Assembly (NCBI RefSeq): GCF_000196015.1
Contig: NC_007971.2
Location: forward strand, 1-64,000
Origin: Cupriavidus metallidurans CH34
Lineage (GTDB): Bacteria; Pseudomonadota; Gammaproteobacteria; Burkholderiales; Burkholderiaceae
Length of the DNA: 64,000 nucleotides
Direction: 5' to 3'
Of the stretch, positions 1-64,000 are shown in pieces; the first letter of the stretch is position 1; each line of letters begins with the position of its first letter. Under the pieces are notes generated by a model. It was given only the letters and a program-made list of their open reading frames with translations. It was not told the DNA's origin and searched no databases. The translations under genes and the position numbers were made by a program.

Positions 1-1125
1 ATGACCGCAACTGAGGTAGAAATCGATCCCTATCCCTATACGGACTTTGCGAGCCTGGCTTACCCGCCTCAGTTTGCTGCCGAAGCACTAGGGGTTAGCC
101 CACAAACACTCAAGATCATCGAACGCGACAACGACCTGAAGATTTCTCGGGTGCCCCGGGGGTCGGTCGAAGTCCGCAACTACTCGCTGAACGATATCTT
201 TCAGATCGCGCGAATTCGGCGAGAGAGCAAGCACATCAAGGGCTTCACGCGGCCCATCACCATTTCGGTCTTCGTCCCGAAGGGCGGTACCGCGAAAACC
301 ACCACCACTTGCAACCTGGCCATTCAGTTTTCCCTGATGGGTTTGAAGGTGCTGGTGATCGACAATGATCAGCAAGCTGACGTGTCGACCATGATGGGCT
401 ATGACCCTGACCTTACGGCGGAAGAACTCATTGACATGGGTATCCCTGGCGAAAGGTCCATCAATGGGCACATCGGCAACCTGATGCGCGTTGGCAACTT
501 CTACCAACCGATGTCGCTTGAAGAGGTCGTCAAGAAGCCCTTTGGTGAGCACGGCCCGCACCTGATCCCTGCGGAAGACTCGTTGGACGATATGGACTCT
601 GCTCTGCGCAGCGCCAATGGCTCGGACTTCCGCTATTCGCTGTTCTTCGAGCAGGCTCGCACTGGCGCCCTGCCCCACTGCAACTTGTCCAGCTATGACG
701 TGATCATCATGGACAACGCACCAGCGGGTTCGCTGCTTTCCCGAAACTCGATGGTGGCTGCGGACTTCCTGATCTGCCCGATTCGCATGGACAAGTTCTC
801 ATTCCGGGCACTCTCCCGTCTCGCGTTCCGGCTGGGTGAGTTCGCCAAGGATTTCAAGCGTGCGCCGGAGATTGTCGCGATCCCCACGATGTACGTTCGC
901 AACCGGCCGCGCGTTGAACGGAACATGGCCAGCCTCATCAGCCTGTTTCCCGGTAAGGTGACTGAGAGCCGCTTGTACCATTCGGAGGACTACTCCAAGA
1001 GCCTCGAGGACGGCGTTCCGCTGTCGCTCTGGCGCACCGGCACTGAAAATTCGCTCGGGGCAATGCGGGAAGTCTTCGAGGAGTTGGTCGCGCGCATCCG
1101 CGCAGTTACGGAGGTCGCTAAATGA
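1..1125 (+). CDS. parA: ParA partition ATPase
   Basis: A ParA-type ATPase for plasmid segregation, 374 residues. Residues about 20-75 look like a MerR/HTH DNA-binding domain, as in type Ia ParA proteins that repress their own operon. A deviant Walker A motif (KGGTAKTT, near residue 94) follows, then the VLVIDNDQQ strand typical of the family. The stop overlaps the parB start (ATGA), so the two are translationally coupled. The gene begins at the first base of the window, so its promoter and any longer start cannot be seen. Confidence 0.95.
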   Translation: MTATEVEIDPYPYTDFASLAYPPQFAAEALGVSPQTLKIIERDNDLKISRVPRGSVEVRNYSLNDIFQIARIRRESKHIKGFTRPITISVFVPKGGTAKTTTTCNLAIQFSLMGLKVLVIDNDQQADVSTMMGYDPDLTAEELIDMGIPGERSINGHIGNLMRVGNFYQPMSLEEVVKKPFGEHGPHLIPAEDSLDDMDSALRSANGSDFRYSLFFEQARTGALPHCNLSSYDVIIMDNAPAGSLLSRNSMVAADFLICPIRMDKFSFRALSRLAFRLGEFAKDFKRAPEIVAIPTMYVRNRPRVERNMASLISLFPGKVTESRLYHSEDYSKSLEDGVPLSLWRTGTENSLGAMREVFEELVARIRAVTEVAK

Positions 1126-2231
1126 AACAATCCCGACGCCTCGGCCACGATGCAGCACGGCCGCCAGCCGCTGAGGCCCCGCCTCAGCATATCCAGGGGG
1201 TTGTCGTACCCGCGGAGATGCCATCGGCCAATCTGAATCGGCCGATGTCGGAGATTCTGCGCGAGCAGGGAATCTTGGACGAAGATCCGCTTGCCCCCCC
1301 TCCCCCGCTGCAGAGCACGCCGGCACCAGCTGCTGCACCCACTCCGAGTCCTTCGCCTCGGACAGCTCCCGTCTCTGGGGGTGCATCGGGGGTTTCGCCC
1401 CCCCCGAAGGCCCTTCACATCCCCATTGGGTCCCAGCAGATGTTGCCGATGGACCAGATTGATGTCAGCCCACATCAGCCTCGGCTCGTCTTTGATCAAG
1501 ACGCCCTTGCTTCGCTGACAAGCACCATTGATCTCGTTGGGCTGAACAATCCGATTACCGTCCGACGCAAGGATGACGGTCGTTTTGAGCTCATTGCCGG
1601 CGAGCGTCGCTTCAGGGCGTTCCAACTGAAGCATGAGGCATATATTCCAGGCTTTGTCCGTGATCTTGGCGAGAAGGAAGCCGCGATCCTCGCAATGACG
1701 GACAACGATGCCCGGGAAGACCTGTCTGATTTCGAACGAGCCCTGGGCTATCAGCGATTGCTGAAGTTGGGGCATTGCCTCAACCAAATGGATATCTCCC
1801 GGTGTGTCGGTCGAAGCATGGCCACCGTCAGTCGGTGCTTGGCTTACTTCAAGTTGCCGCAGGTAGTGATTGACATGCTCATGCAGAGGCCGGGGCTGAT
1901 TGGCACTAAGGTTGTGGCTGATTTCGTCGCGTTCCATGAGCAGGGCTGCACCGAGCTGGTGATAGCGGCCGTTGTTAAGGTAGAAAAGGGCATGTCCCAG
2001 GAGAATGCCTTGAACTGGCTGAAGGCCGAGGCCCGGAAGCTCACGAACCCCGCGGCTGTCGTGATCCCACGCCGCCTGCAGATGTCCGGGAAACCGGTCG
2101 CTGACGCCAAGATCGACGGGCGGAACCTCATTCTGAAGTGTCCGAAAGACGTCAATCCGGAGCTGCTACTCCGTACGATCGAGAAATTCCTCTCCGAGGC
2201 TGCAGCGGATGACCTTGACGAGGCAGCATAG
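1122..2231 (+). CDS. parB: ParB centromere-binding protein
   Basis: ParB-family partition protein, 369 residues. The first 90 residues are rich in Pro and Ala and probably disordered. The conserved core starts near residue 105 and carries the CTP-binding GERRFRA box near residue 155. An HTH follows (about 215-240, ISRCVGRSMATVSRCL). It overlaps parA by four bases. The first of a series of TTTCAC(S)GTGAAA palindromes lies ten bases after its stop, which suggests its binding sites. That pairing is inferred from position. Confidence 0.93.
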   Translation: MKQSRRLGHDAARPPAAEAPPQHIQGVVVPAEMPSANLNRPMSEILREQGILDEDPLAPPPPLQSTPAPAAAPTPSPSPRTAPVSGGASGVSPPPKALHIPIGSQQMLPMDQIDVSPHQPRLVFDQDALASLTSTIDLVGLNNPITVRRKDDGRFELIAGERRFRAFQLKHEAYIPGFVRDLGEKEAAILAMTDNDAREDLSDFERALGYQRLLKLGHCLNQMDISRCVGRSMATVSRCLAYFKLPQVVIDMLMQRPGLIGTKVVADFVAFHEQGCTELVIAAVVKVEKGMSQENALNWLKAEARKLTNPAAVVIPRRLQMSGKPVADAKIDGRNLILKCPKDVNPELLLRTIEKFLSEAAADDLDEAA

Positions 2232-2253
2232 CCGCCTCGATTTCACCGTGAAA

Positions 2254-2283
2254 AGCCCGCGCAAATGACGCGGGCTTTTTTTG
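2254..2283 (+). terminator. Intrinsic terminator after parB
   Basis: AGCCCGCG and CGCGGGCT form an 8-bp stem over a 7-nt loop, followed by seven T. It abuts the first centromere-like palindrome. Confidence 0.85.
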
Positions 2284-3046
2284 CTCTCGACCAACTCTCC
2301 GGGCCGCCTAGAGCGCGAGAGCATTCACGGTATCCCAGCCCGGAACGGGCTTGGCCTGTCCTGCGGGCGCGGGGACTGCGCAGCGGCGAACTTACGACAA
2401 CGCCCCCGGGGGGATTCGCGAGAGATTTCACCGTGAAAACTGGTTGGATCACCGCCAGCATTTCGCGCCCGAATTCTACCCAGCGTTTTCACGGTGAAAT
2501 CTGCGCCGGCGCCAACTAGGGCGGGCGTTGCCCACGCGAATTGGGCCCACTTCAAATAACTCGCTCATGGGAGCGTCGCGGTGAAGATTCGCTGACAGGC
2601 CACCCCAGGTGCATACGCGCCCAGCGGCTAGATTTTCACGGTGAAAACTGCCACGGCGGCTACTCAGCTGGACGCTGCCAACGCCTTGTCCCGGAAGCGG
2701 AAATGCCGGCAGGCCTTTATGTGGATGCGCTCCTCGATCTTTCACGGTGAAAAGCGCCAGGTAGCCCTCGCTGCGCAATCGTCCAGCGGCGTGGTTTTCA
2801 CGGTGAAATCCCAACGTTGATGGCCCCCTCAACGTCTCAAAAGCATCACCGTCCTTGGTGCGAGCGGAGCTTTTTCACCGTGAAAAGTCAATGGTCGCTC
2901 AATCGGCGCCTGCGGTCAGGAAGCAATTTCAAGCCTGCCGTCAGCATTCAGGGGCGAGGACGCACGAGCCTACGCCAGGCTGGTCTTCGACGAAACCGCT
3001 CGGCGCGTTGCATTCCCAGCCAAGGCGCGCTAGGAGAACGCCCAGT

Positions 3047-3065
3047 CTCTGCGCATTGCGCAGAG
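3047..3065. repeat. TGCGCA-type palindrome
   Basis: CTCTGCGCA and TGCGCAGAG form a perfect 9-bp inverted repeat around a single T. It lies inside the centromere-like region. Related TGCGCA palindromes occur at 6373, 6475 and 55584. Confidence 0.6.
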
Positions 3066-3212
3066 CGCACTACACATTGCGTACTCTGTGCGTCATCGCG
3101 TTTTCACCGCGAAACCAGCGGCATCACAATTTTCACGGTGAAAACGAACGCGATCGCCGGCCGGGCATTAGGAATACCATACAAATATTGCTACGTGTTA
3201 TGTATCGCTATT

Positions 3213-3419
3213 GTGAGAAACGAGGAGCTAGTTGCAGTTCGCAAATGGCAGGAGAGCACACTGGGCACTTCTCCGAGCACTAGCCATTCGGTCAAACGTG
3301 ATCATCGCGAGATTGGATATCGGCTTGCCGAGGTTGCACTCAGCAGGACACCAAGAATGAACACCGGGAATTTCGAGAAAGAGGCGGGAGGTTTCGTGCC
3401 TCGCGTAGGGAAGCACTAG
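3213..3419 (+). CDS. Possible small protein, 68 residues
   Basis: An open frame from GTG, unrecognised, charged and Arg/Lys-rich. The reason to list it is that an exact copy of the TACGTGTTATGTA motif seen before other plasmid genes sits at 3192-3204, just upstream. No good Shine-Dalgarno is visible and the start is uncertain. It could be noncoding spacer between the centromere array and rep. Confidence 0.3.
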   Translation: MRNEELVAVRKWQESTLGTSPSTSHSVKRDHREIGYRLAEVALSRTPRMNTGNFEKEAGGFVPRVGKH

Positions 3420-3485
3420 CAAGCTCGACGAGCTCAACCGCGCGCACTCTGGCGGCGGTCTTTCGCATGTATTGAGGAGGGCAGG

Positions 3486-4823
3486 TCAGGCAGCCTTCTG
3501 TTCCTCTGCCTGTCGCTTCACGTATTGGGCCAGTTCGACCTTCAGTGCCTTACGAGCCATGATTGCCGCCTCATCCGGCCTAGCCTTTACCTTCTGCCGC
3601 CGCGCAGCCATCTGGAACGTAGTCTCCTTGTACAGTCCATCAAGGACAGCAAGTCGTTCGTCGTCCGTCATCGAGGCGAAGATAGCCAGACCTTCTTCGA
3701 TATCGCGCTCAAGATTGCGCGCAAACTCGATCTCAGCGACCGGTACCATTGGCTTACTCGGGACTGCTTCGGCTGGGCTACCAAACGCCGCCTCGCGCTC
3801 CATTTCGCTAAGTGCCCAACCCTCTTTGATCGCGGTCATTAGGTAGGCACCAGGCGATTTCACCCCTCCAACTTTGACTCGGTACCTCACGAGCTCAATC
3901 GCCGCACGGATTCGCTCATCCGTGTTCACTTCGCGATTGCTGATGATCTCATTGATCTGCCTGGTGCTCAGCCCAAAGCCCTTAACGAGAGTCTCATACA
4001 GATCCTTCAGCTCATGTGGTTGCGCAAAGTCCAGAACGAGCTTGCCCTCTGCGTTGTCCCTAAGCTTGAATCGAATCGCCGCAACGCGTCGCGAACCCTG
4101 CGCGGTCTTCGTTTCGTACTCAACGTAGAGATCGGTCAGTTCATTGATTTGGGCAATGTTCTTATCCAGAACCAACCGCTTGAACTGCTTGTACTCGGTG
4201 AGTGATTTGACCGCGTCAGCATTGACCCACTTCCTGACCTCTTCGATCGGAAGCCAGTTCGTAGTCCCCATGAATCGAAGGGCGCCCAAACGCTCATACA
4301 GGATGTACGCGTACTGGCTGAGTGCCGCAGACATGCGCAAGGATAGATAGGTATAGCGCTTCGGATCTTTGAGTTGTCGACGGATCATCTCGTCGACCTT
4401 GAACACAACGCGCCCGCCTGCGATCCCTACAGAACCAAGAAGCGGCACTGACACCCATTGCGGGTCGCCGCCGCCCTTGCGCTCAACAGAGACTTGAACC
4501 GATGAGCTCTGGCACTCGCGCAGGGCCTTCTTGAGGTGCGCGACGTTGTTCGATGTTTCGAACTTAGCGAGCCATTTGAAGTAGCCGAGCTCGATATCGT
4601 AATGCTCAAGATCCGGGTTCTCCGACACCGTGAGCCACAACGCATTGATGGCCCGCCTTGCCACGAGGGACATAGGGGTGACGTCAATCAGAACATTGGT
4701 TTTGCGGTACCCAATGTCGCGCGTGGATTCAGTGATTGCGGTACTAGGCCCGAGCTCCTCGCGGACAGCGTTGAAGATATCGAAACCCAGCTGCTCCTGG
4801 ATGTTTTTTGGGAGATTAGACAT
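3486..4823 (-). CDS. rep: Plasmid replication initiator (Rep_3 type)
   Basis: A 445-residue protein with the features of iteron-binding initiators: an N-terminal winged-helix region (about 25-130, with DVTPMSLVARRAINALW), a second winged helix (about 150-260) and a charged, helical C-terminal tail. It is transcribed leftward away from the iteron blocks, as expected for an initiator that binds upstream repeats. The start chosen (MSNLPKN) is eight codons inside the longest frame; neither start has a strong ribosome site. Family assignment is by overall pattern. Confidence 0.85.
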   Translation of the reverse strand: MSNLPKNIQEQLGFDIFNAVREELGPSTAITESTRDIGYRKTNVLIDVTPMSLVARRAINALWLTVSENPDLEHYDIELGYFKWLAKFETSNNVAHLKKALRECQSSSVQVSVERKGGGDPQWVSVPLLGSVGIAGGRVVFKVDEMIRRQLKDPKRYTYLSLRMSAALSQYAYILYERLGALRFMGTTNWLPIEEVRKWVNADAVKSLTEYKQFKRLVLDKNIAQINELTDLYVEYETKTAQGSRRVAAIRFKLRDNAEGKLVLDFAQPHELKDLYETLVKGFGLSTRQINEIISNREVNTDERIRAAIELVRYRVKVGGVKSPGAYLMTAIKEGWALSEMEREAAFGSPAEAVPSKPMVPVAEIEFARNLERDIEEGLAIFASMTDDERLAVLDGLYKETTFQMAARRQKVKARPDEAAIMARKALKVELAQYVKRQAEEQKAA

Positions 4824-4925
4824 GGCAGAGTGCGCCCAATGCACTAAGAGACTGCCGTAATATCTCCGTAATGGTGTAATGAGTCAAGTATACGATTGCA
4901 CCTTTGCGCAACACCGTTGCCAAGA

Positions 4926-5175
4926 GGCACCAATCAATGACACCGTCGAACCAACTGATGCCACCATGACTGAGCGCCACTCCCCGGAAACCTAGACTGG
5001 GCGCGCCTTTCCGGGATATACGCACATCAAGCCAACGGTTAACACCTTCCACCAATTCATTGCACCTTGGCACCAATGGATAGCACCGTAGGAAGCCAAT
5101 TTCTTACACCTTTGCGGCCCAATGCGGTACACCAATCCCCCAACAGATATCACCTTGGCACCAACAGTTAACACT
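4926..5175 (-). repeat. Rep-proximal iteron block (inverted, degenerate)
   Basis: About eight related repeats, read here as CCAAT(N)5-7(C/A)ACC, for example 4926-4944, 5048-5066, 5069-5087, 5092-5110 and 5157-5175. The copy at 5112-5133 has the full TTGCGGCCCAAT form. They are the reverse complement of the right-hand iterons, but several have GGCACC where the others have TGCGGACC. Copies are packed about 20-25 bp apart next to rep, so they may also serve autoregulation. Confidence 0.7.
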
Positions 5176-5296
5176 TTGCTGCTCGTAAGCCATTGAATTA
5201 TTTAAGCAAAACGAGACCCGTATACGTTGGTTGGTTTACGTAAACAAAGCTGCTAGCTCTCCGCAGAAAAATGCGGAACGTCAAAACCACCGGTAC

Positions 5297-5305
5297 TTAT
5301 CCACA
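5297..5305 (+). promoter_or_regulatory. DnaA box
   Basis: TTATCCACA is an exact match to the consensus DnaA box, placed between the two iteron blocks. Confidence 0.75.
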
Positions 5306-5351
5306 GCCATCGGCACTTGCCGCTTCGTCACCGCGACCGCTATCGCAGTAC

Positions 5352-6030
5352 GGTGCAATCTGTTGGACCGCAATGAGCTCCGCCACACAGAGATGCAATC
5401 AACTCGACGCAACCCTCCCTCTCTAAACCCCATGGTGCAATCAGTTGGTCCGCAATCTTCCATATCGGTATGGGTGCAATGTATTGGCCCGCAAAGCCCC
5501 AGGGGGAAAGGTGCAATGTATTGGCCCGCAAAATCGGCGTTCACTTGCCGCTATGGTGCAACGTATTGGTCCGCAAGAGACTGGGCACATGGTGCAGTCA
5601 ATTGGTCCGCAGAGTACCTCTCAACGACATGGTGTAGTTTATTGGTCCGCAAACGGACTCTCTACCATGGTGCAATGAATTGGCCCGCAGGGGGCTAGAA
5701 CCGATAGCGCAGTTCTTTAGTCCGCAGAAACCCTAGCGCGTCATGGGCCCGCTACCCCCAGGCAATATGGTGTATCTGATTGGTCCGCAACCGCACGAGT
5801 ACCGGCTATGGTGCAGTCGATTGGTCCGCAACCATGGCGAATCAGCGGCGTTAGCAGCTCTGCGCAGGCTCAAACACGCGCAAGGTGGCATCCGTTGGTC
5901 CGCAAAATGTGAGGACAAATAAGCACTCGCCTCGAAAGGTGCAATGACTTGGTCCGCAAAGATTGGCCACTGATTCCAGCATCTCTTACAGCACCTGCAC
6001 TGCGCAAAGGTGCAATGGTTTGGTCCGCAA
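5352..6030 (+). repeat. Main iteron array (13 direct copies, 22 bp)
   Basis: Direct repeats of GGTGCAAT(N)4TTGG(T/C)CCGCAA start at 5352, 5434, 5473, 5510, 5555, 5591, 5631, 5669, 5769, 5810, 5884, 5938 and 6009, with a decayed copy near 5705. Spacing is 36-46 bp in the central block and looser outside. TTGG(T/C)CCGCA is the best conserved half. These are Rep binding sites by analogy with iteron plasmids. Confidence 0.85.
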
Positions 6031-6124
6031 TTTCTCCCAGCGGGGTTCAACCGGCAAGGTTATGACAACAATTAGCGAGATCTAGCGATAGGAAGCACTC
6101 ACTAAAGCTCCGCAAATTGCGCCA

Positions 6125-6252
6125 CGGTCCACCAAACCGTTACACCTTGCCCGCGGGAGCGGGCTTTGCGGTCCAAAACGCATCACCCTAGGTAGTGCTC
6201 CATGGGGCACCTCCGCAAACTTTTGCGGGTCTGCGGGCCAAATCGTTACACC
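6125..6252 (-). repeat. Inverted outlying iterons
   Basis: Three copies of the 22-bp iteron in the opposite orientation (6125-6146, 6166-6187, 6231-6252), beyond the direct array. They are more diverged than the central copies but keep CCAAA(N)TTACACC or a close variant. Confidence 0.65.
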
Positions 6253-6372
6253 TTTCACCGCTGCCGCGAGGCGTAGACAGCCTGGAGCATCAGTACGCGG
6301 GGAGGGCGAGTTCCGGATCAGATCTTTGCTTGCCTGTCGGCTGAATGGAGGGGCGGAACACGTTTCTCGATC

Positions 6373-6508
6373 GTGCAATGCGCATTGCACCACCCGCCTT
6401 GTTCGGCAGCGTTCCTGCGGGTCTTACTGGCCGAAGCACTGCGCAATACGTAATGCGCCCTGGGCAGTGCTCAATACCCAATGCGCAATGCTCACTGCGC
6501 ATTGGGTA
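6373..6508. repeat. Cluster of TGCGCA palindromes
   Basis: GTGCAATGCGCATTGCAC (6373-6390) is a perfect 18-bp palindrome. TACCCAATGCGCA (6475-6487) and TGCGCATTGGGTA (6496-6508) form a 13-bp inverted repeat over 8 nt. Between them, GCACTGCGCAATACG adds further TGCGC copies. No gene was found here. Confidence 0.6.
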
Positions 6509-6530
6509 CTCATCTCTGAACGCGCCGCCG

Positions 6531-6545
6531 TTTTCACTGTGAAAA
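6531..6545. repeat. Outlying parS-like palindrome
   Basis: TTTTCAC(T)GTGAAAA, the centromere-type palindrome with T instead of S at the centre, about 3.4 kb from the main array and on the far side of the origin. Confidence 0.55.
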
Positions 6546-6695
6546 GTGGCGCTACCACGGTATGCCAGCCCCGGAACTGTAATCAGTGACGGGGGCCATC
6601 CAAAGACGAGCGATCGCACGCAAGACATGCAACTCCCAAGGACTCCTGCGCTAGGCGGCCGATACACGCTGTTGTCAGCCATATCGGAGTACCAG

Positions 6696-6714
6696 GGCAA
6701 CCCGCAAGCTTGCC
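6696..6714 (+). promoter_or_regulatory. Leader hairpin with GCAAG loop
   Basis: GGCAA and TTGCC close a 9-nt loop containing GCAAG, 36 nt before the start of the next gene. It resembles the hairpins found ahead of many single-gene units further along the window. Confidence 0.4.
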
Positions 6715-6750
6715 TCGGACATCCAACCTCAGAGCTTCCAGGAGAACCTC

Positions 6751-7236
6751 ATGTCAATCGCATTGATCCTCAAAGCCGGCGAAGGCTCCATCTTCCCGAA
6801 CCACGCAAAGACGTCCGACAAGGACCCGCTGTTCCTCGGGTGGATGGAGTTTCCCCTCGACGAACAGAAGAAGAACTCGCTCCGGCTCGATGTCGCTGTT
6901 TGGCGGAAAAATAACAGCGGCAAAGATTTCTACTCGCTGTCCATCGGCGGCATTCCTGCAACCCTCTTCAAGGAAGAGAAGCAGGACAGGCCGGAGAGCT
7001 CCCCTGACTATGCCGGCAGCTTTGGCTTCGGCCGAGAGATGCGAATCGCCGGCTGGCGCAAGAAAACGAAGGAGGGCGACAACCCTTACATCAGCATCTC
7101 AGTAGTGGAGAAGAAAGCCGCTGCGAACAGTGAGCGCGCGCAAACGCCGGCAGCCGCCCAGGAGCAAAAGGCTCCCCCCAGGCAACCGGCCCCGTCACAG
7201 GAAGCAGCAGGACATCCGGGATTTGACTTCATCTAA
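6751..7236 (+). CDS. DUF736-like / OB-type small protein
   Basis: 161 residues with a good ribosome site (AGGAGAACCTC). Not confidently recognised. Residues 85-120 (FGREMRIAGWRKKTKEGDNPYISISV) resemble DUF736-type plasmid proteins and the strand pattern of small OB folds. The last 50 residues are Ala/Pro/Gln-rich and end in HPGFDFI, reminiscent of the acidic-hydrophobic tail of single-strand DNA-binding proteins. A role in plasmid DNA metabolism is a guess from this and from its place next to the origin. Confidence 0.6.
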   Translation: MSIALILKAGEGSIFPNHAKTSDKDPLFLGWMEFPLDEQKKNSLRLDVAVWRKNNSGKDFYSLSIGGIPATLFKEEKQDRPESSPDYAGSFGFGREMRIAGWRKKTKEGDNPYISISVVEKKAAANSERAQTPAAAQEQKAPPRQPAPSQEAAGHPGFDFI

Positions 7237-7246
7237 CCGCAACATG

Positions 7247-7278
7247 CCCCCACGAGAGATTTCGTGGGGCTTTTTTTT
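7247..7278 (+). terminator. Intrinsic terminator
   Basis: CCCCACGA and TCGTGGGG stem, then C and eight T, just after the preceding gene. Confidence 0.85.
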
Positions 7279-7367
7279 GCCCCTTTTCCACGGATCGGGC
7301 GAGGCGACACGTCCCTATAATCGCGCGTTCACTATATGAGGGCGGGCCAGAGGTCCGAGAGCGGACA

Positions 7368-9965
7368 GTGGAGGAGAAGAGACCATCACAAGGTACGGGC
7401 GGCCGATCGGCTCGCCGCCTTGCCATTGCTGCAGGCGTTCTGTCGAGCCTCTTGCTTACGAGCATCTCCATCCACGAAGTGATTGACTTCAGGCGACGGG
7501 AATACGCTGAAGCACGAGAGAGCCTGGCGGTCTTCTCATCCGCACTGACTCGACAGGCGGCTGAGATCCTGAGGAGCCAGAAGACCGTTGTTCGACAGGT
7601 AGCTCGCACTTTGAATGGCGACAGCAACGCTCTCAGCATTCAAGAACGGTTTGCAATCGCAAGGGCAACAACCGAGAACACCTGCGTTGCCCGACTCTTC
7701 CTATACACCTTGACTGGTGCACTTGAGCTCGATACTTCAGGCTCTCCTGAGCCACAAGCTCCTCTAGCGCCGAGCAAAGACCTCCTGACTCAAGCAGTCA
7801 GCTATATCGTTGATGGACCAGTTCCGGGCCTGCCGTACCAAATCTCAATCTCTGAAGGCCTACTTGGCGGCAACGGCCAATACCGTTGGCTCGCAACATC
7901 CTGGATTGACTTCGCCCCCTTCGCGCAGACAGTGGCCGCGATCACACGCGATACCGGTTACCAGGTCGCACTTGCCACTGAAGAGGGTCGCATCCTCTAT
8001 CGCTTTCCAGAGTCCGCTCGCTTTGATTCGCAGGAGATTCGCCAAGGAGCGTTCGACGCATGGGGTAAAGCCGCGAGCCACGCTCCGATTCGCGAGCTTC
8101 CCGCCGGCGCAGCCGCTGAGAGCGTCATAACACGGATCGAGGGCGCACCGCTTGCCTTACAGATCGCATTGCCGACGCAGACTGTGAACACGGCCTGGCA
8201 GCGCCGCGCATCGTACCTCGCGGTACTTTCAACGGCCGGCATAGGCCTGATCTGGCTTCTCATTGCCACAATCCTCCGCCAGGTTAAGCAAACAGAACGT
8301 GTCGCCGAGTCCGCGGAACGCGGCGAAGCAATGTTCGTCGACGTCTTGTCGCGGCTACGTGAGGCCGTCATTGCTACCGACACAAAGGGCACGATTCGCT
8401 TTGCGAACTCGAATGCCTTTATTGCTCTAGCTGCCACCTCAACCCATCAACTGATTGGCCAGCAGATTCAGACCTTGCTCCCTCCTGAGGTATGGAAGGG
8501 CTCGCCTTTAGGCGCGGGCGGAAATCCACGCCAAGAGGCATCCCACGAGTGGGCGGGCTGCTTGCCGACCCTTGCGGGCTCTTCGTTCCATGCCGAAGTC
8601 CGCATCTGTGGCAACGGCCTCCACGGAACCGATGGTCTCGTCATTACAATTCATGACGCCAGCGAGAGAAAGGCCTACGAGGCTCGAGTTGTTGAGGCGG
8701 CCACCATCGATCCGGTCACGAACGTCTCAAACATGCACGCGTTTCGCGACAGACTCGATCGACTATTCCTGTCCGAGAGCGATCGCGACCAATTCCACGC
8801 CGTTTTGGCGGTGCAGCTCTCCGCTCCTCAAGGGGCACCGCTTGATGACTCGATTTGCGCACTGGCGGCAGATCGATTGACCACGAGCATTCGCGATTCC
8901 GACTCAGTCGCTTCGGAGGGCAGCGGTCGCTTCTTTGTACTGGCAAGAAATGTGTCCGAGCCGATTGACGTTGCGATCATTGCGCGTCGGATAGCTGCAT
9001 GCTATGAAGCGCCGCTTACGCCAGGCGGAGAGACGCTGCGGCTTCGCGCACGGACAGGCATCGCGCTGTTCCCCGTCGATGCGGAAACCAGTGACGCCTT
9101 GGTCGCTTCGGCTAAGAAGGCCGCGGCAACAGCAAACGCCGAGCATTTTGTCTATGCGAATGAAGCTTGTTCACGGCAACTCGAAAGTTTGCGCGAGCAA
9201 GCCGATGCCCTGAGAACGTCGTTCGGCGCCGACAACTTGAAGCTGAACTACGCCCCGATGGTCTGTCTGAAGAGTAACGTCATCGTCGGCGCTATCGTAA
9301 CGCCACTGGTCAGCAGCAATGGGCGGTACATCCCACTCGCTCGTCTGAGCGCCATACTTGAAGAGACGCGCATCTCTGCCCTGGCCGACGAGTGCGTGCT
9401 GAGATCGTTGCTCGCAGATCTTCGCGCCTGCCAAGCTATTCCCGCCCCACGCTTGCTGATCGTGCCTGTCCACCGCGATAGCTTCACGAGGCCCGGATTT
9501 CTCAACACATTGCGAGAAGCGGTCGACGCTCTTCCGACGAAATGGGCGCTCGGCGTCAGCATTCTGGAACCCGTTGAATCAGAACACTGGACACAGGCCA
9601 CGGTAGCGATCAGTGATCTCGCGACGTTCGGCGTCCAGGTGTTCCTATCTGACTATGGCAACGGCTTAGCGTCATTGCCGCGCCTCATTACTTCCGGAGT
9701 ACAAGGCGCAATCCTCGACCGATCGCAAGCGCCGTTTATGGCTGGGCGGGACGATGCCTTCGCCTTCGTTACCGCCGCCACGGCCGTTGCGGCTAATCTC
9801 GGCATCAAGCTCGTGGCCACGGGCGTCAAGGACGCTGAAGTCGCTTCGATGCTAGCAAAAATGGGAGTGTCGTACGCCTGCGGTCCCCTTTATGGGACCA
9901 GCTACACGGCACCAGTCCTACCCGAACCTGCGATTCGAGAGTCACAAACGACGAATGCGCGTTAG
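7368..9965 (+). CDS. Degenerate GGDEF-EAL membrane receptor
   Basis: 865 residues with a GTG start; a TATAAT box lies at 7316-7321. Order: membrane helix (about 17-36), periplasmic sensor (about 40-270), second helix (about 278-302), a PAS-like region (about 320-430), a GGDEF-fold domain (about 445-600) and an EAL-fold domain (about 610-850). The GGDEF active loop reads SEGSGRF and the EAL signature reads VGAIVTPL, so neither cyclase nor phosphodiesterase activity is expected. It may bind c-di-GMP or act through protein contacts. The sensor gene that follows may be related. Confidence 0.8.
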   Translation: MEEKRPSQGTGGRSARRLAIAAGVLSSLLLTSISIHEVIDFRRREYAEARESLAVFSSALTRQAAEILRSQKTVVRQVARTLNGDSNALSIQERFAIARATTENTCVARLFLYTLTGALELDTSGSPEPQAPLAPSKDLLTQAVSYIVDGPVPGLPYQISISEGLLGGNGQYRWLATSWIDFAPFAQTVAAITRDTGYQVALATEEGRILYRFPESARFDSQEIRQGAFDAWGKAASHAPIRELPAGAAAESVITRIEGAPLALQIALPTQTVNTAWQRRASYLAVLSTAGIGLIWLLIATILRQVKQTERVAESAERGEAMFVDVLSRLREAVIATDTKGTIRFANSNAFIALAATSTHQLIGQQIQTLLPPEVWKGSPLGAGGNPRQEASHEWAGCLPTLAGSSFHAEVRICGNGLHGTDGLVITIHDASERKAYEARVVEAATIDPVTNVSNMHAFRDRLDRLFLSESDRDQFHAVLAVQLSAPQGAPLDDSICALAADRLTTSIRDSDSVASEGSGRFFVLARNVSEPIDVAIIARRIAACYEAPLTPGGETLRLRARTGIALFPVDAETSDALVASAKKAAATANAEHFVYANEACSRQLESLREQADALRTSFGADNLKLNYAPMVCLKSNVIVGAIVTPLVSSNGRYIPLARLSAILEETRISALADECVLRSLLADLRACQAIPAPRLLIVPVHRDSFTRPGFLNTLREAVDALPTKWALGVSILEPVESEHWTQATVAISDLATFGVQVFLSDYGNGLASLPRLITSGVQGAILDRSQAPFMAGRDDAFAFVTAATAVAANLGIKLVATGVKDAEVASMLAKMGVSYACGPLYGTSYTAPVLPEPAIRESQTTNAR

Positions 9966-10018
9966 AATTCATAACACGTACTTGTAATAACGTTCGCAAA
10001 CTTTCACCTCGAATCGAC

Positions 10019-10939
10019 ATGCCCAGTGTTTCCATGACAGAACGACACGGTCGAAGCAAAAAGGCCACCACGCGGGTCTTCTTGCCGCTCGTCTATGTTG
10101 GCGCCGTCATCGGCACACTAGTGACTGGCCTCGTAGCGTACGAGATCAACGACAGTCGAACGCAGGCGCTGAATGATGCGTCCAGGGATCTAACTGTCCT
10201 TTCGTCTGCTTCTGCAGCACAGCTAAAGAGCTATCTGGACTCGATAGGTGAAGTGCTATCGGCGGCGGGCTTGGCGAGTCAATCACTGCTGACGGCGGGC
10301 CCTGGAGGCGCGGACAACGCGCTCAGTCAAGTTCGTGCAGCCGCAGTCGGCACCGCAATCGAAGGTATCGTGGTTGTTGGGAAGGCCGGCGTCCCTGTGC
10401 TGCATACGTACGACGATCCGGTTCCGGCCTCATTTCTGCCAGGTCAACTCGCCGTGCAGAAGCTTGAGTATCAGCGCACTGCGGGCACAGAGATCGTTGG
10501 CCCGATACTGTCAGACTCGGGCGACCGGGTTAAGGTGTATGCGGTAAAGCGAATCAACGACCAAACAGGCGCGTTTCTCGGGGCTGTACTGACACCCCTT
10601 GATATTTCCTCGATCGCACTTGTTGGCAAGGAGGCTCTTCGCAAAGATGGTGTGACCGTCGCGGTGCTGGGAGCCGAGAGGGGAAACCTAGTTGCGCGCC
10701 TACCAGATCCCGGCGTCCTCCGTTACTTGAAACAGTACACGGAGACGGAGATCAGTCCGCAGATGGCGGGCAAGCAGTCGGGGGTGGCAGTTGGCGCGAG
10801 CGCTGTTGACGGCGTCCGACGGCTGATGGCATTCGAGCGTGTCAAGGACTACCCACTTTTGGTCGTTACCTCGATGGACGAGCAAGTCGTCAATAGCGAA
10901 TGGCACGCTGATGCGAAGCGAATCATAGGTATCGGTTAA
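10019..10939 (+). CDS. Sensor domain protein, dCache-like, no output domain
   Basis: 306 residues. One membrane helix (about 22-45) is followed by a periplasmic PDC/dCache-type domain. The frame stops at AKRIIGIG, where sensors of this kind normally enter the second membrane helix, so it looks like the front part of a receptor that lost its cytoplasmic half. A copy of the plasmid motif (TACGTGTTATGAA, minus strand, 9968-9980) lies upstream. The start could also be the ATG at 10034. Confidence 0.7.
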   Translation: MPSVSMTERHGRSKKATTRVFLPLVYVGAVIGTLVTGLVAYEINDSRTQALNDASRDLTVLSSASAAQLKSYLDSIGEVLSAAGLASQSLLTAGPGGADNALSQVRAAAVGTAIEGIVVVGKAGVPVLHTYDDPVPASFLPGQLAVQKLEYQRTAGTEIVGPILSDSGDRVKVYAVKRINDQTGAFLGAVLTPLDISSIALVGKEALRKDGVTVAVLGAERGNLVARLPDPGVLRYLKQYTETEISPQMAGKQSGVAVGASAVDGVRRLMAFERVKDYPLLVVTSMDEQVVNSEWHADAKRIIGIG

Positions 10940-10941
10940 GT

Positions 10942-11175
10942 GTGGTTTCGGACCAGACCCTGATGCCGTTTGTTGAGGAGTTGGCGGTAGAGGGGCGACG
11001 AATCGAGGCGATCGATCGACTAAGGGCGGAGGTCAAAGGTGTTGCGTCAGCCATCGAGAGCCTACTCGATGGTGTAAAGCAGCCTCGCGCGACCTACATC
11101 TATCGGGAACGTCTGGAATGCACGGCGATGGGTTGGGCCAGGCCCGATACACAGCAGCACGCCATCAACTCGTAA
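10942..11175 (+). CDS. Small hypothetical protein, 77 residues
   Basis: Begins at GTG two bases after the sensor stop, with an alternative ATG at 10963. Helical and charged (VEELAVEGRRIEAIDRLRAEV), unrecognised. It is probably cotranscribed with the sensor and is followed by a strong terminator. Confidence 0.5.
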   Translation: MVSDQTLMPFVEELAVEGRRIEAIDRLRAEVKGVASAIESLLDGVKQPRATYIYRERLECTAMGWARPDTQQHAINS

Positions 11176-11182
11176 CCACAGT

Positions 11183-11215
11183 AGCCCCCTCTTCCAGAAG
11201 AGGGGGCTTTCTTTT
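11183..11215 (+). terminator. Intrinsic terminator
   Basis: AGCCCCCTCTTC and GAAGAGGGGGCT nearly perfect stem, followed by TTCTTTT. Confidence 0.9.
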
Positions 11216-11324
11216 CATTTCGCAGCGCGCAGAGGTTTCGGGCCCTCGCCGTTGTGGTCCCCTGTGAACCATCTCTCAGCACCAACAATCGCGGCATTGC
11301 CGCACCGAACTCAGGAGAACGACC

Positions 11325-11564
11325 ATGGCAATCCACTACGACAATGCGGACGAGAACAAGGGCGGTTTCACGTCGGAGCAGATGAACGCACTGATTGAAG
11401 GGGCGAGCGAGCAGCAGGTCCGCCTTGCATTGCAGAAGGTGCTCCACGTTATGGCGAAGCTTGGCTTCGGCACGGACGAGGAGATCTCCGGGGCGGATGC
11501 TGTCGACGCAATCGGCGAAGTATTCGCGGAAGTCACTGAGGAAGTGCTGCAAGGGCAGGGCTAA
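11325..11564 (+). CDS. Small acidic hypothetical protein, 79 residues
   Basis: Good ribosome site (CAGGAGAACGACC). Acidic and helical, unrecognised. The leader holds a GCGGC/GCCGC hairpin, and TCTC near 11270 could pair with the GGAGA of the ribosome site, like the leaders at 41-48 kb. Confidence 0.6.
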   Translation: MAIHYDNADENKGGFTSEQMNALIEGASEQQVRLALQKVLHVMAKLGFGTDEEISGADAVDAIGEVFAEVTEEVLQGQG

Positions 11565-11599
11565 CTCAGTTCAACCGAAGCAAATGGAGGGAGAACGAA

Positions 11600-11803
11600 T
11601 TGCCTACCAGTCCTGAACTCGCAAACATCGACGCGGCATTCGAGCGGCTCAACACGATTCTCGATACGACTGGGGCGCTAGATTCCGCGGCGACCCAGCA
11701 TGCAGCCTACGCGTTGCGGCTCGCCATCGTGCAAGCGCTCGGTGACCAGGATCGAATCGAGGCCGCCGAAGCCTCTCTCGCGGAGCTGAAACTCAGTTCC
11801 TGA
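11600..11803 (+). CDS. Small hypothetical protein, 67 residues
   Basis: TTG start with GGAGGGAG at good spacing upstream. Ala/Leu-rich helical protein, unrecognised. It follows the preceding small gene by 35 bp and is probably in its operon. Confidence 0.5.
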   Translation: MPTSPELANIDAAFERLNTILDTTGALDSAATQHAAYALRLAIVQALGDQDRIEAAEASLAELKLSS

Positions 11804-11813
11804 ATTGTGTAGC

Positions 11814-11851
11814 CCGACGCCCGCGTGACCGACTCAGTCGGCCGCGGGCTT
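11814..11851 (+). terminator. Intrinsic terminator
   Basis: Interrupted stem: GCCCGCG with CGCGGGC outside and CCGACT with AGTCGG inside, then TTTT. Confidence 0.65.
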
Positions 11852-12039
11852 TTCAATTCAACGCCGGCGTTTCCCTGGGGCAACACCACGCCAAGCAATG
11901 TCGAAGCAGCAACTGCTGCTGCTGTTCATCGTGCGATGGCCATTGTAAGGACTTACACGAGCCTGTTCTGCATGCCCATTGTGCAAGGACTACGCAAAAA
12001 GCCCTTTGCACTTTCCCTCAGGACACTCTGGAGTTGACA

Positions 12040-12108
12040 ATGCTTGCTGCTATCGCCCTCTCGCTTTTCCTGTTCGCTTGCGGTTATCCGTTTGCGAAGA
12101 AGAACTGA
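12040..12108 (+). CDS. Tiny membrane peptide, 22 residues
   Basis: ATG with CTGGAG upstream encodes a hydrophobic helix with a single Cys and a Lys-Lys-Asn end (LSLFLFACGYPFAKKN), like small membrane or entericidin-type peptides. The leader carries a hairpin, GTGCAAGG (11981-11988) with CCTTTGCAC (12003-12011), containing the GCAAGGAC element also seen at 45.1 and 45.8 kb. A terminator follows. Too short for certainty. Confidence 0.4.
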   Translation: MLAAIALSLFLFACGYPFAKKN

Positions 12109-12185
12109 TCTTCGAATGTGGTTCGCTCCACGTCCGTCTGACGCCAACTAGGTCTTCTGATGCCATGCTTCGGTTGGCTATGCCA

Positions 12186-12222
12186 CACCCAAGTTGAGCC
12201 GTGCTCACTTGGGTGTTTTTTT
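12186..12222 (+). terminator. Intrinsic terminator
   Basis: CACCCAAGT and ACTTGGGTG perfect 9-bp stem, then seven T. Confidence 0.85.
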
Positions 12223-12310
12223 GTCCGCACCCCCGCATGGAAAAGTTTTTTTGGCCTTTGTTGCAATAGGCTTTGCAGATCTATTGTTTCCCCACACTGC
12301 TGCAGCCGGG

Positions 12311-12342
12311 CAAAAAAAAAACCCACCGATTCCTCAGTGGGC
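12311..12342 (-). terminator. Intrinsic terminator of the leftward regulator operon
   Basis: Read on the minus strand: GCCCAC, a 10-nt loop, GTGGGT, then nine T. It lies just beyond the stop of the regulator gene. Confidence 0.85.
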
Positions 12343-12362
12343 TTGATGGCGCATGGAGAAGG

Positions 12363-13508
12363 TTAGCGCTGCTTGATGGCGGCAAGCCGATTCTTAAACG
12401 TCCGGACAACCTGCTCATATCGGTTCAGTGCAGTATTGTCCGGCTTGGTTTCATCCGTACGCCACCGGAAGATGGTCATCTTCGTGACGCCCAGGATGGT
12501 AGCAAGATCGGTGTCCGACTCGACTTGCAGGTCGTTCGCCCAGCGCCCAAGGATATCGCTCATCGGCCGATTGAACATCTCGCGACGTGCCATGGCCTCA
12601 GGCTCTTCGTCGCGCAGCTTTCGGGCGGCGGTCATAATGTCTGCCGGCACCGAGGCCGTGCGGCCGTAGATATACGAGGAGAGCCGCGGCAGGCCGATGC
12701 CGAGTGCTGCGGCAAAGTCCTGGTTGCGCATTTGCAGATCTGCGCAGATTTGTACCAACTCGAGCTGGTCGGCCGAAAGAGTCTCGTTGCGGTTTGCACG
12801 GCGAACCCGCGGCTTAGGCGCGGCAGGGGCTGGGAGGGCCTCCAGATTCTTGTCCGCTGCGGCGGATTCGGGCGCCGGCGCGACGGGCGCAATCAGAGGA
12901 TCAAGGTCGAAAACGCCGAGATTGCTCAATTTCTCTTCTCCATTCAAATGCCTTCGGAAGGCCAGGGCCATTTTCGCAGCAGCAGTCCTGGAATCGATGA
13001 CCTGGTCCCTATCAATTGGTTCGCTGTCTACCAAGCCAACATTTTCCAGCTCTTCACCACGCTCTCGCATCTCTTCGATCGAATCGTGGTTGATGGTAAG
13101 TGCGAGAGCGTCACGAATGTGCTCCCGGCAAACATTGCTCGCAATTGCGTAGATTACCGCATAGATCGCGTTTGCCTCGCGCAGCTTATCCAGTTGCTTG
13201 GTGGCGAAGAAGACTACCACTACTCGCTGCAGGATCTCGTCGACATCGCCAAGATCGACCTTAGACTTCAGAGCTCGTACGCGGCAAATCTTGTGCGTAC
13301 GCTCATCTGCATACATCGCTTTGATGAACCGATCGATGAAGGTCTTCGGGCGCTTGGGATTGTCCAGGAACTCGGCGCTCATGCGCTCAAGTTCCGACGG
13401 CTTGCCCGTTGCGGTAGGGGTGTCAAAGCCGTCAACCTCAGTGGTGTCCACAGGATCGACGCCTTCGTCTTCGGCAGGAATGAATTCGGCTACTTCTTCA
13501 GTCACCAT
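12363..13508 (-). CDS. Sigma-region-2-like / tandem HTH regulator
   Basis: 381 residues. After an acidic N-terminus (1-45), residues about 55-135 resemble region 2 of sigma-70/ECF factors (DVDEILQRVVVVFFATKQ, then AIYAVIYAIASNVCREHIRD). A Pro/Ala linker (about 205-235) follows, then two HTH modules (about 245-300, LGIGLPRLSSYIYGR; about 325-365, LGVTKMTIFRWR). A normal sigma region 4 is not obvious. It could be an unusual sigma factor or a repressor sharing the fold. Cotranscribed with the next small gene upstream. Confidence 0.6.
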   Translation of the reverse strand: MVTEEVAEFIPAEDEGVDPVDTTEVDGFDTPTATGKPSELERMSAEFLDNPKRPKTFIDRFIKAMYADERTHKICRVRALKSKVDLGDVDEILQRVVVVFFATKQLDKLREANAIYAVIYAIASNVCREHIRDALALTINHDSIEEMRERGEELENVGLVDSEPIDRDQVIDSRTAAAKMALAFRRHLNGEEKLSNLGVFDLDPLIAPVAPAPESAAADKNLEALPAPAAPKPRVRRANRNETLSADQLELVQICADLQMRNQDFAAALGIGLPRLSSYIYGRTASVPADIMTAARKLRDEEPEAMARREMFNRPMSDILGRWANDLQVESDTDLATILGVTKMTIFRWRTDETKPDNTALNRYEQVVRTFKNRLAAIKQR

Positions 13509-13534
13509 TGAATGGAGTTAGATGGACTGTGTTC

Positions 13535-13819
13535 CTAGGTAGCAACCCGGTCAACCACTCGGTCCAGGCGCGGTAGAACTGCGCGTTGCACTTGCTCCAC
13601 TGAATCCACCAGGTCGAGCATGATATGCACGCCGGCTACCAGGATGTCTGACTTCATCTCTGGGTAGAGCAACATTGCGCGTTCCATACGCTTGTTCACA
13701 AGAGCGACCGCCTGATCGGCCGATTTACCTTCGAGCCGGAGTGCAAGGACCGGGTTTTGGTTCTCTCGCACGCCGAGCGCGTCAAGGCCGATTTCGATAG
13801 GGCTGTACTCACGTTGCAT
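13535..13819 (-). CDS. Small hypothetical protein, paralogue A
   Basis: 94 residues, unrecognised. Its C-terminal half (YPEMKSDILVAG, ending DRVVDRVAT) resembles the neighbouring 94-residue protein at 14004-14288 (YPEARAEILLAG, ending EMAVQVTA), so the two look like diverged duplicates. AAGGA precedes the ATG. It has a clear promoter and lies 26 bp before the regulator gene, so it is probably the first gene of that operon. Confidence 0.6.
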   Translation of the reverse strand: MQREYSPIEIGLDALGVRENQNPVLALRLEGKSADQAVALVNKRMERAMLLYPEMKSDILVAGVHIMLDLVDSVEQVQRAVLPRLDRVVDRVAT

Positions 13820-13864
13820 GACTGTTCCATCCTTGGCCGCCTTCTGCCGAGCGACGCTTTAACA

Positions 13865-13892
13865 ATTATACCTACGGGGCAACACGTGTCAA
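13865..13892 (-). promoter_or_regulatory. Sigma-70 promoter of the regulator operon
   Basis: On the minus strand, TTGACA (13887-13892), 16 nt, TATAAT (13865-13870): both hexamers match consensus. An exact copy of the TACGTGTTATGTA motif (13919-13931, same strand) lies just upstream. Confidence 0.8.
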
Positions 13893-14003
13893 TAAACCAA
13901 CCAGGCAGATGGTTGGGATACATAACACGTACGAATGACCGGAGGGTAATCCCTCAGGCCGGCTTTGGCGCGACTACAGCAGATGCGATCGCGCGGGAAC
14001 GGA

Positions 14004-14288
14004 TCAGGCTGTGACCTGGACAGCCATCTCCATGCGGGGGACGAACTTCCGGATCTCGAGGATGTTCTTGGAGGATTTGCTTACAACGGTGAGGCCTGCC
14101 AACAAGATTTCCGCACGCGCCTCGGGGTAGTCCTGGAGCGCATTGCTCATACACGTCATTGCTCGCATCCCCGAGCAGCTGGCGTTCACAAACTTGGAGC
14201 ACTTCGGTTGACCCTCGGAGTCGATGCATCCCATGGATGCCATCCCGATTGTTGTGGCGAGCGACGTTTCCCCGGCGGTTTTGTTCAT
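14004..14288 (-). CDS. Small Cys-containing protein, paralogue B
   Basis: 94 residues, unrecognised. The middle has several Cys and Met (MGCIDSEGQPKCSKFVNASCSG, spaced C-x8-C-x7-C), suggesting metal binding or disulfides. The C-terminal half resembles the 13535-13819 protein. AAGGAAGG precedes the start, and it has its own promoter. Confidence 0.6.
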   Translation of the reverse strand: MNKTAGETSLATTIGMASMGCIDSEGQPKCSKFVNASCSGMRAMTCMSNALQDYPEARAEILLAGLTVVSKSSKNILEIRKFVPRMEMAVQVTA

Positions 14289-14361
14289 CGTGACCTTCCT
14301 TGCAGCTATTCGTTTTTGGTTTGTGCTTGGCCCTTGTTATGTTGGTAACAAGGTGAGATGC

Positions 14362-14391
14362 ATTATAGATACGTGACAAATGTCAGGTCAA
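14362..14391 (-). promoter_or_regulatory. Sigma-70 promoter with internal palindrome
   Basis: Minus strand: TTGACC (14386-14391), 18 nt, TATAAT (14362-14367). The spacer contains TGACA-TT-TGTCA, a likely operator. Confidence 0.7.
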
Positions 14392-14564
14392 TTGAAATCG
14401 TCCGTAAGTTGTTGTTTTTAAAGGGGTTTGTTTGCAAAAACGCGTAATGCAAGTTTGGTCACCGAAAACACGTCTGCGTTTTTTCGCTTCTGTAAGTGGC
14501 TTAAACGACGCGCGTCGAGCGTTTTGGTCCAGATTCGGTTTCTCGGCCAGAAAACGGGGCAAAG
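14392..14564. other. Noncoding spacer
   Basis: No gene seen. T-rich, containing TTGTTGTTTTTAAAGGGG and GTTTGTTTGCAAAAACGCG. It separates the promoter of the Cys-containing protein from the terminator of the membrane-protein gene. Confidence 0.6.
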
Positions 14565-14600
14565 CAAAAGAAAAACGCCACCCTACAAAGGAGGGTGGCG
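14565..14600 (-). terminator. Intrinsic terminator (minus strand)
   Basis: Read leftward: CGCCACCCT, a 7-nt loop, AGGGTGGCG, then TTTTTCTTTT. Confidence 0.9.
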
Positions 14601-14606
14601 GGCCAG

Positions 14607-15344
14607 TTAAAGGAAAGGATCTTCGCTGGAGATGTTCGCGTTCAGTGCCCTCTCTTCCTCAGGGAACAGAGGTAACGAGAACTCATCTGGATGCCGAGCT
14701 TGGCGATGGAGCTTGGCCTGCCAGTAATCCTTAGCGGCGTCGGTCGTTTCTTCAGCGTGGTCGGTCATCGCTGCCGCTGCCCCAGGCAAGCCTGTCGGTA
14801 CAGTCGGTACAGAGTGCTTCGAGACCGAGGCGCGCTTCCCATTCATTGGCTTGTCAGCCATTTCTGGTGTGGGCAGAGTTGCCGGCCGTTGAGCAGCAGG
14901 CACCCGTTTCGGAGTTCGCGCCTCCGGCGGAGATGGTTGCCGCTGGTGCTCCATGGGCGCCCGTCGAAGCAGCTCCAGAGAGCTTGGTCCTCGCCGGCGC
15001 ACGGGGCGCTCGACTTCGATGCAAGGCAATTGCGTCTCGTCGCATCGCAGCTCGATCGGTTCGACGTAGTGCGGTGTAAACTGAAATTTTCCGCAGTAAT
15101 ACCACATGAAGAATGGCCAACTCATTAGCGCATACAGGAGGGGAGGGGCCCACCAGTACCCGTGGCCAGGATTGGCTTTAACCGTGATCACAACACAGAT
15201 TGCCACGGCGTAGAACATTGCGTAGCACATCCATCGTTTTGCTTTCATCTGCTGCACCCTTGCGCGGTAGTCTGGACGCGAGAGAGATGACGAACACCCT
15301 GCGATGTTCGCGCCGGCGATGATGATTTGGACGAATTTGTCCAT
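14607..15344 (-). CDS. Membrane protein with cytoplasmic tail
   Basis: 245 residues from the ATG preceded by GTGGAG (a longer frame starts at 15404). Residues 1-15 are hydrophobic with a Cys (VQIIIAGANIAGCSS), possibly a lipobox or short helix. Two membrane helices follow (about 40-60 and 68-85). The rest is Pro/Arg-rich and probably disordered. Unrecognised. Confidence 0.6.
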   Translation of the reverse strand: MDKFVQIIIAGANIAGCSSSLSRPDYRARVQQMKAKRWMCYAMFYAVAICVVITVKANPGHGYWWAPPLLYALMSWPFFMWYYCGKFQFTPHYVEPIELRCDETQLPCIEVERPVRRRGPSSLELLRRAPMEHQRQPSPPEARTPKRVPAAQRPATLPTPEMADKPMNGKRASVSKHSVPTVPTGLPGAAAAMTDHAEETTDAAKDYWQAKLHRQARHPDEFSLPLFPEEERALNANISSEDPFL

Positions 15345-15534
15345 TGGTGCTGCTCCACGCGAGAGGTTGGCCGGCTTGCGCCGGGTGCCCGGGAAATGGG
15401 CCACCCACCGGATCGGGGGTGAGAGCGGCCAGCTCGCTGGTCTGGCGTTCGATCAAACTACTGAACTGCTCTCTCGCGTATAGCTAGGACGATTTGGACG
15501 CCTGCATCCGAACCACATTCCTTCAATCGGCTTG

Positions 15535-15870
15535 TCAAACCTGGCCTGTAGCCGCCGTTCTCAGGTAGCCGGCGTGATACGGGGCGCAGCCCATAATCCA
15601 GCGGCCTTCTAGTTCGAGGTCGTAGTCCGAGAACGACGTTCCCGACGCATTGCATCTGGCCTCGTTCTCGATGACGGCATCGAGGCGGACAATCTCTGTC
15701 TCATTAAGCGGTCGAATGCCTGTCTGGCGGGAGCTGCTAGCCCAAGCCTTGTACTCGGGAGTACCGTGCTCGTCGAGCCAATCTCGATGCTTGAACATCT
15801 CCCTGTCCGTGGTGAAGCCGAGGGCGACCGCTTCGTCGCTGACGCCTGAAATTGCTGCTTTTCCTGTCAT
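15535..15870 (-). CDS. Hypothetical protein, 111 residues
   Basis: Start preceded by AAAGGAG and overlapping the stop of the upstream gene (ATGA), so it is translationally coupled. Mixed soluble composition with two Cys near the middle and end. Unrecognised. Confidence 0.65.
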   Translation of the reverse strand: MTGKAAISGVSDEAVALGFTTDREMFKHRDWLDEHGTPEYKAWASSSRQTGIRPLNETEIVRLDAVIENEARCNASGTSFSDYDLELEGRWIMGCAPYHAGYLRTAATGQV

Positions 15871-16205
15871 TTCGTACTCCTTTCTTCGCTACTACGGCGG
15901 AGTCTGACTTCTCCCGTCCGTTCATCATCGGCTACGGCTCCTCGCCTTCCCGATGCGGACCAGTCCATGCTGCGACTGGCCAGACGGGAGATCTCCCGGT
16001 TCCCGCGCAAGGAGCGTCCGTGCGTGCCAGGGTCGCCGTTAGGCCATGAACCAAGGTTGGCGGAGTTGCCTTGAATACGGTCGAGCAACTTGATTGCTTC
16101 CGCCTTGCTGGTGGCCTTGACGCGCACCGCGCAGGACAGCCGTACATCAAACGCGTACTCGTGAATCTCTGTCGTAGTACCGATGGTCACCGGGTCCGTC
16201 GACAT
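15867..16205 (-). CDS. Hypothetical protein, 112 residues
   Basis: First gene of the leftward pair. Residues 10-50 form a plausible alpha/beta unit (EYAFDVRLSCAVRVKATSKAEAIKLLDRI); the C-terminal half is Arg/Ser-rich. Unrecognised. A copy of the plasmid motif (minus strand, TACGTGTTACGCA, 16330-16342) lies between it and the divergent gene at 16421. Confidence 0.55.
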   Translation of the reverse strand: MSTDPVTIGTTTEIHEYAFDVRLSCAVRVKATSKAEAIKLLDRIQGNSANLGSWPNGDPGTHGRSLRGNREISRLASRSMDWSASGRRGAVADDERTGEVRLRRSSEERSTK

Positions 16206-16354
16206 GTCGGTCAGTGCGGTCGCAAAGTAGTGACCGTACCGGGTTCTATGACCGGCGTCGGTGAGTAAATGCTTGGCCGTTGCTGTTTCGCTGGTCTGGG
16301 TGCGGTGTATGTTGGTGTTGCTCTACCCATGCGTAACACGTATGCATAATTTGC

Positions 16355-16383
16355 TTGATTGATCTAAGTACTGTGCGTATGAT
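16355..16383 (+). promoter_or_regulatory. Sigma-70-like promoter
   Basis: TTGATT (16355-16360), 17 nt, TATGAT (16378-16383), 38 nt before the ATG at 16421. The motif TACGTGTTACGCA (minus strand) ends 13 nt before the -35 box. Confidence 0.65.
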
Positions 16384-16420
16384 GGGTATAAATGGTTGGC
16401 CACATATGAAGGGGTATGAG

Positions 16421-16690
16421 ATGCGTACGAAGGTGAAGGTTGGTCTGATGATTGGAGGTGTCGTGCTGGTAGCAGCGGCGATCGTGCTGGCGCCCGTGCT
16501 GCGCGACCTGCCTTGGCTGAAGTGGACCCTGTACGTGTGCGCTGCACTGATGCTGTCCCCGCTGTTCATGGGCGGTCTCGTGGACGTGCCCGCCACCACC
16601 CCGGAAGATCCGACCTTCGAAAAGAATCGCATCGGCGATGCAAGGCAGGACGTCTGGGGGTTCAACGGCCAAGACAGCAACAACGACTAA
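16421..16690 (+). CDS. Small two-helix membrane protein
   Basis: 89 residues from the ATG with AAGGGG at good spacing (an in-frame ATG lies at 16406). Two hydrophobic helices (about 8-27 and 34-53) and a polar tail. Unrecognised. It precedes the helicase gene by 35 bp. Confidence 0.65.
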   Translation: MRTKVKVGLMIGGVVLVAAAIVLAPVLRDLPWLKWTLYVCAALMLSPLFMGGLVDVPATTPEDPTFEKNRIGDARQDVWGFNGQDSNND

Positions 16691-16725
16691 GCGCGGCGAA
16701 ACTGGAAAGGATGAAAGGGGTCGAG

Positions 16726-18663
16726 ATGAGCAAGGCTACGCACGAACAACTTACCGCGATCAACAGCGCCGTCCGTCGCCTGGTGGTCCAGGCCTGCCCG
16801 GGTGCCGGCAAGACGTTCACCCTGAGGGAGTACGCCCTGGTGCGTCCCTCGGAGCGCATCCTGTACCTCACCTACACGAAGTCTCTCCAGACTGAAGCCG
16901 AGGGCAAGTTCCCCCAGAACGTCGAATGCCGCACCACTCACTCCCTTGCGTGGTCGTTCGGCCGTCGCTTCAAGGACGCCGGTAAGCTGGGCGACCTGCG
17001 CCCGAGCGACTTCGCCCGCGCCTTCGGCATCGAGATCGGCTTTGCCAGTATCCTGGTGACGACTGTCACGAGCTTTCTGTTCTCCGCGGATACCGACTTC
17101 GAGCCGCACCATGTGCCGGACACGATCGCCGAGGCAGATGTCGCTGAGACCCTGAAGTGGGGCCGGCTCGCTTGGGAGGCCATGCAGGATCTCGGCCGCA
17201 AGAACGTTCCCATGCCCCATGACGGCTATCTCAAGCTGTTCCAGCTTTCGAAGCCGGACCTGTCGCGTCGCTACGATCGCATCCTGTTCGACGAAGGCCA
17301 GGACGCCAACCCGGTCACGACCTCGATCGTTCTTGCCCAGAATTGCCCTGTGGTGATCGTCGGCGACCGGTATCAGGCGATCTTTGCCTTCCGGGGTGCC
17401 GTCAATGCCATGGACATGATCCAACCGGATGAAACGGTCTACCTCACCCAGAGCCATCGCTTCGGCCCTGGCATTGCCCGGCTGGCCACGATGCTCCTCT
17501 CCGCGTTCCGCGGCGAAGAGCGACCTGTGTACAGTGCCTTCCCGGATCGGCCGACTGGCTACACGGTCGACGTTTCCAAGCCGTACGCGGTCATCGGCCG
17601 CACGAACGCCAAGCTGTTCGACAAGGCTGTCGCCATGCTGGGCAACAAGCGTCTGCACTTTGTCGGTGGGCTCAGTAATTACCCATTTGACAAGTTGGTG
17701 GACGTTTGGAACCTGATGAGCGGCCAGCCGGCCGCCGTCAAGGACCAGTTGCTCAAGACCTTTGGTTCGCTGGAGAAGCTCGAGGAGTACGCGACGGGCG
17801 TTGACGACAAGGAGATTCTCTCCCTGATCGGTGTGGTGAAGGAGTACCGCAGCGCGATCCCGTCGCTGGTCGAGAGGATCAAGGCGGAAGCAGTGGAACA
17901 AGCAGAGCACGCTGACGTTCTGCTCTCGACGGCCCATCGTGCGAAGGGTCTCGAATTCAGCCAGGTACTGCTGCTCGACGACTTTGAAGACTTCGTCACG
18001 GCCAATGGCGAGCTGCTGACTCTGGATACGCCCGAACTGGTCCAGGAACTGCACCTGCTGTTCGTGGCACTCACCCGAGCCGAGGACGTTATCGAGCTCA
18101 ACGCCCAGATGCAGGACATCATCGCGATCCTAGGGGATCGCGTGCCTGAAGCTCAGCCAACCCCGGGCGAGAGGAGCACCGAACAAGTGGGGGAGCAGCT
18201 TGGCCAGATTCCGGGTTTTGATTACGTGCCGGTTGTGTATACGTGTGATGTAGCGGAAAATGTCACACGTGAACAAAAGGCACCGGTGGTCGCGCTGGCG
18301 CAAGTGCCGGTTTCCTTTCCGCCTTCTCGTACGTCGCGTTCCGAGAGATCTATCTCGGAATCGGCACGAATCGGAAGGTCGCCCTGGCCGAGTTGCGTGC
18401 CGCGGCTTCCTTTACCTAACAAACAGGAGATCCTCATGCATGCAGGACAAGTCAGTATGTCCAACGGAGTCACCATCGACGTGGTGCAACAGGAAACCGG
18501 TGCCGTTTTGCTCGAGTTCGGACGAGCAGGGAACTACACGGGTTTGCTGATGGCGGGCAATACCCGTGACGAGGTCCTCGCCAAGCTGGGTGAGCTCACT
18601 GCCTTGGTCGCCGCTCTGCCGCAGACGGCGCAGGCGGAAGAGCCCGCTCTGGCCGGTGCCTGA
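16726..18663 (+). CDS. UvrD/Rep-like SF1 DNA helicase
   Basis: A superfamily 1A helicase, ATP-driven on DNA. Motif I ACPGAGKT (residues 23-30), motif II DEGQDANP, motif III GDRYQAIFAFRGA, motif V STAHRAKGLEF and motif VI VALTRAED are all present. The layout recalls the short UvrD-like/Fbh1 helicases. The recognisable helicase ends near base 18130, but the frame stays open to 18663, passing through a stretch that looks like an untranslated leader and into a possible separate gene at 18436. The start could be the ATG at 16711. Confidence 0.85.
   Translation: MSKATHEQLTAINSAVRRLVVQACPGAGKTFTLREYALVRPSERILYLTYTKSLQTEAEGKFPQNVECRTTHSLAWSFGRRFKDAGKLGDLRPSDFARAFGIEIGFASILVTTVTSFLFSADTDFEPHHVPDTIAEADVAETLKWGRLAWEAMQDLGRKNVPMPHDGYLKLFQLSKPDLSRRYDRILFDEGQDANPVTTSIVLAQNCPVVIVGDRYQAIFAFRGAVNAMDMIQPDETVYLTQSHRFGPGIARLATMLLSAFRGEERPVYSAFPDRPTGYTVDVSKPYAVIGRTNAKLFDKAVAMLGNKRLHFVGGLSNYPFDKLVDVWNLMSGQPAAVKDQLLKTFGSLEKLEEYATGVDDKEILSLIGVVKEYRSAIPSLVERIKAEAVEQAEHADVLLSTAHRAKGLEFSQVLLLDDFEDFVTANGELLTLDTPELVQELHLLFVALTRAEDVIELNAQMQDIIAILGDRVPEAQPTPGERSTEQVGEQLGQIPGFDYVPVVYTCDVAENVTREQKAPVVALAQVPVSFPPSRTSRSERSISESARIGRSPWPSCVPRLPLPNKQEILMHAGQVSMSNGVTIDVVQQETGAVLLEFGRAGNYTGLLMAGNTRDEVLAKLGELTALVAALPQTAQAEEPALAGA
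18339..18360 (+). promoter_or_regulatory. Inverted repeat in helicase/small-gene junction
   Basis: TTCCGAGA and TCTCGGAA form an 8-bp stem over 6 nt, with the TACGTGTGATGTA motif 87 nt upstream (18240-18252). Both look like regulatory DNA for the small gene at 18436 although the helicase frame runs through them. Confidence 0.45.
18436..18663 (+). CDS. Small hypothetical protein, 75 residues
   Basis: Lies in the same frame as the helicase but has its own ribosome site (ACAGGAGATCCTC) and a coherent beta-rich N-terminus (GQVSMSNGVTIDVVQQETGAVLLEF). I take it as a separate gene, or a gene fused to the helicase by loss of a stop. Unrecognised. Confidence 0.5.
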   Translation: MHAGQVSMSNGVTIDVVQQETGAVLLEFGRAGNYTGLLMAGNTRDEVLAKLGELTALVAALPQTAQAEEPALAGA

Positions 18664-18716
18664 CGGCGGCCGGTCAACCACCAGAATCCAGAAGAGACCG
18701 CGCAAGGGAGCGGGCC

Positions 18717-19085
18717 ATGGCCAAAGACGATTTCATCCGCATCAAGTACACCCGCGAAGTCGACGGGCGCAAGAAGCGCAGCTCGGTTTCCGTGGACCCA
18801 GACCTCTTCGAGATCTTTGCGAAGATCCGCGGCACTGTTCCGGCAGCTCGCGCAGTGCTGCGTGAATGGGCGGTTGCGGTCGACGCGGACCGCCAGTGGC
18901 AGGATGGCCTGGGTGTCGATGGCGGCATCGGCCTTTCTCGCATGGTGCAGAGGCGGATGTTCTCCGAGATCAACACGTTCGTCGACAAGGGCATGGTGGT
19001 GATCCAGAAGGAGGATGCGGATCTGCATCCGAACGCCCCGCGTCCGACAAGGAGCGCGGCCCGCCGGCGGAGTGTCTCAGCCTGA
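18717..19085 (+). CDS. Basic hypothetical protein, 122 residues
   Basis: Start preceded by AAGGGAGC. Basic at both ends (KYTREVDGRKKRSS; RPTRSAARRRSVSA), with SVSVDPDLFEIFAKI in the middle resembling the strand-helix start of ribbon-helix-helix proteins. DNA binding is possible but not shown. It lies 53 bp after the small gene upstream. Confidence 0.6.
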   Translation: MAKDDFIRIKYTREVDGRKKRSSVSVDPDLFEIFAKIRGTVPAARAVLREWAVAVDADRQWQDGLGVDGGIGLSRMVQRRMFSEINTFVDKGMVVIQKEDADLHPNAPRPTRSAARRRSVSA

Positions 19086-19100
19086 GTGAAGCTTATCGGC

Positions 19101-19144
19101 TTGACAACATTTACCACTCACGTATTATACATACGTGTTATTAA
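19101..19144 (+). promoter_or_regulatory. Promoter with overlapping plasmid motif
   Basis: TTGACA (19101-19106), 16 nt, TATTAT (19123-19128), with TACGTGTTATTAA (19132-19144) at the expected transcription start. That position suits a repressor site. Confidence 0.7.
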
Positions 19145-19165
19145 TCTATTTTCAGGATTGCGGCG

Positions 19166-19393
19166 ATGAGTGCAGAGTCGGGACGTTCGAAGTTCCCCCA
19201 GTTCGTTACCAAGGAAGCTGAGCTTCGCCACAGGGAAGAAGCCTGCATCGCCAGGATCGAGAGCCTGCAACGCAAGCTTGCTGAAGGCAGTGTCATTCCG
19301 GTACCGGAGCTGCGCTCGGATCTGGCTACTGCGAAGCGGGAGTTGGCCGAGGTACGTGCGAGCATGGCGGAAGAGGGCATTGCGGCCCTGTAA
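19166..19393 (+). CDS. Coiled-coil small protein, 75 residues
   Basis: Follows a strong promoter. Residues 15-70 are a charged heptad-like helix (EAELRHREEACIARIESLQRKLAE, then LATAKRELAEVRASMAEE). Unrecognised; first gene of a long rightward run. Confidence 0.6.
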   Translation: MSAESGRSKFPQFVTKEAELRHREEACIARIESLQRKLAEGSVIPVPELRSDLATAKRELAEVRASMAEEGIAAL

Positions 19394-19418
19394 TGCGAGA
19401 CCTCGAGAGCAATCAACC

Positions 19419-19547
19419 ATGAAAAAGTACGCCATGGAGTTCTATCGCCGAAACTCGGTTGTGCTGCTCGCGTTGGCGGTAACCGTGGCAAGCGTTGTAT
19501 TGACTATCGGTGCTGCGCATCTGGTCCACACATTCATCCTGACGTGA
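19419..19547 (+). CDS. Single-pass membrane peptide, 42 residues
   Basis: ATG followed by Lys-Lys, then a hydrophobic helix (VVLLALAVTVASVVLTIGAAHLV). It sits between two coding genes, one base before the next start, so it is probably a translated member of the operon. Unrecognised. Confidence 0.5.
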   Translation: MKKYAMEFYRRNSVVLLALAVTVASVVLTIGAAHLVHTFILT

Positions 19548-19548
19548 C

Positions 19549-19947
19549 ATGAAACCGCAAGAACTGGCAAAAAATCCGGCAGGACAAGACCAAATTGCAC
19601 GAGCGCGGGAGCTTTGCGATGGATCTCTAGCATTGACCGCACGGTTGTCTGCGCTACTGAGGACGAAACCGACACGAGGGCAGATGCTCGACTTTCTCGA
19701 AGAGTTGAACAAGTCGGCAAAACAAACGGCGTACGAGGAAGGCATCAAGCGCATCTGTGAGGCGGTCGGCATCCTGGAGCCGTCTCCACAAGACAGGCTC
19801 ATGGCTATGCAAGTAGGCATGCTTCGCGAGCAGAACGAGTTACTGCATCACATTGCAACCGGCGTTGGCGCGATTCCGAAAGACAAGCCACTTAGCTTCA
19901 CCGGTGCGGTAGGCGCGGCGATTGTTGGCACCCTGCTCACACGCTGA
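19549..19947 (+). CDS. Hypothetical protein, 132 residues
   Basis: Mostly helical soluble protein with a Gly/Ala-rich hydrophobic C-terminus (FTGAVGAAIVGTLLTR) that could be a short membrane anchor. Unrecognised. It is closely packed with the preceding membrane peptide. Confidence 0.6.
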   Translation: MKPQELAKNPAGQDQIARARELCDGSLALTARLSALLRTKPTRGQMLDFLEELNKSAKQTAYEEGIKRICEAVGILEPSPQDRLMAMQVGMLREQNELLHHIATGVGAIPKDKPLSFTGAVGAAIVGTLLTR

Positions 19948-20221
19948 GCCGTGCTCCGTCTGGAATTCTCCTCTCCTTGATAGTGCTCGGCAGCCGCTGA
20001 AATGCATGCTGCTAAACAAGGGAAAAGACGGAAGAGTAGGTCGCTGCAAGGTTGCGGTGCGTGGCCCGCGTGAGGCAAACCAACAACGACTGTAGTCCAA
20101 GTACACACAATCGACACGTACCCCCATCCACGAAGTTGAGAGCGCCAACGAGTTCTGGGGCGCCGCCCGTCGCTACAGGGGAGCCGGCCTTTCCGTAACC
20201 GAAGATATCTCGATCAGCGAG

Positions 20222-20419
20222 ATGGCACTCGAGGCGACGCGTTGGCAGCATCTCGCGCCCATCGCAGAGTGCCTGGACAAACTGATCACTAGACGGCTGA
20301 GTGTCGATCGCGAACCCTGGCATGTTGCCGTTGGTCGCGGGTTTGGCGCGGAGGACAACGGCGACGCCGCTACTTCTGGGCCGGCGATATCGGACGATTC
20401 GAATACTGTGAGAACATGA
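20222..20419 (+). CDS. Hypothetical protein, start uncertain
   Basis: The only ATG gives 65 residues, but the same frame is open from 20096 and reads protein-like upstream (HEVESANEFWGAARRYRG) with no ATG, GTG or TTG. Its stop overlaps the next start (ATGA), supporting translation. It may be a decayed gene that lost its start, or it may use a rare start codon. Confidence 0.4.
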   Translation: MALEATRWQHLAPIAECLDKLITRRLSVDREPWHVAVGRGFGAEDNGDAATSGPAISDDSNTVRT

Positions 20420-20724
20420 GCAAACAAGAGAAGTTCTACGACTGGCTCTCGACTGGGGAGCCACCACCCATCAATAGGCGCGTCTACGAGGCAGCCAAGC
20501 TGCCGTTTGCATACTTGGCGCAGTTCCTGTGGTGGGTCTCTTCCCCTTGGCGCCGAGCTCTTCCACTGGCGCTCGCGGGCGTTGCTCTCCTCTGTGGCTT
20601 TTTGATCCTGATGGGGGATGAAACCATTACTTGGGGCGACTTCGGGACGGTCGCTACCGTCGCAACAGTTGTTCTGGGCGTAGTCGTCGTGATTCTCGAC
20701 GTGCTGAGGGCAATATTCGAGTAA
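20416..20724 (+). CDS. Two-helix membrane protein, 102 residues
   Basis: Overlaps the previous frame by four bases. Two membrane helices (about 48-66 and 78-98). Unrecognised. Part of the membrane-rich cluster leading to the M41 protease. Confidence 0.65.
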   Translation: MSKQEKFYDWLSTGEPPPINRRVYEAAKLPFAYLAQFLWWVSSPWRRALPLALAGVALLCGFLILMGDETITWGDFGTVATVATVVLGVVVVILDVLRAIFE

Positions 20725-20758
20725 CGCTCCGCACTTCACTCCTATTGGGACGTTTTCA

Positions 20759-21493
20759 ATGAGCACAAGCCGGGCTACTCGCCGAGATCCTATGGCAGAC
20801 GTCATGCCACTCGAGCTTCTGGAAGTGGCGCATCTGCTGATCAGTAGAGGTCAGAATGAACTCTACTGGGAAAGAGTTCCCCTCCCGAAGCGACCGGTCG
20901 GCCAGGTCCGCTACGAAGTGGCTCGCCAGGCAGCGACCTTTGTTGTGCCATTGGTAGGTCTAACCTGCGCCGCGCAGATCTACGGGGCAACTGGCTTGCT
21001 GCTTGGGCTGCCGCTTGCATGGCTAGGCGGCTACTTCTTGGATCTGCAACTCAAGTCTGCGATTGGGAAGAAGAAGATTCGTGATGACATGATTGACGCT
21101 GGCCGCTACAAGGCGGTGGGCTGGCTGGCTGCGCAGATGGGTATGCGCCCAGACGAGATCACACTGGCGACGATCCGGAAGATGAACAAGGATTACGTCA
21201 TTGTTAAGGCGCGTATGGACCTGGAGTTGGCTCGCCGCGAGGAAGCCCGCAAGGCCGCTCACGTACGGCAGTCGCCGTCCTCCGATGATGTGCATCATGA
21301 TTACACTCCGGGGGTAGTCGCTGCCGCCGGATTGGGTGCGGCAACCGCCTACACGTCAGTAGACGAAGATGACGACTACTATGATCGAGGCCAATCCTAC
21401 TCGCCGGCCGTGAACCCTGCTAACGGGATGCCGATGGTTGCTGGCACCTATGTGGACGTCAACGGCAATATGTTTGGAACTGACACGTTCTGA
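20759..21493 (+). CDS. Membrane protein with Asp/Tyr-rich tail
   Basis: 244 residues. One long hydrophobic block (about 60-100, possibly two helices), then a charged helical region and a low-complexity end (VDEDDDYYDRG followed by repeated Pro/Asn/Gly). Unrecognised. It directly precedes the M41-like protease and may be its partner or substrate; that is inferred only from position. Confidence 0.65.
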   Translation: MSTSRATRRDPMADVMPLELLEVAHLLISRGQNELYWERVPLPKRPVGQVRYEVARQAATFVVPLVGLTCAAQIYGATGLLLGLPLAWLGGYFLDLQLKSAIGKKKIRDDMIDAGRYKAVGWLAAQMGMRPDEITLATIRKMNKDYVIVKARMDLELARREEARKAAHVRQSPSSDDVHHDYTPGVVAAAGLGAATAYTSVDEDDDYYDRGQSYSPAVNPANGMPMVAGTYVDVNGNMFGTDTF

Positions 21494-21505
21494 CGCCGGG
21501 ATATT

Positions 21506-22732
21506 TTGGACTTCGCGGAGCGCGCAGCCCGCGGAGAAGAGGGCGCCCGAACCGGAGCACGCATGCGTCGCCATAGCCTGACCCTCACGCTGGCAAAGAT
21601 CCTATTCAAGGACGGGCCCGTGAAGTTCTTCCAGCTCGTCTACATCCTCGGCCGTTCGAAGCTACGGCGGACCTATGATTCCCACACACGGCGCTTTCTC
21701 CAAGCCGGCCACGCCGCGTTACTCGCCGCGGGTGTGATAGTGCTGTGGCTCGCTGTGCGAGATCCATCCCTGATCGATGCGAGGTCTACGGCCGGCCGGA
21801 TCTTCTGCGGAGCGATCGGCATGGCTTTTACCCTGAGCGGTGCGACGTGGTTTCTCATGCCGGCATTTCAACGAGCGACGCTGCTGGGGGAGGTGACGGC
21901 CGGCACGTTGTACGGGATGCTCCTCGCCGGTGTCACGTGGTTGGGTTGGGAGCGTGCGGCGGCGCTCTACCAGGCCAATCCTGTAGCGTTAGTCGCTGGA
22001 GTACTCGTCGTCGCGGCGCTTGTGCTGGCGTTTGCCCATCCGCTCTCGCTCTTTCTGCGTTTCCGATTGCTGCGGCTGCGCACCAATCACTATGCGTTCG
22101 AGACCCCATATCACCAGATGCTCGCTTCGCGCCCAGCTAGAGGGCAGTACAGAGGCGTGGCAATTCATGAGGCTGGCCATGCTCTGATGTACAGCTTGGG
22201 CGATCGGGTGCCAGAGGACGCGATCGCCTATATTGACTTCGACACCATCTCGCCGAACCTGGGGCAGGTTTCGCTGCCAACTCTGAAGGAGGGTGATATC
22301 AGCATGGCCATGCTGGAGTGGAAAATGCATACATACCTCGCTGGAATGGTAGCGGAGGTTTTGCGTGCAGGGACTCACGGCATGGGCGTGTCCGGAGACC
22401 TCGAGGGCTGGAGTGAGCTAGTTGGCCCATACCTCTTGTTGCGCACCGATGTTGTGTACTTCGCCAATCCAAGTACCGAGCTGGAGATCGAGTCCAACAA
22501 GAGGGAGGTTGCAGCGTTGAAGAAACACATGCTGGCAGTGCTCACACGCTTTATGCGGGCAAACTGGCATGTCGTCGAGCGGATCGCTGACTGCCTTGAG
22601 GAGGTGGACTGCCTTGATCACCAGCAGTTGGCTGGCCTGATTTCTGGCGTGGTGCGCACGGGCGGGCTGCCGACGCCAGTTTGGCCAGACCACATGGATG
22701 GCACGCCGCTGCGCCAGATCCCGGGCGCTTGA
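21506..22732 (+). CDS. Membrane M41 (FtsH-like) metallopeptidase without AAA+ domain
   Basis: 408 residues from a TTG start; an ATG at 21563 with GGAG is an alternative. Four hydrophobic segments (about 65-85, 96-118, 125-147 and 158-185) precede the zinc site HEAGH (221-225). AGMVAEVL then GDLEGWSELV (297-306) matches the FtsH pattern in which Asp is the third ligand. No Walker motifs exist anywhere in the protein. FtsH is about 650 residues with ATPase then protease; here only the protease part remains, on a larger membrane anchor. Confidence 0.8.
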   Translation: MDFAERAARGEEGARTGARMRRHSLTLTLAKILFKDGPVKFFQLVYILGRSKLRRTYDSHTRRFLQAGHAALLAAGVIVLWLAVRDPSLIDARSTAGRIFCGAIGMAFTLSGATWFLMPAFQRATLLGEVTAGTLYGMLLAGVTWLGWERAAALYQANPVALVAGVLVVAALVLAFAHPLSLFLRFRLLRLRTNHYAFETPYHQMLASRPARGQYRGVAIHEAGHALMYSLGDRVPEDAIAYIDFDTISPNLGQVSLPTLKEGDISMAMLEWKMHTYLAGMVAEVLRAGTHGMGVSGDLEGWSELVGPYLLLRTDVVYFANPSTELEIESNKREVAALKKHMLAVLTRFMRANWHVVERIADCLEEVDCLDHQQLAGLISGVVRTGGLPTPVWPDHMDGTPLRQIPGA

Positions 22733-22742
22733 CGTCGGGCAT

Positions 22743-22776
22743 AAAAAAACCGCCAACGCATAGCGCCGGCGGTTTC
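22743..22776. terminator. Bidirectional terminator
   Basis: AAACCGCC and GGCGGTTT stem between convergent genes. The leftward T run (seven) is the stronger side; the rightward tail is TTTCTGT. Confidence 0.75.
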
Positions 22777-22796
22777 TGTGGGTTAGAAATCAGTCG

Positions 22797-22976
22797 TTAA
22801 GAGCGCTGTTTCCGAAAGCCATGCAGGGAATCCTGCTTTTCCTTGTTCTGTTCGGTCGGTGTGCGGCGAGCTTCTTTGCGCACTGCCTGGATAGCACCGA
22901 CTAGAGGTGCGAAGAACAGACGCGGGGCTTCCCGAGCTGCGGTAACAAACTCCGAGCGAAAGCTGGTCTTGGTCAT
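22797..22976 (-). CDS. Small basic protein, 59 residues
   Basis: Start overlaps the upstream stop (ATGA). Sequence runs MTKTSFRSEFVTAAREAPRL with many Arg/Lys; unrecognised. It probably ends at the terminator near 22743. Confidence 0.6.
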   Translation of the reverse strand: MTKTSFRSEFVTAAREAPRLFFAPLVGAIQAVRKEARRTPTEQNKEKQDSLHGFRKQRS

Positions 22977-23245
22977 TCGAGCATCTCCTTGACGGCTCGA
23001 TATCCAGTGATACCGAGGTAGACCAAGTATAACACCGCGTCAACGATGGTGATCGTGTGCTCAAGGAACGAGATCACCTGGAGGGTAAAGGTCGGTATCC
23101 CGACCGTTTCCAGGAACCGGATCAGCAAAGACAAGCCGACAGCGACGCTACCGATGATCAAGAAGATCAACGTGCCGACGACAGTATGTGCTGCGAAGTG
23201 CGCAACGGGCGCCCACCAGGCTTTGTGATGTTTCGTTTCAGCCAT
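22973..23245 (-). CDS. Two-helix membrane protein, 90 residues
   Basis: ATG preceded by ACAGGAGAAAC. Two or three hydrophobic segments (about 15-45 and 62-80) with amphipathic edges. Unrecognised. It forms a two-gene leftward operon with the small basic protein. Confidence 0.65.
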   Translation of the reverse strand: MAETKHHKAWWAPVAHFAAHTVVGTLIFLIIGSVAVGLSLLIRFLETVGIPTFTLQVISFLEHTITIVDAVLYLVYLGITGYRAVKEMLE

Positions 23246-23569
23246 GTTTCTCCTGTGTTGAGTTAAGCACCTGGGAACCCCAGGGCTCCAAGCCTCCTTG
23301 CATAGACCTGGCAACACAGGAATGCGCAACGCCTGGGGATAAGTTGGGGTGGTGCCTCAATGGACGTCGCCGGCCGGCCGATAGACAGAAGACCATTCAG
23401 TAGAACGTGAGCGTCACCGCCAACGAGTTGCTGCAGGATTTGGACCCGCTCGGCCCGCAGCGGCTGCTTGCCACCTTCGCACGATTTGCTGTCATCTTGA
23501 CAAATAGCACTCAATCGAACAAGATGCATAACATGTAGGTATATGCGTTGAGTATAGCAATAGCGATAT
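23246..23569. other. Intergenic region
   Basis: No convincing gene seen. It contains TTGACA at 23498-23503 and a copy of the plasmid motif (minus strand, TACATGTTATGCA, 23525-23537), so it probably carries divergent promoters. Confidence 0.5.
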
Positions 23570-23776
23570 TTGCTCAGTCGACAGGGCCATGCGGAAATGT
23601 TGCGGCGCATGTTGAGCGCCGGCGATGGTGTAGTCATCCTCCGCATCACCGGGGATCTCGAGCGGCATCATCCGAATGTTGAGATCTTCGAAGGTTGGGA
23701 GGGCTATCAGCGATTCTTGGCGCCAATCCTGCGCAGCGGGAAGCTTCAGAAGGGCGATGGGAGTACGCTGCTTTAA
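23570..23776 (+). CDS. Possible small protein, 68 residues
   Basis: TTG start (alternative ATG 23597). Codon use is GC3-rich like its neighbours, and the product has a plausible fold pattern (GDGVVILRITGDLERHHPNVEIFEG). The opposite strand is also open here, so the call is tentative. Confidence 0.4.
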   Translation: MLSRQGHAEMLRRMLSAGDGVVILRITGDLERHHPNVEIFEGWEGYQRFLAPILRSGKLQKGDGSTLL

Positions 23777-23864
23777 CTGCATCGAGTTCGTTTTTGCGGC
23801 ACGACACGGAATTGCTCACGTTTGCGGCACTGATCAACGACGCTTGGGCATAGAAATCGCAACC

Positions 23865-24482
23865 ATGACTGCCACAATCGAAACACCGCTTGCCGCTGTG
23901 GGCAAAGCGATCAGCGGGATCAAGGCCAAGCATCCTGAACCTGATGCGGGCGGACGCGTTCCGAACGCGCAGATAGTAGAGTTCCATGAACGCCAGGTCG
24001 ACGCTTGGCGTGCGCAGGCAGCGGAAGCCAGCCTGCTGGCACAGCACAAGTCAGAGTCAGGTGAGTCTGAGCTGGCGCTCGTACTATCGGAATGGAGCGA
24101 GCGGACGATGCGCGCAGCCGATGAGAGAGCTAGATATCTCACGTCTGCAGAGTATCAAGAATGGCTCGCGGGCCGGCAGGAGTGGTTGGCGGAGGCCACC
24201 GTTGACACGGTCGCAGCCGACAATAGCAAACGGGCGTGCGCGTTCGGCAAGGGTGTACGCGTCGTGATCGCTGAGGACATTGATAGGCGGTTCTGGCGCT
24301 ATCGGTCAGGCCAGACCGGTACGGTCAGGTATGTGCTCGATGATGGCGGCGTGGAAGTACTGCTCGACGGCTACAAACGCGAAAAGCTATCCAACTGGTG
24401 GCGTCGCATCTGGCGAGGCGAAGGCGCCAACCTGGTCCCTTGGCGCGGCGTGTTCAAGGCCTCGGAATTGCGAGTCATTTGA
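23865..24482 (+). CDS. Hypothetical protein, 205 residues
   Basis: Helical first 120 residues rich in Glu/Ala/Arg, then a small beta region (RSGQTGTVRYVLDDGGVEVLLDGYKREKL) resembling SH3/KOW-like strands. Unrecognised. The ATG at 23865 was chosen from a frame open further upstream; no strong ribosome site is seen. First of a closely packed rightward group. Confidence 0.6.
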   Translation: MTATIETPLAAVGKAISGIKAKHPEPDAGGRVPNAQIVEFHERQVDAWRAQAAEASLLAQHKSESGESELALVLSEWSERTMRAADERARYLTSAEYQEWLAGRQEWLAEATVDTVAADNSKRACAFGKGVRVVIAEDIDRRFWRYRSGQTGTVRYVLDDGGVEVLLDGYKREKLSNWWRRIWRGEGANLVPWRGVFKASELRVI

Positions 24483-24499
24483 ACCACAGGAGCCGTAGG

Positions 24500-24715
24500 A
24501 TGAGTACCAAGGTTTGGAACGTGATGTACATGCTTGGAAATACTGCCCGCATTGTTGGCGATGCGGGTAATCCTCAGGCCCGCAAGTCCGCGCTTCACGT
24601 AGCCGCAGTCATCGACAAGAACGGGTGGCGTGTCTGGGTGGAGCATCACAAGACAGGCAAGCGCCTTTTCGAGAGCGAGCGCGAGAAGACGCACCGGGAA
24701 GCTCCCCCCGTGTAG
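24500..24715 (+). CDS. Small hypothetical protein, 71 residues
   Basis: ATG after CAGGAGCCGTAGG. Short alpha/beta protein (KSALHVAAVIDKNGWRVWVEHHKTGKRLF); unrecognised. It starts 17 bp after the previous stop. Confidence 0.6.
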   Translation: MSTKVWNVMYMLGNTARIVGDAGNPQARKSALHVAAVIDKNGWRVWVEHHKTGKRLFESEREKTHREAPPV

Positions 24716-24772
24716 AGGAGAAGGCGATACGCTGGACGAAGGGCGGCCCGGTAACAAAGGGAAAGGTCAAGT

Positions 24773-24982
24773 ATGGCAGGATCACTAGCAGGCCAAATCG
24801 GGCTGGCACTCTTCGGATTGCTCGTGGTGTCGGCCTTTTGCATGGGTGTAATTGCACCGCTCAATCGCTCGGTTGCGTTGACCACAATTGGGCTCAGCAC
24901 TGCAACGGCTTTCGCGTCGTTTGTGGTGCCTGTATGGGAAGAGCTATGGAACTCGCACTTCATGGTGGCGGCAAGGTCTTGA
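24773..24982 (+). CDS. Two-helix membrane protein, 69 residues
   Basis: AAAGGTCAAGT upstream. Two hydrophobic helices (about 5-28 and 33-55). The stop overlaps the next start (TGATG). Unrecognised. Confidence 0.6.
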   Translation: MAGSLAGQIGLALFGLLVVSAFCMGVIAPLNRSVALTTIGLSTATAFASFVVPVWEELWNSHFMVAARS

Positions 24983-25209
24983 TGTCTGCACCACAGCAGA
25001 AGTGGCACGGTGATAACCCTGCCGTAGCACAGTATGCCCGTTTTGCTGGTCAGGACATGGCAGCGATAACCGACGATGCTGGCGCATTCGACTTGCTGTA
25101 TCTCGGCTTTGTAACTGGCGGCTTCCCGACCATTGATGCAGCGAAAGACGCGGCGCCACAGTTTGCACGCCGGGTCTTGTCCCATTTGTCCAGCCTGATC
25201 GACGGCTAG
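24982..25209 (+). CDS. Hypothetical protein, 75 residues
   Basis: Translationally coupled to the membrane protein upstream by a one-base overlap. Soluble (AVAQYARFAGQDMAAITDDAGAFDLLYLG). Unrecognised. Its frame is open further upstream, but only this start fits the overlap. Confidence 0.55.
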   Translation: MSAPQQKWHGDNPAVAQYARFAGQDMAAITDDAGAFDLLYLGFVTGGFPTIDAAKDAAPQFARRVLSHLSSLIDG

Positions 25210-25238
25210 GACCGCACTGACACTACGGAATAGACGAA

Positions 25239-25460
25239 ATGGACAACGAATTAGAGCTGAGAACTATGGTTGGCGAAGCCGACCGTACTTTGCTCGTGGC
25301 GGGGCTCCAGGCGCTGCATCGTGAGCGCCTTGCCGCCTACAACGCGGCCGTGTATGTGGCGTTCATTCGTGGTGAGCTCCATCCTCCCATGGCGATGTTT
25401 GGCTTGGACGAAGTGCACACGATGCTTCGGCGTGTCGGTGCAGCGCCGGCCCCGTTCTGA
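25239..25460 (+). CDS. Small helical protein, 73 residues
   Basis: Starts 29 bp after the previous stop; weak ribosome site. Helical (LRTMVGEADRTLLVAGLQALHRERLAAYNAAVYVAF). Unrecognised. Confidence 0.55.
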   Translation: MDNELELRTMVGEADRTLLVAGLQALHRERLAAYNAAVYVAFIRGELHPPMAMFGLDEVHTMLRRVGAAPAPF

Positions 25461-25472
25461 TCGGAAGCGGCG

Positions 25473-25715
25473 ATGAGCTTGATCGACGAAGCGAGGCGTT
25501 GGCGCCAACAGTGGGGCTACGTTGGCCGCGGCGGCGTAATAGTGGTTTTTGAGGGCAAGGCGCAGGGGTGGGTGAACGAGCTTAGGAATCCAGAACGCTG
25601 GCAGCCTGGCTGCGTGGCGTTCGATGAACAAGGCCGGAGCTGGACAACCATCGCTGGCAATGAACGAGACGGGGCGCTGATGTGGTTGCCCAATGACCCG
25701 ATCAAGGGAGAATGA
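25473..25715 (+). CDS. Small hypothetical protein, 80 residues
   Basis: Aromatic-rich beta pattern (GGVIVVFEGKAQGWVNELRNPERWQPGCVAFDEQG). The stop overlaps the next start by four bases. Unrecognised. Confidence 0.6.
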   Translation: MSLIDEARRWRQQWGYVGRGGVIVVFEGKAQGWVNELRNPERWQPGCVAFDEQGRSWTTIAGNERDGALMWLPNDPIKGE

Positions 25716-25936
25716 GCATGATCCTTACTGAAGCAGAGCGGGTCGCGATTCGCGGCTTGGCGTCAGGCGACAAGACGCAATTCGAGGCCGCGCAGGGCGC
25801 CTTTAATCGGGCAGCACGGCAACACGGCGTGGACTCCTGCGTAGAGCTCCAATTCATGGCTGAATTGCTTGCGCCGGTTCCGGATCTGCTACTGCGCTCA
25901 CAGTATCGCGCGGCCGTACTGAAGCAAGCGATTTGA
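25712..25936 (+). CDS. Small helical protein, 74 residues
   Basis: ATGA overlap with the previous gene and GGGAG upstream. Helical, Ala-rich; unrecognised. Confidence 0.6.
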   Translation: MSMILTEAERVAIRGLASGDKTQFEAAQGAFNRAARQHGVDSCVELQFMAELLAPVPDLLLRSQYRAAVLKQAI

Positions 25937-25942
25937 TGGGAA

Positions 25943-26341
25943 ATGGACCAAATGAGCGTAGCAAAGTGCGTTGCATCACTACTTGTCCTCTCGGCTGTCA
26001 CAGGCTGCGCAATGACGCAACAGGAATTGGCGCACGAACCGCCAAATGCAAAATTTGTCGTGGCTGCAGAGTTCGGATGTCTCTATGAAAAGGGCGCCGA
26101 AAGAGCTGCTGCCAGCTTGGGCGTGAGCGAACCGAAGATGAGCGGCTACATTAGCTCCAAAGGCGGCTACGCATGGTTCCGACAACCGCTGACCTTGATC
26201 ATGCTGCGTTCCAAAGGCGCCGGCAGCACTGAGATCACGCGACAGCAACACGGAAGCGCGGCGGTCCTAGGCCAAGGCGAAGACATGCTTGCTTACTTGA
26301 AATCGAATCCATGTGTGGTCGATCCCCAGCGCCCAGAGTAG
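25943..26341 (+). CDS. Predicted lipoprotein, 132 residues
   Basis: Signal with lipobox near residue 22 (LLVLSAVTGC). The mature part has two further Cys. Unrecognised. Last gene of the rightward group; no terminator was found before the convergent gene at 26373. Confidence 0.65.
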   Translation: MDQMSVAKCVASLLVLSAVTGCAMTQQELAHEPPNAKFVVAAEFGCLYEKGAERAAASLGVSEPKMSGYISSKGGYAWFRQPLTLIMLRSKGAGSTEITRQQHGSAAVLGQGEDMLAYLKSNPCVVDPQRPE

Positions 26342-26372
26342 CTTCACCAGCGAAGAGGAATAGCCATTCGAT

Positions 26373-26819
26373 TCACTGGCAGCGCGTATCAGTGCGCTTG
26401 ACCATCTCTCTCAACTCATCCCGAACGTGCTCCGGGAGTGTTACGCCGCTTGCCATCCTGAGGAATGCCGCTCGATGTGCTCGCGACCGAGAACACAAGG
26501 CTTCCAGCTTTGTGAATGCCTCGCGTGATACGCGATAGCTTTTGGTCTCGCGAAAGACCAGGCTCAAACAAAAATCAAGAATTGACACGCGCTTGCGCAG
26601 GAAGACCGCGACGATCACGTGATCTCGGGCCTCGCGCTCCTCTGGCGGTATGGCCCCTACGCGGACGTAGTCAATCGGCTCGGTGATGTACTCCTCATCA
26701 AGCGGCGTAGCCATATGGCGAGTCGTACGGCCACCCACGTTGAAGGTATAGTCAGGATCGAATGGTTCTTGTGCGTATTCCCAGGATGGACGTGGGATCG
26801 CGGTGCCTGGATACGTCAT
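26373..26819 (-). CDS. Hypothetical protein, 148 residues
   Basis: Last gene of the leftward operon that starts with AbiE. Soluble, with a short hydrophobic stretch near residue 80 (VSILDFCLSLVF). Unrecognised. Its ATG lies just past the upstream stop. Confidence 0.6.
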   Translation of the reverse strand: MTYPGTAIPRPSWEYAQEPFDPDYTFNVGGRTTRHMATPLDEEYITEPIDYVRVGAIPPEEREARDHVIVAVFLRKRVSILDFCLSLVFRETKSYRVSREAFTKLEALCSRSRAHRAAFLRMASGVTLPEHVRDELREMVKRTDTRCQ

Positions 26820-26820
26820 T

Positions 26821-27261
26821 TCAGTTTTCAGCCCCCACGAAATCGCCGTTTGGGCGCTTGAGTCGCATCATTGGAATGCCTTTGTGTTCCAGGTGCTCAA
26901 CGGACCAGGTCTCGGACGTCTTTTTGCCGCCTGAACCGTAGAGGGAAACGGGAACACTCTTTGTGGCTGGGCCGAAGACGACGCAACCTGATCCGTCCAC
27001 AGGATGTCCACCCATGAACCAGAGGTACTTTGATGGCGGCACTGGTTCGCTGGGGCACAGATCGCTACCACTGATGACTGTAGCTTCCCCACCAACCACG
27101 AGCCGCGTCCCTGGTGGAATTACCGTGGTGTAGCCGGGCGACCCGATTGCCTTGTATGCTCCCGCGCCGATGTCCTCCAACATACCTGCGTGAGACACCC
27201 TTGCCAAACTGAGGGCGGCACCGACCAGCAGCGTCAAGGTTTTCAGAGTTCGCCTCTTCAT
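26821..27261 (-). CDS. Exported hypothetical protein, 146 residues
   Basis: Signal peptide (MKRRTLKTLTLLVGAALSLA, cleavage probably after SHA near 25). The mature domain is Gly/Pro-rich, beta-type, with two Cys that could pair. Unrecognised. Start overlaps the upstream stop (ATGA). Confidence 0.65.
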   Translation of the reverse strand: MKRRTLKTLTLLVGAALSLARVSHAGMLEDIGAGAYKAIGSPGYTTVIPPGTRLVVGGEATVISGSDLCPSEPVPPSKYLWFMGGHPVDGSGCVVFGPATKSVPVSLYGSGGKKTSETWSVEHLEHKGIPMMRLKRPNGDFVGAEN

Positions 27262-27566
27262 CGTTCAACCATCCCGTTCAGGTGTGTTCCCGGATGGATC
27301 GCGCCATCGCTCTCACCTTGTGGTCGGCCTGCGAAAAATTGGGATTGCCCAAACAGTGGGTAAAGGGTTAATGGCCCTGCCACGAAGAAGACATTGAGCA
27401 TGATGAAGTCCATCAGGAAAGTCTTCCCGAACCCGGCGCGGGCCTCTTCCGATAGAGCAGGGAGATTCCAGAAGGCAAGGCCCACCCCGCTCTTGATGCA
27501 CGCCATCACGAAAGCCGCGAGCGTGACACCTAGCATCAGGGCGCCGATCATATCACTGCGTTTCAT
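27258..27566 (-). CDS. Two-helix membrane protein, 102 residues
   Basis: Start chosen at MKRSDMIG, preceded by ACAGGAGTAAGG. Helices about 6-28 and 50-72. Unrecognised. Overlaps the exported-protein gene by four bases. Confidence 0.65.
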   Translation of the reverse strand: MKRSDMIGALMLGVTLAAFVMACIKSGVGLAFWNLPALSEEARAGFGKTFLMDFIMLNVFFVAGPLTLYPLFGQSQFFAGRPQGESDGAIHPGTHLNGMVER

Positions 27567-27631
27567 CCTTACTCCTGTACCTGTTTCTTGTGACTGGGGC
27601 GGGGAGGAGATTGCGCCTGGCGCCATTCCGA

Positions 27632-27763
27632 TTAGTTCTTGCCAAAGATCCGGCGAGCGCAGACATGCAGCGGAATTCCGGTGAGAAGCAACGCGACTCC
27701 GACGATGACGGGAGTCGCCTGCGAGGTTTCAAACAATCACGATGCGCCGCCGGACTTCGCCAT
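27632..27763 (-). pseudogene. Small membrane protein with in-frame stop
   Basis: Coupled to the tiny gene upstream (TGATG). The frame reads MAKSGGAS, TGA (27737-27739), then continues LFETSQATPVIVGVALLLTG and more to TAA. The part after the stop is clearly hydrophobic and protein-like. Either TGG (Trp) mutated to TGA, or translation restarts at the TTG just after it. Confidence 0.45.
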
Positions 27764-27858
27764 CAAGTACGTAACACCAGCAACACGGACGCCACCGCAA
27801 TAACGGCGAATATACCTGGCCCAAGGGGAGCCAGTAAGTCTTTGGGAGTCTTGTTCAC
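27763..27858 (-). CDS. Tiny membrane peptide, 31 residues
   Basis: GTG start overlapping the stop of the 97-residue gene (GTGA). One hydrophobic helix (GIFAVIAVASVLLVL). Linked by overlaps on both sides, which supports translation. Confidence 0.5.
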   Translation of the reverse strand: MNKTPKDLLAPLGPGIFAVIAVASVLLVLRT

Positions 27859-28148
27859 TGGATAAACTCCACCGGCTGCCCGCCGATCACGGGGCGCTCG
27901 TGCTGCATCGGCAGGCTACCGATCCTTGGTGGTGCCGAAACGTTCGGGCGAAGTGAGGCAGGAGTGGCGCGGGTTAGGGCGCGCAATGCGCTCGGAGAGA
28001 TCTTGAGCGAGCGGTCCGCGTCGACATGGTTCAAACCCTGCAGCAGCTCGTTGGCCGTGATGCTCAGGTTCTGCAGAATGTTGTCCGCCTCCCATTCCGG
28101 TATGCGGGTCTCGTCGATACGCATTAGGAACGTTTGCTCCGTCATCAT
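27855..28148 (-). CDS. Hypothetical protein, 97 residues
   Basis: Ten bases after the AbiEii stop, with AAGG before its ATG-ATG start, so it is in the AbiE operon. Acidic helical N-terminus and a Pro-rich end. Unrecognised. Confidence 0.6.
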   Translation of the reverse strand: MMTEQTFLMRIDETRIPEWEADNILQNLSITANELLQGLNHVDADRSLKISPSALRALTRATPASLRPNVSAPPRIGSLPMQHERPVIGGQPVEFIQ

Positions 28149-28157
28149 TTGTCGGCC

Positions 28158-29108
28158 TTATTGGGTTGTCGTGAGGAGTGCATCGAAACGTTCGCGGAGC
28201 AACTTCTCTTGGTCTGCGAAGCGGGCGTCCCCCGAGTCCCTCAGCTTCATGATGTTCTGGAGCTTCCAACGGACGGCCGGCAAGTCCTTGAGGTGAGGGA
28301 AGGCCGGCATCAGAGTCCAGTCGGGCTCTGCCTTCACAAACGAGATGAGGAAATCGCGGTGAGCCGGGGTCAGCGCCGCGGGCAATTCGGTCTGAAGCCG
28401 CTGTTGGACGGCGACCAGGCGGTCGAGGCTTACCTCTTCAGTTGTCATACCCACAAACTCGCCGTAGCTCTCCTCGAGGTTCTTCTGCTTTGGGAACAGC
28501 ACTTCATGGGTTGGTCGATTGTGTCCTGCCAGGTAGCCGACAAAGCAGTCGACGAAATCGGCTTGCAGGCCGAACATCTCATAGCAGTGCATGACATCGA
28601 AGATGTCTCTCGAGTGCTGCCGATCCATCGCGGCAACCAGCTTGCTTCCGTACAGCTCTGCCTTCTGAAGGACCGGAACCGAGATGGACTTGTTGAAGAG
28701 CTCCTGTGCTTTTGGCACGAGTTCATGCATCACAGGGGCCAGCAACGTGCCCCGAAACACATAGTTGACTTCGACCTTCACGGACGAATCGGCAGATACC
28801 GCTGTCAGCTTGACGTCGTCCCCCTTGATCTTGCTGTTCGATGCGACCTTCGTGAAATGAGCCTCGTATCCCAGCTTCTCAATCGCCTCTTTTGCGCGGG
28901 CCAGCTCTTCTCCGATGCTCTGGAGCGCCGCTTCGCGGTCCATCGTGTGCTCGGTGAACACGACGTCGATATCGACGGACAAGCGGGGTAGGTCCTGGAG
29001 GAACAGGTTAATGGCAGTTCCCCCCTTCATAGCGAACTTGTCAGTATCGAAGACGGGCGGCGCGATATCAATGAGCAGGCGGACGGTGTCGAGATAGGTA
29101 TTGTTCAT
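28158..29108 (-). CDS. abiEii: AbiEii-type nucleotidyltransferase toxin
   Basis: 316 residues of the AbiEii/DUF1814 family of nucleotidyltransferase-fold toxins. The signature GG (29-30) followed by LSVDIDVVF with the paired Asp 46/48 is intact, as is a later SRDIFDVMHCY helix. Such toxins pair with AbiEi in abortive infection of phage and plasmid stabilisation. Its ATG overlaps the antitoxin stop by four bases. Confidence 0.85.
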   Translation of the reverse strand: MNNTYLDTVRLLIDIAPPVFDTDKFAMKGGTAINLFLQDLPRLSVDIDVVFTEHTMDREAALQSIGEELARAKEAIEKLGYEAHFTKVASNSKIKGDDVKLTAVSADSSVKVEVNYVFRGTLLAPVMHELVPKAQELFNKSISVPVLQKAELYGSKLVAAMDRQHSRDIFDVMHCYEMFGLQADFVDCFVGYLAGHNRPTHEVLFPKQKNLEESYGEFVGMTTEEVSLDRLVAVQQRLQTELPAALTPAHRDFLISFVKAEPDWTLMPAFPHLKDLPAVRWKLQNIMKLRDSGDARFADQEKLLRERFDALLTTTQ

Positions 29109-29830
29109 GGTTCTTGTGCGATGCTGTGCTTCAGCTTGTTCGACAACCGTTTGGCTTCGACGCGTAGATCAACATGTTCTTGGAGGTGTTTTCCCCAGTC
29201 AAAGCCGCTTTCCTCTCCCAAGACCTTCACTAGCTTGAGGACTTTCAGGCGTGTGCAACTGTCCAAGAACATGTGGAGGACCGGTGGGCGGAGGCTTCGC
29301 ATCGTGACGATGATGTTCTCCACCTCTTCGAGAGTCTGGTTCTTGCCGACATCGCTCACGAGCTCGAGGAACGCGCGCTCAGGAACGGATACGAGAACAG
29401 ATGGGTTTCCGTTCGGCAGCGGCTTCAGGCCTTCATCGTAGGGGAACGACTCGCCAAACAGGTTGGTCGTCTGATAGCTATAGGTAAGGTGCTTGCCGAC
29501 CCAGTCCGGAAATCTGTACGCACTCTGGCCCCAAAGCACTACCTTCTCTCGGAATGCGATGTTGTGGCGGACACCTTGCCAATCCAGGGCAGTTTTCCCC
29601 CCGACGTGCAGCCCTTTGATCCGTCGGCTCAAGAACGCCAGGATTCCGTCCCGGGTTGGTTTGTCGCCCCGGAGCAGATAGGCGCTTCTCCCGAGTTGTT
29701 CGAGCCAGGCCTCGCTGACCATATGGCTAAGGGAGCGCTCAGACACGCCCATTTCGCGGAGCATCTCTGTGTCCATCGGCTGGCCGCGTGGCGCTTGCGC
29801 CATCAGATTGTGGAGTGGCTTGTTACGCAT
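29105..29830 (-). CDS. abiEi: AbiEi-type antitoxin
   Basis: 241 residues. N-terminal winged helix (about 20-75, MGVSERSLSHMVSEAWLEQLGRSAYLL) followed by the AbiEi C-terminal domain. Family members repress their own promoter by binding inverted repeats, and such a repeat lies at 29854-29889. First gene of a leftward operon of about 3.4 kb. Confidence 0.85.
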   Translation of the reverse strand: MRNKPLHNLMAQAPRGQPMDTEMLREMGVSERSLSHMVSEAWLEQLGRSAYLLRGDKPTRDGILAFLSRRIKGLHVGGKTALDWQGVRHNIAFREKVVLWGQSAYRFPDWVGKHLTYSYQTTNLFGESFPYDEGLKPLPNGNPSVLVSVPERAFLELVSDVGKNQTLEEVENIIVTMRSLRPPVLHMFLDSCTRLKVLKLVKVLGEESGFDWGKHLQEHVDLRVEAKRLSNKLKHSIAQEP

Positions 29831-29853
29831 TTCTCCATTCTAGTTGATTACTG

Positions 29854-29889
29854 ATGCAAAAACCCTCGCCAAAGTGTACGTTTTTGCAT
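29854..29889. promoter_or_regulatory. Inverted repeat upstream of AbiE operon
   Basis: ATGCAAAAAC (29854-29863) and GTTTTTGCAT (29880-29889), perfect 10-bp arms 16 nt apart, 24 bp before the antitoxin start. Likely AbiEi operator. Confidence 0.7.
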
Positions 29890-29963
29890 GAAAAATGTGA
29901 AAGGCATCGAGCGCACAGAGCTCTTACATACCAAGGGGCACCAATCACGTCATCATTGGATGC

Positions 29964-29969
29964 TATAAT
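29964..29969 (+). promoter_or_regulatory. -10 box of vapBC
   Basis: TATAAT, 26 nt before the VapB ATG; the -35 region is weak (CACGTC/ATCATT). Confidence 0.5.
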
Positions 29970-29995
29970 TTGTGCTTGTACTTGCGGAGGCTCCT

Positions 29996-30193
29996 ATGCG
30001 TACGACCATTGCGCTTGACGATGAACTGTTGGCCAAGGCCCAAGCCTATACGGGGCTGGAAGAGAAAACGGCACTTGTGCGCGAGGCGCTAAAGGCCTTG
30101 ATCCAGCGTGAAGCCGCCAAACGACTCGCGAACCTTGGCGGGAGCCAACCGGGCATCGAAGGGGTACCGCGTCGCCGGCAGGACACCAAATGA
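29996..30193 (+). CDS. vapB: VapB-type antitoxin
   Basis: 65 residues from the ATG after GGAGG. N-terminal ribbon-helix-helix type (MRTTIALDDELLAKAQAYTG, then EKTALVREALKALIQRE), the VapB/DUF2191 pattern. The C-terminal part should mask the toxin. It overlaps vapC by four bases. Confidence 0.85.
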   Translation: MRTTIALDDELLAKAQAYTGLEEKTALVREALKALIQREAAKRLANLGGSQPGIEGVPRRRQDTK

Positions 30194-30561
30194 TTCTTGT
30201 CGACACGTCGGTCTGGATTGACCACCTCAACGCTTCTGATCCGATGCTGATCAGCCTCTTAACCCAGGAGCGTGTGCTGATTCATCCCTATGTGATCGGT
30301 GAGATTTCGCTTGGTAGTCTGCGGGACCGAGATGTCGTGCTTGGCGCTCTGCGCGATTTGCCGCGAGCGCCTGTCGCAACACCAGAGGAGACCCTGTATT
30401 TGATCGAGCGCGAAGGCTTGTTCAACCGTGGAATCGGATATGGCGATACATCATTGTTGGCATCCGCGCGTCTCCAACCAGGCATCGCCATCTGGACGCG
30501 TGACAAGCGATTGAAGAAAGTTGCTGATGAACTCTGTCTCGGCGCGGTCCTTTCGCACTAG
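30190..30561 (+). CDS. vapC: VapC-type PIN-domain toxin
   Basis: 123 residues, normal VapC length. PIN acidic residues are in place: D5 (LVDTS), E38, D86 (GYGDTS) and D105 (TRDKR). Expected to be a Mg-dependent RNase acting on tRNA or rRNA, as in known VapCs. Overlaps vapB (ATGA). Confidence 0.88.
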   Translation: MILVDTSVWIDHLNASDPMLISLLTQERVLIHPYVIGEISLGSLRDRDVVLGALRDLPRAPVATPEETLYLIEREGLFNRGIGYGDTSLLASARLQPGIAIWTRDKRLKKVADELCLGAVLSH

Positions 30562-30638
30562 CTCGCGGTAGTGCGGAAGCGGCCGGCCGTGCAGTCAATC
30601 ACCAGGCCGGCCCTCTGGTGGACAGGAGAATTAGAAGA

Positions 30639-31286
30639 ATGACCATGGAAGTCAAACACCACCTGTTGAATCCGGATGGATCGTATAGCCCGATCATCCC
30701 GGATGAACCGATTGGAGGCACTGCCGCGCAGTACGCCAGTTTTATTCAGGCTGAAAACGAGAGAGACGCTGAGGCGCGGGCTCTCATGATGGCCGGGAAG
30801 GTTGTTCTGGGCGCGATTGCCGAGAGAATGGCCGCGCCAAACGACCGCGCGCAACATGAGGCTGAACCACTCGGAATGCGGATCGCAGAAGACCTCGCGG
30901 TGGTGTTCGCAGCGACGATGACGAAAACAGGATCGGTGAGCCACCAGACGGTGGATCAGATTAAGACCATTGAGGCCCCGGTACAAGTTGTCAATGGCGA
31001 CGCACCGAATACGGTAGACGAAGAGGCCAAGGTCCTTGCAACGTCACTGCCAGGCGTGGAGTCGGTCGCCGGCGAAGACGGCTCGATGCTCGTCCGGTTC
31101 AGCGACGGAACTGAGGCTACTGTCACGCGCAGCTTTCTCGCGTGGACGGGCGATCCGACGTTTGAGCTTTGGCTCCCTCGTGATGAGCGGACTGGCATGG
31201 CCAAGATGATGCCCAAGCTTTCAAGAGGTGAAGTACTTAACCCGCTCGGTCAACTCGCGGCGGCAGCCGCGAAGCGCGCAGCATAG
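30639..31286 (+). CDS. Hypothetical protein, 215 residues
   Basis: ACAGGAG precedes the ATG. Soluble, acidic, with a possible beta domain near 140-175 (VAGEDGSMLVRFSDGTEATVTRSFLAW). Unrecognised. Confidence 0.6.
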   Translation: MTMEVKHHLLNPDGSYSPIIPDEPIGGTAAQYASFIQAENERDAEARALMMAGKVVLGAIAERMAAPNDRAQHEAEPLGMRIAEDLAVVFAATMTKTGSVSHQTVDQIKTIEAPVQVVNGDAPNTVDEEAKVLATSLPGVESVAGEDGSMLVRFSDGTEATVTRSFLAWTGDPTFELWLPRDERTGMAKMMPKLSRGEVLNPLGQLAAAAAKRAA

Positions 31287-31306
31287 GCGGATGCCTTCCT
31301 TGCACC

Positions 31307-32302
31307 ATGCGCCAAGTTACCCAAGCTGATTTTCTTGCCCGCGCGCTCGAGGTGCACGGTGACCGCTACGACTACAGTCGTGCCATCTACAGTGGTTCAA
31401 ATTCCAAACTCACCATCGTCTGCCGCACTCACGGGCCTTTTGAACAAACGCCCAGCAATCACTACAAGGGAAAGGGCTGTCGAGCTTGCGCCGGCGTCCA
31501 ACCGTACACACTGCAGTCATTCGTTGACCGAGCGCGATCGCTCCATGGCGATCGGTATGGCTACGCCGAAGCCTCGCTGGTCAACGCACTGACCCCGCTC
31601 ACAATACGCTGCTCGGTACATGGGCCGTTTGAGCAAACGCCGCGTAGACACCTGTCCGGTAGCGGTTGCCCAAAATGTGCAATCACACTCGGCGCAGATC
31701 GCCAGCGCGGTACGGCCGATAGCTTCATTGCCAAAGCCCATTCGGTGCATGGGGAGCGATACGACTACAGCCGCGTCGCATATGCCGCGACGCACACGAA
31801 GGTTGTAATCGTCTGTCCCGAGCACGGACCTTTTGAGCAAACCCCAGCGGCCCATCAGCGCGGCGCGGGCTGCCCAGCGTGCGCGGGCGTGGCTCGATTG
31901 GACACGAGTTCATTTGTCGCACGCGCACGCGCGATCCATGGGCAGCGTTTTGGATATCCGGCGGCGACCGCGAACTTGAGCTCAACGTCGCGGCCGATCT
32001 GCTTCACCGTGGGCAGGAATGCCTGGTCAGGGCTGAGGGTTTGCTCGACGGGCTCGCCGGAAGAGGCTAGAGCTATTGCGAGCGCTTCGTCGTTTGTCGA
32101 CGCGAGCGTCACTGCGGGCAGCGAGGCCAGAGCAGCAACGGCGATGTGGGCGCAGACGGCACGCATGTTGATTCTTTTCATCTGTATGGGTAGGGCATCG
32201 AGGCATTCCACGTTTTTGCCGATCAGGGCGACCCTGCGGGGACAGGGCAATCTTCAAGACGTTTGCGGCGCTCGCGCCTGCGCGTCAAGGTTGAACTGCT
32301 GA
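31307..32302 (+). CDS. Zinc-ribbon repeat protein (DUF723-like), chimeric end
   Basis: Three full copies and one partial copy of a repeat of about 60 residues: HG(D/E)RY(D/G)Y, then C(R/S/P)xHGPFEQTP, H, G(K/S/A)GC and CAG. This resembles DUF723-type zinc-ribbon repeats of phage and plasmid proteins linked to homing-type nucleases. After about base 32010 the fourth repeat is lost, and the rest reads as the back of a signal-peptide gene on the other strand. So the last 95 codons are probably not native. Confidence 0.6.
   Translation: MRQVTQADFLARALEVHGDRYDYSRAIYSGSNSKLTIVCRTHGPFEQTPSNHYKGKGCRACAGVQPYTLQSFVDRARSLHGDRYGYAEASLVNALTPLTIRCSVHGPFEQTPRRHLSGSGCPKCAITLGADRQRGTADSFIAKAHSVHGERYDYSRVAYAATHTKVVIVCPEHGPFEQTPAAHQRGAGCPACAGVARLDTSSFVARARAIHGQRFGYPAATANLSSTSRPICFTVGRNAWSGLRVCSTGSPEEARAIASASSFVDASVTAGSEARAATAMWAQTARMLILFICMGRASRHSTFLPIRATLRGQGNLQDVCGARACASRLNC
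31855..32181 (-). CDS. Exported protein, truncated
   Basis: Clear signal peptide (MKRINMRAVCAHIAVAALAS, cleavage near LAS 28), then about 55 plausible residues (ALASSGEPVEQTLSPDQAFL). The end lies antisense to the zinc-ribbon repeats, so the gene probably lost its 3' part at a junction near 31970-32010. Confidence 0.4.
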   Translation of the reverse strand: MKRINMRAVCAHIAVAALASLPAVTLASTNDEALAIALASSGEPVEQTLSPDQAFLPTVKQIGRDVELKFAVAAGYPKRCPWIARARATNELVSNRATPAHAGQPAPR

Positions 32303-32514
32303 TCGAGCACGCGCCGAGACTCTTCGCTGAGTACTCCATCGTCAAACAGCAAGGTGCACGGCTCCACTCTGGTCCGAAGGCCCCTCCACGCCCTCCGAAC
32401 GAACGGCACCCAATCCTTCGCAGCCGCTTTGCTCGGATAGGCATTCCCAACTCGCGTCCATCCCAAGGCAGGATGCAAGATCATCGTGAAATACACTGTC
32501 TTTGTGGTTCGCAT
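32254..32514 (-). CDS. Hypothetical protein, 86 residues
   Basis: Small basic protein rich in Trp/Arg (GNAYPSKAAAKDWVPFVRR). Unrecognised. Lies 26 bp after the next minus-strand gene and probably shares its transcript. Confidence 0.5.
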   Translation of the reverse strand: MRTTKTVYFTMILHPALGWTRVGNAYPSKAAAKDWVPFVRRAWRGLRTRVEPCTLLFDDGVLSEESRRVLDQQFNLDAQARAPQTS

Positions 32515-32539
32515 AGCTACCGTCTCGCCCTGGGGCAGC

Positions 32540-32887
32540 CTAAGCCGTTGGAGGATTCTTGGCCTTCATGACGGCCATGTGCGCGGCGACTGCTTCATCC
32601 TTGAGAACGATCACGATCGGGCCCTCTCGGAAGTCGCCACTCATGGTCCCGTGAAGCGCGTCCCGTTCGTCCTCGGCGAGATTGCGCCATTTCGCAATCC
32701 AGTCGACTTTCCCGAAGAGCAGGCCGGACGGCCCGGTGGCACATGACTGCCCCACTGATAAACCGTTCTCGCGGCACCACGCGCGGGCCGCTTCTAGCGC
32801 GACCCATGTGCCTTGCTGGCAGAATTCGATTCGCATGTGACTTGATCCATCCGAAAGAGATTCACACTTCCAACGTCTGCGCGACAT
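32540..32887 (-). CDS. Hypothetical protein, 115 residues
   Basis: Start uncertain: ATG at 32887, or MRIEFCQQG at 32836. Contains two Trp-rich helices and three Cys. Unrecognised. Confidence 0.5.
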   Translation of the reverse strand: MSRRRWKCESLSDGSSHMRIEFCQQGTWVALEAARAWCRENGLSVGQSCATGPSGLLFGKVDWIAKWRNLAEDERDALHGTMSGDFREGPIVIVLKDEAVAAHMAVMKAKNPPTA

Positions 32888-32897
32888 AGCAACGATC

Positions 32898-33176
32898 TCA
32901 GTCGCCAAGGCTCTCGATGCAATAGGGGCGATTCTCATTGCCCGGGAGATTCCAGTCCCACGCTGAAACCTTGGCGCTGCAACCAGCAACAGGACATTCC
33001 AACGGAGAGAGGTCGCGCGCACGGTCTATCGGCTCCGCCTGGATCGACAGGCTCAACGGCTGGCCATGTACCGGGCACAATCCACGATTCAGTCTCCACA
33101 AGCGTTGTAGGTCAACGGGTAGTCGCCGCTTGGTCCGCGCATCCGTCGCCAGGAACGACGAGAAATCCTCGGTCAT
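32898..33176 (-). CDS. Possible zinc-binding small protein
   Basis: 92 residues with paired Cys/His (LCPVHGQPL, then LECPVAGCSAKV), a zinc-ribbon-like arrangement. Start overlaps the upstream stop (ATGA). Unrecognised beyond that. Confidence 0.6.
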   Translation of the reverse strand: MTEDFSSFLATDARTKRRLPVDLQRLWRLNRGLCPVHGQPLSLSIQAEPIDRARDLSPLECPVAGCSAKVSAWDWNLPGNENRPYCIESLGD

Positions 33177-33361
33177 TGACTTGCCTTCGCCTCCAAGAAC
33201 ATTGCGGCATCGGAAAAAGCTCTTGCAGCAGCTGCAACTGAGTTCGCGTAGCGATCAAATCCCAGCTCGCGCAACTTGGCCGCTTTTTCCTCGGCGTCGT
33301 GCGCTTGGCGCCACAGGCCCTTAGTGAGCCGAGATACAGATGGCTTCTTACGTTGCTTCAT
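33173..33361 (-). CDS. Small basic protein, 62 residues
   Basis: Starts with a Lys/Arg-rich segment, then an Ala-rich helix. Coupled to the zinc-binding gene. Unrecognised. Confidence 0.55.
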   Translation of the reverse strand: MKQRKKPSVSRLTKGLWRQAHDAEEKAAKLRELGFDRYANSVAAAARAFSDAAMFLEAKASQ

Positions 33362-33437
33362 GTCGCCCCCAAGTCGTGTTTGGCGTTGGAATTCACGGAG
33401 ATGGCTGTGTGCGCGAGAGTCCGCGTCAAAAGGTGGT

Positions 33438-34013
33438 TCAAGCGAACGGAGCGTCGATCGGCATCTTCCTGAGCAACGTCGTGGTCAGCGAGAAATAGCC
33501 TCCCTCCAGGCGCGGGGCGTAGTCACGCACCCATTGCGCCGCGAGAGGCGAGCGGAGCGCGGCCTCGACTCGATCAAGCACGCCGGGCTCACCGCACACG
33601 ATGCTAAGGTTGTGGTTGATCGGCAGAATGCCGGGCGGGACGCGCACGGCTTTAGGCGACGTGGCGATCCGCGGCACGAGCAAGGTCTCGCGGGACAGAT
33701 CCATGCGATGGAAGGTCTCCGGCGGTAGCCAGAAGGTACCCCGCCGGCCCCGTGCCGCCATCCTGTACATATGGCGCTGCAGGTGCTCAATCACGCGATC
33801 GCACGGCGTCACACCAGGCGCCGTCCTGATGGCGAATCGCCGCGGCGTACAAAGGCGACCGTCGACAATGTCATCAGTGTCGACGGCCGGCACCAGATAC
33901 TCGCTCGGCAGCGTCGTGGCCGTTTCTTCGTCCACCACAAAGATCCCGGAAGAGCCAAGCCATGGTGCGATGCGTATCGGTAAGCTTGTAAGCGGCAAGA
34001 ACCCAGTGTCCAT
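33438..34013 (-). pseudogene. 3' remnant of a type IIG/N6 DNA methylase
   Basis: About 190 residues resembling the target-recognition end of Eco57I-family restriction-methylases: EYLVPAVDTDDI, GRLCTPRRFAIRT, LLVPRIATSP and the closing GGYFSLTTTLLRKMPI. The AdoMet and NPPY motifs that should lie upstream are absent. A different gene on the other strand occupies that place. It cannot be an active methylase on its own. Confidence 0.5.
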
Positions 34014-34054
34014 TCCTGAACTTACGATCTTCAACCCTAACCAAAGCGAGATTG

Positions 34055-34183
34055 ATGGCCCTGATTGATCACTATCTGAAGGCATGCGGCCTTGCGGAAG
34101 ATCCGCATCGCTCAGTGTATGAAGAGTGCGCAGTCGCCCACGCCAAGAGGATGTATAGCCTTGGTGCAGCTCAAGGCTTCTAG
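34055..34183 (+). CDS. Small hypothetical protein, 42 residues
   Basis: ATG-initiated, compact helical product (MALIDHYLKACGLAEDPHRS). Weak ribosome site (AAAGCGAG). Fits between the methylase remnant and the next gene in the same direction. Unrecognised. Confidence 0.4.
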   Translation: MALIDHYLKACGLAEDPHRSVYEECAVAHAKRMYSLGAAQGF

Positions 34184-34218
34184 TCGCTGGCAACTCTAAC
34201 TCTGACGAAGGATCTCAA

Positions 34219-34668
34219 ATGAGCTCACAAATTGTGAATAGCGCGAGGGCAGTAATCGGTGCCAGTGGCACTATCGACGGTTCCGAAGCTCCGACTTTCG
34301 CTGTGTTTGACATTGATCGCGCGTTCATAGCAACGGTCAGTCGTCTCATCAATCTATGCAACGAGCACAAGCTCACTGAAGCTCGTACGGTCCACTACCC
34401 AGCTTGGGGACCCGGCTGGATCGAGGAAGAGCTGAAGCTCCAGAACGGCGAACTGGTGGTGCAACCCAACGGAATCTTCCGGTTCACGGACTATCCCAAG
34501 TATGGGGGCTACCTTATCCAGACGGCAGATGTCGACTTCAATCAATTGCGAAGCAAGTTCGATTCCGCAGTTGATGGCGAAGTTCTTTTCCTCGCCAAGG
34601 AACCCTATGTTCGCCAGTACTACGAACAGGAATACGAACAATCTGCGCGCGAGCTCGTTCCTTCTTGA
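34219..34668 (+). CDS. Hypothetical protein, 149 residues
   Basis: GAAGGATCT before the ATG. Soluble alpha/beta protein with Trp/Tyr-rich core (HYPAWGPGWIEEELKLQNGE). Unrecognised. Followed by a terminator. Confidence 0.65.
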   Translation: MSSQIVNSARAVIGASGTIDGSEAPTFAVFDIDRAFIATVSRLINLCNEHKLTEARTVHYPAWGPGWIEEELKLQNGELVVQPNGIFRFTDYPKYGGYLIQTADVDFNQLRSKFDSAVDGEVLFLAKEPYVRQYYEQEYEQSARELVPS

Positions 34669-34686
34669 GCAAGGCGTGATTTAGCC

Positions 34687-34724
34687 CATGGCCCGCTTCT
34701 CCCCTCGGAGGTTGCGGGCCTTTT
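34687..34724 (+). terminator. Intrinsic terminator
   Basis: GGCCCGC and GCGGGCC stem over 17 nt, followed by TTTTGTTTT. Confidence 0.85.
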
Positions 34725-34810
34725 GTTTTGCAGCTCTCGCTTAGTGCCACGCCTGCCTACAACAAACGGTGTCATCCCCGGCGCCTGGTGATTTATCTCC
34801 CCCTGTTTTC

Positions 34811-34865
34811 CATAACAAGCCCGTAAGGCTCCAAACCGCCAATCCGGCGGGACACCTTTGTTATG
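34811..34865 (+). promoter_or_regulatory. Three-way-junction leader
   Basis: CATAACAA (34811-34818) pairs with TTGTTATG (34858-34865). Inside are two hairpins, AGCC/GGCT (34818-34830) and CCGCC/GGCGG (34836-34850). The element sits 30 nt before the lipoprotein start and does not include its ribosome site. It looks like a riboswitch or structured UTR. Confidence 0.5.
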
Positions 34866-34895
34866 CCCAACTCAACCGTTCAAGGAGATGTACTC

Positions 34896-35834
34896 ATGAT
34901 GAAATCGACTCGTTCCTTTGCAATTCTGGCAGGCTTGGCAGCATCGTTGGCGCTCGCTGCTTGCGGCGGTGGTGGTGAGGATGCGGTAAAGCCGGATTCG
35001 GCGCCGATTATCTCGACTCCGCAGCCTGGTAACCCGTCGAACCCGACTCCGGCAGAGCCGGCGCAGCCGGCTGGTCCTACGACGCCGTCCAATCCGTCGG
35101 GTCCCACGACGCCTGGTCTGACGGTTACCGGCAGTGCATCGCTGGTTGGCTCGCAGAATGTTACCGCGCTGTTTGCCGGCACTGCACTGAAGCCGACGGG
35201 CTTAGCTGGGAACTTCCTTTCGGCTCTGACTGTCCCTGCGACCGCGCAGGCAGTTACCGCAGAAGGGGCGTACACCACGCTGGGAGCCAGCAATGGGGCA
35301 ATGTCGGTGAAGCTGTCCGACGTCGCTGAAATCGATGATGTGGCCGGCAACGGTCAGTATGCGATCGGCCGCTGGAAGGTTGGCTCGTTCGACGTCACGA
35401 CACCGACGGTCAACAACACCCAGACGCTCCGGGCCAACCAGGCTGCGCCGTATGCAGTGGGCATCCCCCTGGATCTGTATTCGGGCCCGAGCACCGGCAC
35501 GCTGGCATGCACCTACGAGGCATCGACGAAACCGACGAGCTTGGATGGTTCGATCGCCGCTGGCACCTTCAATGGTGCGGGCAGCTCGGCGATCATCAAC
35601 CTGGCAACGAAGGTGATCACGCTGAATCTGTCGCTCGATATCGGCGCAGACCATGGTGTGACTGTGTCGAAAGCCAACATCTTGGTGGACATGCCGACCA
35701 CGGGCGGTGGTTCGTCCGTGATTGCAGAGACGGTTGGCTCGGACCTGAGCAAACCCTATCTTGTGATTGCGTACGGTACCGTTACCCCGACCAGCGGAGA
35801 CGTGGGAGGCCTTGCGGTCTTCCGTTGCCAGTAA
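34896..35834 (+). CDS. Predicted lipoprotein with Pro-rich linker
   Basis: 312 residues. Signal with lipobox near residue 22 (LAASLALAACGGGG). A linker of about 50 residues rich in Pro, Thr, Asn and Ser follows, then a beta-rich domain of about 230 residues with two late Cys. The Cys-Gly4 start is common in Burkholderiales surface lipoproteins. AAGGAG precedes the ATG-ATG start. Function unknown. Confidence 0.75.
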   Translation: MMKSTRSFAILAGLAASLALAACGGGGEDAVKPDSAPIISTPQPGNPSNPTPAEPAQPAGPTTPSNPSGPTTPGLTVTGSASLVGSQNVTALFAGTALKPTGLAGNFLSALTVPATAQAVTAEGAYTTLGASNGAMSVKLSDVAEIDDVAGNGQYAIGRWKVGSFDVTTPTVNNTQTLRANQAAPYAVGIPLDLYSGPSTGTLACTYEASTKPTSLDGSIAAGTFNGAGSSAIINLATKVITLNLSLDIGADHGVTVSKANILVDMPTTGGGSSVIAETVGSDLSKPYLVIAYGTVTPTSGDVGGLAVFRCQ

Positions 35835-35848
35835 CTGTTGTTCAGCAC

Positions 35849-35878
35849 GCCGCGGAGCTTCTCCGCGGCGTTTTTTCC
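35849..35878 (+). terminator. Intrinsic terminator
   Basis: CGCCGCGGAG and CTCCGCGGCG stem over TT(C), followed by six T. Confidence 0.9.
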
Positions 35879-35899
35879 TTTGCTGCCCGGGGCGTGGCG

Positions 35900-35948
35900 T
35901 TACCCCGGGGTAATGTTCCTTGCAAAGGGTGCCATCCTCATGTCTAAT
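35900..35948 (+). promoter_or_regulatory. Promoter with palindromic operator for small-RNA candidate
   Basis: TTACCCCGGGGTAA (35900-35913) is a perfect 14-bp palindrome. TTGCAA (35920-35925), 17 nt, TCTAAT (35943-35948) follow. Transcription would begin near 35954, within a few bases of the first stem. Confidence 0.5.
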
Positions 35949-35950
35949 AG

Positions 35951-36063
35951 TCCCATACCGACACACATCGGTCTCAGATTCTCCTCTGAGGTTGGGAAGC
36001 GATCGAAAGGTCGCACTTGCAGTCGAAGGCCCGCACGATTGAAAGATCGTGCGGGCCTTTGGC
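35951..36063 (+). ncRNA. Candidate structured small RNA
   Basis: About 105 nt with four stacked elements and no open frame. TCCCA (35951) pairs with TGGGA (35993), enclosing hairpins ACCGA/TCGGT (35957-35972) and CTCAGA/TCTGAG (35973-35990). Next is GCGATC-GAAA-GGTCGC (35999-36014), a 6-bp stem with a GNRA tetraloop. Last is a 14-bp terminator stem (36026-36059) followed by TTGGCTTTC. It has its own promoter and terminator in a 366-bp gap. Not matched to a known family by eye. Confidence 0.55.
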
Positions 36064-36200
36064 TTTCTAGGCTCCAGCGATTGTCTGCGACAGTCCCGGC
36101 CTCCGCCGCACGCCGGGAGCTCTTCTTGGCAAATCTAAAGATGTAACGTATGATCCATAACGCGTAGCGATACGTGGTACGTAAATATACTGGACCTGTC

Positions 36201-37487
36201 ATGCAGCAGCCGTTCATCAAATCTCTGTTGTCTTCCCTGGGCTTTAGGAGGGCAGTCGGCGATCAAAATCCTGAACCACTAGCCACGGATGTTGACCTGA
36301 GCGATCTGACAAAGGTTGTTTCTACCCTGATGTCTGATCTGGATTTGCGAGAGGCTGACGCTTCCAAGGATCTGCCCACTAGGCTCAAGGCTGGCCTGCG
36401 GGACTGCCGGAAGGCGGTCGCCTCTCTGCTTTCGGAGCTCAAGACGGTCAAGCGAGACCTTTCGGAGAGCCGGGGAGAGATCAGGCGATTGCAAGACGAG
36501 GCGAGAATGCGTCAGGACCGGCAGGATTGGTGCTCGCCCGCGCTAGTGGAATTTCCGCCTGAGACGCCAAAAGGAATCTACGAAACTACGCTGAAGGTTC
36601 TACGTGGACTTATTGGTGGTGGCGCATCGTTATCGGACGCAAGCAACGCGGACAGGTTTCCAGTGCCAGAGATCTGGACGCTGTACTGGTGCTTGGTCCA
36701 TGCCTCTCATGCCGCGGTGAAGGCCGCGAAGGTCGCGAAAGACGAGAACGGAATCTCTAGGGATTTCTTGGCGAAGTTGGAATCTGAAACGAGAACGTCG
36801 CCGATCTGTACGAGAGACGGTGGGAAGCTCCAGGTCGCTTACAACGCCATCTTCGAGCAAAGCGAACCCGGAATGAAAGAGGCCGCTGTCGGCGCCGATA
36901 TTCTGCTGATTGTTGCTGGACAAGGACTGGTGCCAAATGGGTTTGCTCGCCTTTTCTGGATACAGGCAAAGAAGGCAAGATCGGGCCAAAGCCCGTTCAC
37001 CCTTAACTATGCTCAGGAAAATGGCGATGGGTTGCAGGTTGACGCGCTTTCCAAGGTGCACGAGCCTAGTAAAGGAGCATTCGGGTTGTACATGCAGTAC
37101 TCGAAGGACCTACCGTATGTTCCTTCGGTGCTGGTAGGCCGGTTGCCTCGCGGGAAGCAACAGCCCCTCACAGCAAAACTGTCCGATCTCGGCATCCGTC
37201 TACCAGAACTGCTGGTGGGCCACGCCATCGTTGCCTCCGAGAAATTTGGGGCGTTCGCAGATACAAGCGAGATCCTGGCCTACCTTGATGACGTTGCGGA
37301 AAAGAAGCCACTCTTCATTGTCTCGGTCACAGCGGAAAGAGCGATGGAGTTGAGTCAGGAGCTAGCCGGCAATCAGTTGCTCTCGACGGTCACGGACCAC
37401 TACCTCCAACGGTTCGGGCTTTCGCCGGAACCTGAGAATGACCGCGAAACTCCCTCGCAAGACCGTGGCATGGACTTCGACAGGTGA
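36201..37487 (+). CDS. PD-(D/E)xK nuclease-like protein
   Basis: 428 residues. The N-terminal third is helical (about 60-110, KTVKRDLSESRGEIRRLQDE, likely coiled coil). A nuclease-like core follows: E227, GAD with D233, then QAKK (Q255, K257), the E-D-QxK form of Mrr/DUF4297-type restriction and defence nucleases. The assignment rests on this motif and strand pattern alone. A plasmid motif (TACGCGTTATGGA, minus strand, 36154-36166) lies upstream. Confidence 0.5.
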   Translation: MQQPFIKSLLSSLGFRRAVGDQNPEPLATDVDLSDLTKVVSTLMSDLDLREADASKDLPTRLKAGLRDCRKAVASLLSELKTVKRDLSESRGEIRRLQDEARMRQDRQDWCSPALVEFPPETPKGIYETTLKVLRGLIGGGASLSDASNADRFPVPEIWTLYWCLVHASHAAVKAAKVAKDENGISRDFLAKLESETRTSPICTRDGGKLQVAYNAIFEQSEPGMKEAAVGADILLIVAGQGLVPNGFARLFWIQAKKARSGQSPFTLNYAQENGDGLQVDALSKVHEPSKGAFGLYMQYSKDLPYVPSVLVGRLPRGKQQPLTAKLSDLGIRLPELLVGHAIVASEKFGAFADTSEILAYLDDVAEKKPLFIVSVTAERAMELSQELAGNQLLSTVTDHYLQRFGLSPEPENDRETPSQDRGMDFDR

Positions 37488-37534
37488 GTGCAGCCTTGCT
37501 GACTACGCTATCAGAGCAAACAGACTGAGTTGAA

Positions 37535-37894
37535 ATGAAGATATCCAGCGAGATCAAAGACCAGGCGAAGTACCTCGAGTCCTATGTGGTCCTGGACACC
37601 GTAACCGCGGCGGGTAAGTTCGCGGTAGGCCTCGGCATTGGCAATGTCGTACGCGAAGGGCTGTATCTGACGCCCGTTGGGCAGGCGGCTTACGAGCGAT
37701 TGAAGGAGCTCGGCAAGGGCTCGCCTCAGCTGATCGATGTGGCATCCAAGTTCAAGGCAAAGGAACTCGTTCGCCAGGCTTTCCTCAAGGCCGACGCCGG
37801 CGGCTCGATCTTCTTCGTTTGCAGGGAAGGCATCTACGACACGGTCTACGACCTTCTGAACGTCATAGGCTCCAGCACTGCAGCAGCGGCGTAA
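37535..37894 (+). CDS. Hypothetical protein, 119 residues
   Basis: Begins 47 bp after the nuclease-like gene, without a strong ribosome site. Helical with a Gly-rich middle (GKFAVGLGIGNVVREGLYL). Unrecognised. Confidence 0.6.
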   Translation: MKISSEIKDQAKYLESYVVLDTVTAAGKFAVGLGIGNVVREGLYLTPVGQAAYERLKELGKGSPQLIDVASKFKAKELVRQAFLKADAGGSIFFVCREGIYDTVYDLLNVIGSSTAAAA

Positions 37895-37906
37895 CGGACC
37901 TTCGAA

Positions 37907-38428
37907 ATGGATACACAGTGTCTTGATGACGTCGCCGCTGCCGGAGAGCCGGCCGGACGGTCTGAGCAGTATCTGGTCGGATGGCGCTTTGGCGACTGGT
38001 ATTTGCAGCAGGGCGGTGACCCTGATGGCCGAGCGAGCGAACTTTGGTCTGCCGAAAAAGCCAGTGGCTTCCTTGACCGGTTGGCCTTGAGGGTTGAGTC
38101 GCCAAAGCGCGGCGCTGCCGGCGGGTCAGCGCAGGCCGAGCCAGGCCGGCCAGATGCCGAAGTGTCCGCCTTCGAGGTCTTGACCTCCGCCCATGGCGAC
38201 AGCGTCTGGGTCAACTGGGCCGATGGCAGTTGTATTGCCCGCTTCAGTAAGCGATTTGGCATCGACGTGCACGCCGGCGGCGAAGCGCAGATAGCCGGAG
38301 CTCCCCAGTGTCTCTTCTGCGCTCACGGCGTTGCCGGCCTAGAGCAATGGCACACGTTCCGCCAGAAAGTGCGCGAGCACCATGGCATCGATGTCCCAAA
38401 TGACGCGATCGCCTTCGCCGGCGAATGA
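37907..38428 (+). CDS. Hypothetical protein, 173 residues
   Basis: Lies 12 bp after the preceding gene, so likely cotranscribed. Contains a WVNWADGSCIARFSKRFGIDVH segment and paired Cys (QCLFCAH), possibly metal-binding. Unrecognised. Confidence 0.6.
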   Translation: MDTQCLDDVAAAGEPAGRSEQYLVGWRFGDWYLQQGGDPDGRASELWSAEKASGFLDRLALRVESPKRGAAGGSAQAEPGRPDAEVSAFEVLTSAHGDSVWVNWADGSCIARFSKRFGIDVHAGGEAQIAGAPQCLFCAHGVAGLEQWHTFRQKVREHHGIDVPNDAIAFAGE

Positions 38429-38550
38429 GCCGAGCGAACATCATCGATTCTCACACCGTCTTCTCGAAGCATCCCCACCGTAACGCCGTTCCGACTCGAT
38501 AGCCTACAGTGCTCTGCACATGGTGCGTCTGATGCGCAAAAAATTGCTTG

Positions 38551-38579
38551 TTGACGTATCGATACGTGTTATGTAGCAT
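38551..38579 (+). promoter_or_regulatory. Promoter with motif in the spacer
   Basis: TTGACG (38551-38556), 17 nt, TAGCAT (38574-38579). An exact TACGTGTTATGTA (38563-38575) fills the spacer, so a bound protein would block polymerase. Confidence 0.65.
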
Positions 38580-38607
38580 AAGAAGCGTTGAGTAACCGAA
38601 AAGGTTG

Positions 38608-38865
38608 ATGCCCACCATGACTGCCCTTGTTGCTGCCCGTGTTGCCCTCGTGATCTGTGCCTTCATCTTCCTGATCGCTTTCCAGCGCCGGAAGCGCCTT
38701 TTCACCGTGAAAACGGGTAACGCCTCCTCCGTGCCCCCGGACTTCGATGCGTTTGTGACGGATCTGTTGGTCGAAAATCGACTGACTCTCGTTCTGAGCG
38801 GCTTTTTCGCCACTCTCTGCCTCGTGTACGTCGTCTATACGCTGTTCGTGCCTGGCGCCGCCTGA
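38608..38865 (+). CDS. Two-helix membrane protein, 85 residues
   Basis: AAAAGG precedes the ATG (a second in-frame ATG is at 38617). Membrane helices about 5-24 and 58-80. The codons for LFTVKT between them form a complete centromere-type palindrome, 33 kb from the ParB array. Unrecognised. Confidence 0.6.
   Translation: MPTMTALVAARVALVICAFIFLIAFQRRKRLFTVKTGNASSVPPDFDAFVTDLLVENRLTLVLSGFFATLCLVYVVYTLFVPGAA
38700..38712. repeat. parS-like palindrome inside a gene
   Basis: TTTCAC(C)GTGAAA, flanked by a further matching T and A, identical to the array downstream of parB. Confidence 0.6.
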
Positions 38866-38890
38866 CCCCTTTCTCCTCGTATCACCGCTT

Positions 38891-38914
38891 GCCCGCGTTA
38901 TGCGGGCTTTTTTT
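38891..38914 (+). terminator. Intrinsic terminator
   Basis: GCCCGC, GTTAT loop, GCGGGC, then seven T. Confidence 0.9.
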
Positions 38915-38981
38915 CGCTCGAACATCGTGCGTCTTCCACTGAGTGTGTATTGCTACGCGATATGAAGCGAGATAGGTGGAA

Positions 38982-39806
38982 ATGTACTTGCCCAGGAGGG
39001 AAACATTGAAGTCAGTTCGCAGCCTGATCAAGGCAAAGGATGGGGCGGTGCGCTTTTGCGGCGTGGAAATGCCGCCGGAGACCGTTGATGGCCTGCGTGC
39101 AGTGCGCCGAGCGGCGTATGCCGCGTCACAGTTGACCGAGGAATCCTGTCGGTCGTTGCGGATGCTCGGTCTCATTGAGCCAGCTGCAGGCGCAAGTACG
39201 GGGGAAGGGGGCGATGCCATGCGTGATGGCGCCTCGCTGAAGCTCACCGTGTTGGGTGCCCTGGTGTTGCGCGTACTCGAAAGGCCGGAGGCTATTCGCG
39301 AGGATACAAATACGACTGTATTTCCAGCAGATCCGGCCGTCTATGCGCTGGAGGCCAGTGCGGCGATCGCGCTCAGCAGGCTGTTTGCCGACAGGCGCGA
39401 AGAAACTCTGGCCATCGAGCTTGCGTTCCAAGCAGGCTATGCCAGCTACCCAAACCCTGACCCTTCACCGTTGGTCGCCGGCGATATCGCACTGGCGAAG
39501 AACTGGAAGGCCGGCTGGGGCCAACGTGAGTATGAGTTGCGACCGCTCACGCGAGAGGATCTTCAAGCCAAGATCCGCGAGATGTCGGCGCTGGCTAACC
39601 AGGGATGTGGCCAGTTCTACGAGCTCTACGAGCAGCGATTCACCAGCATGGTGGATGGATGGCTCCCAGATCTGCGAGACGGCGAAAGGGCGGTTGCTCT
39701 TGAACTGTTGAAAGGAGAGTCGTATTCCCCTGATGCCGATGGGCACTGGACTTATGACGCCGAGGAGAACGACATCCACTTCGTGCCCAAGGACGGGGCT
39801 CGATGA
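38982..39806 (+). CDS. Hypothetical protein, 274 residues
   Basis: AGGTGGAA precedes the ATG. Soluble, mixed alpha/beta, acidic C-terminus. Unrecognised. Overlaps the next gene by four bases. A variant plasmid motif (TACGCGATATGAA, 38954-38966) lies just upstream. Confidence 0.6.
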   Translation: MYLPRRETLKSVRSLIKAKDGAVRFCGVEMPPETVDGLRAVRRAAYAASQLTEESCRSLRMLGLIEPAAGASTGEGGDAMRDGASLKLTVLGALVLRVLERPEAIREDTNTTVFPADPAVYALEASAAIALSRLFADRREETLAIELAFQAGYASYPNPDPSPLVAGDIALAKNWKAGWGQREYELRPLTREDLQAKIREMSALANQGCGQFYELYEQRFTSMVDGWLPDLRDGERAVALELLKGESYSPDADGHWTYDAEENDIHFVPKDGAR

Positions 39807-40660
39807 TGGCCATCGTGTTCATTGAAGGCGGCGCGGTGGATCGGATCGTCGTGCGGGGGAACTCCATCCAGGGCGTGCACTTTGAGGAGGCTGCCTATGT
39901 GGCGTTGGCCGAGTACCAAAAGTACTTGCCGAAGGCCCGCGCAGTCCCGATCATCAGCACGCTGTCCCAGCCTCGTGCTTCGACGCCGACGGCCGTCGCT
40001 GCATCGCCTGCCTATGTGGCGGAACTGGCGCCCCTGGCGCTGGGTGACTCAGCAGTTGACGCGAGCATCCGTGCGGCCATGTCAGCCGGCGTTGTCCTGA
40101 ACTCAGTCGATGCTGACGAGATCAGGACGGCAATGGCCAAGTGCGATGATCTGACCAGGCGAGCGACGCGGCTGTTGCGCCTAGCGTCGGACCCGATGAG
40201 GAAGGGAAACGCGTTCCCCATGGGGGTCGGGTTCACGAAAATGACGAAGCGGGCATCCCAGCGTATCGACGCCTCTGTCCGACGTGCCGGCGAAGCGAGC
40301 GAGTTGCTTCGTCGAGCTGACAGCGCCCGCCGCTACGCGGAAGGCCTGCTGGCCGGAGAGAACACCTTTGCCGCTCGGCAGCGAGCGACCGCGGCGCAGG
40401 AAGAACTGCAGCGTCGGGTCGTTGGCGAACTTCTTCGGTGGGCCAAAGGGCGATCCATACTGAAGTTGGGCGTATTGCGCGTGAACCGCGATGGGGCGGG
40501 GTATCCCGTATCCTTTACGGTTTCTGGTGGCAATGTCTCGGCCGGCTTTGGCGACAAAGTTGACGTCGTTCGCGCGTTCTTTCGCGGTAACAAGGAGGCG
40601 TTTTGCACTCTGGTTGACCAGTTGCGCGGGTCTGAGTTGGCTGGCGTAGGTCAGACCTAA
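39803..40660 (+). CDS. Hypothetical protein, 285 residues
   Basis: ATGA overlap with the previous gene. The middle (about 150-215, ASQRIDASVRRAGEASELLRR and following Arg/Ala-rich helix) resembles the helical part of DUF3560-type plasmid proteins. N-terminus is a short beta unit. Function unknown. Confidence 0.55.
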   Translation: MMAIVFIEGGAVDRIVVRGNSIQGVHFEEAAYVALAEYQKYLPKARAVPIISTLSQPRASTPTAVAASPAYVAELAPLALGDSAVDASIRAAMSAGVVLNSVDADEIRTAMAKCDDLTRRATRLLRLASDPMRKGNAFPMGVGFTKMTKRASQRIDASVRRAGEASELLRRADSARRYAEGLLAGENTFAARQRATAAQEELQRRVVGELLRWAKGRSILKLGVLRVNRDGAGYPVSFTVSGGNVSAGFGDKVDVVRAFFRGNKEAFCTLVDQLRGSELAGVGQT

Positions 40661-40670
40661 CTACCTGATG

Positions 40671-40707
40671 GCCACCGTATCCTCTCGATACGGTGGCTTC
40701 TTTCTTC
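40671..40707 (+). terminator. Intrinsic terminator
   Basis: GCCACCGTATC and GATACGGTGGC perfect 11-bp stem over five bases, then TTCTTTCTTC. Confidence 0.85.
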
Positions 40708-40810
40708 AAGGTTCGTGCTTTGCGTTCCGTGAACTTGACCAAAGATACAAGCGACATTTGATCACGGCTGATTGCCATTACCTTGTACCAAGACAACGTG
40801 GAGCACCATC

Positions 40811-41287
40811 GTGAGGAAGATTCTGATTCTGGCAGTTCAGCTTGCAGGAGTACTTCTGTGCGGCCAGGTATTCGGAGCGTCGATCGACGAAACCGTAGGC
40901 ATGGTTGCGCAGACTCGCCAGACGACGGTCGCGACCATCAACGGACGCGACGCCGAGATCATCTATGTCGGTCGGTTCGGGGACTGTGACTCCGTGGCGG
41001 TGCGCTCGGGAAAGCACTATCAGCATTTTCGGGTGTGCAGCGGTAAAGTCCAGGCCCGTAATACCGTGGCGCCAAGTTGGGCCGACGATCAGGGCAGCCA
41101 GCGAGTTTTGGCTGCAGTGGTTCGGAACGCGATCTTCTACGGCCAGTCTGCGCAAGTGGACGAGAACGGGTACCTCATTACCGCAAGGACGCTAGGGGCG
41201 GTAGAGGCCTCCTGCAAAAATGTTGAGGTCGTCATCAGTTATGATGGAGACCTGGTCGACAGAGGCCTCAAGCGGATCTGCGGCTGA
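40811..41287 (+). CDS. Exported hypothetical protein, 158 residues
   Basis: GTG start with GTGGAG upstream. Signal peptide (MRKILILAVQLAGVLLCGQV, cleavage near FGA 23). The mature domain has three Cys. Unrecognised. First of the single-gene units, with its own terminator. Confidence 0.65.
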   Translation: MRKILILAVQLAGVLLCGQVFGASIDETVGMVAQTRQTTVATINGRDAEIIYVGRFGDCDSVAVRSGKHYQHFRVCSGKVQARNTVAPSWADDQGSQRVLAAVVRNAIFYGQSAQVDENGYLITARTLGAVEASCKNVEVVISYDGDLVDRGLKRICG

Positions 41288-41312
41288 TATCCGCTAAGTC
41301 CAAACCTGGAGT

Positions 41313-41350
41313 GCCCCTCACCACAACGGTTGAGGGGCATTCTCTTTTTT
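41313..41350 (+). terminator. Intrinsic terminator
   Basis: GCCCCTCA and TGAGGGGC stem, followed by ATTCTCTTTTTT. Confidence 0.85.
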
Positions 41351-41404
41351 CCCTCCTCTAGAACCCCTTGAGGGCCAGTCAATCTACGCACTCATGTCGA
41401 GCAT

Positions 41405-41435
41405 CTCCTCCCTGCAAGAACAACCCTTACAGGAG
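41405..41435 (+). promoter_or_regulatory. SD-masking leader A
   Basis: CTCCT (41405-41409) can pair with AGGAG (41431-41435), the ribosome site of the next gene. The loop carries GCAAG. CCTGC (41411) with GCAGG (41435) is a competing pairing. Confidence 0.45.
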
Positions 41436-41443
41436 CAGGCGTT

Positions 41444-41809
41444 ATGGCACAAAAAATTGTACGTTGGCGTTCCAACTATCGCGGCGAGGCCCGGTTCGAC
41501 GTCGTTGCTGGACCTCTGGCCGGCGAGACGGTAGCGGTGCGGTTCCTGAAACCGGACTACTACGAAAAGGACTTCCGTGACAACGCTGGCGGCGTCTTCC
41601 TGCCGGACTGGGGGGTCTACACTCGAGAAGTGATGTCATCCGTTGGTATTGTCCGCAGCACGCTGCATCCCGCGGGTTTGCCGACTGACATCGTGGAAGC
41701 CGTGAACGCCGATTTCGACGATCTCCGGGCGTCTTCCGATCCCGGGATCTTCTTCGGCCCCTTCTTGAACGGTCGCTACGACCCGCAGGTTGGCTGGGTC
41801 GCTCACTGA
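41444..41809 (+). CDS. Hypothetical protein, 121 residues
   Basis: ACAGGAGCAGG precedes the ATG. Aromatic-rich beta-type protein (FDVVAGPLAGETVAVRFLKPDYYEKDF). Unrecognised; single-gene unit between terminators. Confidence 0.6.
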   Translation: MAQKIVRWRSNYRGEARFDVVAGPLAGETVAVRFLKPDYYEKDFRDNAGGVFLPDWGVYTREVMSSVGIVRSTLHPAGLPTDIVEAVNADFDDLRASSDPGIFFGPFLNGRYDPQVGWVAH

Positions 41810-41823
41810 TCCCGCTTTCGTAA

Positions 41824-41868
41824 CCCCATCGACCCACCAGGTGACTGCTGTCAACTGGTGGGGTTTTT
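41824..41868 (+). terminator. Intrinsic terminator
   Basis: CCCACCAG and CTGGTGGG stem, then GTTTTT. A second terminator hairpin follows at 41944. Confidence 0.8.
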
Positions 41869-41943
41869 CATTCGGCCGGCCACAGTGCGGCCGGGATCTT
41901 ACTGCTGCTGTTCCACATCGCCGGACACTATCCAACCCGTCCA

Positions 41944-41986
41944 TGCCCATCGCGTTCCGACTCAGGAACCGGTGGGCATTTTTTAT
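41944..41986 (+). terminator. Second intrinsic terminator
   Basis: TGCCCA and TGGGCA outer stem with inner GTTCC/GGAAC, then six T. The 75 nt between the two terminators hold no gene; a short RNA is possible. Confidence 0.8.
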
Positions 41987-42128
41987 CTGTCGCGCACGAC
42001 GCCCGCGAGCGCCTCGGCGCCGGGCGGATGGCTGGGCTCCCCGTCGCGGGGGGCGGCGGGCGGTGGTGGTCTACAACAATCAACGCGGGGGGCGGTGTTC
42101 AAGACTTAGTCGCGCCTGTTCCTCATCA

Positions 42129-42157
42129 CTCCGGGCAAGTCCAACTTCCATCCGGAG
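42129..42157 (+). promoter_or_regulatory. SD-masking leader B
   Basis: CTCCGG (42129-42134) pairs perfectly with CCGGAG (42152-42157), which is the ribosome site, over a 17-nt loop starting GCAAG. Confidence 0.55.
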
Positions 42158-42164
42158 ATCCCAA

Positions 42165-42818
42165 ATGCAAGACCAGTTCTATGTTCTTTACTCGCCCACC
42201 GAAGCCGCGGCTCTGACCGATGCTACACCTGGTGAGCACGGGGCCGGCTTCTGGTCGGCAGAGGATGGCTGGTCGAGCTTTGACAAGGCGACCCGTTACG
42301 CTGCCGGCCTGCGCGAGATTCTTCCGTTCCCGAAGAGCCTTGGCGACGATGCAGGCTGGGTGCTCGTCGACAGCATCCTGTTCCTGGCGCTGGCGAAGCG
42401 CTACTCGGAAGATCCGCAGCTTTCCGAGCAGCTTGATCGCCTTGCCGATCGTTATGCCGACGAGGTTATCGGCGGTCACCCGGAGCGTTTCAACTCCGTG
42501 GAGATCCAAGGCGTACGCAATGAGCACTCTCCGCGAGATGCCGGCGGCGGCATCGTCGAGCTCGACAACGTCGATCCCCAGTTCTATTCCGTCTATCTGC
42601 ACTACAAGCCGGAAGAAGAATGTGGGAGCGATTGCGTTGGCGACTTCGCCACGTACGAAGGCGCGGTTCAGTATGCCAACGAACTCGCCGAAGAGAATGG
42701 ATGGGCAATCCTTGATCTCGTCACCGAGCACGGCAGGACGCCGCGGTGGGAGCCAAGCCATTCCGTTCCGCGCGTGCTTCCTGTGCGCGGTCGTCATGAC
42801 CTCTCCGTTCAAATCTAA
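42165..42818 (+). CDS. Hypothetical protein, 217 residues
   Basis: Start at the ATG eight bases after the masked CCGGAG. Acidic soluble protein, residues 60-100 helical (LAKRYSEDPQLSEQLDRLADRY). Unrecognised. The same frame stays protein-like for about 60 codons after its TAA. Confidence 0.6.
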   Translation: MQDQFYVLYSPTEAAALTDATPGEHGAGFWSAEDGWSSFDKATRYAAGLREILPFPKSLGDDAGWVLVDSILFLALAKRYSEDPQLSEQLDRLADRYADEVIGGHPERFNSVEIQGVRNEHSPRDAGGGIVELDNVDPQFYSVYLHYKPEEECGSDCVGDFATYEGAVQYANELAEENGWAILDLVTEHGRTPRWEPSHSVPRVLPVRGRHDLSVQI

Positions 42819-43004
42819 CCAACACACTCTTCCCAATCCTACGGAAAGCTCGAGGAGGGCTCCCCAGCCTGGCTGCGAGCGACCTTCGACACTGAACACC
42901 CAGATCATCCCAGGTCGGCGTGGCGATCAGAGGTAGCAAACGATGACACCCTGCTCGGATATTGGGAATGGGTGTTCCACAGCATCGAAGGCGCAGCAGT
43001 CTGA
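42819..43004 (+). pseudogene. Gene fragment without start
   Basis: Reads YGKLEEGSPAWLRATFDTEH and on to WEWVFHSIEGAAV before TGA, clearly protein-like, but no start codon is in frame after the TAA at 42816. An ATG in another frame at 42798 could have been its start before a frameshift near 42835. Otherwise it is the old end of the 217-residue gene after a nonsense change. Confidence 0.35.
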
Positions 43005-43060
43005 GTCCGGGGCAAACAGCCTGGCACCGCGGCTGAGGCACCCACCCGCAACATAACCAC

Positions 43061-43110
43061 GTGCTGGCTACCAGCACACACGGCCGCTCACTATGTGAGC
43101 GGCATTTTCT
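43061..43110 (+). terminator. Tandem hairpins ending in a terminator
   Basis: GTGCTGG-CTA-CCAGCAC (43061-43077), then GCCGCTCA/TGAGCGGC (43083-43103) followed by ATTTTCTTT. Confidence 0.8.
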
Positions 43111-43118
43111 TTGCGCGT

Positions 43119-43207
43119 TCCTGATCTGCATTCCCTTCTGCAAGGGTTTTCCACTTAACCGCCAAATGCCTCGCACCCCGTGCGGGGCGAGCGGCTGGCT
43201 ATCAGGA
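43119..43207 (+). promoter_or_regulatory. SD-masking leader C (long form)
   Basis: TCCTGAT (43119-43125) pairs with ATCAGGA (43201-43207), covering the AGGAG ribosome site. Inside are CCCTT-CTGC-AAGGG (43133-43146) and a GC-rich hairpin, CCCC-GTGC-GGGG (43176-43187). The same architecture precedes the gene at 45234. Confidence 0.65.
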
Positions 43208-43215
43208 GCAAAGAA

Positions 43216-45009
43216 ATGGTTGACACAAAGACGATCGAGCTGTTCAGGCGTGACGAAATGGTCTTCACCGTGCAGGAACTGATCGAGAAGGCCTTGGCAG
43301 CGATCGGGGCCCTGTTCGCCGGCGGCCATCCGATTATTGTGGCCTACAGCGGAGGGAAGGACAGTTCTGTGGTGGCTGCCTTGGTTCTCCACGCGGCAGT
43401 TTTGGCAAAGGCGTCTGGGGGCAATCCACTGGTCATCGTGACGACAGGGGATACTGGCGTCGAGTCACCTGAGTCCCAGTCCTTGTACCAGGCTGAGACG
43501 GCGAAGATGCGGCGGTTTGCGAAGGATCACGGCGTTCGGCTTCTTACGAAGACGGTTCAGCCCACGCTGCTCTCGACCTGGCAGTTGAAGATTCTGAGCG
43601 GCCGAGGCCTTCCAAGCTTCCCGGGCTCTCAAAGTGACTGTTCTGTCGATCTCAAGATTCATCCTCAGCGCATGTTCCGACGCAAGCTGTTCAGAAAGCT
43701 TGCTCAGGAGAAGCTCCGCGAGCCCGTAACGTGTCTGGGCACCCGCCTGGACGAGGGCCAACGCCGCGCCGCTGCCATGCTTGTCCGCGGTGACCGCTCG
43801 GACGTGCCGGTTCGCAACAAGGACGGCGAGCTGATCCTCAGTCCGGTTCGGGTATGGAGCACCGACGATATATGGGAGGCCATCGCAATCTACGGCGGTC
43901 AGCAGTACCCATCGTTCTCGGACTTCGAAGAAACGAAACGCGTGTATGCACATTCCTCAGGCACGTCGTGCGCAGTTGTCGCTGATGCAATCTATGAGGG
44001 CGGCGAGAAGCGCGGGAAGGGCGGCTGTGGTGCTCGACTCGGGTGCCACGTGTGCCAAGTTGCGGAGGACAAATCGCTCGCCAACATGATCGAGTACGAC
44101 GCGCGCTATGCTTACGCCAAAGGGCTGAACCTGCTGAACCGTTTCATCCGCAATACTCGGTATGACTGGCAGAGGCGGCATTGGGTGGGGCGGACGATCA
44201 AAGAGGGTTGGGTCACAATCCAGCCGGATACTTACCATCCTTCAATGATTCGTGCGCTCACGCGCTACATGCTGCAGCTGGACTACGACGAAGAGTTGCG
44301 TGCAGCGAGTGCTGGTGAGCAGCCGAAGTTCAGGCTGCTTCCGCTGGATGTCATGATCGCTGTGGACGCAATGCAATCTCTGAACGGCGTGGCCATGCCA
44401 TTCTCGGTCTGGGCAGACCATCGGGACATCAGGCAACGAGGAGTCCGCTACGATGTGCCAGATGTGCCGGCAGTCAAGCAAAGCCCGATACCTGTTGCGC
44501 GGTTCCTGCATGTTGGCAAGGAGTGGGATTCGACGGCTGGCAATGCAACATGGACTGGCCTGCGTGACCCGTATTTTGAGGCTCTCACCGAGAGAAGTGG
44601 ATGTGCGCCGGAGCTGACGACCCTACGGGACGGAAAGCTTGCGTGGGCCGTGGAGACGGAGCCTACTTTCTCGGTGGACCTCGAGAGTGCCTGCTTTATC
44701 GAGGACTTCGAGGTGGACCGATTGCTCCGAATGCATGATCAGGGAGTGATGCCGGGCGGAGTTACCACAGGGTACCTTTGGTACTTGTCTTACGGGTGTC
44801 TCTCCCTGTCACACGCGCAGCAGAACGAACACGATGCGATCTGCCGTCGTACCGCACACAAGGATCGTCTCGGTATTACCTGTGAGTACGACATAGACGC
44901 ACTCATTGGTCGGTCGGTCGGGTTTGCCGATTTACCGCCTGAAGCCCGGGTTGCATGGGGCGGGAAGGCGACAACGGCATCGGCACAAGTCGATCTCTTG
45001 TTCAATTAA
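43216..45009 (+). CDS. PAPS-reductase/DndC-like ATP pyrophosphatase family protein
   Basis: 597 residues. The PP-loop SGGKDSS (45-51) marks an N-type ATP pyrophosphatase of the phosphoadenosine-phosphosulfate reductase superfamily. A Cys cluster near 280 (GGCGARLGCHVCQ) is what DndC-like proteins use to hold a 4Fe-4S cluster. DndC takes part in DNA phosphorothioation, but none of dndBDE or a cysteine desulfurase is in the window. Sulfur transfer to DNA, RNA or a metabolite is possible. Expression is probably gated by the leader upstream. Confidence 0.75.
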   Translation: MVDTKTIELFRRDEMVFTVQELIEKALAAIGALFAGGHPIIVAYSGGKDSSVVAALVLHAAVLAKASGGNPLVIVTTGDTGVESPESQSLYQAETAKMRRFAKDHGVRLLTKTVQPTLLSTWQLKILSGRGLPSFPGSQSDCSVDLKIHPQRMFRRKLFRKLAQEKLREPVTCLGTRLDEGQRRAAAMLVRGDRSDVPVRNKDGELILSPVRVWSTDDIWEAIAIYGGQQYPSFSDFEETKRVYAHSSGTSCAVVADAIYEGGEKRGKGGCGARLGCHVCQVAEDKSLANMIEYDARYAYAKGLNLLNRFIRNTRYDWQRRHWVGRTIKEGWVTIQPDTYHPSMIRALTRYMLQLDYDEELRAASAGEQPKFRLLPLDVMIAVDAMQSLNGVAMPFSVWADHRDIRQRGVRYDVPDVPAVKQSPIPVARFLHVGKEWDSTAGNATWTGLRDPYFEALTERSGCAPELTTLRDGKLAWAVETEPTFSVDLESACFIEDFEVDRLLRMHDQGVMPGGVTTGYLWYLSYGCLSLSHAQQNEHDAICRRTAHKDRLGITCEYDIDALIGRSVGFADLPPEARVAWGGKATTASAQVDLLFN

Positions 45010-45014
45010 ACACT

Positions 45015-45056
45015 CCCCGGGGGCGTATCCACGCTGCCCGGGGATTTTTCTTTTCC
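45015..45056 (+). terminator. Intrinsic terminator
   Basis: CCCCGGG and CCCGGGG stem over about 16 nt, then ATTTTTCTTTT. Confidence 0.85.
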
Positions 45057-45137
45057 GGTACGCTGTGGCGCGCATGGTGATCGGGCAGCGGGCCGCCGCA
45101 GAGGAGGGTTACGGCAAGGTGGCGTCCCCTTTCTGTT

Positions 45138-45227
45138 CTCCTGATCTACATCTCTTCTCGCAAGGACTTCCCAACAACCCCCAGGGCGTTCCGTGCCTTT
45201 GGGGCGCGGGCGACTGGATATCAGGAG
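45138..45227 (+). promoter_or_regulatory. SD-masking leader D (long form)
   Basis: CTCCTGAT (45138-45145) pairs with ATCAGGAG (45220-45227). Inside, TCTT/AAGG around CTCGC and a CCCC(A)/(T)GGGG hairpin match leader C in position, with different bases in the inner stems. Confidence 0.65.
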
Positions 45228-45233
45228 CATATT

Positions 45234-45662
45234 GTGCTGAATGCAATCTCGAACGAAACGACAGCTGGACTTGAACTGGCGGTTGCACTGGAGCTGTTCT
45301 GTGTAACTCTGGATTGGCAGCCTGGCGACGACGAGCAAGGCGACTACTCGGTATCCGTCTGGGCAGTCGACGAGGACGATGCCATTCGTCAGGTGGCAGA
45401 AGAAATGGCTGACTCCGGCGAGAAGAGCTTCGAGACCGAGGCAGAACGTGTGGCGTACATCCAGTGCGTCATCGACGGAGCTGGACAGTATGCCGCGGAA
45501 CATGTCAAGAACAGGTTGCTCAGTGATCTCGACAATCTGCTGAAGAACGATCGTCCGGAAGCACTGAAGGCAATCAAGGCCATCTTGGATGGTGCAGATC
45601 CAGCTGGCAGCACGACGCCGGCGGCCGACGATGCAAAGCGGAGCGATCCGCCTGCGCAGTAG
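45234..45662 (+). CDS. Acidic hypothetical protein, 142 residues
   Basis: GTG start seven bases after the masked AGGAG. Acidic, helical (DDAIRQVAEEMADSGEKSF), with Pro/Thr-rich end. Unrecognised. Confidence 0.6.
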   Translation: MLNAISNETTAGLELAVALELFCVTLDWQPGDDEQGDYSVSVWAVDEDDAIRQVAEEMADSGEKSFETEAERVAYIQCVIDGAGQYAAEHVKNRLLSDLDNLLKNDRPEALKAIKAILDGADPAGSTTPAADDAKRSDPPAQ

Positions 45663-45720
45663 GCACTGCGCATTTCAAAACTCGTCGCATCGACTAGCAC
45701 TCTAGTAGTGCAACTCAGAA

Positions 45721-45759
45721 CCCCGTTCATCCGAAAGATGAGCGGGGCTTTTTGTTTTT
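45721..45759 (+). terminator. Intrinsic terminator
   Basis: CCCCG(T)TCATC and GATGA(G)CGGGG stem over CGAAA, then TTTTTGTTTTT. A GCACT/AGTGC hairpin lies just before. Confidence 0.85.
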
Positions 45760-45797
45760 GGCCGGAGCTTCTGGTTGTGGACGTGTGTGACTCATTC

Positions 45798-45844
45798 CCA
45801 TTGGCAAGGACAAGGGGGAATGCCCCTACCAACCCTACCAATGG
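45798..45844 (+). promoter_or_regulatory. SD-masking leader E
   Basis: CCATTGG (45798-45804) pairs with CCAATGG (45838-45844), overlapping the GGAG ribosome site. The loop holds GCAAGGAC and a GGGG/CCCC hairpin. Confidence 0.6.
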
Positions 45845-45854
45845 AGTAAACAGC

Positions 45855-46310
45855 ATGATCGAATCCGCAAACACCGAAGTGAATGGCTTTTCGTCAACAA
45901 AGCTGCCGGTCGACCGTGACCTGATCAAATCGCAGCGCCTTCTCAACATGATTGAGGTTGTGGAAGTCCTCCATGCCCCGGACGGTGAGCGAACGCTCTG
46001 GCAGATGCTGGTTGACGCCGGCGCTGACATCGATCGAATCATTTTCCGAGATGTCGATGACCTCCAGGCCGAACGTGCGCCTGCCCTGCAGTTTCGCGTG
46101 GATACCTCGAAACTGAAGGGTTTTTTGGTCCTCGAGCATGCCCCTGGTCAGCACGGACTCCGTATTTTGGTCCAGACTGAGGGAACGATGGTGCTGAAGG
46201 TGGTCCATGCGGGGGTTCTCCTGCGCGACCTCGCGACGAAAATCGCTCACCTGATCGACGACGGTACCCGCCGGAACGAGCCCGCTAGCCGCGTGATCGT
46301 AAAGGAGTAA
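45855..46310 (+). CDS. Hypothetical protein, 151 residues
   Basis: ATG ten bases after the masked GGAG. Soluble alpha/beta protein; residues 55-120 form a plausible compact domain (DRIIFRDVDDLQAERAPALQF). Unrecognised. Confidence 0.6.
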   Translation: MIESANTEVNGFSSTKLPVDRDLIKSQRLLNMIEVVEVLHAPDGERTLWQMLVDAGADIDRIIFRDVDDLQAERAPALQFRVDTSKLKGFLVLEHAPGQHGLRILVQTEGTMVLKVVHAGVLLRDLATKIAHLIDDGTRRNEPASRVIVKE

Positions 46311-46316
46311 CCCATG

Positions 46317-46350
46317 GCCCCGGCGCACATAGTGCCCGGGGTTTTTCTTT
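46317..46350 (+). terminator. Intrinsic terminator
   Basis: GCCCCGG and CCGGGGT stem, then TTTTCTTT. Confidence 0.8.
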
Positions 46351-46483
46351 GTCTGGAGCCATCGCGGCGGGGCGGCGGCTCCCTCCTGCGGCAACTCGTG
46401 CGTGCTGCCGGGTATGCCGCGATGTTGATCATTCCGGCATATCAGGCCAGATCCGAGGCCTCAATTCTTCAGAAGGAACAAGA

Positions 46484-46963
46484 ATGTCTACCTCCAGGCA
46501 AGTCGATTTTCAGGAGCTTTGTCCTCATTGTGGGCAGGATTGCCTTGCAACGTTGTATGAGGACAATTTTGGGTACGAGTCCTCGGCGGCGCATTGTCAC
46601 GGCTGCGGCTACCGAGTCGCGGTCGATATCGGAGATGGTGGCGGCGTAGACGCAAGTATCCAGACGAACAAGCTTGGCGGCATGATCGTCTCAGGCTGCA
46701 TCGTGGACGGAGAGTCATGCTGCTCGATGACGCTTGGGAGCCTGATCGGAGGACAGACAATGCGTGATCGCGAGATCAGCAATGGCAGTCCCCCTGCCTG
46801 GTTCGCCTTTGTCGACGATGTTGGCGTAACGGTCCTTCGTGGCGCTCCTGCCGACGATCCGGCCTTTGCCGATATTGTCCTGGACGCGCGGAAACGGCTC
46901 GACGAGCTGGAAGTCGTCGCCGACGAGCAGCTTCAGGACATTCCTGAGCCTGTGGCACTCTAA
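46484..46963 (+). CDS. Zinc-ribbon-containing hypothetical protein, 159 residues
   Basis: Start after AAGGAACAAGA. Residues 12-45 have CPHCGQDC and, about 25 residues on, CHGCGY, the knuckle pair of a zinc ribbon. The rest is soluble and unrecognised. A TTCTT/AAGGAA hairpin can cover the ribosome site. Confidence 0.6.
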   Translation: MSTSRQVDFQELCPHCGQDCLATLYEDNFGYESSAAHCHGCGYRVAVDIGDGGGVDASIQTNKLGGMIVSGCIVDGESCCSMTLGSLIGGQTMRDREISNGSPPAWFAFVDDVGVTVLRGAPADDPAFADIVLDARKRLDELEVVADEQLQDIPEPVAL

Positions 46964-46969
46964 CCAACG

Positions 46970-47010
46970 ACGGCCCGTCCACTCTCGCGAGTGACGGGCC
47001 ATTTTCTCTT
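46970..47010 (+). terminator. Intrinsic terminator
   Basis: GGCCCGTC and GACGGGCC outer stem, ACTC/GAGT inner stem, then ATTTTCTCTT. Confidence 0.85.
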
Positions 47011-47103
47011 CTGATCGGCCGGCTTGTGTGCACCTGCGCTTCATATCAAGAGGCAAGGAGTAGAGCCTGCACCAGGCTAGAATTTCTCGAACAGGAGATT
47101 GAT

Positions 47104-47418
47104 ATGGATCACACCTTTGAAACTGGCGCCGAGATCGAGGGTTTCCTACGATCGGAGGGCCTTACGGATGCCTCGACCGGAGGAGGGTACTCGGGCTGGT
47201 TCCTCGAGCTCCAAGGGCAATCGGGACCCTGGCAGATCATGATCTCTGACTGGACGACCGATAGCACCAACTTGCAGCCGGGCAAACCCATCGGAATCGC
47301 GCTCTACGCACCCGGTGGTGTCGAAACACAAGCCGAGGTGTTGCCCAATGCCGATGGCTTGCGGGATGCGCTGAAGCGGTTCAAGGATGCCGGCGTACAG
47401 CAGTTCGGTACCGTCTAA
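47104..47418 (+). CDS. Hypothetical protein, 104 residues
   Basis: CAGGAGATTGAT precedes the ATG; TCTC/GAGA (around 47087) can mask it and GGCAAGGAG lies upstream. Beta-rich soluble protein (GWFLELQGQSGPWQIMISDW). Unrecognised. Confidence 0.6.
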   Translation: MDHTFETGAEIEGFLRSEGLTDASTGGGYSGWFLELQGQSGPWQIMISDWTTDSTNLQPGKPIGIALYAPGGVETQAEVLPNADGLRDALKRFKDAGVQQFGTV

Positions 47419-47434
47419 GGCTGAGGAGCTAAAC

Positions 47435-47554
47435 ATGGTCATCCGTGCCAAGGCAGGTACAACGTTTGTCTACGAACTCAATGGCTTCCGCCTAACTGAC
47501 CATCTGGTCAACGGAGAGTGGGTCACCGTCAAGGTTGAACCGCTACCGGCATAA
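47435..47554 (+). CDS. Small hypothetical protein, 39 residues
   Basis: GAGGAG precedes the ATG, 16 bp after the previous gene and before a terminator. Product is a small beta-type peptide (AGTTFVYELNGFRLTDHLVN). Unrecognised, but context and ribosome site support it. Confidence 0.55.
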   Translation: MVIRAKAGTTFVYELNGFRLTDHLVNGEWVTVKVEPLPA

Positions 47555-47574
47555 CCTGATCGCACCGCGATCGC

Positions 47575-47618
47575 AGCCTCCAGCTCACGATGTGTGACTG
47601 GAGGCTTTTCTTTTTTTG
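47575..47618 (+). terminator. Intrinsic terminator
   Basis: AGCCTCCAG and CTGGAGGCT perfect 9-bp stem, then TTTCTTTTTTT. Confidence 0.9.
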
Positions 47619-47638
47619 AGTACCGCTCCGTGTGAAAC

Positions 47639-47685
47639 ATCTCCTACCTGTCAGGCCATCGCAAGTGGCCTCTTACCCAGGAGAT
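47639..47685 (+). promoter_or_regulatory. SD-masking leader H
   Basis: ATCTCCT (47639-47645) pairs with AGGAGAT (47679-47685), the ribosome site. An inner hairpin GGCCA-TCGCAAG-TGGCC (47654-47670) is nearly identical to one at 55715-55731. Confidence 0.7.
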
Positions 47686-47690
47686 CGATC

Positions 47691-48530
47691 ATGAGCCATT
47701 TTTCCAAAGCAGTAGACCGCCGTTCCCGCCGTGCGATGACGGAATTCTTGTCCTCGCACTTCCGCTACCACACCGCTGGCAGCCACAACCGCAGTACTTC
47801 GTATGCCCACTGCATCAAGGTCGACCGGCTTGGCTTGAACCGCGAGCAAACCGACGCCGCGTATGACATGCTGGCGGCGGAGACGTACTGGGATCGCATA
47901 GATGATCCCATTCGCGAGTTCACCCACTCCATGCACGGGATGTACACGATCGGGACGAACGGGCGCTCCGGTGGCTATTTGGTCCTCTATCGCAGTGAGT
48001 ACAAGAGCACGGAGCATCTGTCCTTCTGCCGGTCGTGCGGCCAGCGGAACTTCAGGCGAGTCGCTCCTACCTTGGACGGCGCGGAAGGCATCATCGGCGC
48101 CGAAATCCTCCGCAATGGGGGCCTCTGGCACGACGACGTCTACCTCGGTCAATCGGCCATCCAGGCGATCGCGCTCTCGGACACCGAAAAGCTGGCCATG
48201 GTTAGCAAGCTCAAACCGCTGTTGAAGGACTGTTCCGCGGACAACCGTTGCGGCGTCTGTTCGGCCACCGGCGATCGCGGGCGCGTGAACTACGAAAAGT
48301 CCCCGGTCACGCTTTCGCACTGGCCAATGCGTCCCATCGACCAGGATGCTGATTTCAGTGACATGAGCATGGACGAACTGCGCTCGCGCGTCGACGTCGT
48401 CACGGCGTTCGATGCTGCGTGCGATGAGATTCGCGAGAATTTCATCGAGTTGCTGTCTGACTTCGCGCCGGTTGAACGAACCATCATGGTTCCCAAGACC
48501 GTCACCGTCCTCGAGCGACGCGCGGCTTAA
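47691..48530 (+). CDS. Hypothetical protein with Cys pairs, 279 residues
   Basis: ATG after the masked AGGAGAT. Two Cys pairs (SFCRSCGQRNF and CGVCSATGDRG) could bind metal. Mixed alpha/beta, unrecognised. Single-gene unit. Confidence 0.65.
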   Translation: MSHFSKAVDRRSRRAMTEFLSSHFRYHTAGSHNRSTSYAHCIKVDRLGLNREQTDAAYDMLAAETYWDRIDDPIREFTHSMHGMYTIGTNGRSGGYLVLYRSEYKSTEHLSFCRSCGQRNFRRVAPTLDGAEGIIGAEILRNGGLWHDDVYLGQSAIQAIALSDTEKLAMVSKLKPLLKDCSADNRCGVCSATGDRGRVNYEKSPVTLSHWPMRPIDQDADFSDMSMDELRSRVDVVTAFDAACDEIRENFIELLSDFAPVERTIMVPKTVTVLERRAA

Positions 48531-48536
48531 CCGCCC

Positions 48537-48573
48537 AGCCCACCGGACCAATGTCTGGTGGGCTTTTTCTTTC
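48537..48573 (+). terminator. Intrinsic terminator
   Basis: GCCCACC and GGTGGGC stem with GGAC/GTCT inside, then TTTTTCTTTC. Confidence 0.85.
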
Positions 48574-48641
48574 TGATTGGTCACGGCCCGGATCTATACC
48601 TGCTTGTAGGGCATCACCCCTTACCAGGCATGTGGAGAGTC

Positions 48642-48705
48642 GGGGCGCCCTGCGGCCCGTTCCTCCAATCCAACCACCGCCCAACCGTCCTCACAGGGCG
48701 GCCCC
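48642..48705 (+). promoter_or_regulatory. Long leader hairpin J
   Basis: GGGGCGCCCTG (48642-48652) pairs with CAGGGCGGCCCC (48694-48705) with one bulged G, closing about 41 nt. GGGCATCACC occurs directly on both sides of it, near 48609 and 48708. Confidence 0.45.
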
Positions 48706-48725
48706 AAGGGCATCACCAAGGATAG

Positions 48726-48935
48726 ATGATGCGAACCGACAAGCAGGTTGTCGAGCAGACGAACGAGTTGGCCAGACAACTCTACGAGTTGCTGGGCTAT
48801 CACGTACGACAAGGGTATCGCTTTGACAAGGCCACCCATCCTCATGAGGTCGAGGCATGGCGTGGCGCCTGTGCGGCGCAGCGTTTGCTGACCGACACGG
48901 ACCCCGAGGATGCACTCGCAAACGTGGAGGACTGA
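48726..48935 (+). CDS. Small hypothetical protein, 69 residues
   Basis: CAAGGATAG before ATG-ATG. Helical, charged (EQTNELARQLYELLGYHVRQ). Unrecognised. Confidence 0.6.
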   Translation: MMRTDKQVVEQTNELARQLYELLGYHVRQGYRFDKATHPHEVEAWRGACAAQRLLTDTDPEDALANVED

Positions 48936-49040
48936 ATCTACTGGTTTGGCATCGTCCACGGCAGCTATCAAACGCCTGTAGAGACTCGCCCTGTGGCAAG
49001 CACTTACGGCACAATTCCCGAATCGGAGAAAGGCACAGAA

Positions 49041-49415
49041 ATGAAAACAATCGAGACTGGCAAGCATGCGGGCTGCGTGCGTGGTTTTGTCCATTCTACG
49101 GAGGCCTGGTATCACCGCGGTAAGACATCCGTGCTCGATGAAGTGTTGTTTGGCTTCTATGCCCCGGAAGGCGGCACCACCGGGGAGATGCGCGTGGTGT
49201 GGCGAGAGCTTGGTCGCGACATCGTTCCAGAACTCACAGTCTTTGACGACGCATGGGCGGCGCTGGCGGAATTCGGTGACCTTTTGGCATTGATGTCCGC
49301 CGCAGACGCCAAGCACGTAACGGGCAAGCAGTTCTGCGAAATGCTCGTGCAATGCGGCTTTGTCGACATGACCGAGCGGGTCGAGGGGGAACGTCCCTGG
49401 CTGCAGAAGGCCTGA
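49041..49415 (+). CDS. Hypothetical protein, 124 residues
   Basis: CGGAGAAAGGC before the ATG; GGCAAGCAC lies in the leader. Soluble alpha/beta protein; residues 40-90 include GEMRVVWRELGRDIVPELTV. Unrecognised. Followed by its own terminator. Confidence 0.6.
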   Translation: MKTIETGKHAGCVRGFVHSTEAWYHRGKTSVLDEVLFGFYAPEGGTTGEMRVVWRELGRDIVPELTVFDDAWAALAEFGDLLALMSAADAKHVTGKQFCEMLVQCGFVDMTERVEGERPWLQKA

Positions 49416-49437
49416 ACCCAAGTCTGATCCAAACCAA

Positions 49438-49475
49438 CCCCGGTTGCTCTCTCGAGCTGCCGGGGTTTTTCTTTT
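49438..49475 (+). terminator. Intrinsic terminator
   Basis: CCCCGG and CCGGGG stem with TCTCTCGAG inside, then TTTTTCTTTT. Confidence 0.85.
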
Positions 49476-49486
49476 GTGGCCCGCTT

Positions 49487-50491
49487 TCAGGTACGAGGCC
49501 TTGTGGCCAGTCCCGAAAGCCACCAGGACGGGGCGCGATGGTACACATTCGCCCGATGCCACGCGAGGTACTTGCACATATCTGCGTCGGGCTGACGCAA
49601 CCTGAGCGCCCCCGTTAAGACCGAGATGCCACGGTAGCGACAGTAGTCCCCGTACTCGGACGACATGAGTAGGCAGCCATCGTCATCGAACGACACCAAG
49701 CCGCTGCAAAATGCCATGTCGACATGGGTGGCGAGCAGTAAAACGTTGGATAAGTCCATCCGTTCTGCGTCGGTGCAGGCGGACCAAGGCTTGAGGTGGG
49801 TTACGCAAAGTAGGGCGGGGTCCCCAAGCCCAGTTAAGTCGCAGCGAGTCACGTGGAGTCGGAGCAGGGCCTTCCTGATCAAATCCAGGCCTACTTGCTG
49901 TCTCGCAAGCTGGTCGGCCTCAGACTTGGCGGGAATATGGGCCGTTGCTTGTCGGAACTGGTGCAACAACGAGGCTTCCGTCTCAATCTCTGCTATGGAG
50001 CTCGGAGGAATGGCCACAAGCGAGTTTGAAGCTTCAGCCGGCTCCGCAGCTGGCAACGCCACCATCCGAGGCGGCGACATTAGTATGGCCGCACCTTCCC
50101 GATAGAGATCGTCTGGGTTCAGGAGGCCTATGCGGACATCGTGATAGTGGCCCAGGAAACTCAGCGCTTCGTGCGTATTGGCAAACCCAATCCCGAGCCA
50201 GTCGGCGCCACGTTGATGGCCCGCATAGCGCTTAGTGACGGCGAGTTGTCGGGTAATCCACGCCGTAATCTTCCGCGGGCGGGTGGCCGTCGACTCGATG
50301 CGCTCAGTACAAATGGCGAGCTCCAACTGGTGGCCGGGCAGCGTAGCGGACCAGTAGAGCGAGCACGCCAGCCTCCCATGCCGCATCAAGCCCACGCCGT
50401 CGCTCAGGCCACGTTGTGCCGGCGCCAAGAAAGCGATCTCTGCCTTCTTGACGATGTGCTCCCAGCAAGAGGGGACGACGGGAACAGTCAT
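49487..50491 (-). CDS. HNH endonuclease-like protein
   Basis: 334 residues. The C-terminal third carries an HNH signature of the type found in bacterial restriction or repair nucleases: RCDLTGLGDPALL, then THLKPWSACTDAERMD, then NVLLLATHVDMAFCSG. The first two thirds are unrecognised and could recognise DNA. The first Cys-pair ligand is reduced to one Cys. No methylase lies beside it. Confidence 0.65.
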   Translation of the reverse strand: MTVPVVPSCWEHIVKKAEIAFLAPAQRGLSDGVGLMRHGRLACSLYWSATLPGHQLELAICTERIESTATRPRKITAWITRQLAVTKRYAGHQRGADWLGIGFANTHEALSFLGHYHDVRIGLLNPDDLYREGAAILMSPPRMVALPAAEPAEASNSLVAIPPSSIAEIETEASLLHQFRQATAHIPAKSEADQLARQQVGLDLIRKALLRLHVTRCDLTGLGDPALLCVTHLKPWSACTDAERMDLSNVLLLATHVDMAFCSGLVSFDDDGCLLMSSEYGDYCRYRGISVLTGALRLRQPDADMCKYLAWHRANVYHRAPSWWLSGLATRPRT

Positions 50492-50828
50492 TCAAACCCC
50501 TGGTTCGGTCGGGATGTTTCACGAGCCTCCGCGGTGCTCCGGGTCACCGGAGACTCGGCTGCAGCCCCCAGCGCAACACCAGAACTGCCACAGCAACAAG
50601 ACGACATGGGGGGGGAAGGGCAAGTAACCCATCCTCTTGTTCGGTTAGATGGCCCGCGGCCGAGCGACCGTTCGATTTCTTGCAGGCCGCCGTCAGCGCA
50701 CGTGTAGGCCAATTTCCACCGCATGGCTACAACCTATAGGCTGCAGATCAATCGACACCGGCCTACGAAAGCGTTGCAGATCCCCATCAATGCCGCGGAC
50801 AAAACAGCAGATTCCGGCGGGGGAAACG

Positions 50829-50865
50829 GCAAATATGTGCCGTTATTTGCACCCAAATGTATAAT
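50829..50865 (+). promoter_or_regulatory. Promoter and inverted repeat before the recombinase-like gene
   Basis: GCAAATA (50829-50835) and TATTTGC (50844-50850) form an inverted repeat; TATAAT (50860-50865) follows. The rest of 50492-50916 shows no gene. Confidence 0.5.
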
Positions 50866-50916
50866 GTAGCTAACAGTCAAGCGTGAAGCACCCCTCCACA
50901 CATCCCGCGAGCGCAC

Positions 50917-52092
50917 ATGGCCAACAAGGAAATCTTCGAGCCGAAAACCGTCGACTGGCAGAACGACCCCACGCAAGCTTTTGACGGCTGGCTCTCCACG
51001 CTGAAGGGCCGCCGAAAGGATGCGCCGCAGCTGAAAGTCTCCTCAGTTGAGATCTACAAGCTGCAGTGGGGGAAGTTCCTCGCGTTCCTGGACCAAAGGA
51101 AGATCCTAGTCACCGAGACAACTGCGAAGGATGTCTCAGATTTTCTTTCGACACTGGCCAACACCAACGCGTCAAGCCAGCGGGAACGATATCGTGCTCT
51201 CCTTGAGCGGGTATTCAAACACCTCCTCGGCGCCGATGCAACGACCGACGAGCGGCTCAATCCCGCTAGCTGTTCGTCCCAAGGGATAGAACCGGGTAGA
51301 AAGAATTTATTGAATACAGCGCTGCAGATGGGCTTCCTGCGCCGTTCTGAGTACGACATACTGGTCTCCCATCTGAACAGCCCGCTCAAACCAGCAACCG
51401 ACATCACCGCACACCGCAAACAACTACGCGACCGCGCCATGGTGGCCGTGTTTCTCGGGGCAGGCCTGAAGGTTCACCAGGCATTGAGCCTGACTGTTAG
51501 CTGCATCGAGACGAAACGTGCCGTACAAATCACCGTTCAGGAAGAGGATTCGAAGTTCTTTCACCAGGTGCGCGTCATGCCGTTCGCGGCGGATCTGCTC
51601 AAACGATGGTTGGCGCAGCGACGGAAGTGGGAGCGCGAATGCCTGAAGAAGGGCCGCAAGGTGGGCGATCTGGTTTTCCCGGCGGAGATTGTTGATCCCG
51701 ACCGGCTGCAGGCCCTCGAGGAAGATTCTCCGGACGCAAAGCCCAGCGCCGGCTCATGGATCGACCTCCTCGATACAGAGGGGGCTGCAGGAATCTCCCG
51801 GCGTGGCCGCAATGGCACCGGTACCCGGTTGGTTGGGCGTGCGATGAACTCGGTCATGGCACTGCGCGTATGTGAGGCGGTCATGCAGGAGTCGGGGGTG
51901 TACACGAGCCAGGAGGGCGCCGCTGCCGAGAGCATCAGCCCCCAAATACTCCGGAACAGCTTTGCCGCGGCTCTTTTTGCGTCAGGCGAAACGACGTTGG
52001 GCGTGCAGAACCAGCTGGGGTTCGCGGAAGAAATCTCCGCTGCGCGACTGAAAGCCGCGTGGGATTCCTGGCGCAGCTTTGGCAATGACTAG
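50917..52092 (+). CDS. Tyrosine-recombinase-like protein lacking catalytic residues
   Basis: 391 residues with an N-terminal core-binding (SAM-like) domain (about 20-110) and a C-terminal integrase fold. Box I reads GAGLKVHQALSL, with Lys for the catalytic Arg. Box II reads SPQILRNSFAAALFASGETT, then LGF where LGH is normal, and ends SAARLKAAW with no Tyr nucleophile. Of the usual R-H-R-H-Y set only the second Arg remains. It is probably a DNA-binding relative rather than an active integrase. Confidence 0.7.
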   Translation: MANKEIFEPKTVDWQNDPTQAFDGWLSTLKGRRKDAPQLKVSSVEIYKLQWGKFLAFLDQRKILVTETTAKDVSDFLSTLANTNASSQRERYRALLERVFKHLLGADATTDERLNPASCSSQGIEPGRKNLLNTALQMGFLRRSEYDILVSHLNSPLKPATDITAHRKQLRDRAMVAVFLGAGLKVHQALSLTVSCIETKRAVQITVQEEDSKFFHQVRVMPFAADLLKRWLAQRRKWERECLKKGRKVGDLVFPAEIVDPDRLQALEEDSPDAKPSAGSWIDLLDTEGAAGISRRGRNGTGTRLVGRAMNSVMALRVCEAVMQESGVYTSQEGAAAESISPQILRNSFAAALFASGETTLGVQNQLGFAEEISAARLKAAWDSWRSFGND

Positions 52093-52229
52093 TGACTCGC
52101 CGGCAAGTCGCCGCCCCCCCGTCCGGCATCGCGGCAGCCACGACGCCACGTCATGCACACGAAATAGGCCAGCCGAGCGGCTCAAAGCCGCGTGGGATAG
52201 CTGGCGCATATTCTCGCCGGCCCGATTCT

Positions 52230-54167
52230 TCAGGGGTTGACGGCCGCCGGCGCGATCCCCCGTGCCAGTTCGGAGACGAGGGCGGCCATCCTGGAGCAAT
52301 GCCCGCGCTTTTCTGGCGCAATATCCGCCAGTTCCGACGCCCATCGCTTGTAGCGAATGAATGTAGACGGCTTCAATGCAGCGAGCCTTTCCATCTGACC
52401 CGAGTCCGAGACCACGACCGCGCTGACGATGCCGTCGCCCAAGAGCGAGGCAATGCCGTAGTCCTCAAGCTCCGCGCTCTCGTCGTTGAGCAGCCTGCTT
52501 GGGGCTCGTTTGCCTGGAAGGGTAGTTCCCAAGCCGGCCCCAATGATATCTATCGTCAGGCCCGCAGCGTTCAACGCACTGAATCTCCCGGCGTGGCCGA
52601 CCAACTCCTCAAACGTCTCATCGACCTCCCGCAGAGCATCAATCAGAGCCTTTGGTGTCAACGCGCCGGCAGCTAACAGTTGCACCCGCTTACCAAAGAG
52701 CCGGTGCCGGGATGCGTCCGTGATGATGGCACCGGCGGCCGATGCGTAGACCAGACAGGCATAGTTTCCGATTGCTACCAATCGATCCCCGAGCTCCATC
52801 TGCCGGAGAGCCCGCAGAAAGGAAACCAGCGTTGAAGGCGCATGCTGGCCTGCGAACAGCGTCTTGTTGGTGCCCTCCACCGATAGCATGCTCGTGCGCA
52901 AATCGGCAACGCGCTGCGCCGTTTGCTTTTGCCCGCGCCAGGCATAGAACCCGTCCGCATAATCTGAGAACGCCTTGGAGGCAATGCAGTAGTTGGCGAA
53001 CTCCTGCGCTGTCATTGTCCGAATGTGGAAGTCGGCCACCGCCTCGGCATAGACGATCTGCCGCATCCTCGGTGTCTCGCGCTCCGATGCTCGCAATGGC
53101 TCGGATTCAGGATGGCGAGTGGTCGCTGGCCTGGCCTGTTCCTGGTCCGTTGACGGCTCAGGCTCCAACCCCGCAAACCGCCGCAGGTGAAGGCGCTGCT
53201 TGTCCGACAACGTGCCCTTGGGGATATCAATACTGACGTGAAGGACCAGGTCCCCGGACCCATCCCCGCTCCTCAGCCCTTGCCCAGCAAGCCTGAGGTA
53301 CTTCCCGGCGCGTGTCCCGGCGGGAATCTTGATTTGGAGATCGCTGCCCAAGACTTCGAATGTTCGGGTGGCACCAAGCATTGCGTCGATGCAATCGATT
53401 CGGATCTCCGTGTAGACATTCAGTCCCCGAACGTGGCCAAGCTTGTGCTTCTTGACTTGAATGATGCAGTAGAGGTCTCCTGGGGCGCCGCCGTTGAAGC
53501 CTGGGCCGCCTTTCCCAAGTAGCCGGAGGTTGCAACCATTGTGCGTCCTTGCCGGCACCGTCACTTCGAATAGATGATCCCTCGATAGGTAGCCGCGTCC
53601 TGTACACCAAGGGCAGCGCGTCCTGGCCCTAGCTCGGCCCCTACCACTACACGCGTAGCAGCCAATACCGCCGCATTCAGGACACTCCGTCGTGTATGCG
53701 TGGAAAAGGAAGCCAGTCCCGTCGCAAAGCGGGCAGTCGTCATCGGCGAGCCAGCCGACTCTCACGTACCCACCACGAAGCACAGTCTGCACATCGGTAG
53801 TGGCCTTCACGAACAAGTCGCGGCCGTGCTCCGGGGGCTTTGGTGGGGGGCTGCGCCGCGAGGATTGGCGTTGATGCCGGCTCGGTCCAGAATCGAAATC
53901 GTCATCGCCGTCGGCTTCGTCGTCTGCCGCGAAGCCGCCGAACCCTGTGCGCGCATCGTAGGCCTGCTTGCGCGCGTCATCGGACAGAACGGCGTAGGCG
54001 CGATTGATGTCCTTGAGCCGCTCTTCGGCCAATTTCCGCTCGGCTTCCGGGGCCTTGGACAGTCGATCCGGATGCCACTTCTGGGCAAGGCGCCGGTACG
54101 CGGTGCGGATAGTTGCCGCATCAGCGTCAGGGCTGACTCCCAGCGTCTGATAGTGGTTCTCCGACAT
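52230..54167 (-). CDS. DnaJ-type chaperone with extra C-terminal domain
   Basis: 645 residues from MSENHYQTLG (the longest frame starts at 54212). J domain 4-72 with HPD at 32-34. After an acidic spacer come four CxxCxGxG motifs at 145, 162, 170 and 185, then the two substrate-binding beta domains to about 350. This is a full class A DnaJ, normally about 375 residues. The last 270 residues (AEAVADFHIRTMTAQEFANY and on) are unrecognised. It may recruit Hsp70 to a plasmid-specific target. Confidence 0.85.
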   Translation of the reverse strand: MSENHYQTLGVSPDADAATIRTAYRRLAQKWHPDRLSKAPEAERKLAEERLKDINRAYAVLSDDARKQAYDARTGFGGFAADDEADGDDDFDSGPSRHQRQSSRRSPPPKPPEHGRDLFVKATTDVQTVLRGGYVRVGWLADDDCPLCDGTGFLFHAYTTECPECGGIGCYACSGRGRARARTRCPWCTGRGYLSRDHLFEVTVPARTHNGCNLRLLGKGGPGFNGGAPGDLYCIIQVKKHKLGHVRGLNVYTEIRIDCIDAMLGATRTFEVLGSDLQIKIPAGTRAGKYLRLAGQGLRSGDGSGDLVLHVSIDIPKGTLSDKQRLHLRRFAGLEPEPSTDQEQARPATTRHPESEPLRASERETPRMRQIVYAEAVADFHIRTMTAQEFANYCIASKAFSDYADGFYAWRGQKQTAQRVADLRTSMLSVEGTNKTLFAGQHAPSTLVSFLRALRQMELGDRLVAIGNYACLVYASAAGAIITDASRHRLFGKRVQLLAAGALTPKALIDALREVDETFEELVGHAGRFSALNAAGLTIDIIGAGLGTTLPGKRAPSRLLNDESAELEDYGIASLLGDGIVSAVVVSDSGQMERLAALKPSTFIRYKRWASELADIAPEKRGHCSRMAALVSELARGIAPAAVNP

Positions 54168-54293
54168 CCCAGGAACGTGTGTCTTGTGGGCCAAAGCGGA
54201 AGCGTGGCACAAGCGCGCAATATTGCATAGGGTGTCTCAGATTGCGCCATGGCGTGGGTCCTGGCCGGCGGCAATCGCAAGCCCCAAAGAAAA

Positions 54294-54324
54294 AAGGCCA
54301 TCGGGAGAACCCGAATGGCCTTTT
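54294..54324. terminator. Bidirectional terminator
   Basis: AAGGCCAT(C)GGG and CCC(GA)ATGGCCTT stem. Leftward tail TTTTTTCTTT is strong; rightward tail is TTTTC. Confidence 0.8.
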
Positions 54325-54328
54325 CACA

Positions 54329-54541
54329 TCATCGGCGGACGTGCCGATCGGCCATCGAGTGGCGATAGAGCACGACTACCAGCAGCAGAAGCGCCGCGTT
54401 TCGATTCAAGGTGCCAAGGAGGACATTCATTCCCGAAACTTCCGCCATCTCCGCACGCATCCGAGGATGAATGCAGAGGAGGGCGATCATGACAAATGAC
54501 CCCGGCATCGCAAGGAATGCCGCGAAGGCTAGCTTTTTCAT
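54329..54541 (-). CDS. Small membrane protein, 70 residues
   Basis: Two hydrophobic helices (about 5-24 and 40-60) and an Arg/His-rich end. CGGAG lies 12 nt before the ATG. Divergent from the gene at 54664; ends at the terminator. Unrecognised. Confidence 0.6.
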   Translation of the reverse strand: MKKLAFAAFLAMPGSFVMIALLCIHPRMRAEMAEVSGMNVLLGTLNRNAALLLLVVVLYRHSMADRHVRR

Positions 54542-54589
54542 CGTGACTGACTCCGTTATCTGTTACCTCGGAGATGCGGTACACGACCT

Positions 54590-54662
54590 TGTATCTCGAT
54601 TGCAGGTGGGTGATCTGCATAGCCAAGCATCACGCAAACGCTCCCCACCTCAAGGAGATACA
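54590..54662 (+). promoter_or_regulatory. SD-masking leader L (multi-stem)
   Basis: TGTATCTC (54590-54597) pairs with GAGATACA (54655-54662), overlapping AAGGAG. Nested inside are GGTGGG/CCCACC (54605-54610 with 54644-54649) and GTGAT/ATCAC (54610-54614 with 54629-54633). GCCAAGCATC takes the place of the GCAAG element. Confidence 0.6.
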
Positions 54663-54663
54663 G

Positions 54664-55194
54664 ATGAATGAAGCCCTTCCCACCAAGCACGAACTTCGCC
54701 GTCAGATGCATGAAGCGCTGGGCAGTTGGCTGTATGCCCGTCGCGCGACGAGTAAAACCAAGCAGGAGCGAGCCGAACACGTCCTCGACTACCGTCGCCG
54801 GCGGAATCAGCTTGCGGCAGGGATGTACCGCGAGGAAGTCAATGCACGCGGGAATACCGTCCATCGCGATCTGGATGCGGATCTGGCGCTCGGGTTTGTT
54901 AGCCGGGATCGATACGTGTATGACAGCAAGCTCTGCGGCGCCGGCTGGCAACAGTACGACACCGACCAGGATGCCCCTTACTTCGGGTGTTGGGTCAACC
55001 TCGAAAAGCGTTGGACCATGTGCTACGCCGAAGGCGACCGGATTCTGGTGAAATGCCCCAGCGAGGAATCGCTGAAGGCCGAGCTCGCCGACATGGATCG
55101 GTTCTATGGCCGGGCTCCTGCCGCGTTCACCTTGTTTGCCTCCGGTGGGCAGGCAACCCAGCTCGTATGCGAACGACCATCGGTCACACCCTGA
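54664..55194 (+). CDS. Hypothetical protein, 176 residues
   Basis: ATG just after the masked GGAGATACAG. N-terminal basic helices (LYARRATSKTKQERAEHVLDY), then an aromatic-rich region. Unrecognised. Single-gene unit with leader and terminator. Confidence 0.65.
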   Translation: MNEALPTKHELRRQMHEALGSWLYARRATSKTKQERAEHVLDYRRRRNQLAAGMYREEVNARGNTVHRDLDADLALGFVSRDRYVYDSKLCGAGWQQYDTDQDAPYFGCWVNLEKRWTMCYAEGDRILVKCPSEESLKAELADMDRFYGRAPAAFTLFASGGQATQLVCERPSVTP

Positions 55195-55211
55195 TCCGTC
55201 AAGCCTCTACG

Positions 55212-55243
55212 CCCCCGTGTTATTCACGGGGGTTTTGTTTTTC
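55212..55243 (+). terminator. Intrinsic terminator
   Basis: CCCCCGTG-TTATT-CACGGGGG, then TTTTGTTTTT. Confidence 0.9.
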
Positions 55244-55307
55244 TGCGCGGCCATTAGCTGACGCTGTGAGCCATACCCGATCACAGACCAACGCAAAGGA
55301 GGCTTTC

Positions 55308-55475
55308 GTGATCACCTGGCCTGACCTCAGGATTCCCCCCATCAACCTCTGGAATGCCCCCAGGGTGCAGCTCCCCAGCACCGTTCCCACACATAGGGCG
55401 CAACCGACCAACGGGCACCGAGGGCAGTTTCGCCCCGTCACTGCGGAGATCCAACAGCTGCTCAAAGCCCGATGA
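55308..55475 (+). CDS. Small Pro-rich protein, 55 residues
   Basis: GTG start with AAAGGAGG at ideal spacing. Pro/Arg/Gln-rich, unrecognised. A terminator follows. Confidence 0.55.
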   Translation: MITWPDLRIPPINLWNAPRVQLPSTVPTHRAQPTNGHRGQFRPVTAEIQQLLKAR

Positions 55476-55503
55476 CCTGCCATATCAATGAACTGCACCA
55501 CCG

Positions 55504-55540
55504 ACGCCCTGGCTAGCAAGACAGCCGGGGCGTTTCCTTT
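55504..55540 (+). terminator. Intrinsic terminator
   Basis: ACGCCC(T)GGCT and AGCC(G)GGGCGT stem, then TTCCTTTTCC. Confidence 0.75.
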
Positions 55541-55583
55541 TCCATCCACCCCATAGCCCCGTCACCAGCTGCCGCCTTCTGCC

Positions 55584-55616
55584 CTATGCGCACTGCGCAT
55601 TGCGCATTGCGCATAG
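55584..55616. repeat. TGCGCA-type palindrome
   Basis: CTATGCGCA and TGCGCATAG (9-bp arms) enclose further TGCGCATTGCGCA copies. Same core as the palindromes at 3047, 6373 and 6475. Confidence 0.55.
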
Positions 55617-55697
55617 CGTGCGCTGGCCGTGGATACCCGACCCGCCTCCGCGTCCTGCCCGACCTCCCACCGCTCACCAGGTTACAGCCACCTGGTG

Positions 55698-55753
55698 GTC
55701 ATCACCTGGCGTACGGCCATCGCAAGTGGCTCCTTTCAACCTCAGGAGATGAC
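55698..55753 (+). promoter_or_regulatory. SD-masking leader I
   Basis: GTCATC-A-CCTG (55698-55708) pairs with CAGG-A-GATGAC (55743-55753), covering the ribosome site. The inner hairpin GGCCA-TCGCAAG-TGGCT (55715-55731) has the same loop as leader H, 8 kb away. Confidence 0.7.
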
Positions 55754-55755
55754 AC

Positions 55756-56002
55756 ATGAGCAAGCAATTGGAAACAATGGAGATTCGGACTCTCGGCGAG
55801 AGGCGCGGCAACCCACGCCTCTGGATCGATGGGGACCAAGCCATGAGGGGAGGTTTTGCCCCGGGCGTGGAGTTCAACCCCAAGGTCGACAAGGAACGGT
55901 GCATGCTCACACTCGAAGTCGTTACGAGCGGCGGCGAGCGTGTGGTTTCCAAGAAGATCGTCCGCGATCGTGAGATCCCGGTAATCGACATCAACAACAG
56001 CG
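55756..56002 (+). pseudogene. 5' fragment cut by a Tn21-family element
   Basis: About 80 native codons with an AbrB/SymE-like strand pattern (NPRLWIDGDQAMRGGFAPGVEF, then [11 protein letters not shown]). This resembles the N-terminal extension of some Burkholderiales cytosine methyltransferases. At base ~56000 the sequence switches into a Tn21-type transposase gene, so the methyltransferase part, if that is what it was, is gone. Confidence 0.5.
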
Positions 56003-56677
56003 ATGCACCTCCTGGGCTTCCGCTTCGCGCCGCGCATCCGCGACCTGGGCGACACCAAGCTCTACATCCCGAAGGGCGACGCCGCCTATGACGCGCTGAA
56101 ACCCATGATCGGCGGCACGCTCAACATCAAGCACGTCCGCGCCCATTGGGACGAAATCCTGCGGCTGGCCACCTCGATCAAGCAGGGCACGGTGACGGCC
56201 TCCCTGATGCTCCGAAAGCTCGGCAGCTACCCACGCCAGAACGGCCTGGCCGTGGCGCTCCGCGAGCTGGGCCGCATCGAGCGCACGCTGTTCATCCTGG
56301 ACTGGCTGCAAAGCGTGGAACTGCGCCGCCGCGTGCATGCCGGCCTGAACAAGGGCGAGGCGCGCAATGCGCTGGCCAGGGCAGTGTTTTTCAACCGCCT
56401 GGGTGAAATCCGCGACCGCAGTTTCGAGCAGCAGCGCTACCGGGCTAGCGGCCTCAATCTGGTAACGGCTGCCGTCGTGTTGTGGAACACGGTCTATCTG
56501 GAACGGGCTGCGCACGCGCTGCGTGGCAACGGCCATGCCGTTGATGACGCGCTGTTGCAGTACCTGTCGCCGCTCGGTTGGGAGCACATCAACCTCACCG
56601 GCGATTACCTCTGGCGCAGCAGCGCCAAGATCGGCGCGGGCAAGTTCAGGCCGCTACGACCGCTGCAACCGGCTTAG
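56003..56677 (+). pseudogene. tnpA: Truncated Tn3/Tn21-family transposase TnpA
   Basis: 224 residues matching the C-terminal end of Tn21-type TnpA ([23 protein letters not shown] start, [40 protein letters not shown], ending [11 protein letters not shown]). Full-length TnpA is near 990 residues, so about three quarters is lost, including most of the catalytic core. The stop codon lies inside the terminal repeat, as is usual in this group. Confidence 0.9.
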
Positions 56678-56710
56678 CGTGCTTTATTTTCCGTTTTCTG
56701 AGGCGACCCC
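56673..56710. repeat. Tn21-type 38-bp terminal inverted repeat
   Basis: Read inward on the minus strand it starts GGGGTCGCCTCAGAAAACGG and ends ACGCTAAG, matching the known Tn21/Tn501-type end with one or two differences. Confidence 0.9.
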
Positions 56711-57547
56711 TTGCAGGACCTGGTGGAACGGCTGGCCGCCCAATTGCAGGAAGAAGCCAGCGCGCAGATCGATGCCGCGCGCGCCGAGCAGGCGGCACAG
56801 GAACGCCGGCACGCGGATAGTCTGTCCGCCGCGCACCGCGACGCCGAGCAGTTGGGCGGGCAGGCGCAGCGCATCGAGACGGCCCTGCAGCAGGAGCGAG
56901 ACGCGCACGGTCGCACACGCGAGACACTGCAGCAAGAGACGATCGCGCGCCACACGGCCGAGCAGCAAGTCGCTGACCTCAAGGAGCGCCTGGCCGAGAA
57001 CGAAGCCCACCGGCGCTCCCTCGAGGAAAAACACCAGCACGCGCGCGACGCCCTCGATCACTACCGCCAGGCAGTCAAGGACCAGCGCGACCAGGACCAG
57101 CGCCGGCACGAGCAGCAACTCCAGCAACTGCAGGCCGAATTACGCCAAGCGCAGCAGACCATCATCGTCAAGCAGGAGGAGGTGACCCATCTGAACCAGG
57201 ATGGCGCGCGCCTGGTGACCGAACTGTCCCACACGCGACAGGCCCTTCGGGAGGCGCAAGAATTCGGTCGGCGCCAGGCACAAAAGCTCGAGGCGCTGCA
57301 GCCGATCGAGCAGCGTAACGGCGTGCTTGCGGCGCAGATTGCTGACAAGGATAGCCACGCCCAGGCGCTGCAGGAGCAGCTGGGGGCTGCGTTGGCCCAA
57401 GCTAGCAGCCTGTCGACACAGGTGCGCGATCTAGAGCTGGCCTTGGCGCAGTCACAGGCCAGATACGAGGCGCAGCAAGGGATCGTGGCCGAGTTGCGCA
57501 CCTATCTCGTCGCCAGCGAGCGGCCGACAGCCGGTCAGGCGCGCTGA
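56711..57547 (+). pseudogene. KfrA-like coiled-coil protein, 5' truncated
   Basis: The frame starts at a TTG directly at the transposon end and gives 278 residues of almost unbroken Gln/Glu/Arg/Ala coiled coil, ending RTYLVASERPTAGQAR. KfrA-type plasmid DNA-binding proteins have such a tail behind an N-terminal HTH. Here that head is missing, presumably lost by the transposon insertion and later deletion. No ribosome site is visible. Confidence 0.6.
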
Positions 57548-57810
57548 CTAGCCGAAAAGACTGCAACCTCTTGGGCGCGTTGGGCATAATCATCAGTAGC
57601 TACGCCAGCGCAAGCGCTCGAGCGGCCGATGCCCGCATATAAAAGGTTCATCGCCGATTTCCGGGGAAGGCCGATGATCCGATGGCCGAGTTCGGCCATG
57701 ACGCGTCGTTCGCCTTGGGCATGGGTCTGACATTCGGGTGTCGGCTTCGCATAGTTACCGGCCGCTCGCGTACCGATGATGCACGTCGCATCATCGGCCA
57801 AAGTGAACAT
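57535..57810 (-). CDS. Possible hypothetical protein, 91 residues
   Basis: ATG-initiated frame convergent with the coiled-coil remnant (MFTLADDATCIIGTRAAGNY and GERRVMAELGHRIIGLPRKS). Composition looks coding, but no ribosome site is clear and it may be a fragment. The remaining bases to 57921 show no gene. Confidence 0.4.
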   Translation of the reverse strand: MFTLADDATCIIGTRAAGNYAKPTPECQTHAQGERRVMAELGHRIIGLPRKSAMNLLYAGIGRSSACAGVATDDYAQRAQEVAVFSASQRA

Positions 57811-57921
57811 GAACGTGACTCGACCAAGTCTCAGCCCTGATATGCTTGCCTGCTACTCGTTCCGTCCATGCGATTGCACATGCTCATGGCACAGCGCGGA
57901 CTTGCGAGAGAGTACTTCGGG

Positions 57922-58980
57922 TCAAAAACTATGGCGCATCCCGATTACTGTACCGAACTGGTTATTCCCGGGCAATACTGAGCCGTCGTAGCCGTTAGCG
58001 CCAAGTGCTGAGCCGCCATTGTTCTTTGTATAGGAGGCCGTGATGTAGGCGTCAGTGCGTTTGGAAAAGCGATAGTCGGCTGAGAGCACAAAGGAGACAG
58101 GGTCTTTTGCCGAGGTTCGGTCATTGGTCTTATAGGCTGCACCTGTCAATGCAAAGGTTGGCGCCAGATTCCAGTTCACACCTGCCCAAAGAAGGTCCGT
58201 TCGTGGCATCGATGTCACGAGTTGACTTACTAACCGGCGATAACCCACATACACGCTGATGGGATTTATATCGAGCGCCGCCGCTCCCACATAACGGCGC
58301 TCCGTCTTACCAGCCGTAGCGGCAGAACTGCCGTTAAGTTGGTCGTAGGCACCGCCGACGCGGAATTTTCCGGCCTGATACGTGAAGCCGGCGCTCATTT
58401 CCCGTCCAATTCGGCTGTTTCCTGGAACCTCGGAACCATTGGCCACGCTTGAATCGACACCGAAGCTGTAGAGTGCCGCAACCGTCAACCCGCCGAACGT
58501 ACCGGCGTATTTCGCGGAGTTATCGGTTCGCCCCGCCAGCCAGGCGTCGTGATTGAACGACGAATACTTTGGAGCGAACAGCATCGGGTCGAATGAGATG
58601 ATCAGATCGAAGAGCAGGTTGTGATGGCGACCGAGCGTAAGCTGTCCAAATCGGCTGCTGTCTATACCTACATATGCTTTTCGGCCGAAGAGCCGTCCGC
58701 CTTGCACGGCCGTGCCCGAATCTAGCGCCATGCCGCCCTCCAGTACGAATACGCCTTTCAGTCCGTTCCCGAGATCCTCCACCCCACGGAGGCCCCAGCG
58801 GCTGCCAGCGATGTTCCCCGAGGTCATACGTACCAGCTTATTGGCTTGGCCGACTGCATTGGGAACATGGTTCAGATACTCTACGCCGGCATCTGCCACA
58901 CCGTAGAGAGTGACGGATGATTGCGCATAGGTGTACGAGCAGGCAGCAGCGGTTGCGGCTGCAATAAGCGTCCGTTTCAT
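57922..58980 (-). CDS. Gram-negative porin
   Basis: 352 residues from MKRTLIAAATAAACSYTYAQ. Signal peptide cleaved near 20, then the SSVTLYGVADAGVEYL opening and terminal Phe (GMRHSF) of Burkholderiales trimeric general porins. Repeated amphipathic beta strands throughout. Lies at the far end of a catabolic operon, so it may admit the substrate. Confidence 0.9.
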   Translation of the reverse strand: MKRTLIAAATAAACSYTYAQSSVTLYGVADAGVEYLNHVPNAVGQANKLVRMTSGNIAGSRWGLRGVEDLGNGLKGVFVLEGGMALDSGTAVQGGRLFGRKAYVGIDSSRFGQLTLGRHHNLLFDLIISFDPMLFAPKYSSFNHDAWLAGRTDNSAKYAGTFGGLTVAALYSFGVDSSVANGSEVPGNSRIGREMSAGFTYQAGKFRVGGAYDQLNGSSAATAGKTERRYVGAAALDINPISVYVGYRRLVSQLVTSMPRTDLLWAGVNWNLAPTFALTGAAYKTNDRTSAKDPVSFVLSADYRFSKRTDAYITASYTKNNGGSALGANGYDGSVLPGNNQFGTVIGMRHSF

Positions 58981-59114
58981 AGGGGAACTCTCATTCTGGA
59001 CTGCCACCCGGATGGGGCGGCGTTTTCAGAGGGATGGCAGGGCTGCCATCCCACATGGACGGACTTTGGCGGAAATCGATCCCGTCCTGATGGGACCGCC
59101 GATCTTGCAGTGGG

Positions 59115-60359
59115 TTAGGCTTTCCTTCGTTGGGAGCGCTTCCGCCCTACGCCGATTTGCATGAGGTCATCGCCGACAATCAATTGGCCGGAGAAGTTGC
59201 GTTGAGCGCGCAATAGGTTCTCTTTCGGCGCATGGCCCGGCGCGATATGCGACAATACGAGCGTTTTGGCACCTGCCGCCTCCGCGACTTTACCAACGTC
59301 GTCGATTGATGTGTGGGAGCTGAGCAGGTGGTTTTTGAACGCCTCCTCCTTGGCTGTGACGGGCGGCGGAAACAAAGCGTCTACCCATGCGACATCTATC
59401 ACCTCATGGACAAGGACATCTGCGTCCTTGGCAAGCCGAATCAAATTCTTGCTCGGGCATGTGTCACCGGAAAAGACCACCGACCCATCATCGGTATCAA
59501 AGCGGTAAGCGTAAGCCGGCCAGATAGGGAAATGGTTGACGAGCGTGGCGGACACGCGGACGCGATCGTCCTCATGGACGACGAACGGTGCCATTTCGGG
59601 TTCGGGGGTTTCATTCGGGCTCTTGAAGCCCGGTATGTGCGGCAGTTTGATGTCGTGCACCTTGATGAGGTCACGCAGGTCCTGCCGGCCGGCATCTCGC
59701 AGCCTGTCGTTGATATCGACCGCGAACGCTTGGTAAAGATAATTGGTCATATCGACCGTACCAGGCGTGGGATTTTCAGGATTGACCAGTGCCGGCTCTT
59801 TCCGGGGAGGCTGCCCCGGAGGCGTGAAGATCGGCTCCAGTTGGCCGCGCGGTCCCGGTCCATAGACGTGCACCGGCTGCTTCACCCCGGTCAGGCCGTT
59901 ATACCAGCCAAAGAGGAACAGGTTGAAGTAATCAACCGTATGGTCGGAGTGCAGGTGCGTCAGAAAGATGCCTCGCAGATTTTCCATACCGGACATGCCA
60001 GACACCAAGTTATTTTGTCCCAATCCAGCCTGCTTATATCGCTTGCCGACGCCGTCGCCACAGTCGACGACATAGACGGCATCGCCTACGACCAGGGCCG
60101 ATGAAATGCCTTCTCGGTCACAATTCGGCCACCAAACTGGCCCGCCGGCAGTGCCAAGCAGGACCAACCGCGTATCGAACTGCTGTGCTGCAACTTTCGA
60201 TGCGGAAACCGCTGCTTCACGCTTGGACACCTCCGCGGCATTTAAGGGCTGCCCGACCAGTAGTGGCAGTCCAGCCGCACCTGCGAGTTTCCATCCAGAC
60301 TTAAAAAAACCACGGCGGCTCATTCCAAGCTCAAGCGCTTGGCCAATACAATCACACAT
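59115..60359 (-). CDS. Exported metallo-beta-lactamase-fold hydrolase
   Basis: 414 residues; start chosen after GGAGGAG. Twin-arginine motif SRRGFFK near 14-20 suggests Tat export of a folded metalloenzyme. The zinc motif HLHSDH (THLHSDHTVDYF) is intact, with later FSGDTCPS and SHIAPGH supplying the Asp and His. Closest in layout to RNase Z/arylsulfatase-like MBL proteins. Substrate unknown, perhaps an ester or lactone given the neighbours. Confidence 0.85.
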   Translation of the reverse strand: MCDCIGQALELGMSRRGFFKSGWKLAGAAGLPLLVGQPLNAAEVSKREAAVSASKVAAQQFDTRLVLLGTAGGPVWWPNCDREGISSALVVGDAVYVVDCGDGVGKRYKQAGLGQNNLVSGMSGMENLRGIFLTHLHSDHTVDYFNLFLFGWYNGLTGVKQPVHVYGPGPRGQLEPIFTPPGQPPRKEPALVNPENPTPGTVDMTNYLYQAFAVDINDRLRDAGRQDLRDLIKVHDIKLPHIPGFKSPNETPEPEMAPFVVHEDDRVRVSATLVNHFPIWPAYAYRFDTDDGSVVFSGDTCPSKNLIRLAKDADVLVHEVIDVAWVDALFPPPVTAKEEAFKNHLLSSHTSIDDVGKVAEAAGAKTLVLSHIAPGHAPKENLLRAQRNFSGQLIVGDDLMQIGVGRKRSQRRKA

Positions 60360-60630
60360 TGCGTCTCCTCCTGACTGCCACGCCAATCGTTGTTGGGTCG
60401 ATGCCGTTGGCTGTTCTTACCAATTCGCTTGCCCTTACGCAGCGAGCAATACCCCTTTGACTGACAGAGAACTTATGCGGGATATCCTTTCTGCATTGTT
60501 TATGGCTTTGGGGTTGTGCTACACAGTTTCGCGCTTCAGTGCCCGCCACTCACTCGGGGAGTAGGCGAATCTTCGCAACAACCGACGCATGTCGTCAGTT
60601 GGCGAGTGACTGGCGCCCTCTCCAGGTCCC

Positions 60631-61962
60631 TCAGTGCATTGCCTTACGCACACCTTCATCGACGAGTGGACGATCCTCGCTGGCGATATGTAGGGCCGCA
60701 CTGGGCGGGCGGACATCCCTGCATTCCTTTTGAATGACACCGCCCTTCATGACCAGCGCGATACGATTCGGGTCGGTGAGAATGCTCAGGTCTTCCAGTG
60801 GGTTGCCATCGATCAGGACAACGTCGGCGATAAAGCCCTCGCGGAGTTGGCCGAGCTCATTCGGACGCATCATGATCTGCCCGCCAAGTTTGGTGGCCGC
60901 CAAGAGCGCCTCCTTAGGCGTCATTCCGATGTAGTCGACAAAGTACTGCAGATCATTTGCATTGGTGCCGTGCGGCAACCATGCAAAGCCGTAGTCGCCG
61001 CCAGGAAGGATACGGATGCCGCGCTTGTGCATCTTCGAGAGGGTCTCCGAGGCAATCTCGAGCTCGCGCTTATAACCCATTTTTGCAGCGACCTCCGGCG
61101 TGATGCCATATTCAGAGGCGTTGAAGCAAGTCCTGACAAGCCAGCCAATACCGGGCGCCACAAAGTGCTTGTCCTTGTTGGCCTCCAGCATGTCGAGCGC
61201 CTCTTCGTCGGCGAAGCTGGCATGGTAGACCAGTTCCAGGCCGTGACGAACACATTGTTTGACTGACTCGCTCGATCGCGCGTGCGCTGCGACCCGCTTG
61301 CCGTAACGTTTCGCTTCGGCAGCCAGCATGGCGACTTCCTCTTCCGAGAAAGGCGACAGTTCCGCAGGCAAGCCTGCAATGTATTCGCCGGACAGATTGA
61401 TCTTGAGATGGTCGACGCCGTACTTGATGAACGTTCGTGCGGAGCGGCGAATTTCTTCGGGGCCGCTGCAGACGCTACCAAAACTCAGCGCTTCGAACGG
61501 CAGGTGCGGCAGGGTGTTGTCGCCGAGACCGCCGATGGTGGTGATTTCCTGGCTGCCTGCCAGATAGCGCGGACCAGGGAACTCCCCCGCGTTGACGGCG
61601 TTGCGCAGGACGACATCAAGCCGAGGTTTAGCCGCTGCAGCACCAATGGCAGAGGTCCATCCCATGTCGAGGTACCGCTTTGCGACGCGCACACACCAGA
61701 GGATGTGCTCCTCGGGGGGCATGAACTGGATGGCCGACAGCGAGGGCTGGTCGTTCCAGGAAAAATGCGTGTGTGCCTCTGTCATGCCGGGCATCAGGAA
61801 ACGGCCGCGACCGTCGAAAACGCGCGCGTCCGGCGCGTCAATTTCCTGGTCGCCTCGAACGATGGAGGCAATGCGGTCGTTTTGAATCAGCACGGAGCCA
61901 GCATAGGGGTCCGAGCCGGTGCCGTCGAAAATGGTGACGTTGTGGAATACTGATTTGGTCAT
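60631..61962 (-). CDS. Amidohydrolase family protein
   Basis: 443 residues, ATG after GGAGGAG. Metal-dependent TIM-barrel hydrolase: N-terminal HTH motif (TEAHTHFSW), VAAHARSS and YHASFADE supplying later ligands, and PGGDYGFAWLPHG with the catalytic Asp. Imidazolonepropionase-like subgroup by overall pattern. Probably hydrolyses a cyclic amide or a C-C/C-N bond in the pathway. Confidence 0.85.
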   Translation of the reverse strand: MTKSVFHNVTIFDGTGSDPYAGSVLIQNDRIASIVRGDQEIDAPDARVFDGRGRFLMPGMTEAHTHFSWNDQPSLSAIQFMPPEEHILWCVRVAKRYLDMGWTSAIGAAAAKPRLDVVLRNAVNAGEFPGPRYLAGSQEITTIGGLGDNTLPHLPFEALSFGSVCSGPEEIRRSARTFIKYGVDHLKINLSGEYIAGLPAELSPFSEEEVAMLAAEAKRYGKRVAAHARSSESVKQCVRHGLELVYHASFADEEALDMLEANKDKHFVAPGIGWLVRTCFNASEYGITPEVAAKMGYKRELEIASETLSKMHKRGIRILPGGDYGFAWLPHGTNANDLQYFVDYIGMTPKEALLAATKLGGQIMMRPNELGQLREGFIADVVLIDGNPLEDLSILTDPNRIALVMKGGVIQKECRDVRPPSAALHIASEDRPLVDEGVRKAMH

Positions 61963-61983
61963 TGTTGTCTCCTCCAAACTGGT

Positions 61984-62766
61984 TTAGCTTAGATCGCGGT
62001 AAAACTCGCGCAGCAAGTTGCTGCACTCCATCGGTTTTTCGAAGGTTGTCCAGTGACCGCAACCGGTCAGGACAAAGACGTTGGCGCCAGCGATGCGTTC
62101 GCCCATGGACTGCACTGCAGCGGGCGGCGCAACACCGTCCTGGTCCCCCGTCACCAATAGCGTTGGGACGCTGATCTGTTCAACTCGCGCCGGCTGGGCC
62201 GCCGCCAAGGCTTCGCAGCTTTGGGCGTAGCCTTCGGGAGGCTGACGCATCACACTTTCCCTGACCAACGCCAGTACAGCGGGTTGCTGCTCCTTCGTTT
62301 CGCGGCTGGTCGCGCCGTTGACGATGGCATCGGCGATTTGCTGCATGCCGCTAATTCCCTCGCGAGCTAGCTGGGCCCTGGCATGAATGGCGGGCCTGCC
62401 TTGCTCAGGCGGAGCCAGTAGGGGCCCGAACAAAGCTAGACTCCGAACCCGCTCAGGGAACGTCACTGCGAAGTGCTGGGCAATGATGGTTCCCAAGCTG
62501 TGAGCAGCCACGTGAACCTGTTGCGCTGCGAGCGCATCCAGGGTCGTTGCGATCGCAGCGACGTAGCCTGCAATGGAGAGTGACTCGACGGGCAGCGCGG
62601 AGCGTGCGCTTCCCGGAAGGTCGATTCGGATTACCTTGAAGCCTTCCATCGCGGGAAGGACCGGAGTCCAGGTGTTCGAAGATCCGCCAAGACCGTGGAT
62701 GCACAGCAAAGGCTGGCCATCCCCGTAAATCTCGACGGCGAGGCCGTTGATCACTTCGGTCGCCAT
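61984..62766 (-). CDS. Alpha/beta hydrolase
   Basis: 260 residues with the full fold: oxyanion HGLGGS (near 24-29), nucleophile elbow AHSLGT (Ser near 94), acid GDQDGVAP and His in GCGHW. Resembles ring-cleavage-product and enol-lactone hydrolases of aromatic pathways. Its ATG overlaps the stop of the upstream gene by one base (TAATG). Confidence 0.88.
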   Translation of the reverse strand: MATEVINGLAVEIYGDGQPLLCIHGLGGSSNTWTPVLPAMEGFKVIRIDLPGSARSALPVESLSIAGYVAAIATTLDALAAQQVHVAAHSLGTIIAQHFAVTFPERVRSLALFGPLLAPPEQGRPAIHARAQLAREGISGMQQIADAIVNGATSRETKEQQPAVLALVRESVMRQPPEGYAQSCEALAAAQPARVEQISVPTLLVTGDQDGVAPPAAVQSMGERIAGANVFVLTGCGHWTTFEKPMECSNLLREFYRDLS

Positions 62767-63644
62767 TACTCCACCTCGTTGACCAGGGTGCCCAGGCCCG
62801 TGATCTCAATGCGCATGACATCGCCGGCCTTTACAAACTTCGGCGGGTTGAAGCCAATGCCGACGCCTGCGGGGGTGCCTGTTGCGATGACATCGCCGGG
62901 CTGCAGTTCGATGCCGGCAGAGAGAGTCTCAATAAGCGTGGGAATGTCGAAAATGAGCTGGCTGGTGTTGGAGTCCTGGCGCAGTTCGTCGTTGATCCAG
63001 CACTTCACTTCAAGATTTTCGACGTCGAGTTCATCTGCCGTGACGAGATACGGGCCCATTGGGCAGAAGCCGTCCAATGACTTGCCAAGGAACCACTGTC
63101 GGTGCGTCTTCTGCAGGTCGCGGGCGGTGAAGTCATTCACGATGGTGTAGCCGATGACATGCTTGTACGCCTCTTCCTTGCGGATCGCACGGCCAGCCTT
63201 GCCGATGACGACTGCCAGTTCTGCCTCGTAGTCTAGTTGCTTCGTCACGTTCGGGTGGCTCGGTACTTTCTTGCCCGGGCCGATGACCGTCGAGGCGGGC
63301 TTTGTAAAGACAACCGGCGCTTCCGGGGCGTGCTCACCCTCCTTGGCGCTGCTGTCGAAGCCGGATTTCGAGAATTCTTTCGCGTGCTCATGGTAGTTCT
63401 TGCCGACGCAGAAGATATTGCGGCGCGGCTGGTCGATCGGGGCGAGCACCGTCGCCTGCGAGAGGGGCTTGCCTTCGCCGGTGGGCGTCAAGCGGCCCTT
63501 AATTTCCGGGAAAACATGAACCAATTGGACCATGTCCCCGGTGAACCCAGAAACCAGATCCTGGAGCGGCCAATACTGCTGCGACTCAGTGTTTACCAGG
63601 GAAACGAGCTTCCCTTGCGCGGTTTGGAGCGTTGCAAATTTCAT
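62766..63644 (-). CDS. Fumarylacetoacetate hydrolase family protein
   Basis: 292 residues; start at MKFATLQTAQ, the first ATG after the leader. Contains FCVGKNYHEHAKE and the metal-binding DYEAELAVVIGKAGR, then TGTPAGVGIG, all typical of FAH-superfamily hydratases, isomerases or decarboxylases. First gene of the catabolic operon, divergent from the GntR regulator. Confidence 0.9.
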   Translation of the reverse strand: MKFATLQTAQGKLVSLVNTESQQYWPLQDLVSGFTGDMVQLVHVFPEIKGRLTPTGEGKPLSQATVLAPIDQPRRNIFCVGKNYHEHAKEFSKSGFDSSAKEGEHAPEAPVVFTKPASTVIGPGKKVPSHPNVTKQLDYEAELAVVIGKAGRAIRKEEAYKHVIGYTIVNDFTARDLQKTHRQWFLGKSLDGFCPMGPYLVTADELDVENLEVKCWINDELRQDSNTSQLIFDIPTLIETLSAGIELQPGDVIATGTPAGVGIGFNPPKFVKAGDVMRIEITGLGTLVNEVE

Positions 63645-63670
63645 GTCATCCTCTTCTGAAAGTGCCAAAT

Positions 63671-63750
63671 TGGTCTGAACGTGGACCACAATGTAGTACC
63701 GAAAAAGAACCAAAGCAAGATATTTTGCGAAAAACTCCTGACCAATTGGT
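63671..63750. promoter_or_regulatory. Divergent promoter region with operator-like repeats
   Basis: TGGTC (63671-63675) and GACCA (63684-63688) form an inverted repeat, and ACCAATTGGT (63741-63750) is a perfect palindrome. Their shared TGGT/ACCA cores fit GntR/FadR-type operators. Confidence 0.5.
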
Positions 63751-63810
63751 ACTTCATGCTAGAATTTGTGCATTGAAAGTGACTGATAGCCTGGGAACCA
63801 AGGGTTAACC

Positions 63811-64000
63811 GTGAGCGAAATCGAAGTGAGCCAAGTGGTCCGCACCAATGGGGCGAAGGAGCTCGCCCGCTATCTGGTTGAGGAGATCAGCAATGGGACG
63901 TTAGCCGTGGGCATCAAGCTGCCGGCCGAGCGAGAACTCAGCGAAAGATTCAATGCTTCGCGTGGCGCCGTTCGACGGGTCCTGGGAGAGCTGAAAAGCC
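63811..64000 (+). CDS. GntR-family transcriptional regulator (partial)
   Basis: GTG start; 63 residues before the window ends. The winged-helix signature is clear: ELARYLVEEISNGTLAVGIK, then LPAERELSERFNASRGAVRRVLGEL. Most like the FadR/FCD subgroup. Divergent from the catabolic operon and probably its regulator. Confidence 0.85.
   Translation, partial: MSEIEVSQVVRTNGAKELARYLVEEISNGTLAVGIKLPAERELSERFNASRGAVRRVLGELKS

Follow-up and report, generated by a model that had tools for sequence, protein, structure and literature searches.

Sigma factors of the ECF type, such as CnrH and the E. coli sigmaE, contain region 4 and work at promoters with -35 and -10 elements; CnrH is encoded on pMOL28. 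The known leaders that sequester the Shine-Dalgarno (SD) site comprise RNA thermometers, translational riboswitches, and CsrA or ribosomal-protein leaders. A plasmid-encoded sigma factor, SigN (ZpdN), is described for the Bacillus subtilis plasmid pBS32, where it is reported to lead to cell death after DNA damage (PMC6751061). For Cupriavidus metallidurans CH34, a catalogue of RpoD and non-RpoD transcription start sites (TSSs) contains 5,763 TSSs, including 468 from the two plasmids; RpoD motifs are missing from many, and its accessible part does not describe the element reported below (PMC9045368). In open-access PMC, including the accessible part of PMC9537497, neither this element nor a sigma factor encoded by the plasmids that carry it was found to be described, subscription papers being outside the scope of the search.

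Here, we analyze the first 64,000 nucleotides of pMOL30 of C. metallidurans CH34 (the window) and argue that a plasmid-borne sigma-like factor is likely to drive a regulon whose members carry a locked SD site. An earlier note on this DNA had described a recurring leader that masks the SD site and carries GCAAG in its loop, and had proposed a single RNA-binding factor or ligand for it. The note overlooked a DNA promoter element common to the leaders, and their co-occurrence with a sigma-like protein encoded on the plasmids, so that no RNA factor is needed to explain the co-regulation.

A putative promoter element shared by megaplasmids

The leaders on eight megaplasmids have in common a fixed-spacing DNA element, TT(A)-N6-CSTGT-N4-CATCTCC, placed directly 5' of the self-pairing RNA. 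Across the 80 non-redundant leaders that share the motif, T-17 reaches 99%, a position not covered by the model with which the copies were detected. No conserved -35 block is seen upstream of -18 in the aligned leaders. The leader sets found with R1 favor GCAAGTTCAAC and CAT. Selection therefore accounts for part of the CAT columns in the logos, and promoter-only sets were tested as well; orthologous leaders between related plasmids were removed only in part.

Promoter-only matrices yield 33-81 sites per plasmid, most of which precede a ribosome site and an open frame. On pSTY, the matrix trained on betaproteobacterial copies gives 33 sites at 14 bits, versus 2 in a shuffle. At 13 bits or more, an SD site with an open frame follows 28/37 sites on pSTY (12.1% of random positions), 68/81 on pBVIE01 (11.8%), 38 of the 45 in the part of RPME01 covered (15.5%), and 18/33 on pMOL30 (13.4%), where 7 of the 33 fall within one repeat (record 189036-189444). 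The matrix was trained on the other group for pSTY, pBVIE01, and pMOL30, and RPME01 was outside the training. In about a quarter of cases, a terminator-like hairpin precedes the promoter. A genome-wide search with the exact pattern returned 36 stretches, about four of which (L017, L025, L027, L040) look real; 14 appear on inspection to be a single coding sequence from Prevotella and its close relatives, the others resemble chance, and the single viral contig matched shows no leader by eye.

The sigma-like gene and its distribution

The candidate plasmid sigma factor is a 381-aa protein encoded at 12363..13508 on the reverse strand. It has a sigma-70 region-2-like domain at about residues 36-150, the homology by which the sigma-70 family is recognized, followed by a linker and two XRE-type helix-turn-helix (HTH) segments. 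No region-4 model matched; the C-terminal half matches XRE-type HTHs in its place. A sequence search against solved structures (query A3) gave six weak matches (E 0.16 to 0.74). Just upstream (13535..13819, reverse strand) lies a gene for a 94-aa protein, predicted to be an all-helical bundle (pLDDT 84), whose fold search gave uninformative matches. This protein adjoins the sigma-like gene also in pSTY, pBVIE01, RPME01, and P. koreensis p3, and is absent beside it in P. luteola. The cluster encodes another 94-aa protein (14004..14288, reverse strand), 19% identical to the first in alignment.

With one exception, replicons that carry the gene also carry a matching set of promoters. Two plasmids picked by the sigma-like gene, RPME01 and EbN1, carry 52 and 22 element copies, respectively, and two plasmids without the full-length gene carry none (all at E≤5); a plasmid with only the C-terminal part of the gene has no element. 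At E≤1, P. koreensis p3 has 28 copies, and among same-genus genomes the two gene-bearing ones have 18 each versus 0-2 weak matches in seven without the gene. The exception is P. luteola, in which the gene is present with almost no elements (one weak copy).

From its domains and this distribution, the 381-aa protein is probably the sigma factor that acts on the element, reading TT(A)-N6-CSTGT-N4-CATCTCC. Alternatively, a host sigma factor, or a conventional activator together with RpoD, could read the promoter while the sigma-like protein does something else. This would accommodate P. luteola and the XRE-type segments, protein and element being linked by their co-occurrence. We nevertheless regard it as unlikely, since six plasmids and seven same-genus genomes without the full gene show the element not at all or only at noise level (0-2 matches, best E 0.23), and since the element is present on both beta- and gammaproteobacterial plasmids and has no conserved -35 position upstream of -18.

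Pairing, covariation and loop sequences of the leaders

Nucleotides 3-12 of the leaders pair better with their own SD site than with swapped ones (146 leaders, z -9.0, 0/2000 permutations), as is seen in three plasmid sets; for pMOL30 alone, the effect is weak. Own-specific pairing is strong solely in windows 0..9, 3..12, and 6..15 of the leader, the latter two recurring in RPME01 and EbN1. Changes on both sides of the stem also exceed shuffles, with 43 double-change cells versus 21.3 (sd 3.8) and 0/500 shuffles reaching this count. An arm complementary to the own SD site and covarying with it is thus present, and homologous plasmids carry such leaders too, which bears out the recurring leader of the earlier note and its proposed covariation check. 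The start of the self-pairing signal at about CATC suggests that transcripts begin there, so that the TSS is probably in or next to CATC; repression of translation by the leader is predicted from the pairing.

GCAAG is found in the loop of 55/146 leaders versus 4.4 expected and CAACC in 44/146 versus 10.0. On the most distant plasmid, 0/16 leaders have GCAAG, and 15/16 have GCA[AG], mostly GCAG by eye. A loop-binding factor is possible, and one could suppose that a single RNA-binding protein, small RNA, or ligand recognizes GCAAG in the SD-masking leaders, with the upstream conservation belonging to the RNA. The self-pairing and loop enrichment are real, and a conserved RNA of about 600 nt shares the element, as this would have it. 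It is, however, an improbable account of the whole, because T-17 and TGT (-7 to -5) are highly conserved at fixed spacing with no own-specific pairing and GCAAG is not universal. CsrA and ProQ genes are absent from all nine plasmids searched (0/9 each, controls positive), and a scan of the window gave no Rfam match at gathering score. The single factor of the earlier note, acting on GCAAG, is possible but unproven. Among the ncRNA regions (L059, L060, L086, E≤0.5), Rfam gave just a sub-threshold rnk_pseudo match elsewhere. A search for complements of GCAAGTTCAACC (12-mer, at most one mismatch) found 14 places (pSTY 7, pBVIE01 4, pMOL30 3); judged by eye, six of those on pSTY and two of those on pBVIE01 are leaders or similar to leaders, the others resemble coding sequence, and none suggested a gene for an antisense small RNA.

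There is a small chance that the promoter alone is functional and that it is by accident that the initial transcribed region carries CTCC, complementary to the SD site, the leaders not regulating translation. A 4-bp match follows automatically from GGAG, a universal core of SD sites; the conservation of CATCTCC extends to leaders that cannot pair in full; and pMOL30 taken singly is weak. Against this stand both the preference for the own over swapped SD sites and the excess of both-sided changes. A dedicated single-subunit RNA polymerase is hardly credible: the conserved blocks resemble a T7 promoter (-17 to +6) in their compact length and position, but there is no PF00940 match in six plasmids, a search in which control genomes were silent as well.

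Leaders of the window

Within the window, the elements (coordinates of promoter plus leader, forward strand unless stated, bit scores from a matrix trained on Pseudomonas plasmids only) begin with 11252..11324 (CATC 11270, gene 11325, 23.0 bits) and 11953..12039 (CATG 11971, 18.9 bits), the latter before a proposed start at 12040 where no open frame of 50 codons passes the filter. Next comes 34793..34895 (CATA 34811, gene 34896, 14.4 bits). The leader at 41384..41443 (CATC 41402, gene 41444, 19.3 bits) has anti-SD CTCCT at 41405-41409, GCAAG at 41414, and SD AGGAG at 41431-41435. At 42106..42164 (CATC 42124, gene 42165, 21.0 bits), the top R1 match within its own genome (45.6 bits), anti-SD CTCCGG (42129-42134) is followed by GCAAG (42135) and the SD side CCGGAG (42152-42157). 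GCAAG is also present at 43140 in 43111..43215 (CATT 43129, 18.2 bits), before a PAPS-reductase/DndC-like gene at 43216, at 45160 in 45131..45233 (CATC 45149, gene 45234, 20.7 bits), and in 47024..47103 (CATA 47042, gene 47104, 14.6 bits). In 45775..45854 (CATT 45793, gene 45855, 18.3 bits), CCATTGG (45798-45804) pairs with CCAATGG (45838-45844), and in 47620..47690 (CATC 47638, gene 47691, 21.9 bits, fold z -2.49), ATCTCCT (47639-47645) pairs with AGGAGAT (47679-47685) around an inner hairpin GGCCA-TCGCAAG-TGGCC. A possible element with long spacing is 48594..48725 (CATC 48612, gene 48726, 16.2 bits). The last three are 54542..54594 on the reverse strand (CATC 54576, gene 54329-54541, 17.8 bits), 54600..54663 (CATA 54618, gene 54664, 15.4 bits), and 55682..55755 (CATC 55700, gene 55756, 15.4 bits), which contains the inner hairpin GGCCATCGCAAGTGGC.

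The earlier note had listed eight SD-complementary pairs, and all of them can be found no more than 8 nt from the positions it quoted. The longest perfect Watson-Crick arms measure 5, 6, 7, 8, 7, 7, 6, and 8 bp for the pairs at 41405, 42129, 43119, 45138, 45798, 47639, 55698, and 54590, respectively. For the pair at 55698, the 3' arm (55748-55753) shares one base with the SD site, which the predicted stem covers once one mismatch is allowed. GCAAG or GCCAAG, claimed for every loop, lies between the arms in seven of the eight pairs; in 45798/45838 the motif and the 5' arm overlap at the arm's end. Three or four of the eight stems fall within the promoter or span it: arm 43119-43125 corresponds to its CCTGAT segment, 45138-45145 is upstream of CATC 45149, 54590-54597 is upstream of CATA 54618, and 55698 straddles CAT. 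Since the self-pairing signal begins at CAT, these four probably do not form stems in the transcribed leader, or do so only partly, and own-specific pairing from about CATC onward makes the first three unlikely as RNA stems. Four further places had been proposed for similar GCAAG elements, of which 12040 and 47104 have the shared element and 6751 and 49041 have none at 13 bits.

Chance was assessed on the 45 window genes with a recognizable SD site, 13 labelled promoter-bearing and 32 others, the 13 having been picked by the analyst from the promoter-matrix results, a known bias. A stem of 5 bp or more covering the SD site, with GCAAG or GCCAAG enclosed between its arms, occurs in 7/13 promoter-bearing genes (0.28 expected from shuffled upstream DNA) and in 6/32 others (1.41 expected), so the GCAAG-associated pairings exceed the shuffles that the earlier note had named as its test. 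With arms of at least 6 bp and no GCAAG condition, the counts are 6/13 versus 1.87 and 4/32 versus 3.06; within the window, the length of the stems by itself is thus modest evidence. Strong evidence comes from their association with GCAAG and from the other plasmids used for comparison.

Proposed mechanism

In the plasmid sigma-factor model that we prefer, pMOL30 and related megaplasmids would encode their own sigma-like factor (12363-13508), which would bring host RNA polymerase to the compact promoter. Transcription would begin in or beside CATC, and the first 12 or so nucleotides of the message would pair with its own SD site, leaving the loop or an inner hairpin to display GCA(A)G and then a (U)CAAC(C) tract. 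Each gene would thus be doubly gated, being transcribed by a plasmid-specific polymerase and damped in translation by default. We advance only tentatively a fuller version, with a deep-branching megaplasmid lineage in which a region 2-XRE-HTH sigma factor would read a promoter of about 24 bp overlapping the start site, CATCTCC would be both initiator DNA and translational lock, the GCA(A)G/CAACC loop would be the address of a plasmid-specific RNA factor, and the structured regulon RNA of about 600 nt would modulate it. The parts would act together as a switch with two keys, controlling plasmid genes in a host that is new or under stress.

If the model is true, the megaplasmids found to carry the system, in Cupriavidus, Burkholderia, Caballeronia, Methylibium, Aromatoleum, and Pseudomonas, own a largely private gene-expression system, and the co-regulation of scores of small unknown genes across hosts is explained. 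It would offer a sigma-like protein without a recognizable region 4, a regulon that can be enumerated from sequence data, and promoter and translational control joined in one short sequence.

Comparison with known systems

By description only, SigN and the 381-aa protein are alike in being plasmid-encoded sigma or sigma-like factors; the SigN host is Gram-positive and the outcome is cell death, and the accessible text mentions no SD-masking leader (PMC6751061). The 381-aa protein seems to differ from ECF factors in that XRE-type HTHs are seen in place of region 4 and the element has no visible -35 block. As in known SD-sequestering leaders, an upstream arm hides the ribosome site. Unlike those, the plasmid leaders match no Rfam family in the window, occur in dozens of copies per plasmid, share a common GCA(A)G/CAACC loop, and have an arm that coincides with the start region of the promoter.

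Leaders Complementary to the Ribosome-Binding Site

The window corresponds to plasmid pMOL30 of Cupriavidus metallidurans CH34 (NC_006466.1): the 15.5 kb that were compared are 100% identical, and base 1 of the window falls on base 350 of the record. The earlier note described leaders that are complementary to the ribosome-binding site of their own gene and enclose a GCAAG motif, and all eight of the complementary pairs that it quoted are present in the window. The pairings were compared with shuffled upstream DNA for the 45 window genes with a recognisable Shine-Dalgarno (SD) sequence, 13 of which were labelled promoter-bearing by the analyst. Seven of these 13 genes have arms of ≥5 bp that enclose GCAAG or GCCAAG, vs 0.28 expected in shuffles, as do 6 of the 32 others (1.41 expected). 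Stem length without the GCAAG condition gives a modest excess over chance. Folding of single leaders is uneven, with z from -0.18 to -3.12 for seven window leaders and -4.47 for the best leader of a relative.

DNA related to the window by distant BLASTN is found on Cupriavidus plasmids, Caballeronia p2 and Burkholderia vietnamiensis pBVIE01; on Pseudomonas pSTY, among others, the match is short. The leader recurs, more cleanly, at gene starts of these relatives as CATCTCC...GCAAGTTCAACC...AGGAGAT(G), including one 13-bp stem on pSTY. A covariance model (R1) built from 16 simple leaders gave 133 hits across 638 kb at E ≤ 10. It yielded 21 to 45 matches on each of five relatives at E ≤ 5 (pSTY, 30; pBVIE01, 42; p2, 45; a P. 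veronii plasmid, 21; pJ20133-VIM, 29), with 9 on pMOL30. At the same threshold, the 6.9-Mb genome of CH34 (4 contigs) gave 7 matches among 150 scored of 1048 candidates, 6 of them inside the window.

A Probable Shared Promoter

What the leaders share is probably a promoter, not the leader alone. Positions are counted from the C (0) of CAT in 80 non-redundant copies, drawn from the first 100 of the 133 R1 rows after one unanchored row and near-duplicates were left out. An upstream T block (T-18 71%, T-17 99%, A-16 56%) is followed by a middle block (C-9 71%, T-7 93%, G-6 97%, T-5 79%) and by C0 A1 T2 at 97–100%, the last partly by selection. R1 begins near -14, and T-17 is therefore independent of it; no clear conserved signal lies 5' of -18 in these copies. 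On each of the 8 related plasmids or stretches, the pattern with its regular spacing is commoner than in a shuffle and than any of 12 altered spacings, as on pSTY (59 vs 12 and at most 37) and pMOL30 (30 vs 11 and at most 25). An unrelated Sulfuricystis stretch has no such excess (5 vs 4, and up to 6).

Matrices of this DNA block were trained on copies of one group and run on plasmids of the other, at ≥14 bits. With betaproteobacterial training copies, pSTY has 33 sites vs 2 in a shuffle; with Pseudomonas training copies, pBVIE01 has 73 vs 1 and pMOL30 has 28 vs 1, repeat copies at 14.0 being counted among the 28. On the Sulfuricystis stretch there is 0 or 1 site, not above its shuffle. Sites of ≥13 bits precede an SD and an open frame (criterion, 50 codons) in 28 of 37 cases on pSTY (12.1% of random positions), 68 of 81 on pBVIE01 (11.8%), 18 of 33 on pMOL30 (13.4%), and 38 of 45 in a part of Methylibium RPME01 scanned with the matrix of all 80 copies (15.5%). 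Of the gene-preceding sites, 9/28 on pSTY, 12/68 on pBVIE01 and 5/18 on pMOL30 have the end of a terminator-like hairpin and its T run no more than 90 nt upstream, vs <1% of random positions.

The promoter also appears to stand before a structured noncoding RNA gene of ~600 nt, with copies at pSTY record 60687 (-) (stretch L060:100-695:-), pBVIE01 242861 (-) (stretch L086) and, in C. campinensis, from base 576 of stretch L150, where the promoter scores 20.0 bits and the RNA begins with a GCAAGGTTCAAC leader. Its 3' end is a terminator-like hairpin with a T run. At least partial copies occur on 21 plasmids, and none was found on pMOL30. For the regions from pSTY and pBVIE01, Rfam gave no match to this RNA at E ≤ 0.5. 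Folding three sequences together, RNAalifold predicts 161 pairs, 27 with compensatory change.

A second recurrent site, TACGTGTTATGTATC, resembles promoter part -11 to +3 and lies in the window at 13930 (-), 3193, 19133, 16341 (-) and 9979 (-), one copy sitting between the two 94-aa genes (13535–13819 (-) and 14004–14288 (-)) of the sigma-like cluster. A loose pattern counts 3+3 on pMOL30, 6+6 on pSTY and 10+5 on pBVIE01. The site may be an operator.

Self-Pairing and Covariation of the Leader RNA

When only the promoter matrix is used to define leaders, the 146 obtained show stronger pairing of nucleotides 3–12 to their own SD region than to swapped SDs (z -9.0; 0/2000 permutations); for pMOL30 alone the values are n = 18, z -1.9 and 66/2000. 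GCAAG occurs within 55 of the 146 leaders vs 4.4 in shuffles, and CAACC within 44 vs 10.0. When the 5' window was slid along 55 R1-found leaders, own-specific pairing was strong only at 0..9 (z -4.9), 3..12 (-8.5) and 6..15 (-5.8), borderline at -3..6 (41/1000), and not seen from -30 to -6. Windows 3..12 and 6..15 repeat it in RPME01 (n = 32) and Aromatoleum EbN1 (n = 16). Because strong own-specific pairing appears only in windows at or after CATC, we infer from sequence a transcription start near CATC. By the same logic, the quoted 5' arms at 43119, 45138 and 54590 probably fall in promoter or upstream DNA.

Covariation, by which the proposed leader was to be judged in homologous plasmids, is borne out: the leader alignment holds 43 cells changed on both sides vs 21.3 (sd 3.8), a count reached in 0/500 shuffles and higher than in any slid version. 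Further pair types are no more numerous than in shuffles (203/500).

Co-Occurrence with a Sigma-Like Gene

The window encodes a candidate plasmid sigma factor (12363–13508 (-), 381 aa). Carriers of this gene outside the training set have many element matches at E ≤ 5: RPME01 has 52 and EbN1 plasmid 1 has 22, the EbN1 protein, annotated sigma-70, having 25% identity over 326 aa. At E ≤ 1, P. koreensis p3 has 28, and two gene-bearing same-genus genomes have 18 each, one of which appears to hold the EM10 plasmid, a donor of logo leaders. Without the full gene, no element match is found on Sulfuricystis pSTJ2 or on Allochromatium pAt1, which matches the protein C-terminally only (E ≤ 5), nor on pHG1, pCAR1 and pWW0 (E ≤ 1); pQBR103 has one (E 0.64), and seven same-genus genomes have 0–2 (best E 0.23; search at E ≤ 1). 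The same-genus genome G190, with a C-terminal match only, has 2 (best E 0.03). In a family draw, 4 of 299 genomes match the protein, one in its C-terminal part only. The exception is P. luteola NZ_CP044084, with the gene and one weak element match; there (NZ_CP044084.1 267430-268590) the gene adjoins transposon and cadR genes on a nearly element-free plasmid, and it may be a stranded copy.

RPME01, with 40 of its 52 matches read, again shows T-17 (88%), TGT and CATC. In EbN1 (20 of 22 read, 17 anchored), TT stands at 94 and 88%, CATCTC was part of the anchor, and the CSTGT block in the middle is missing or altered. This pattern would be expected of a diverged factor whose middle block has diverged with it.

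Downstream Genes and Setting

Most annotated genes 3' of the elements are hypothetical; among those with names are an N-6 DNA methylase, a cysteine protease, a PAPS-reductase/DndC-like protein and a DUF3150 protein. On at least three plasmids, the region adjoins traW-traU-trbC genes. At window 6751–7236 lies a backbone protein common to pSTY and pBVIE01, with a weak match to phage single-strand DNA binding families. The last leader-bearing gene (55756; window 55756–56600) appears cut, the sequence after ~56003 matching a Tn3-family transposase of other plasmids. As a guess, the regulon might serve establishment or stress.

The regulatory family is real, large and coherent, and the earlier note saw its RNA half. 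We read it as the probable regulon of a sigma-like factor encoded on the plasmid, combined with leaders that mask the SD. For the two CH34 plasmids, a published study reports 468 transcription start sites, many without RpoD motifs (PMC9045368).
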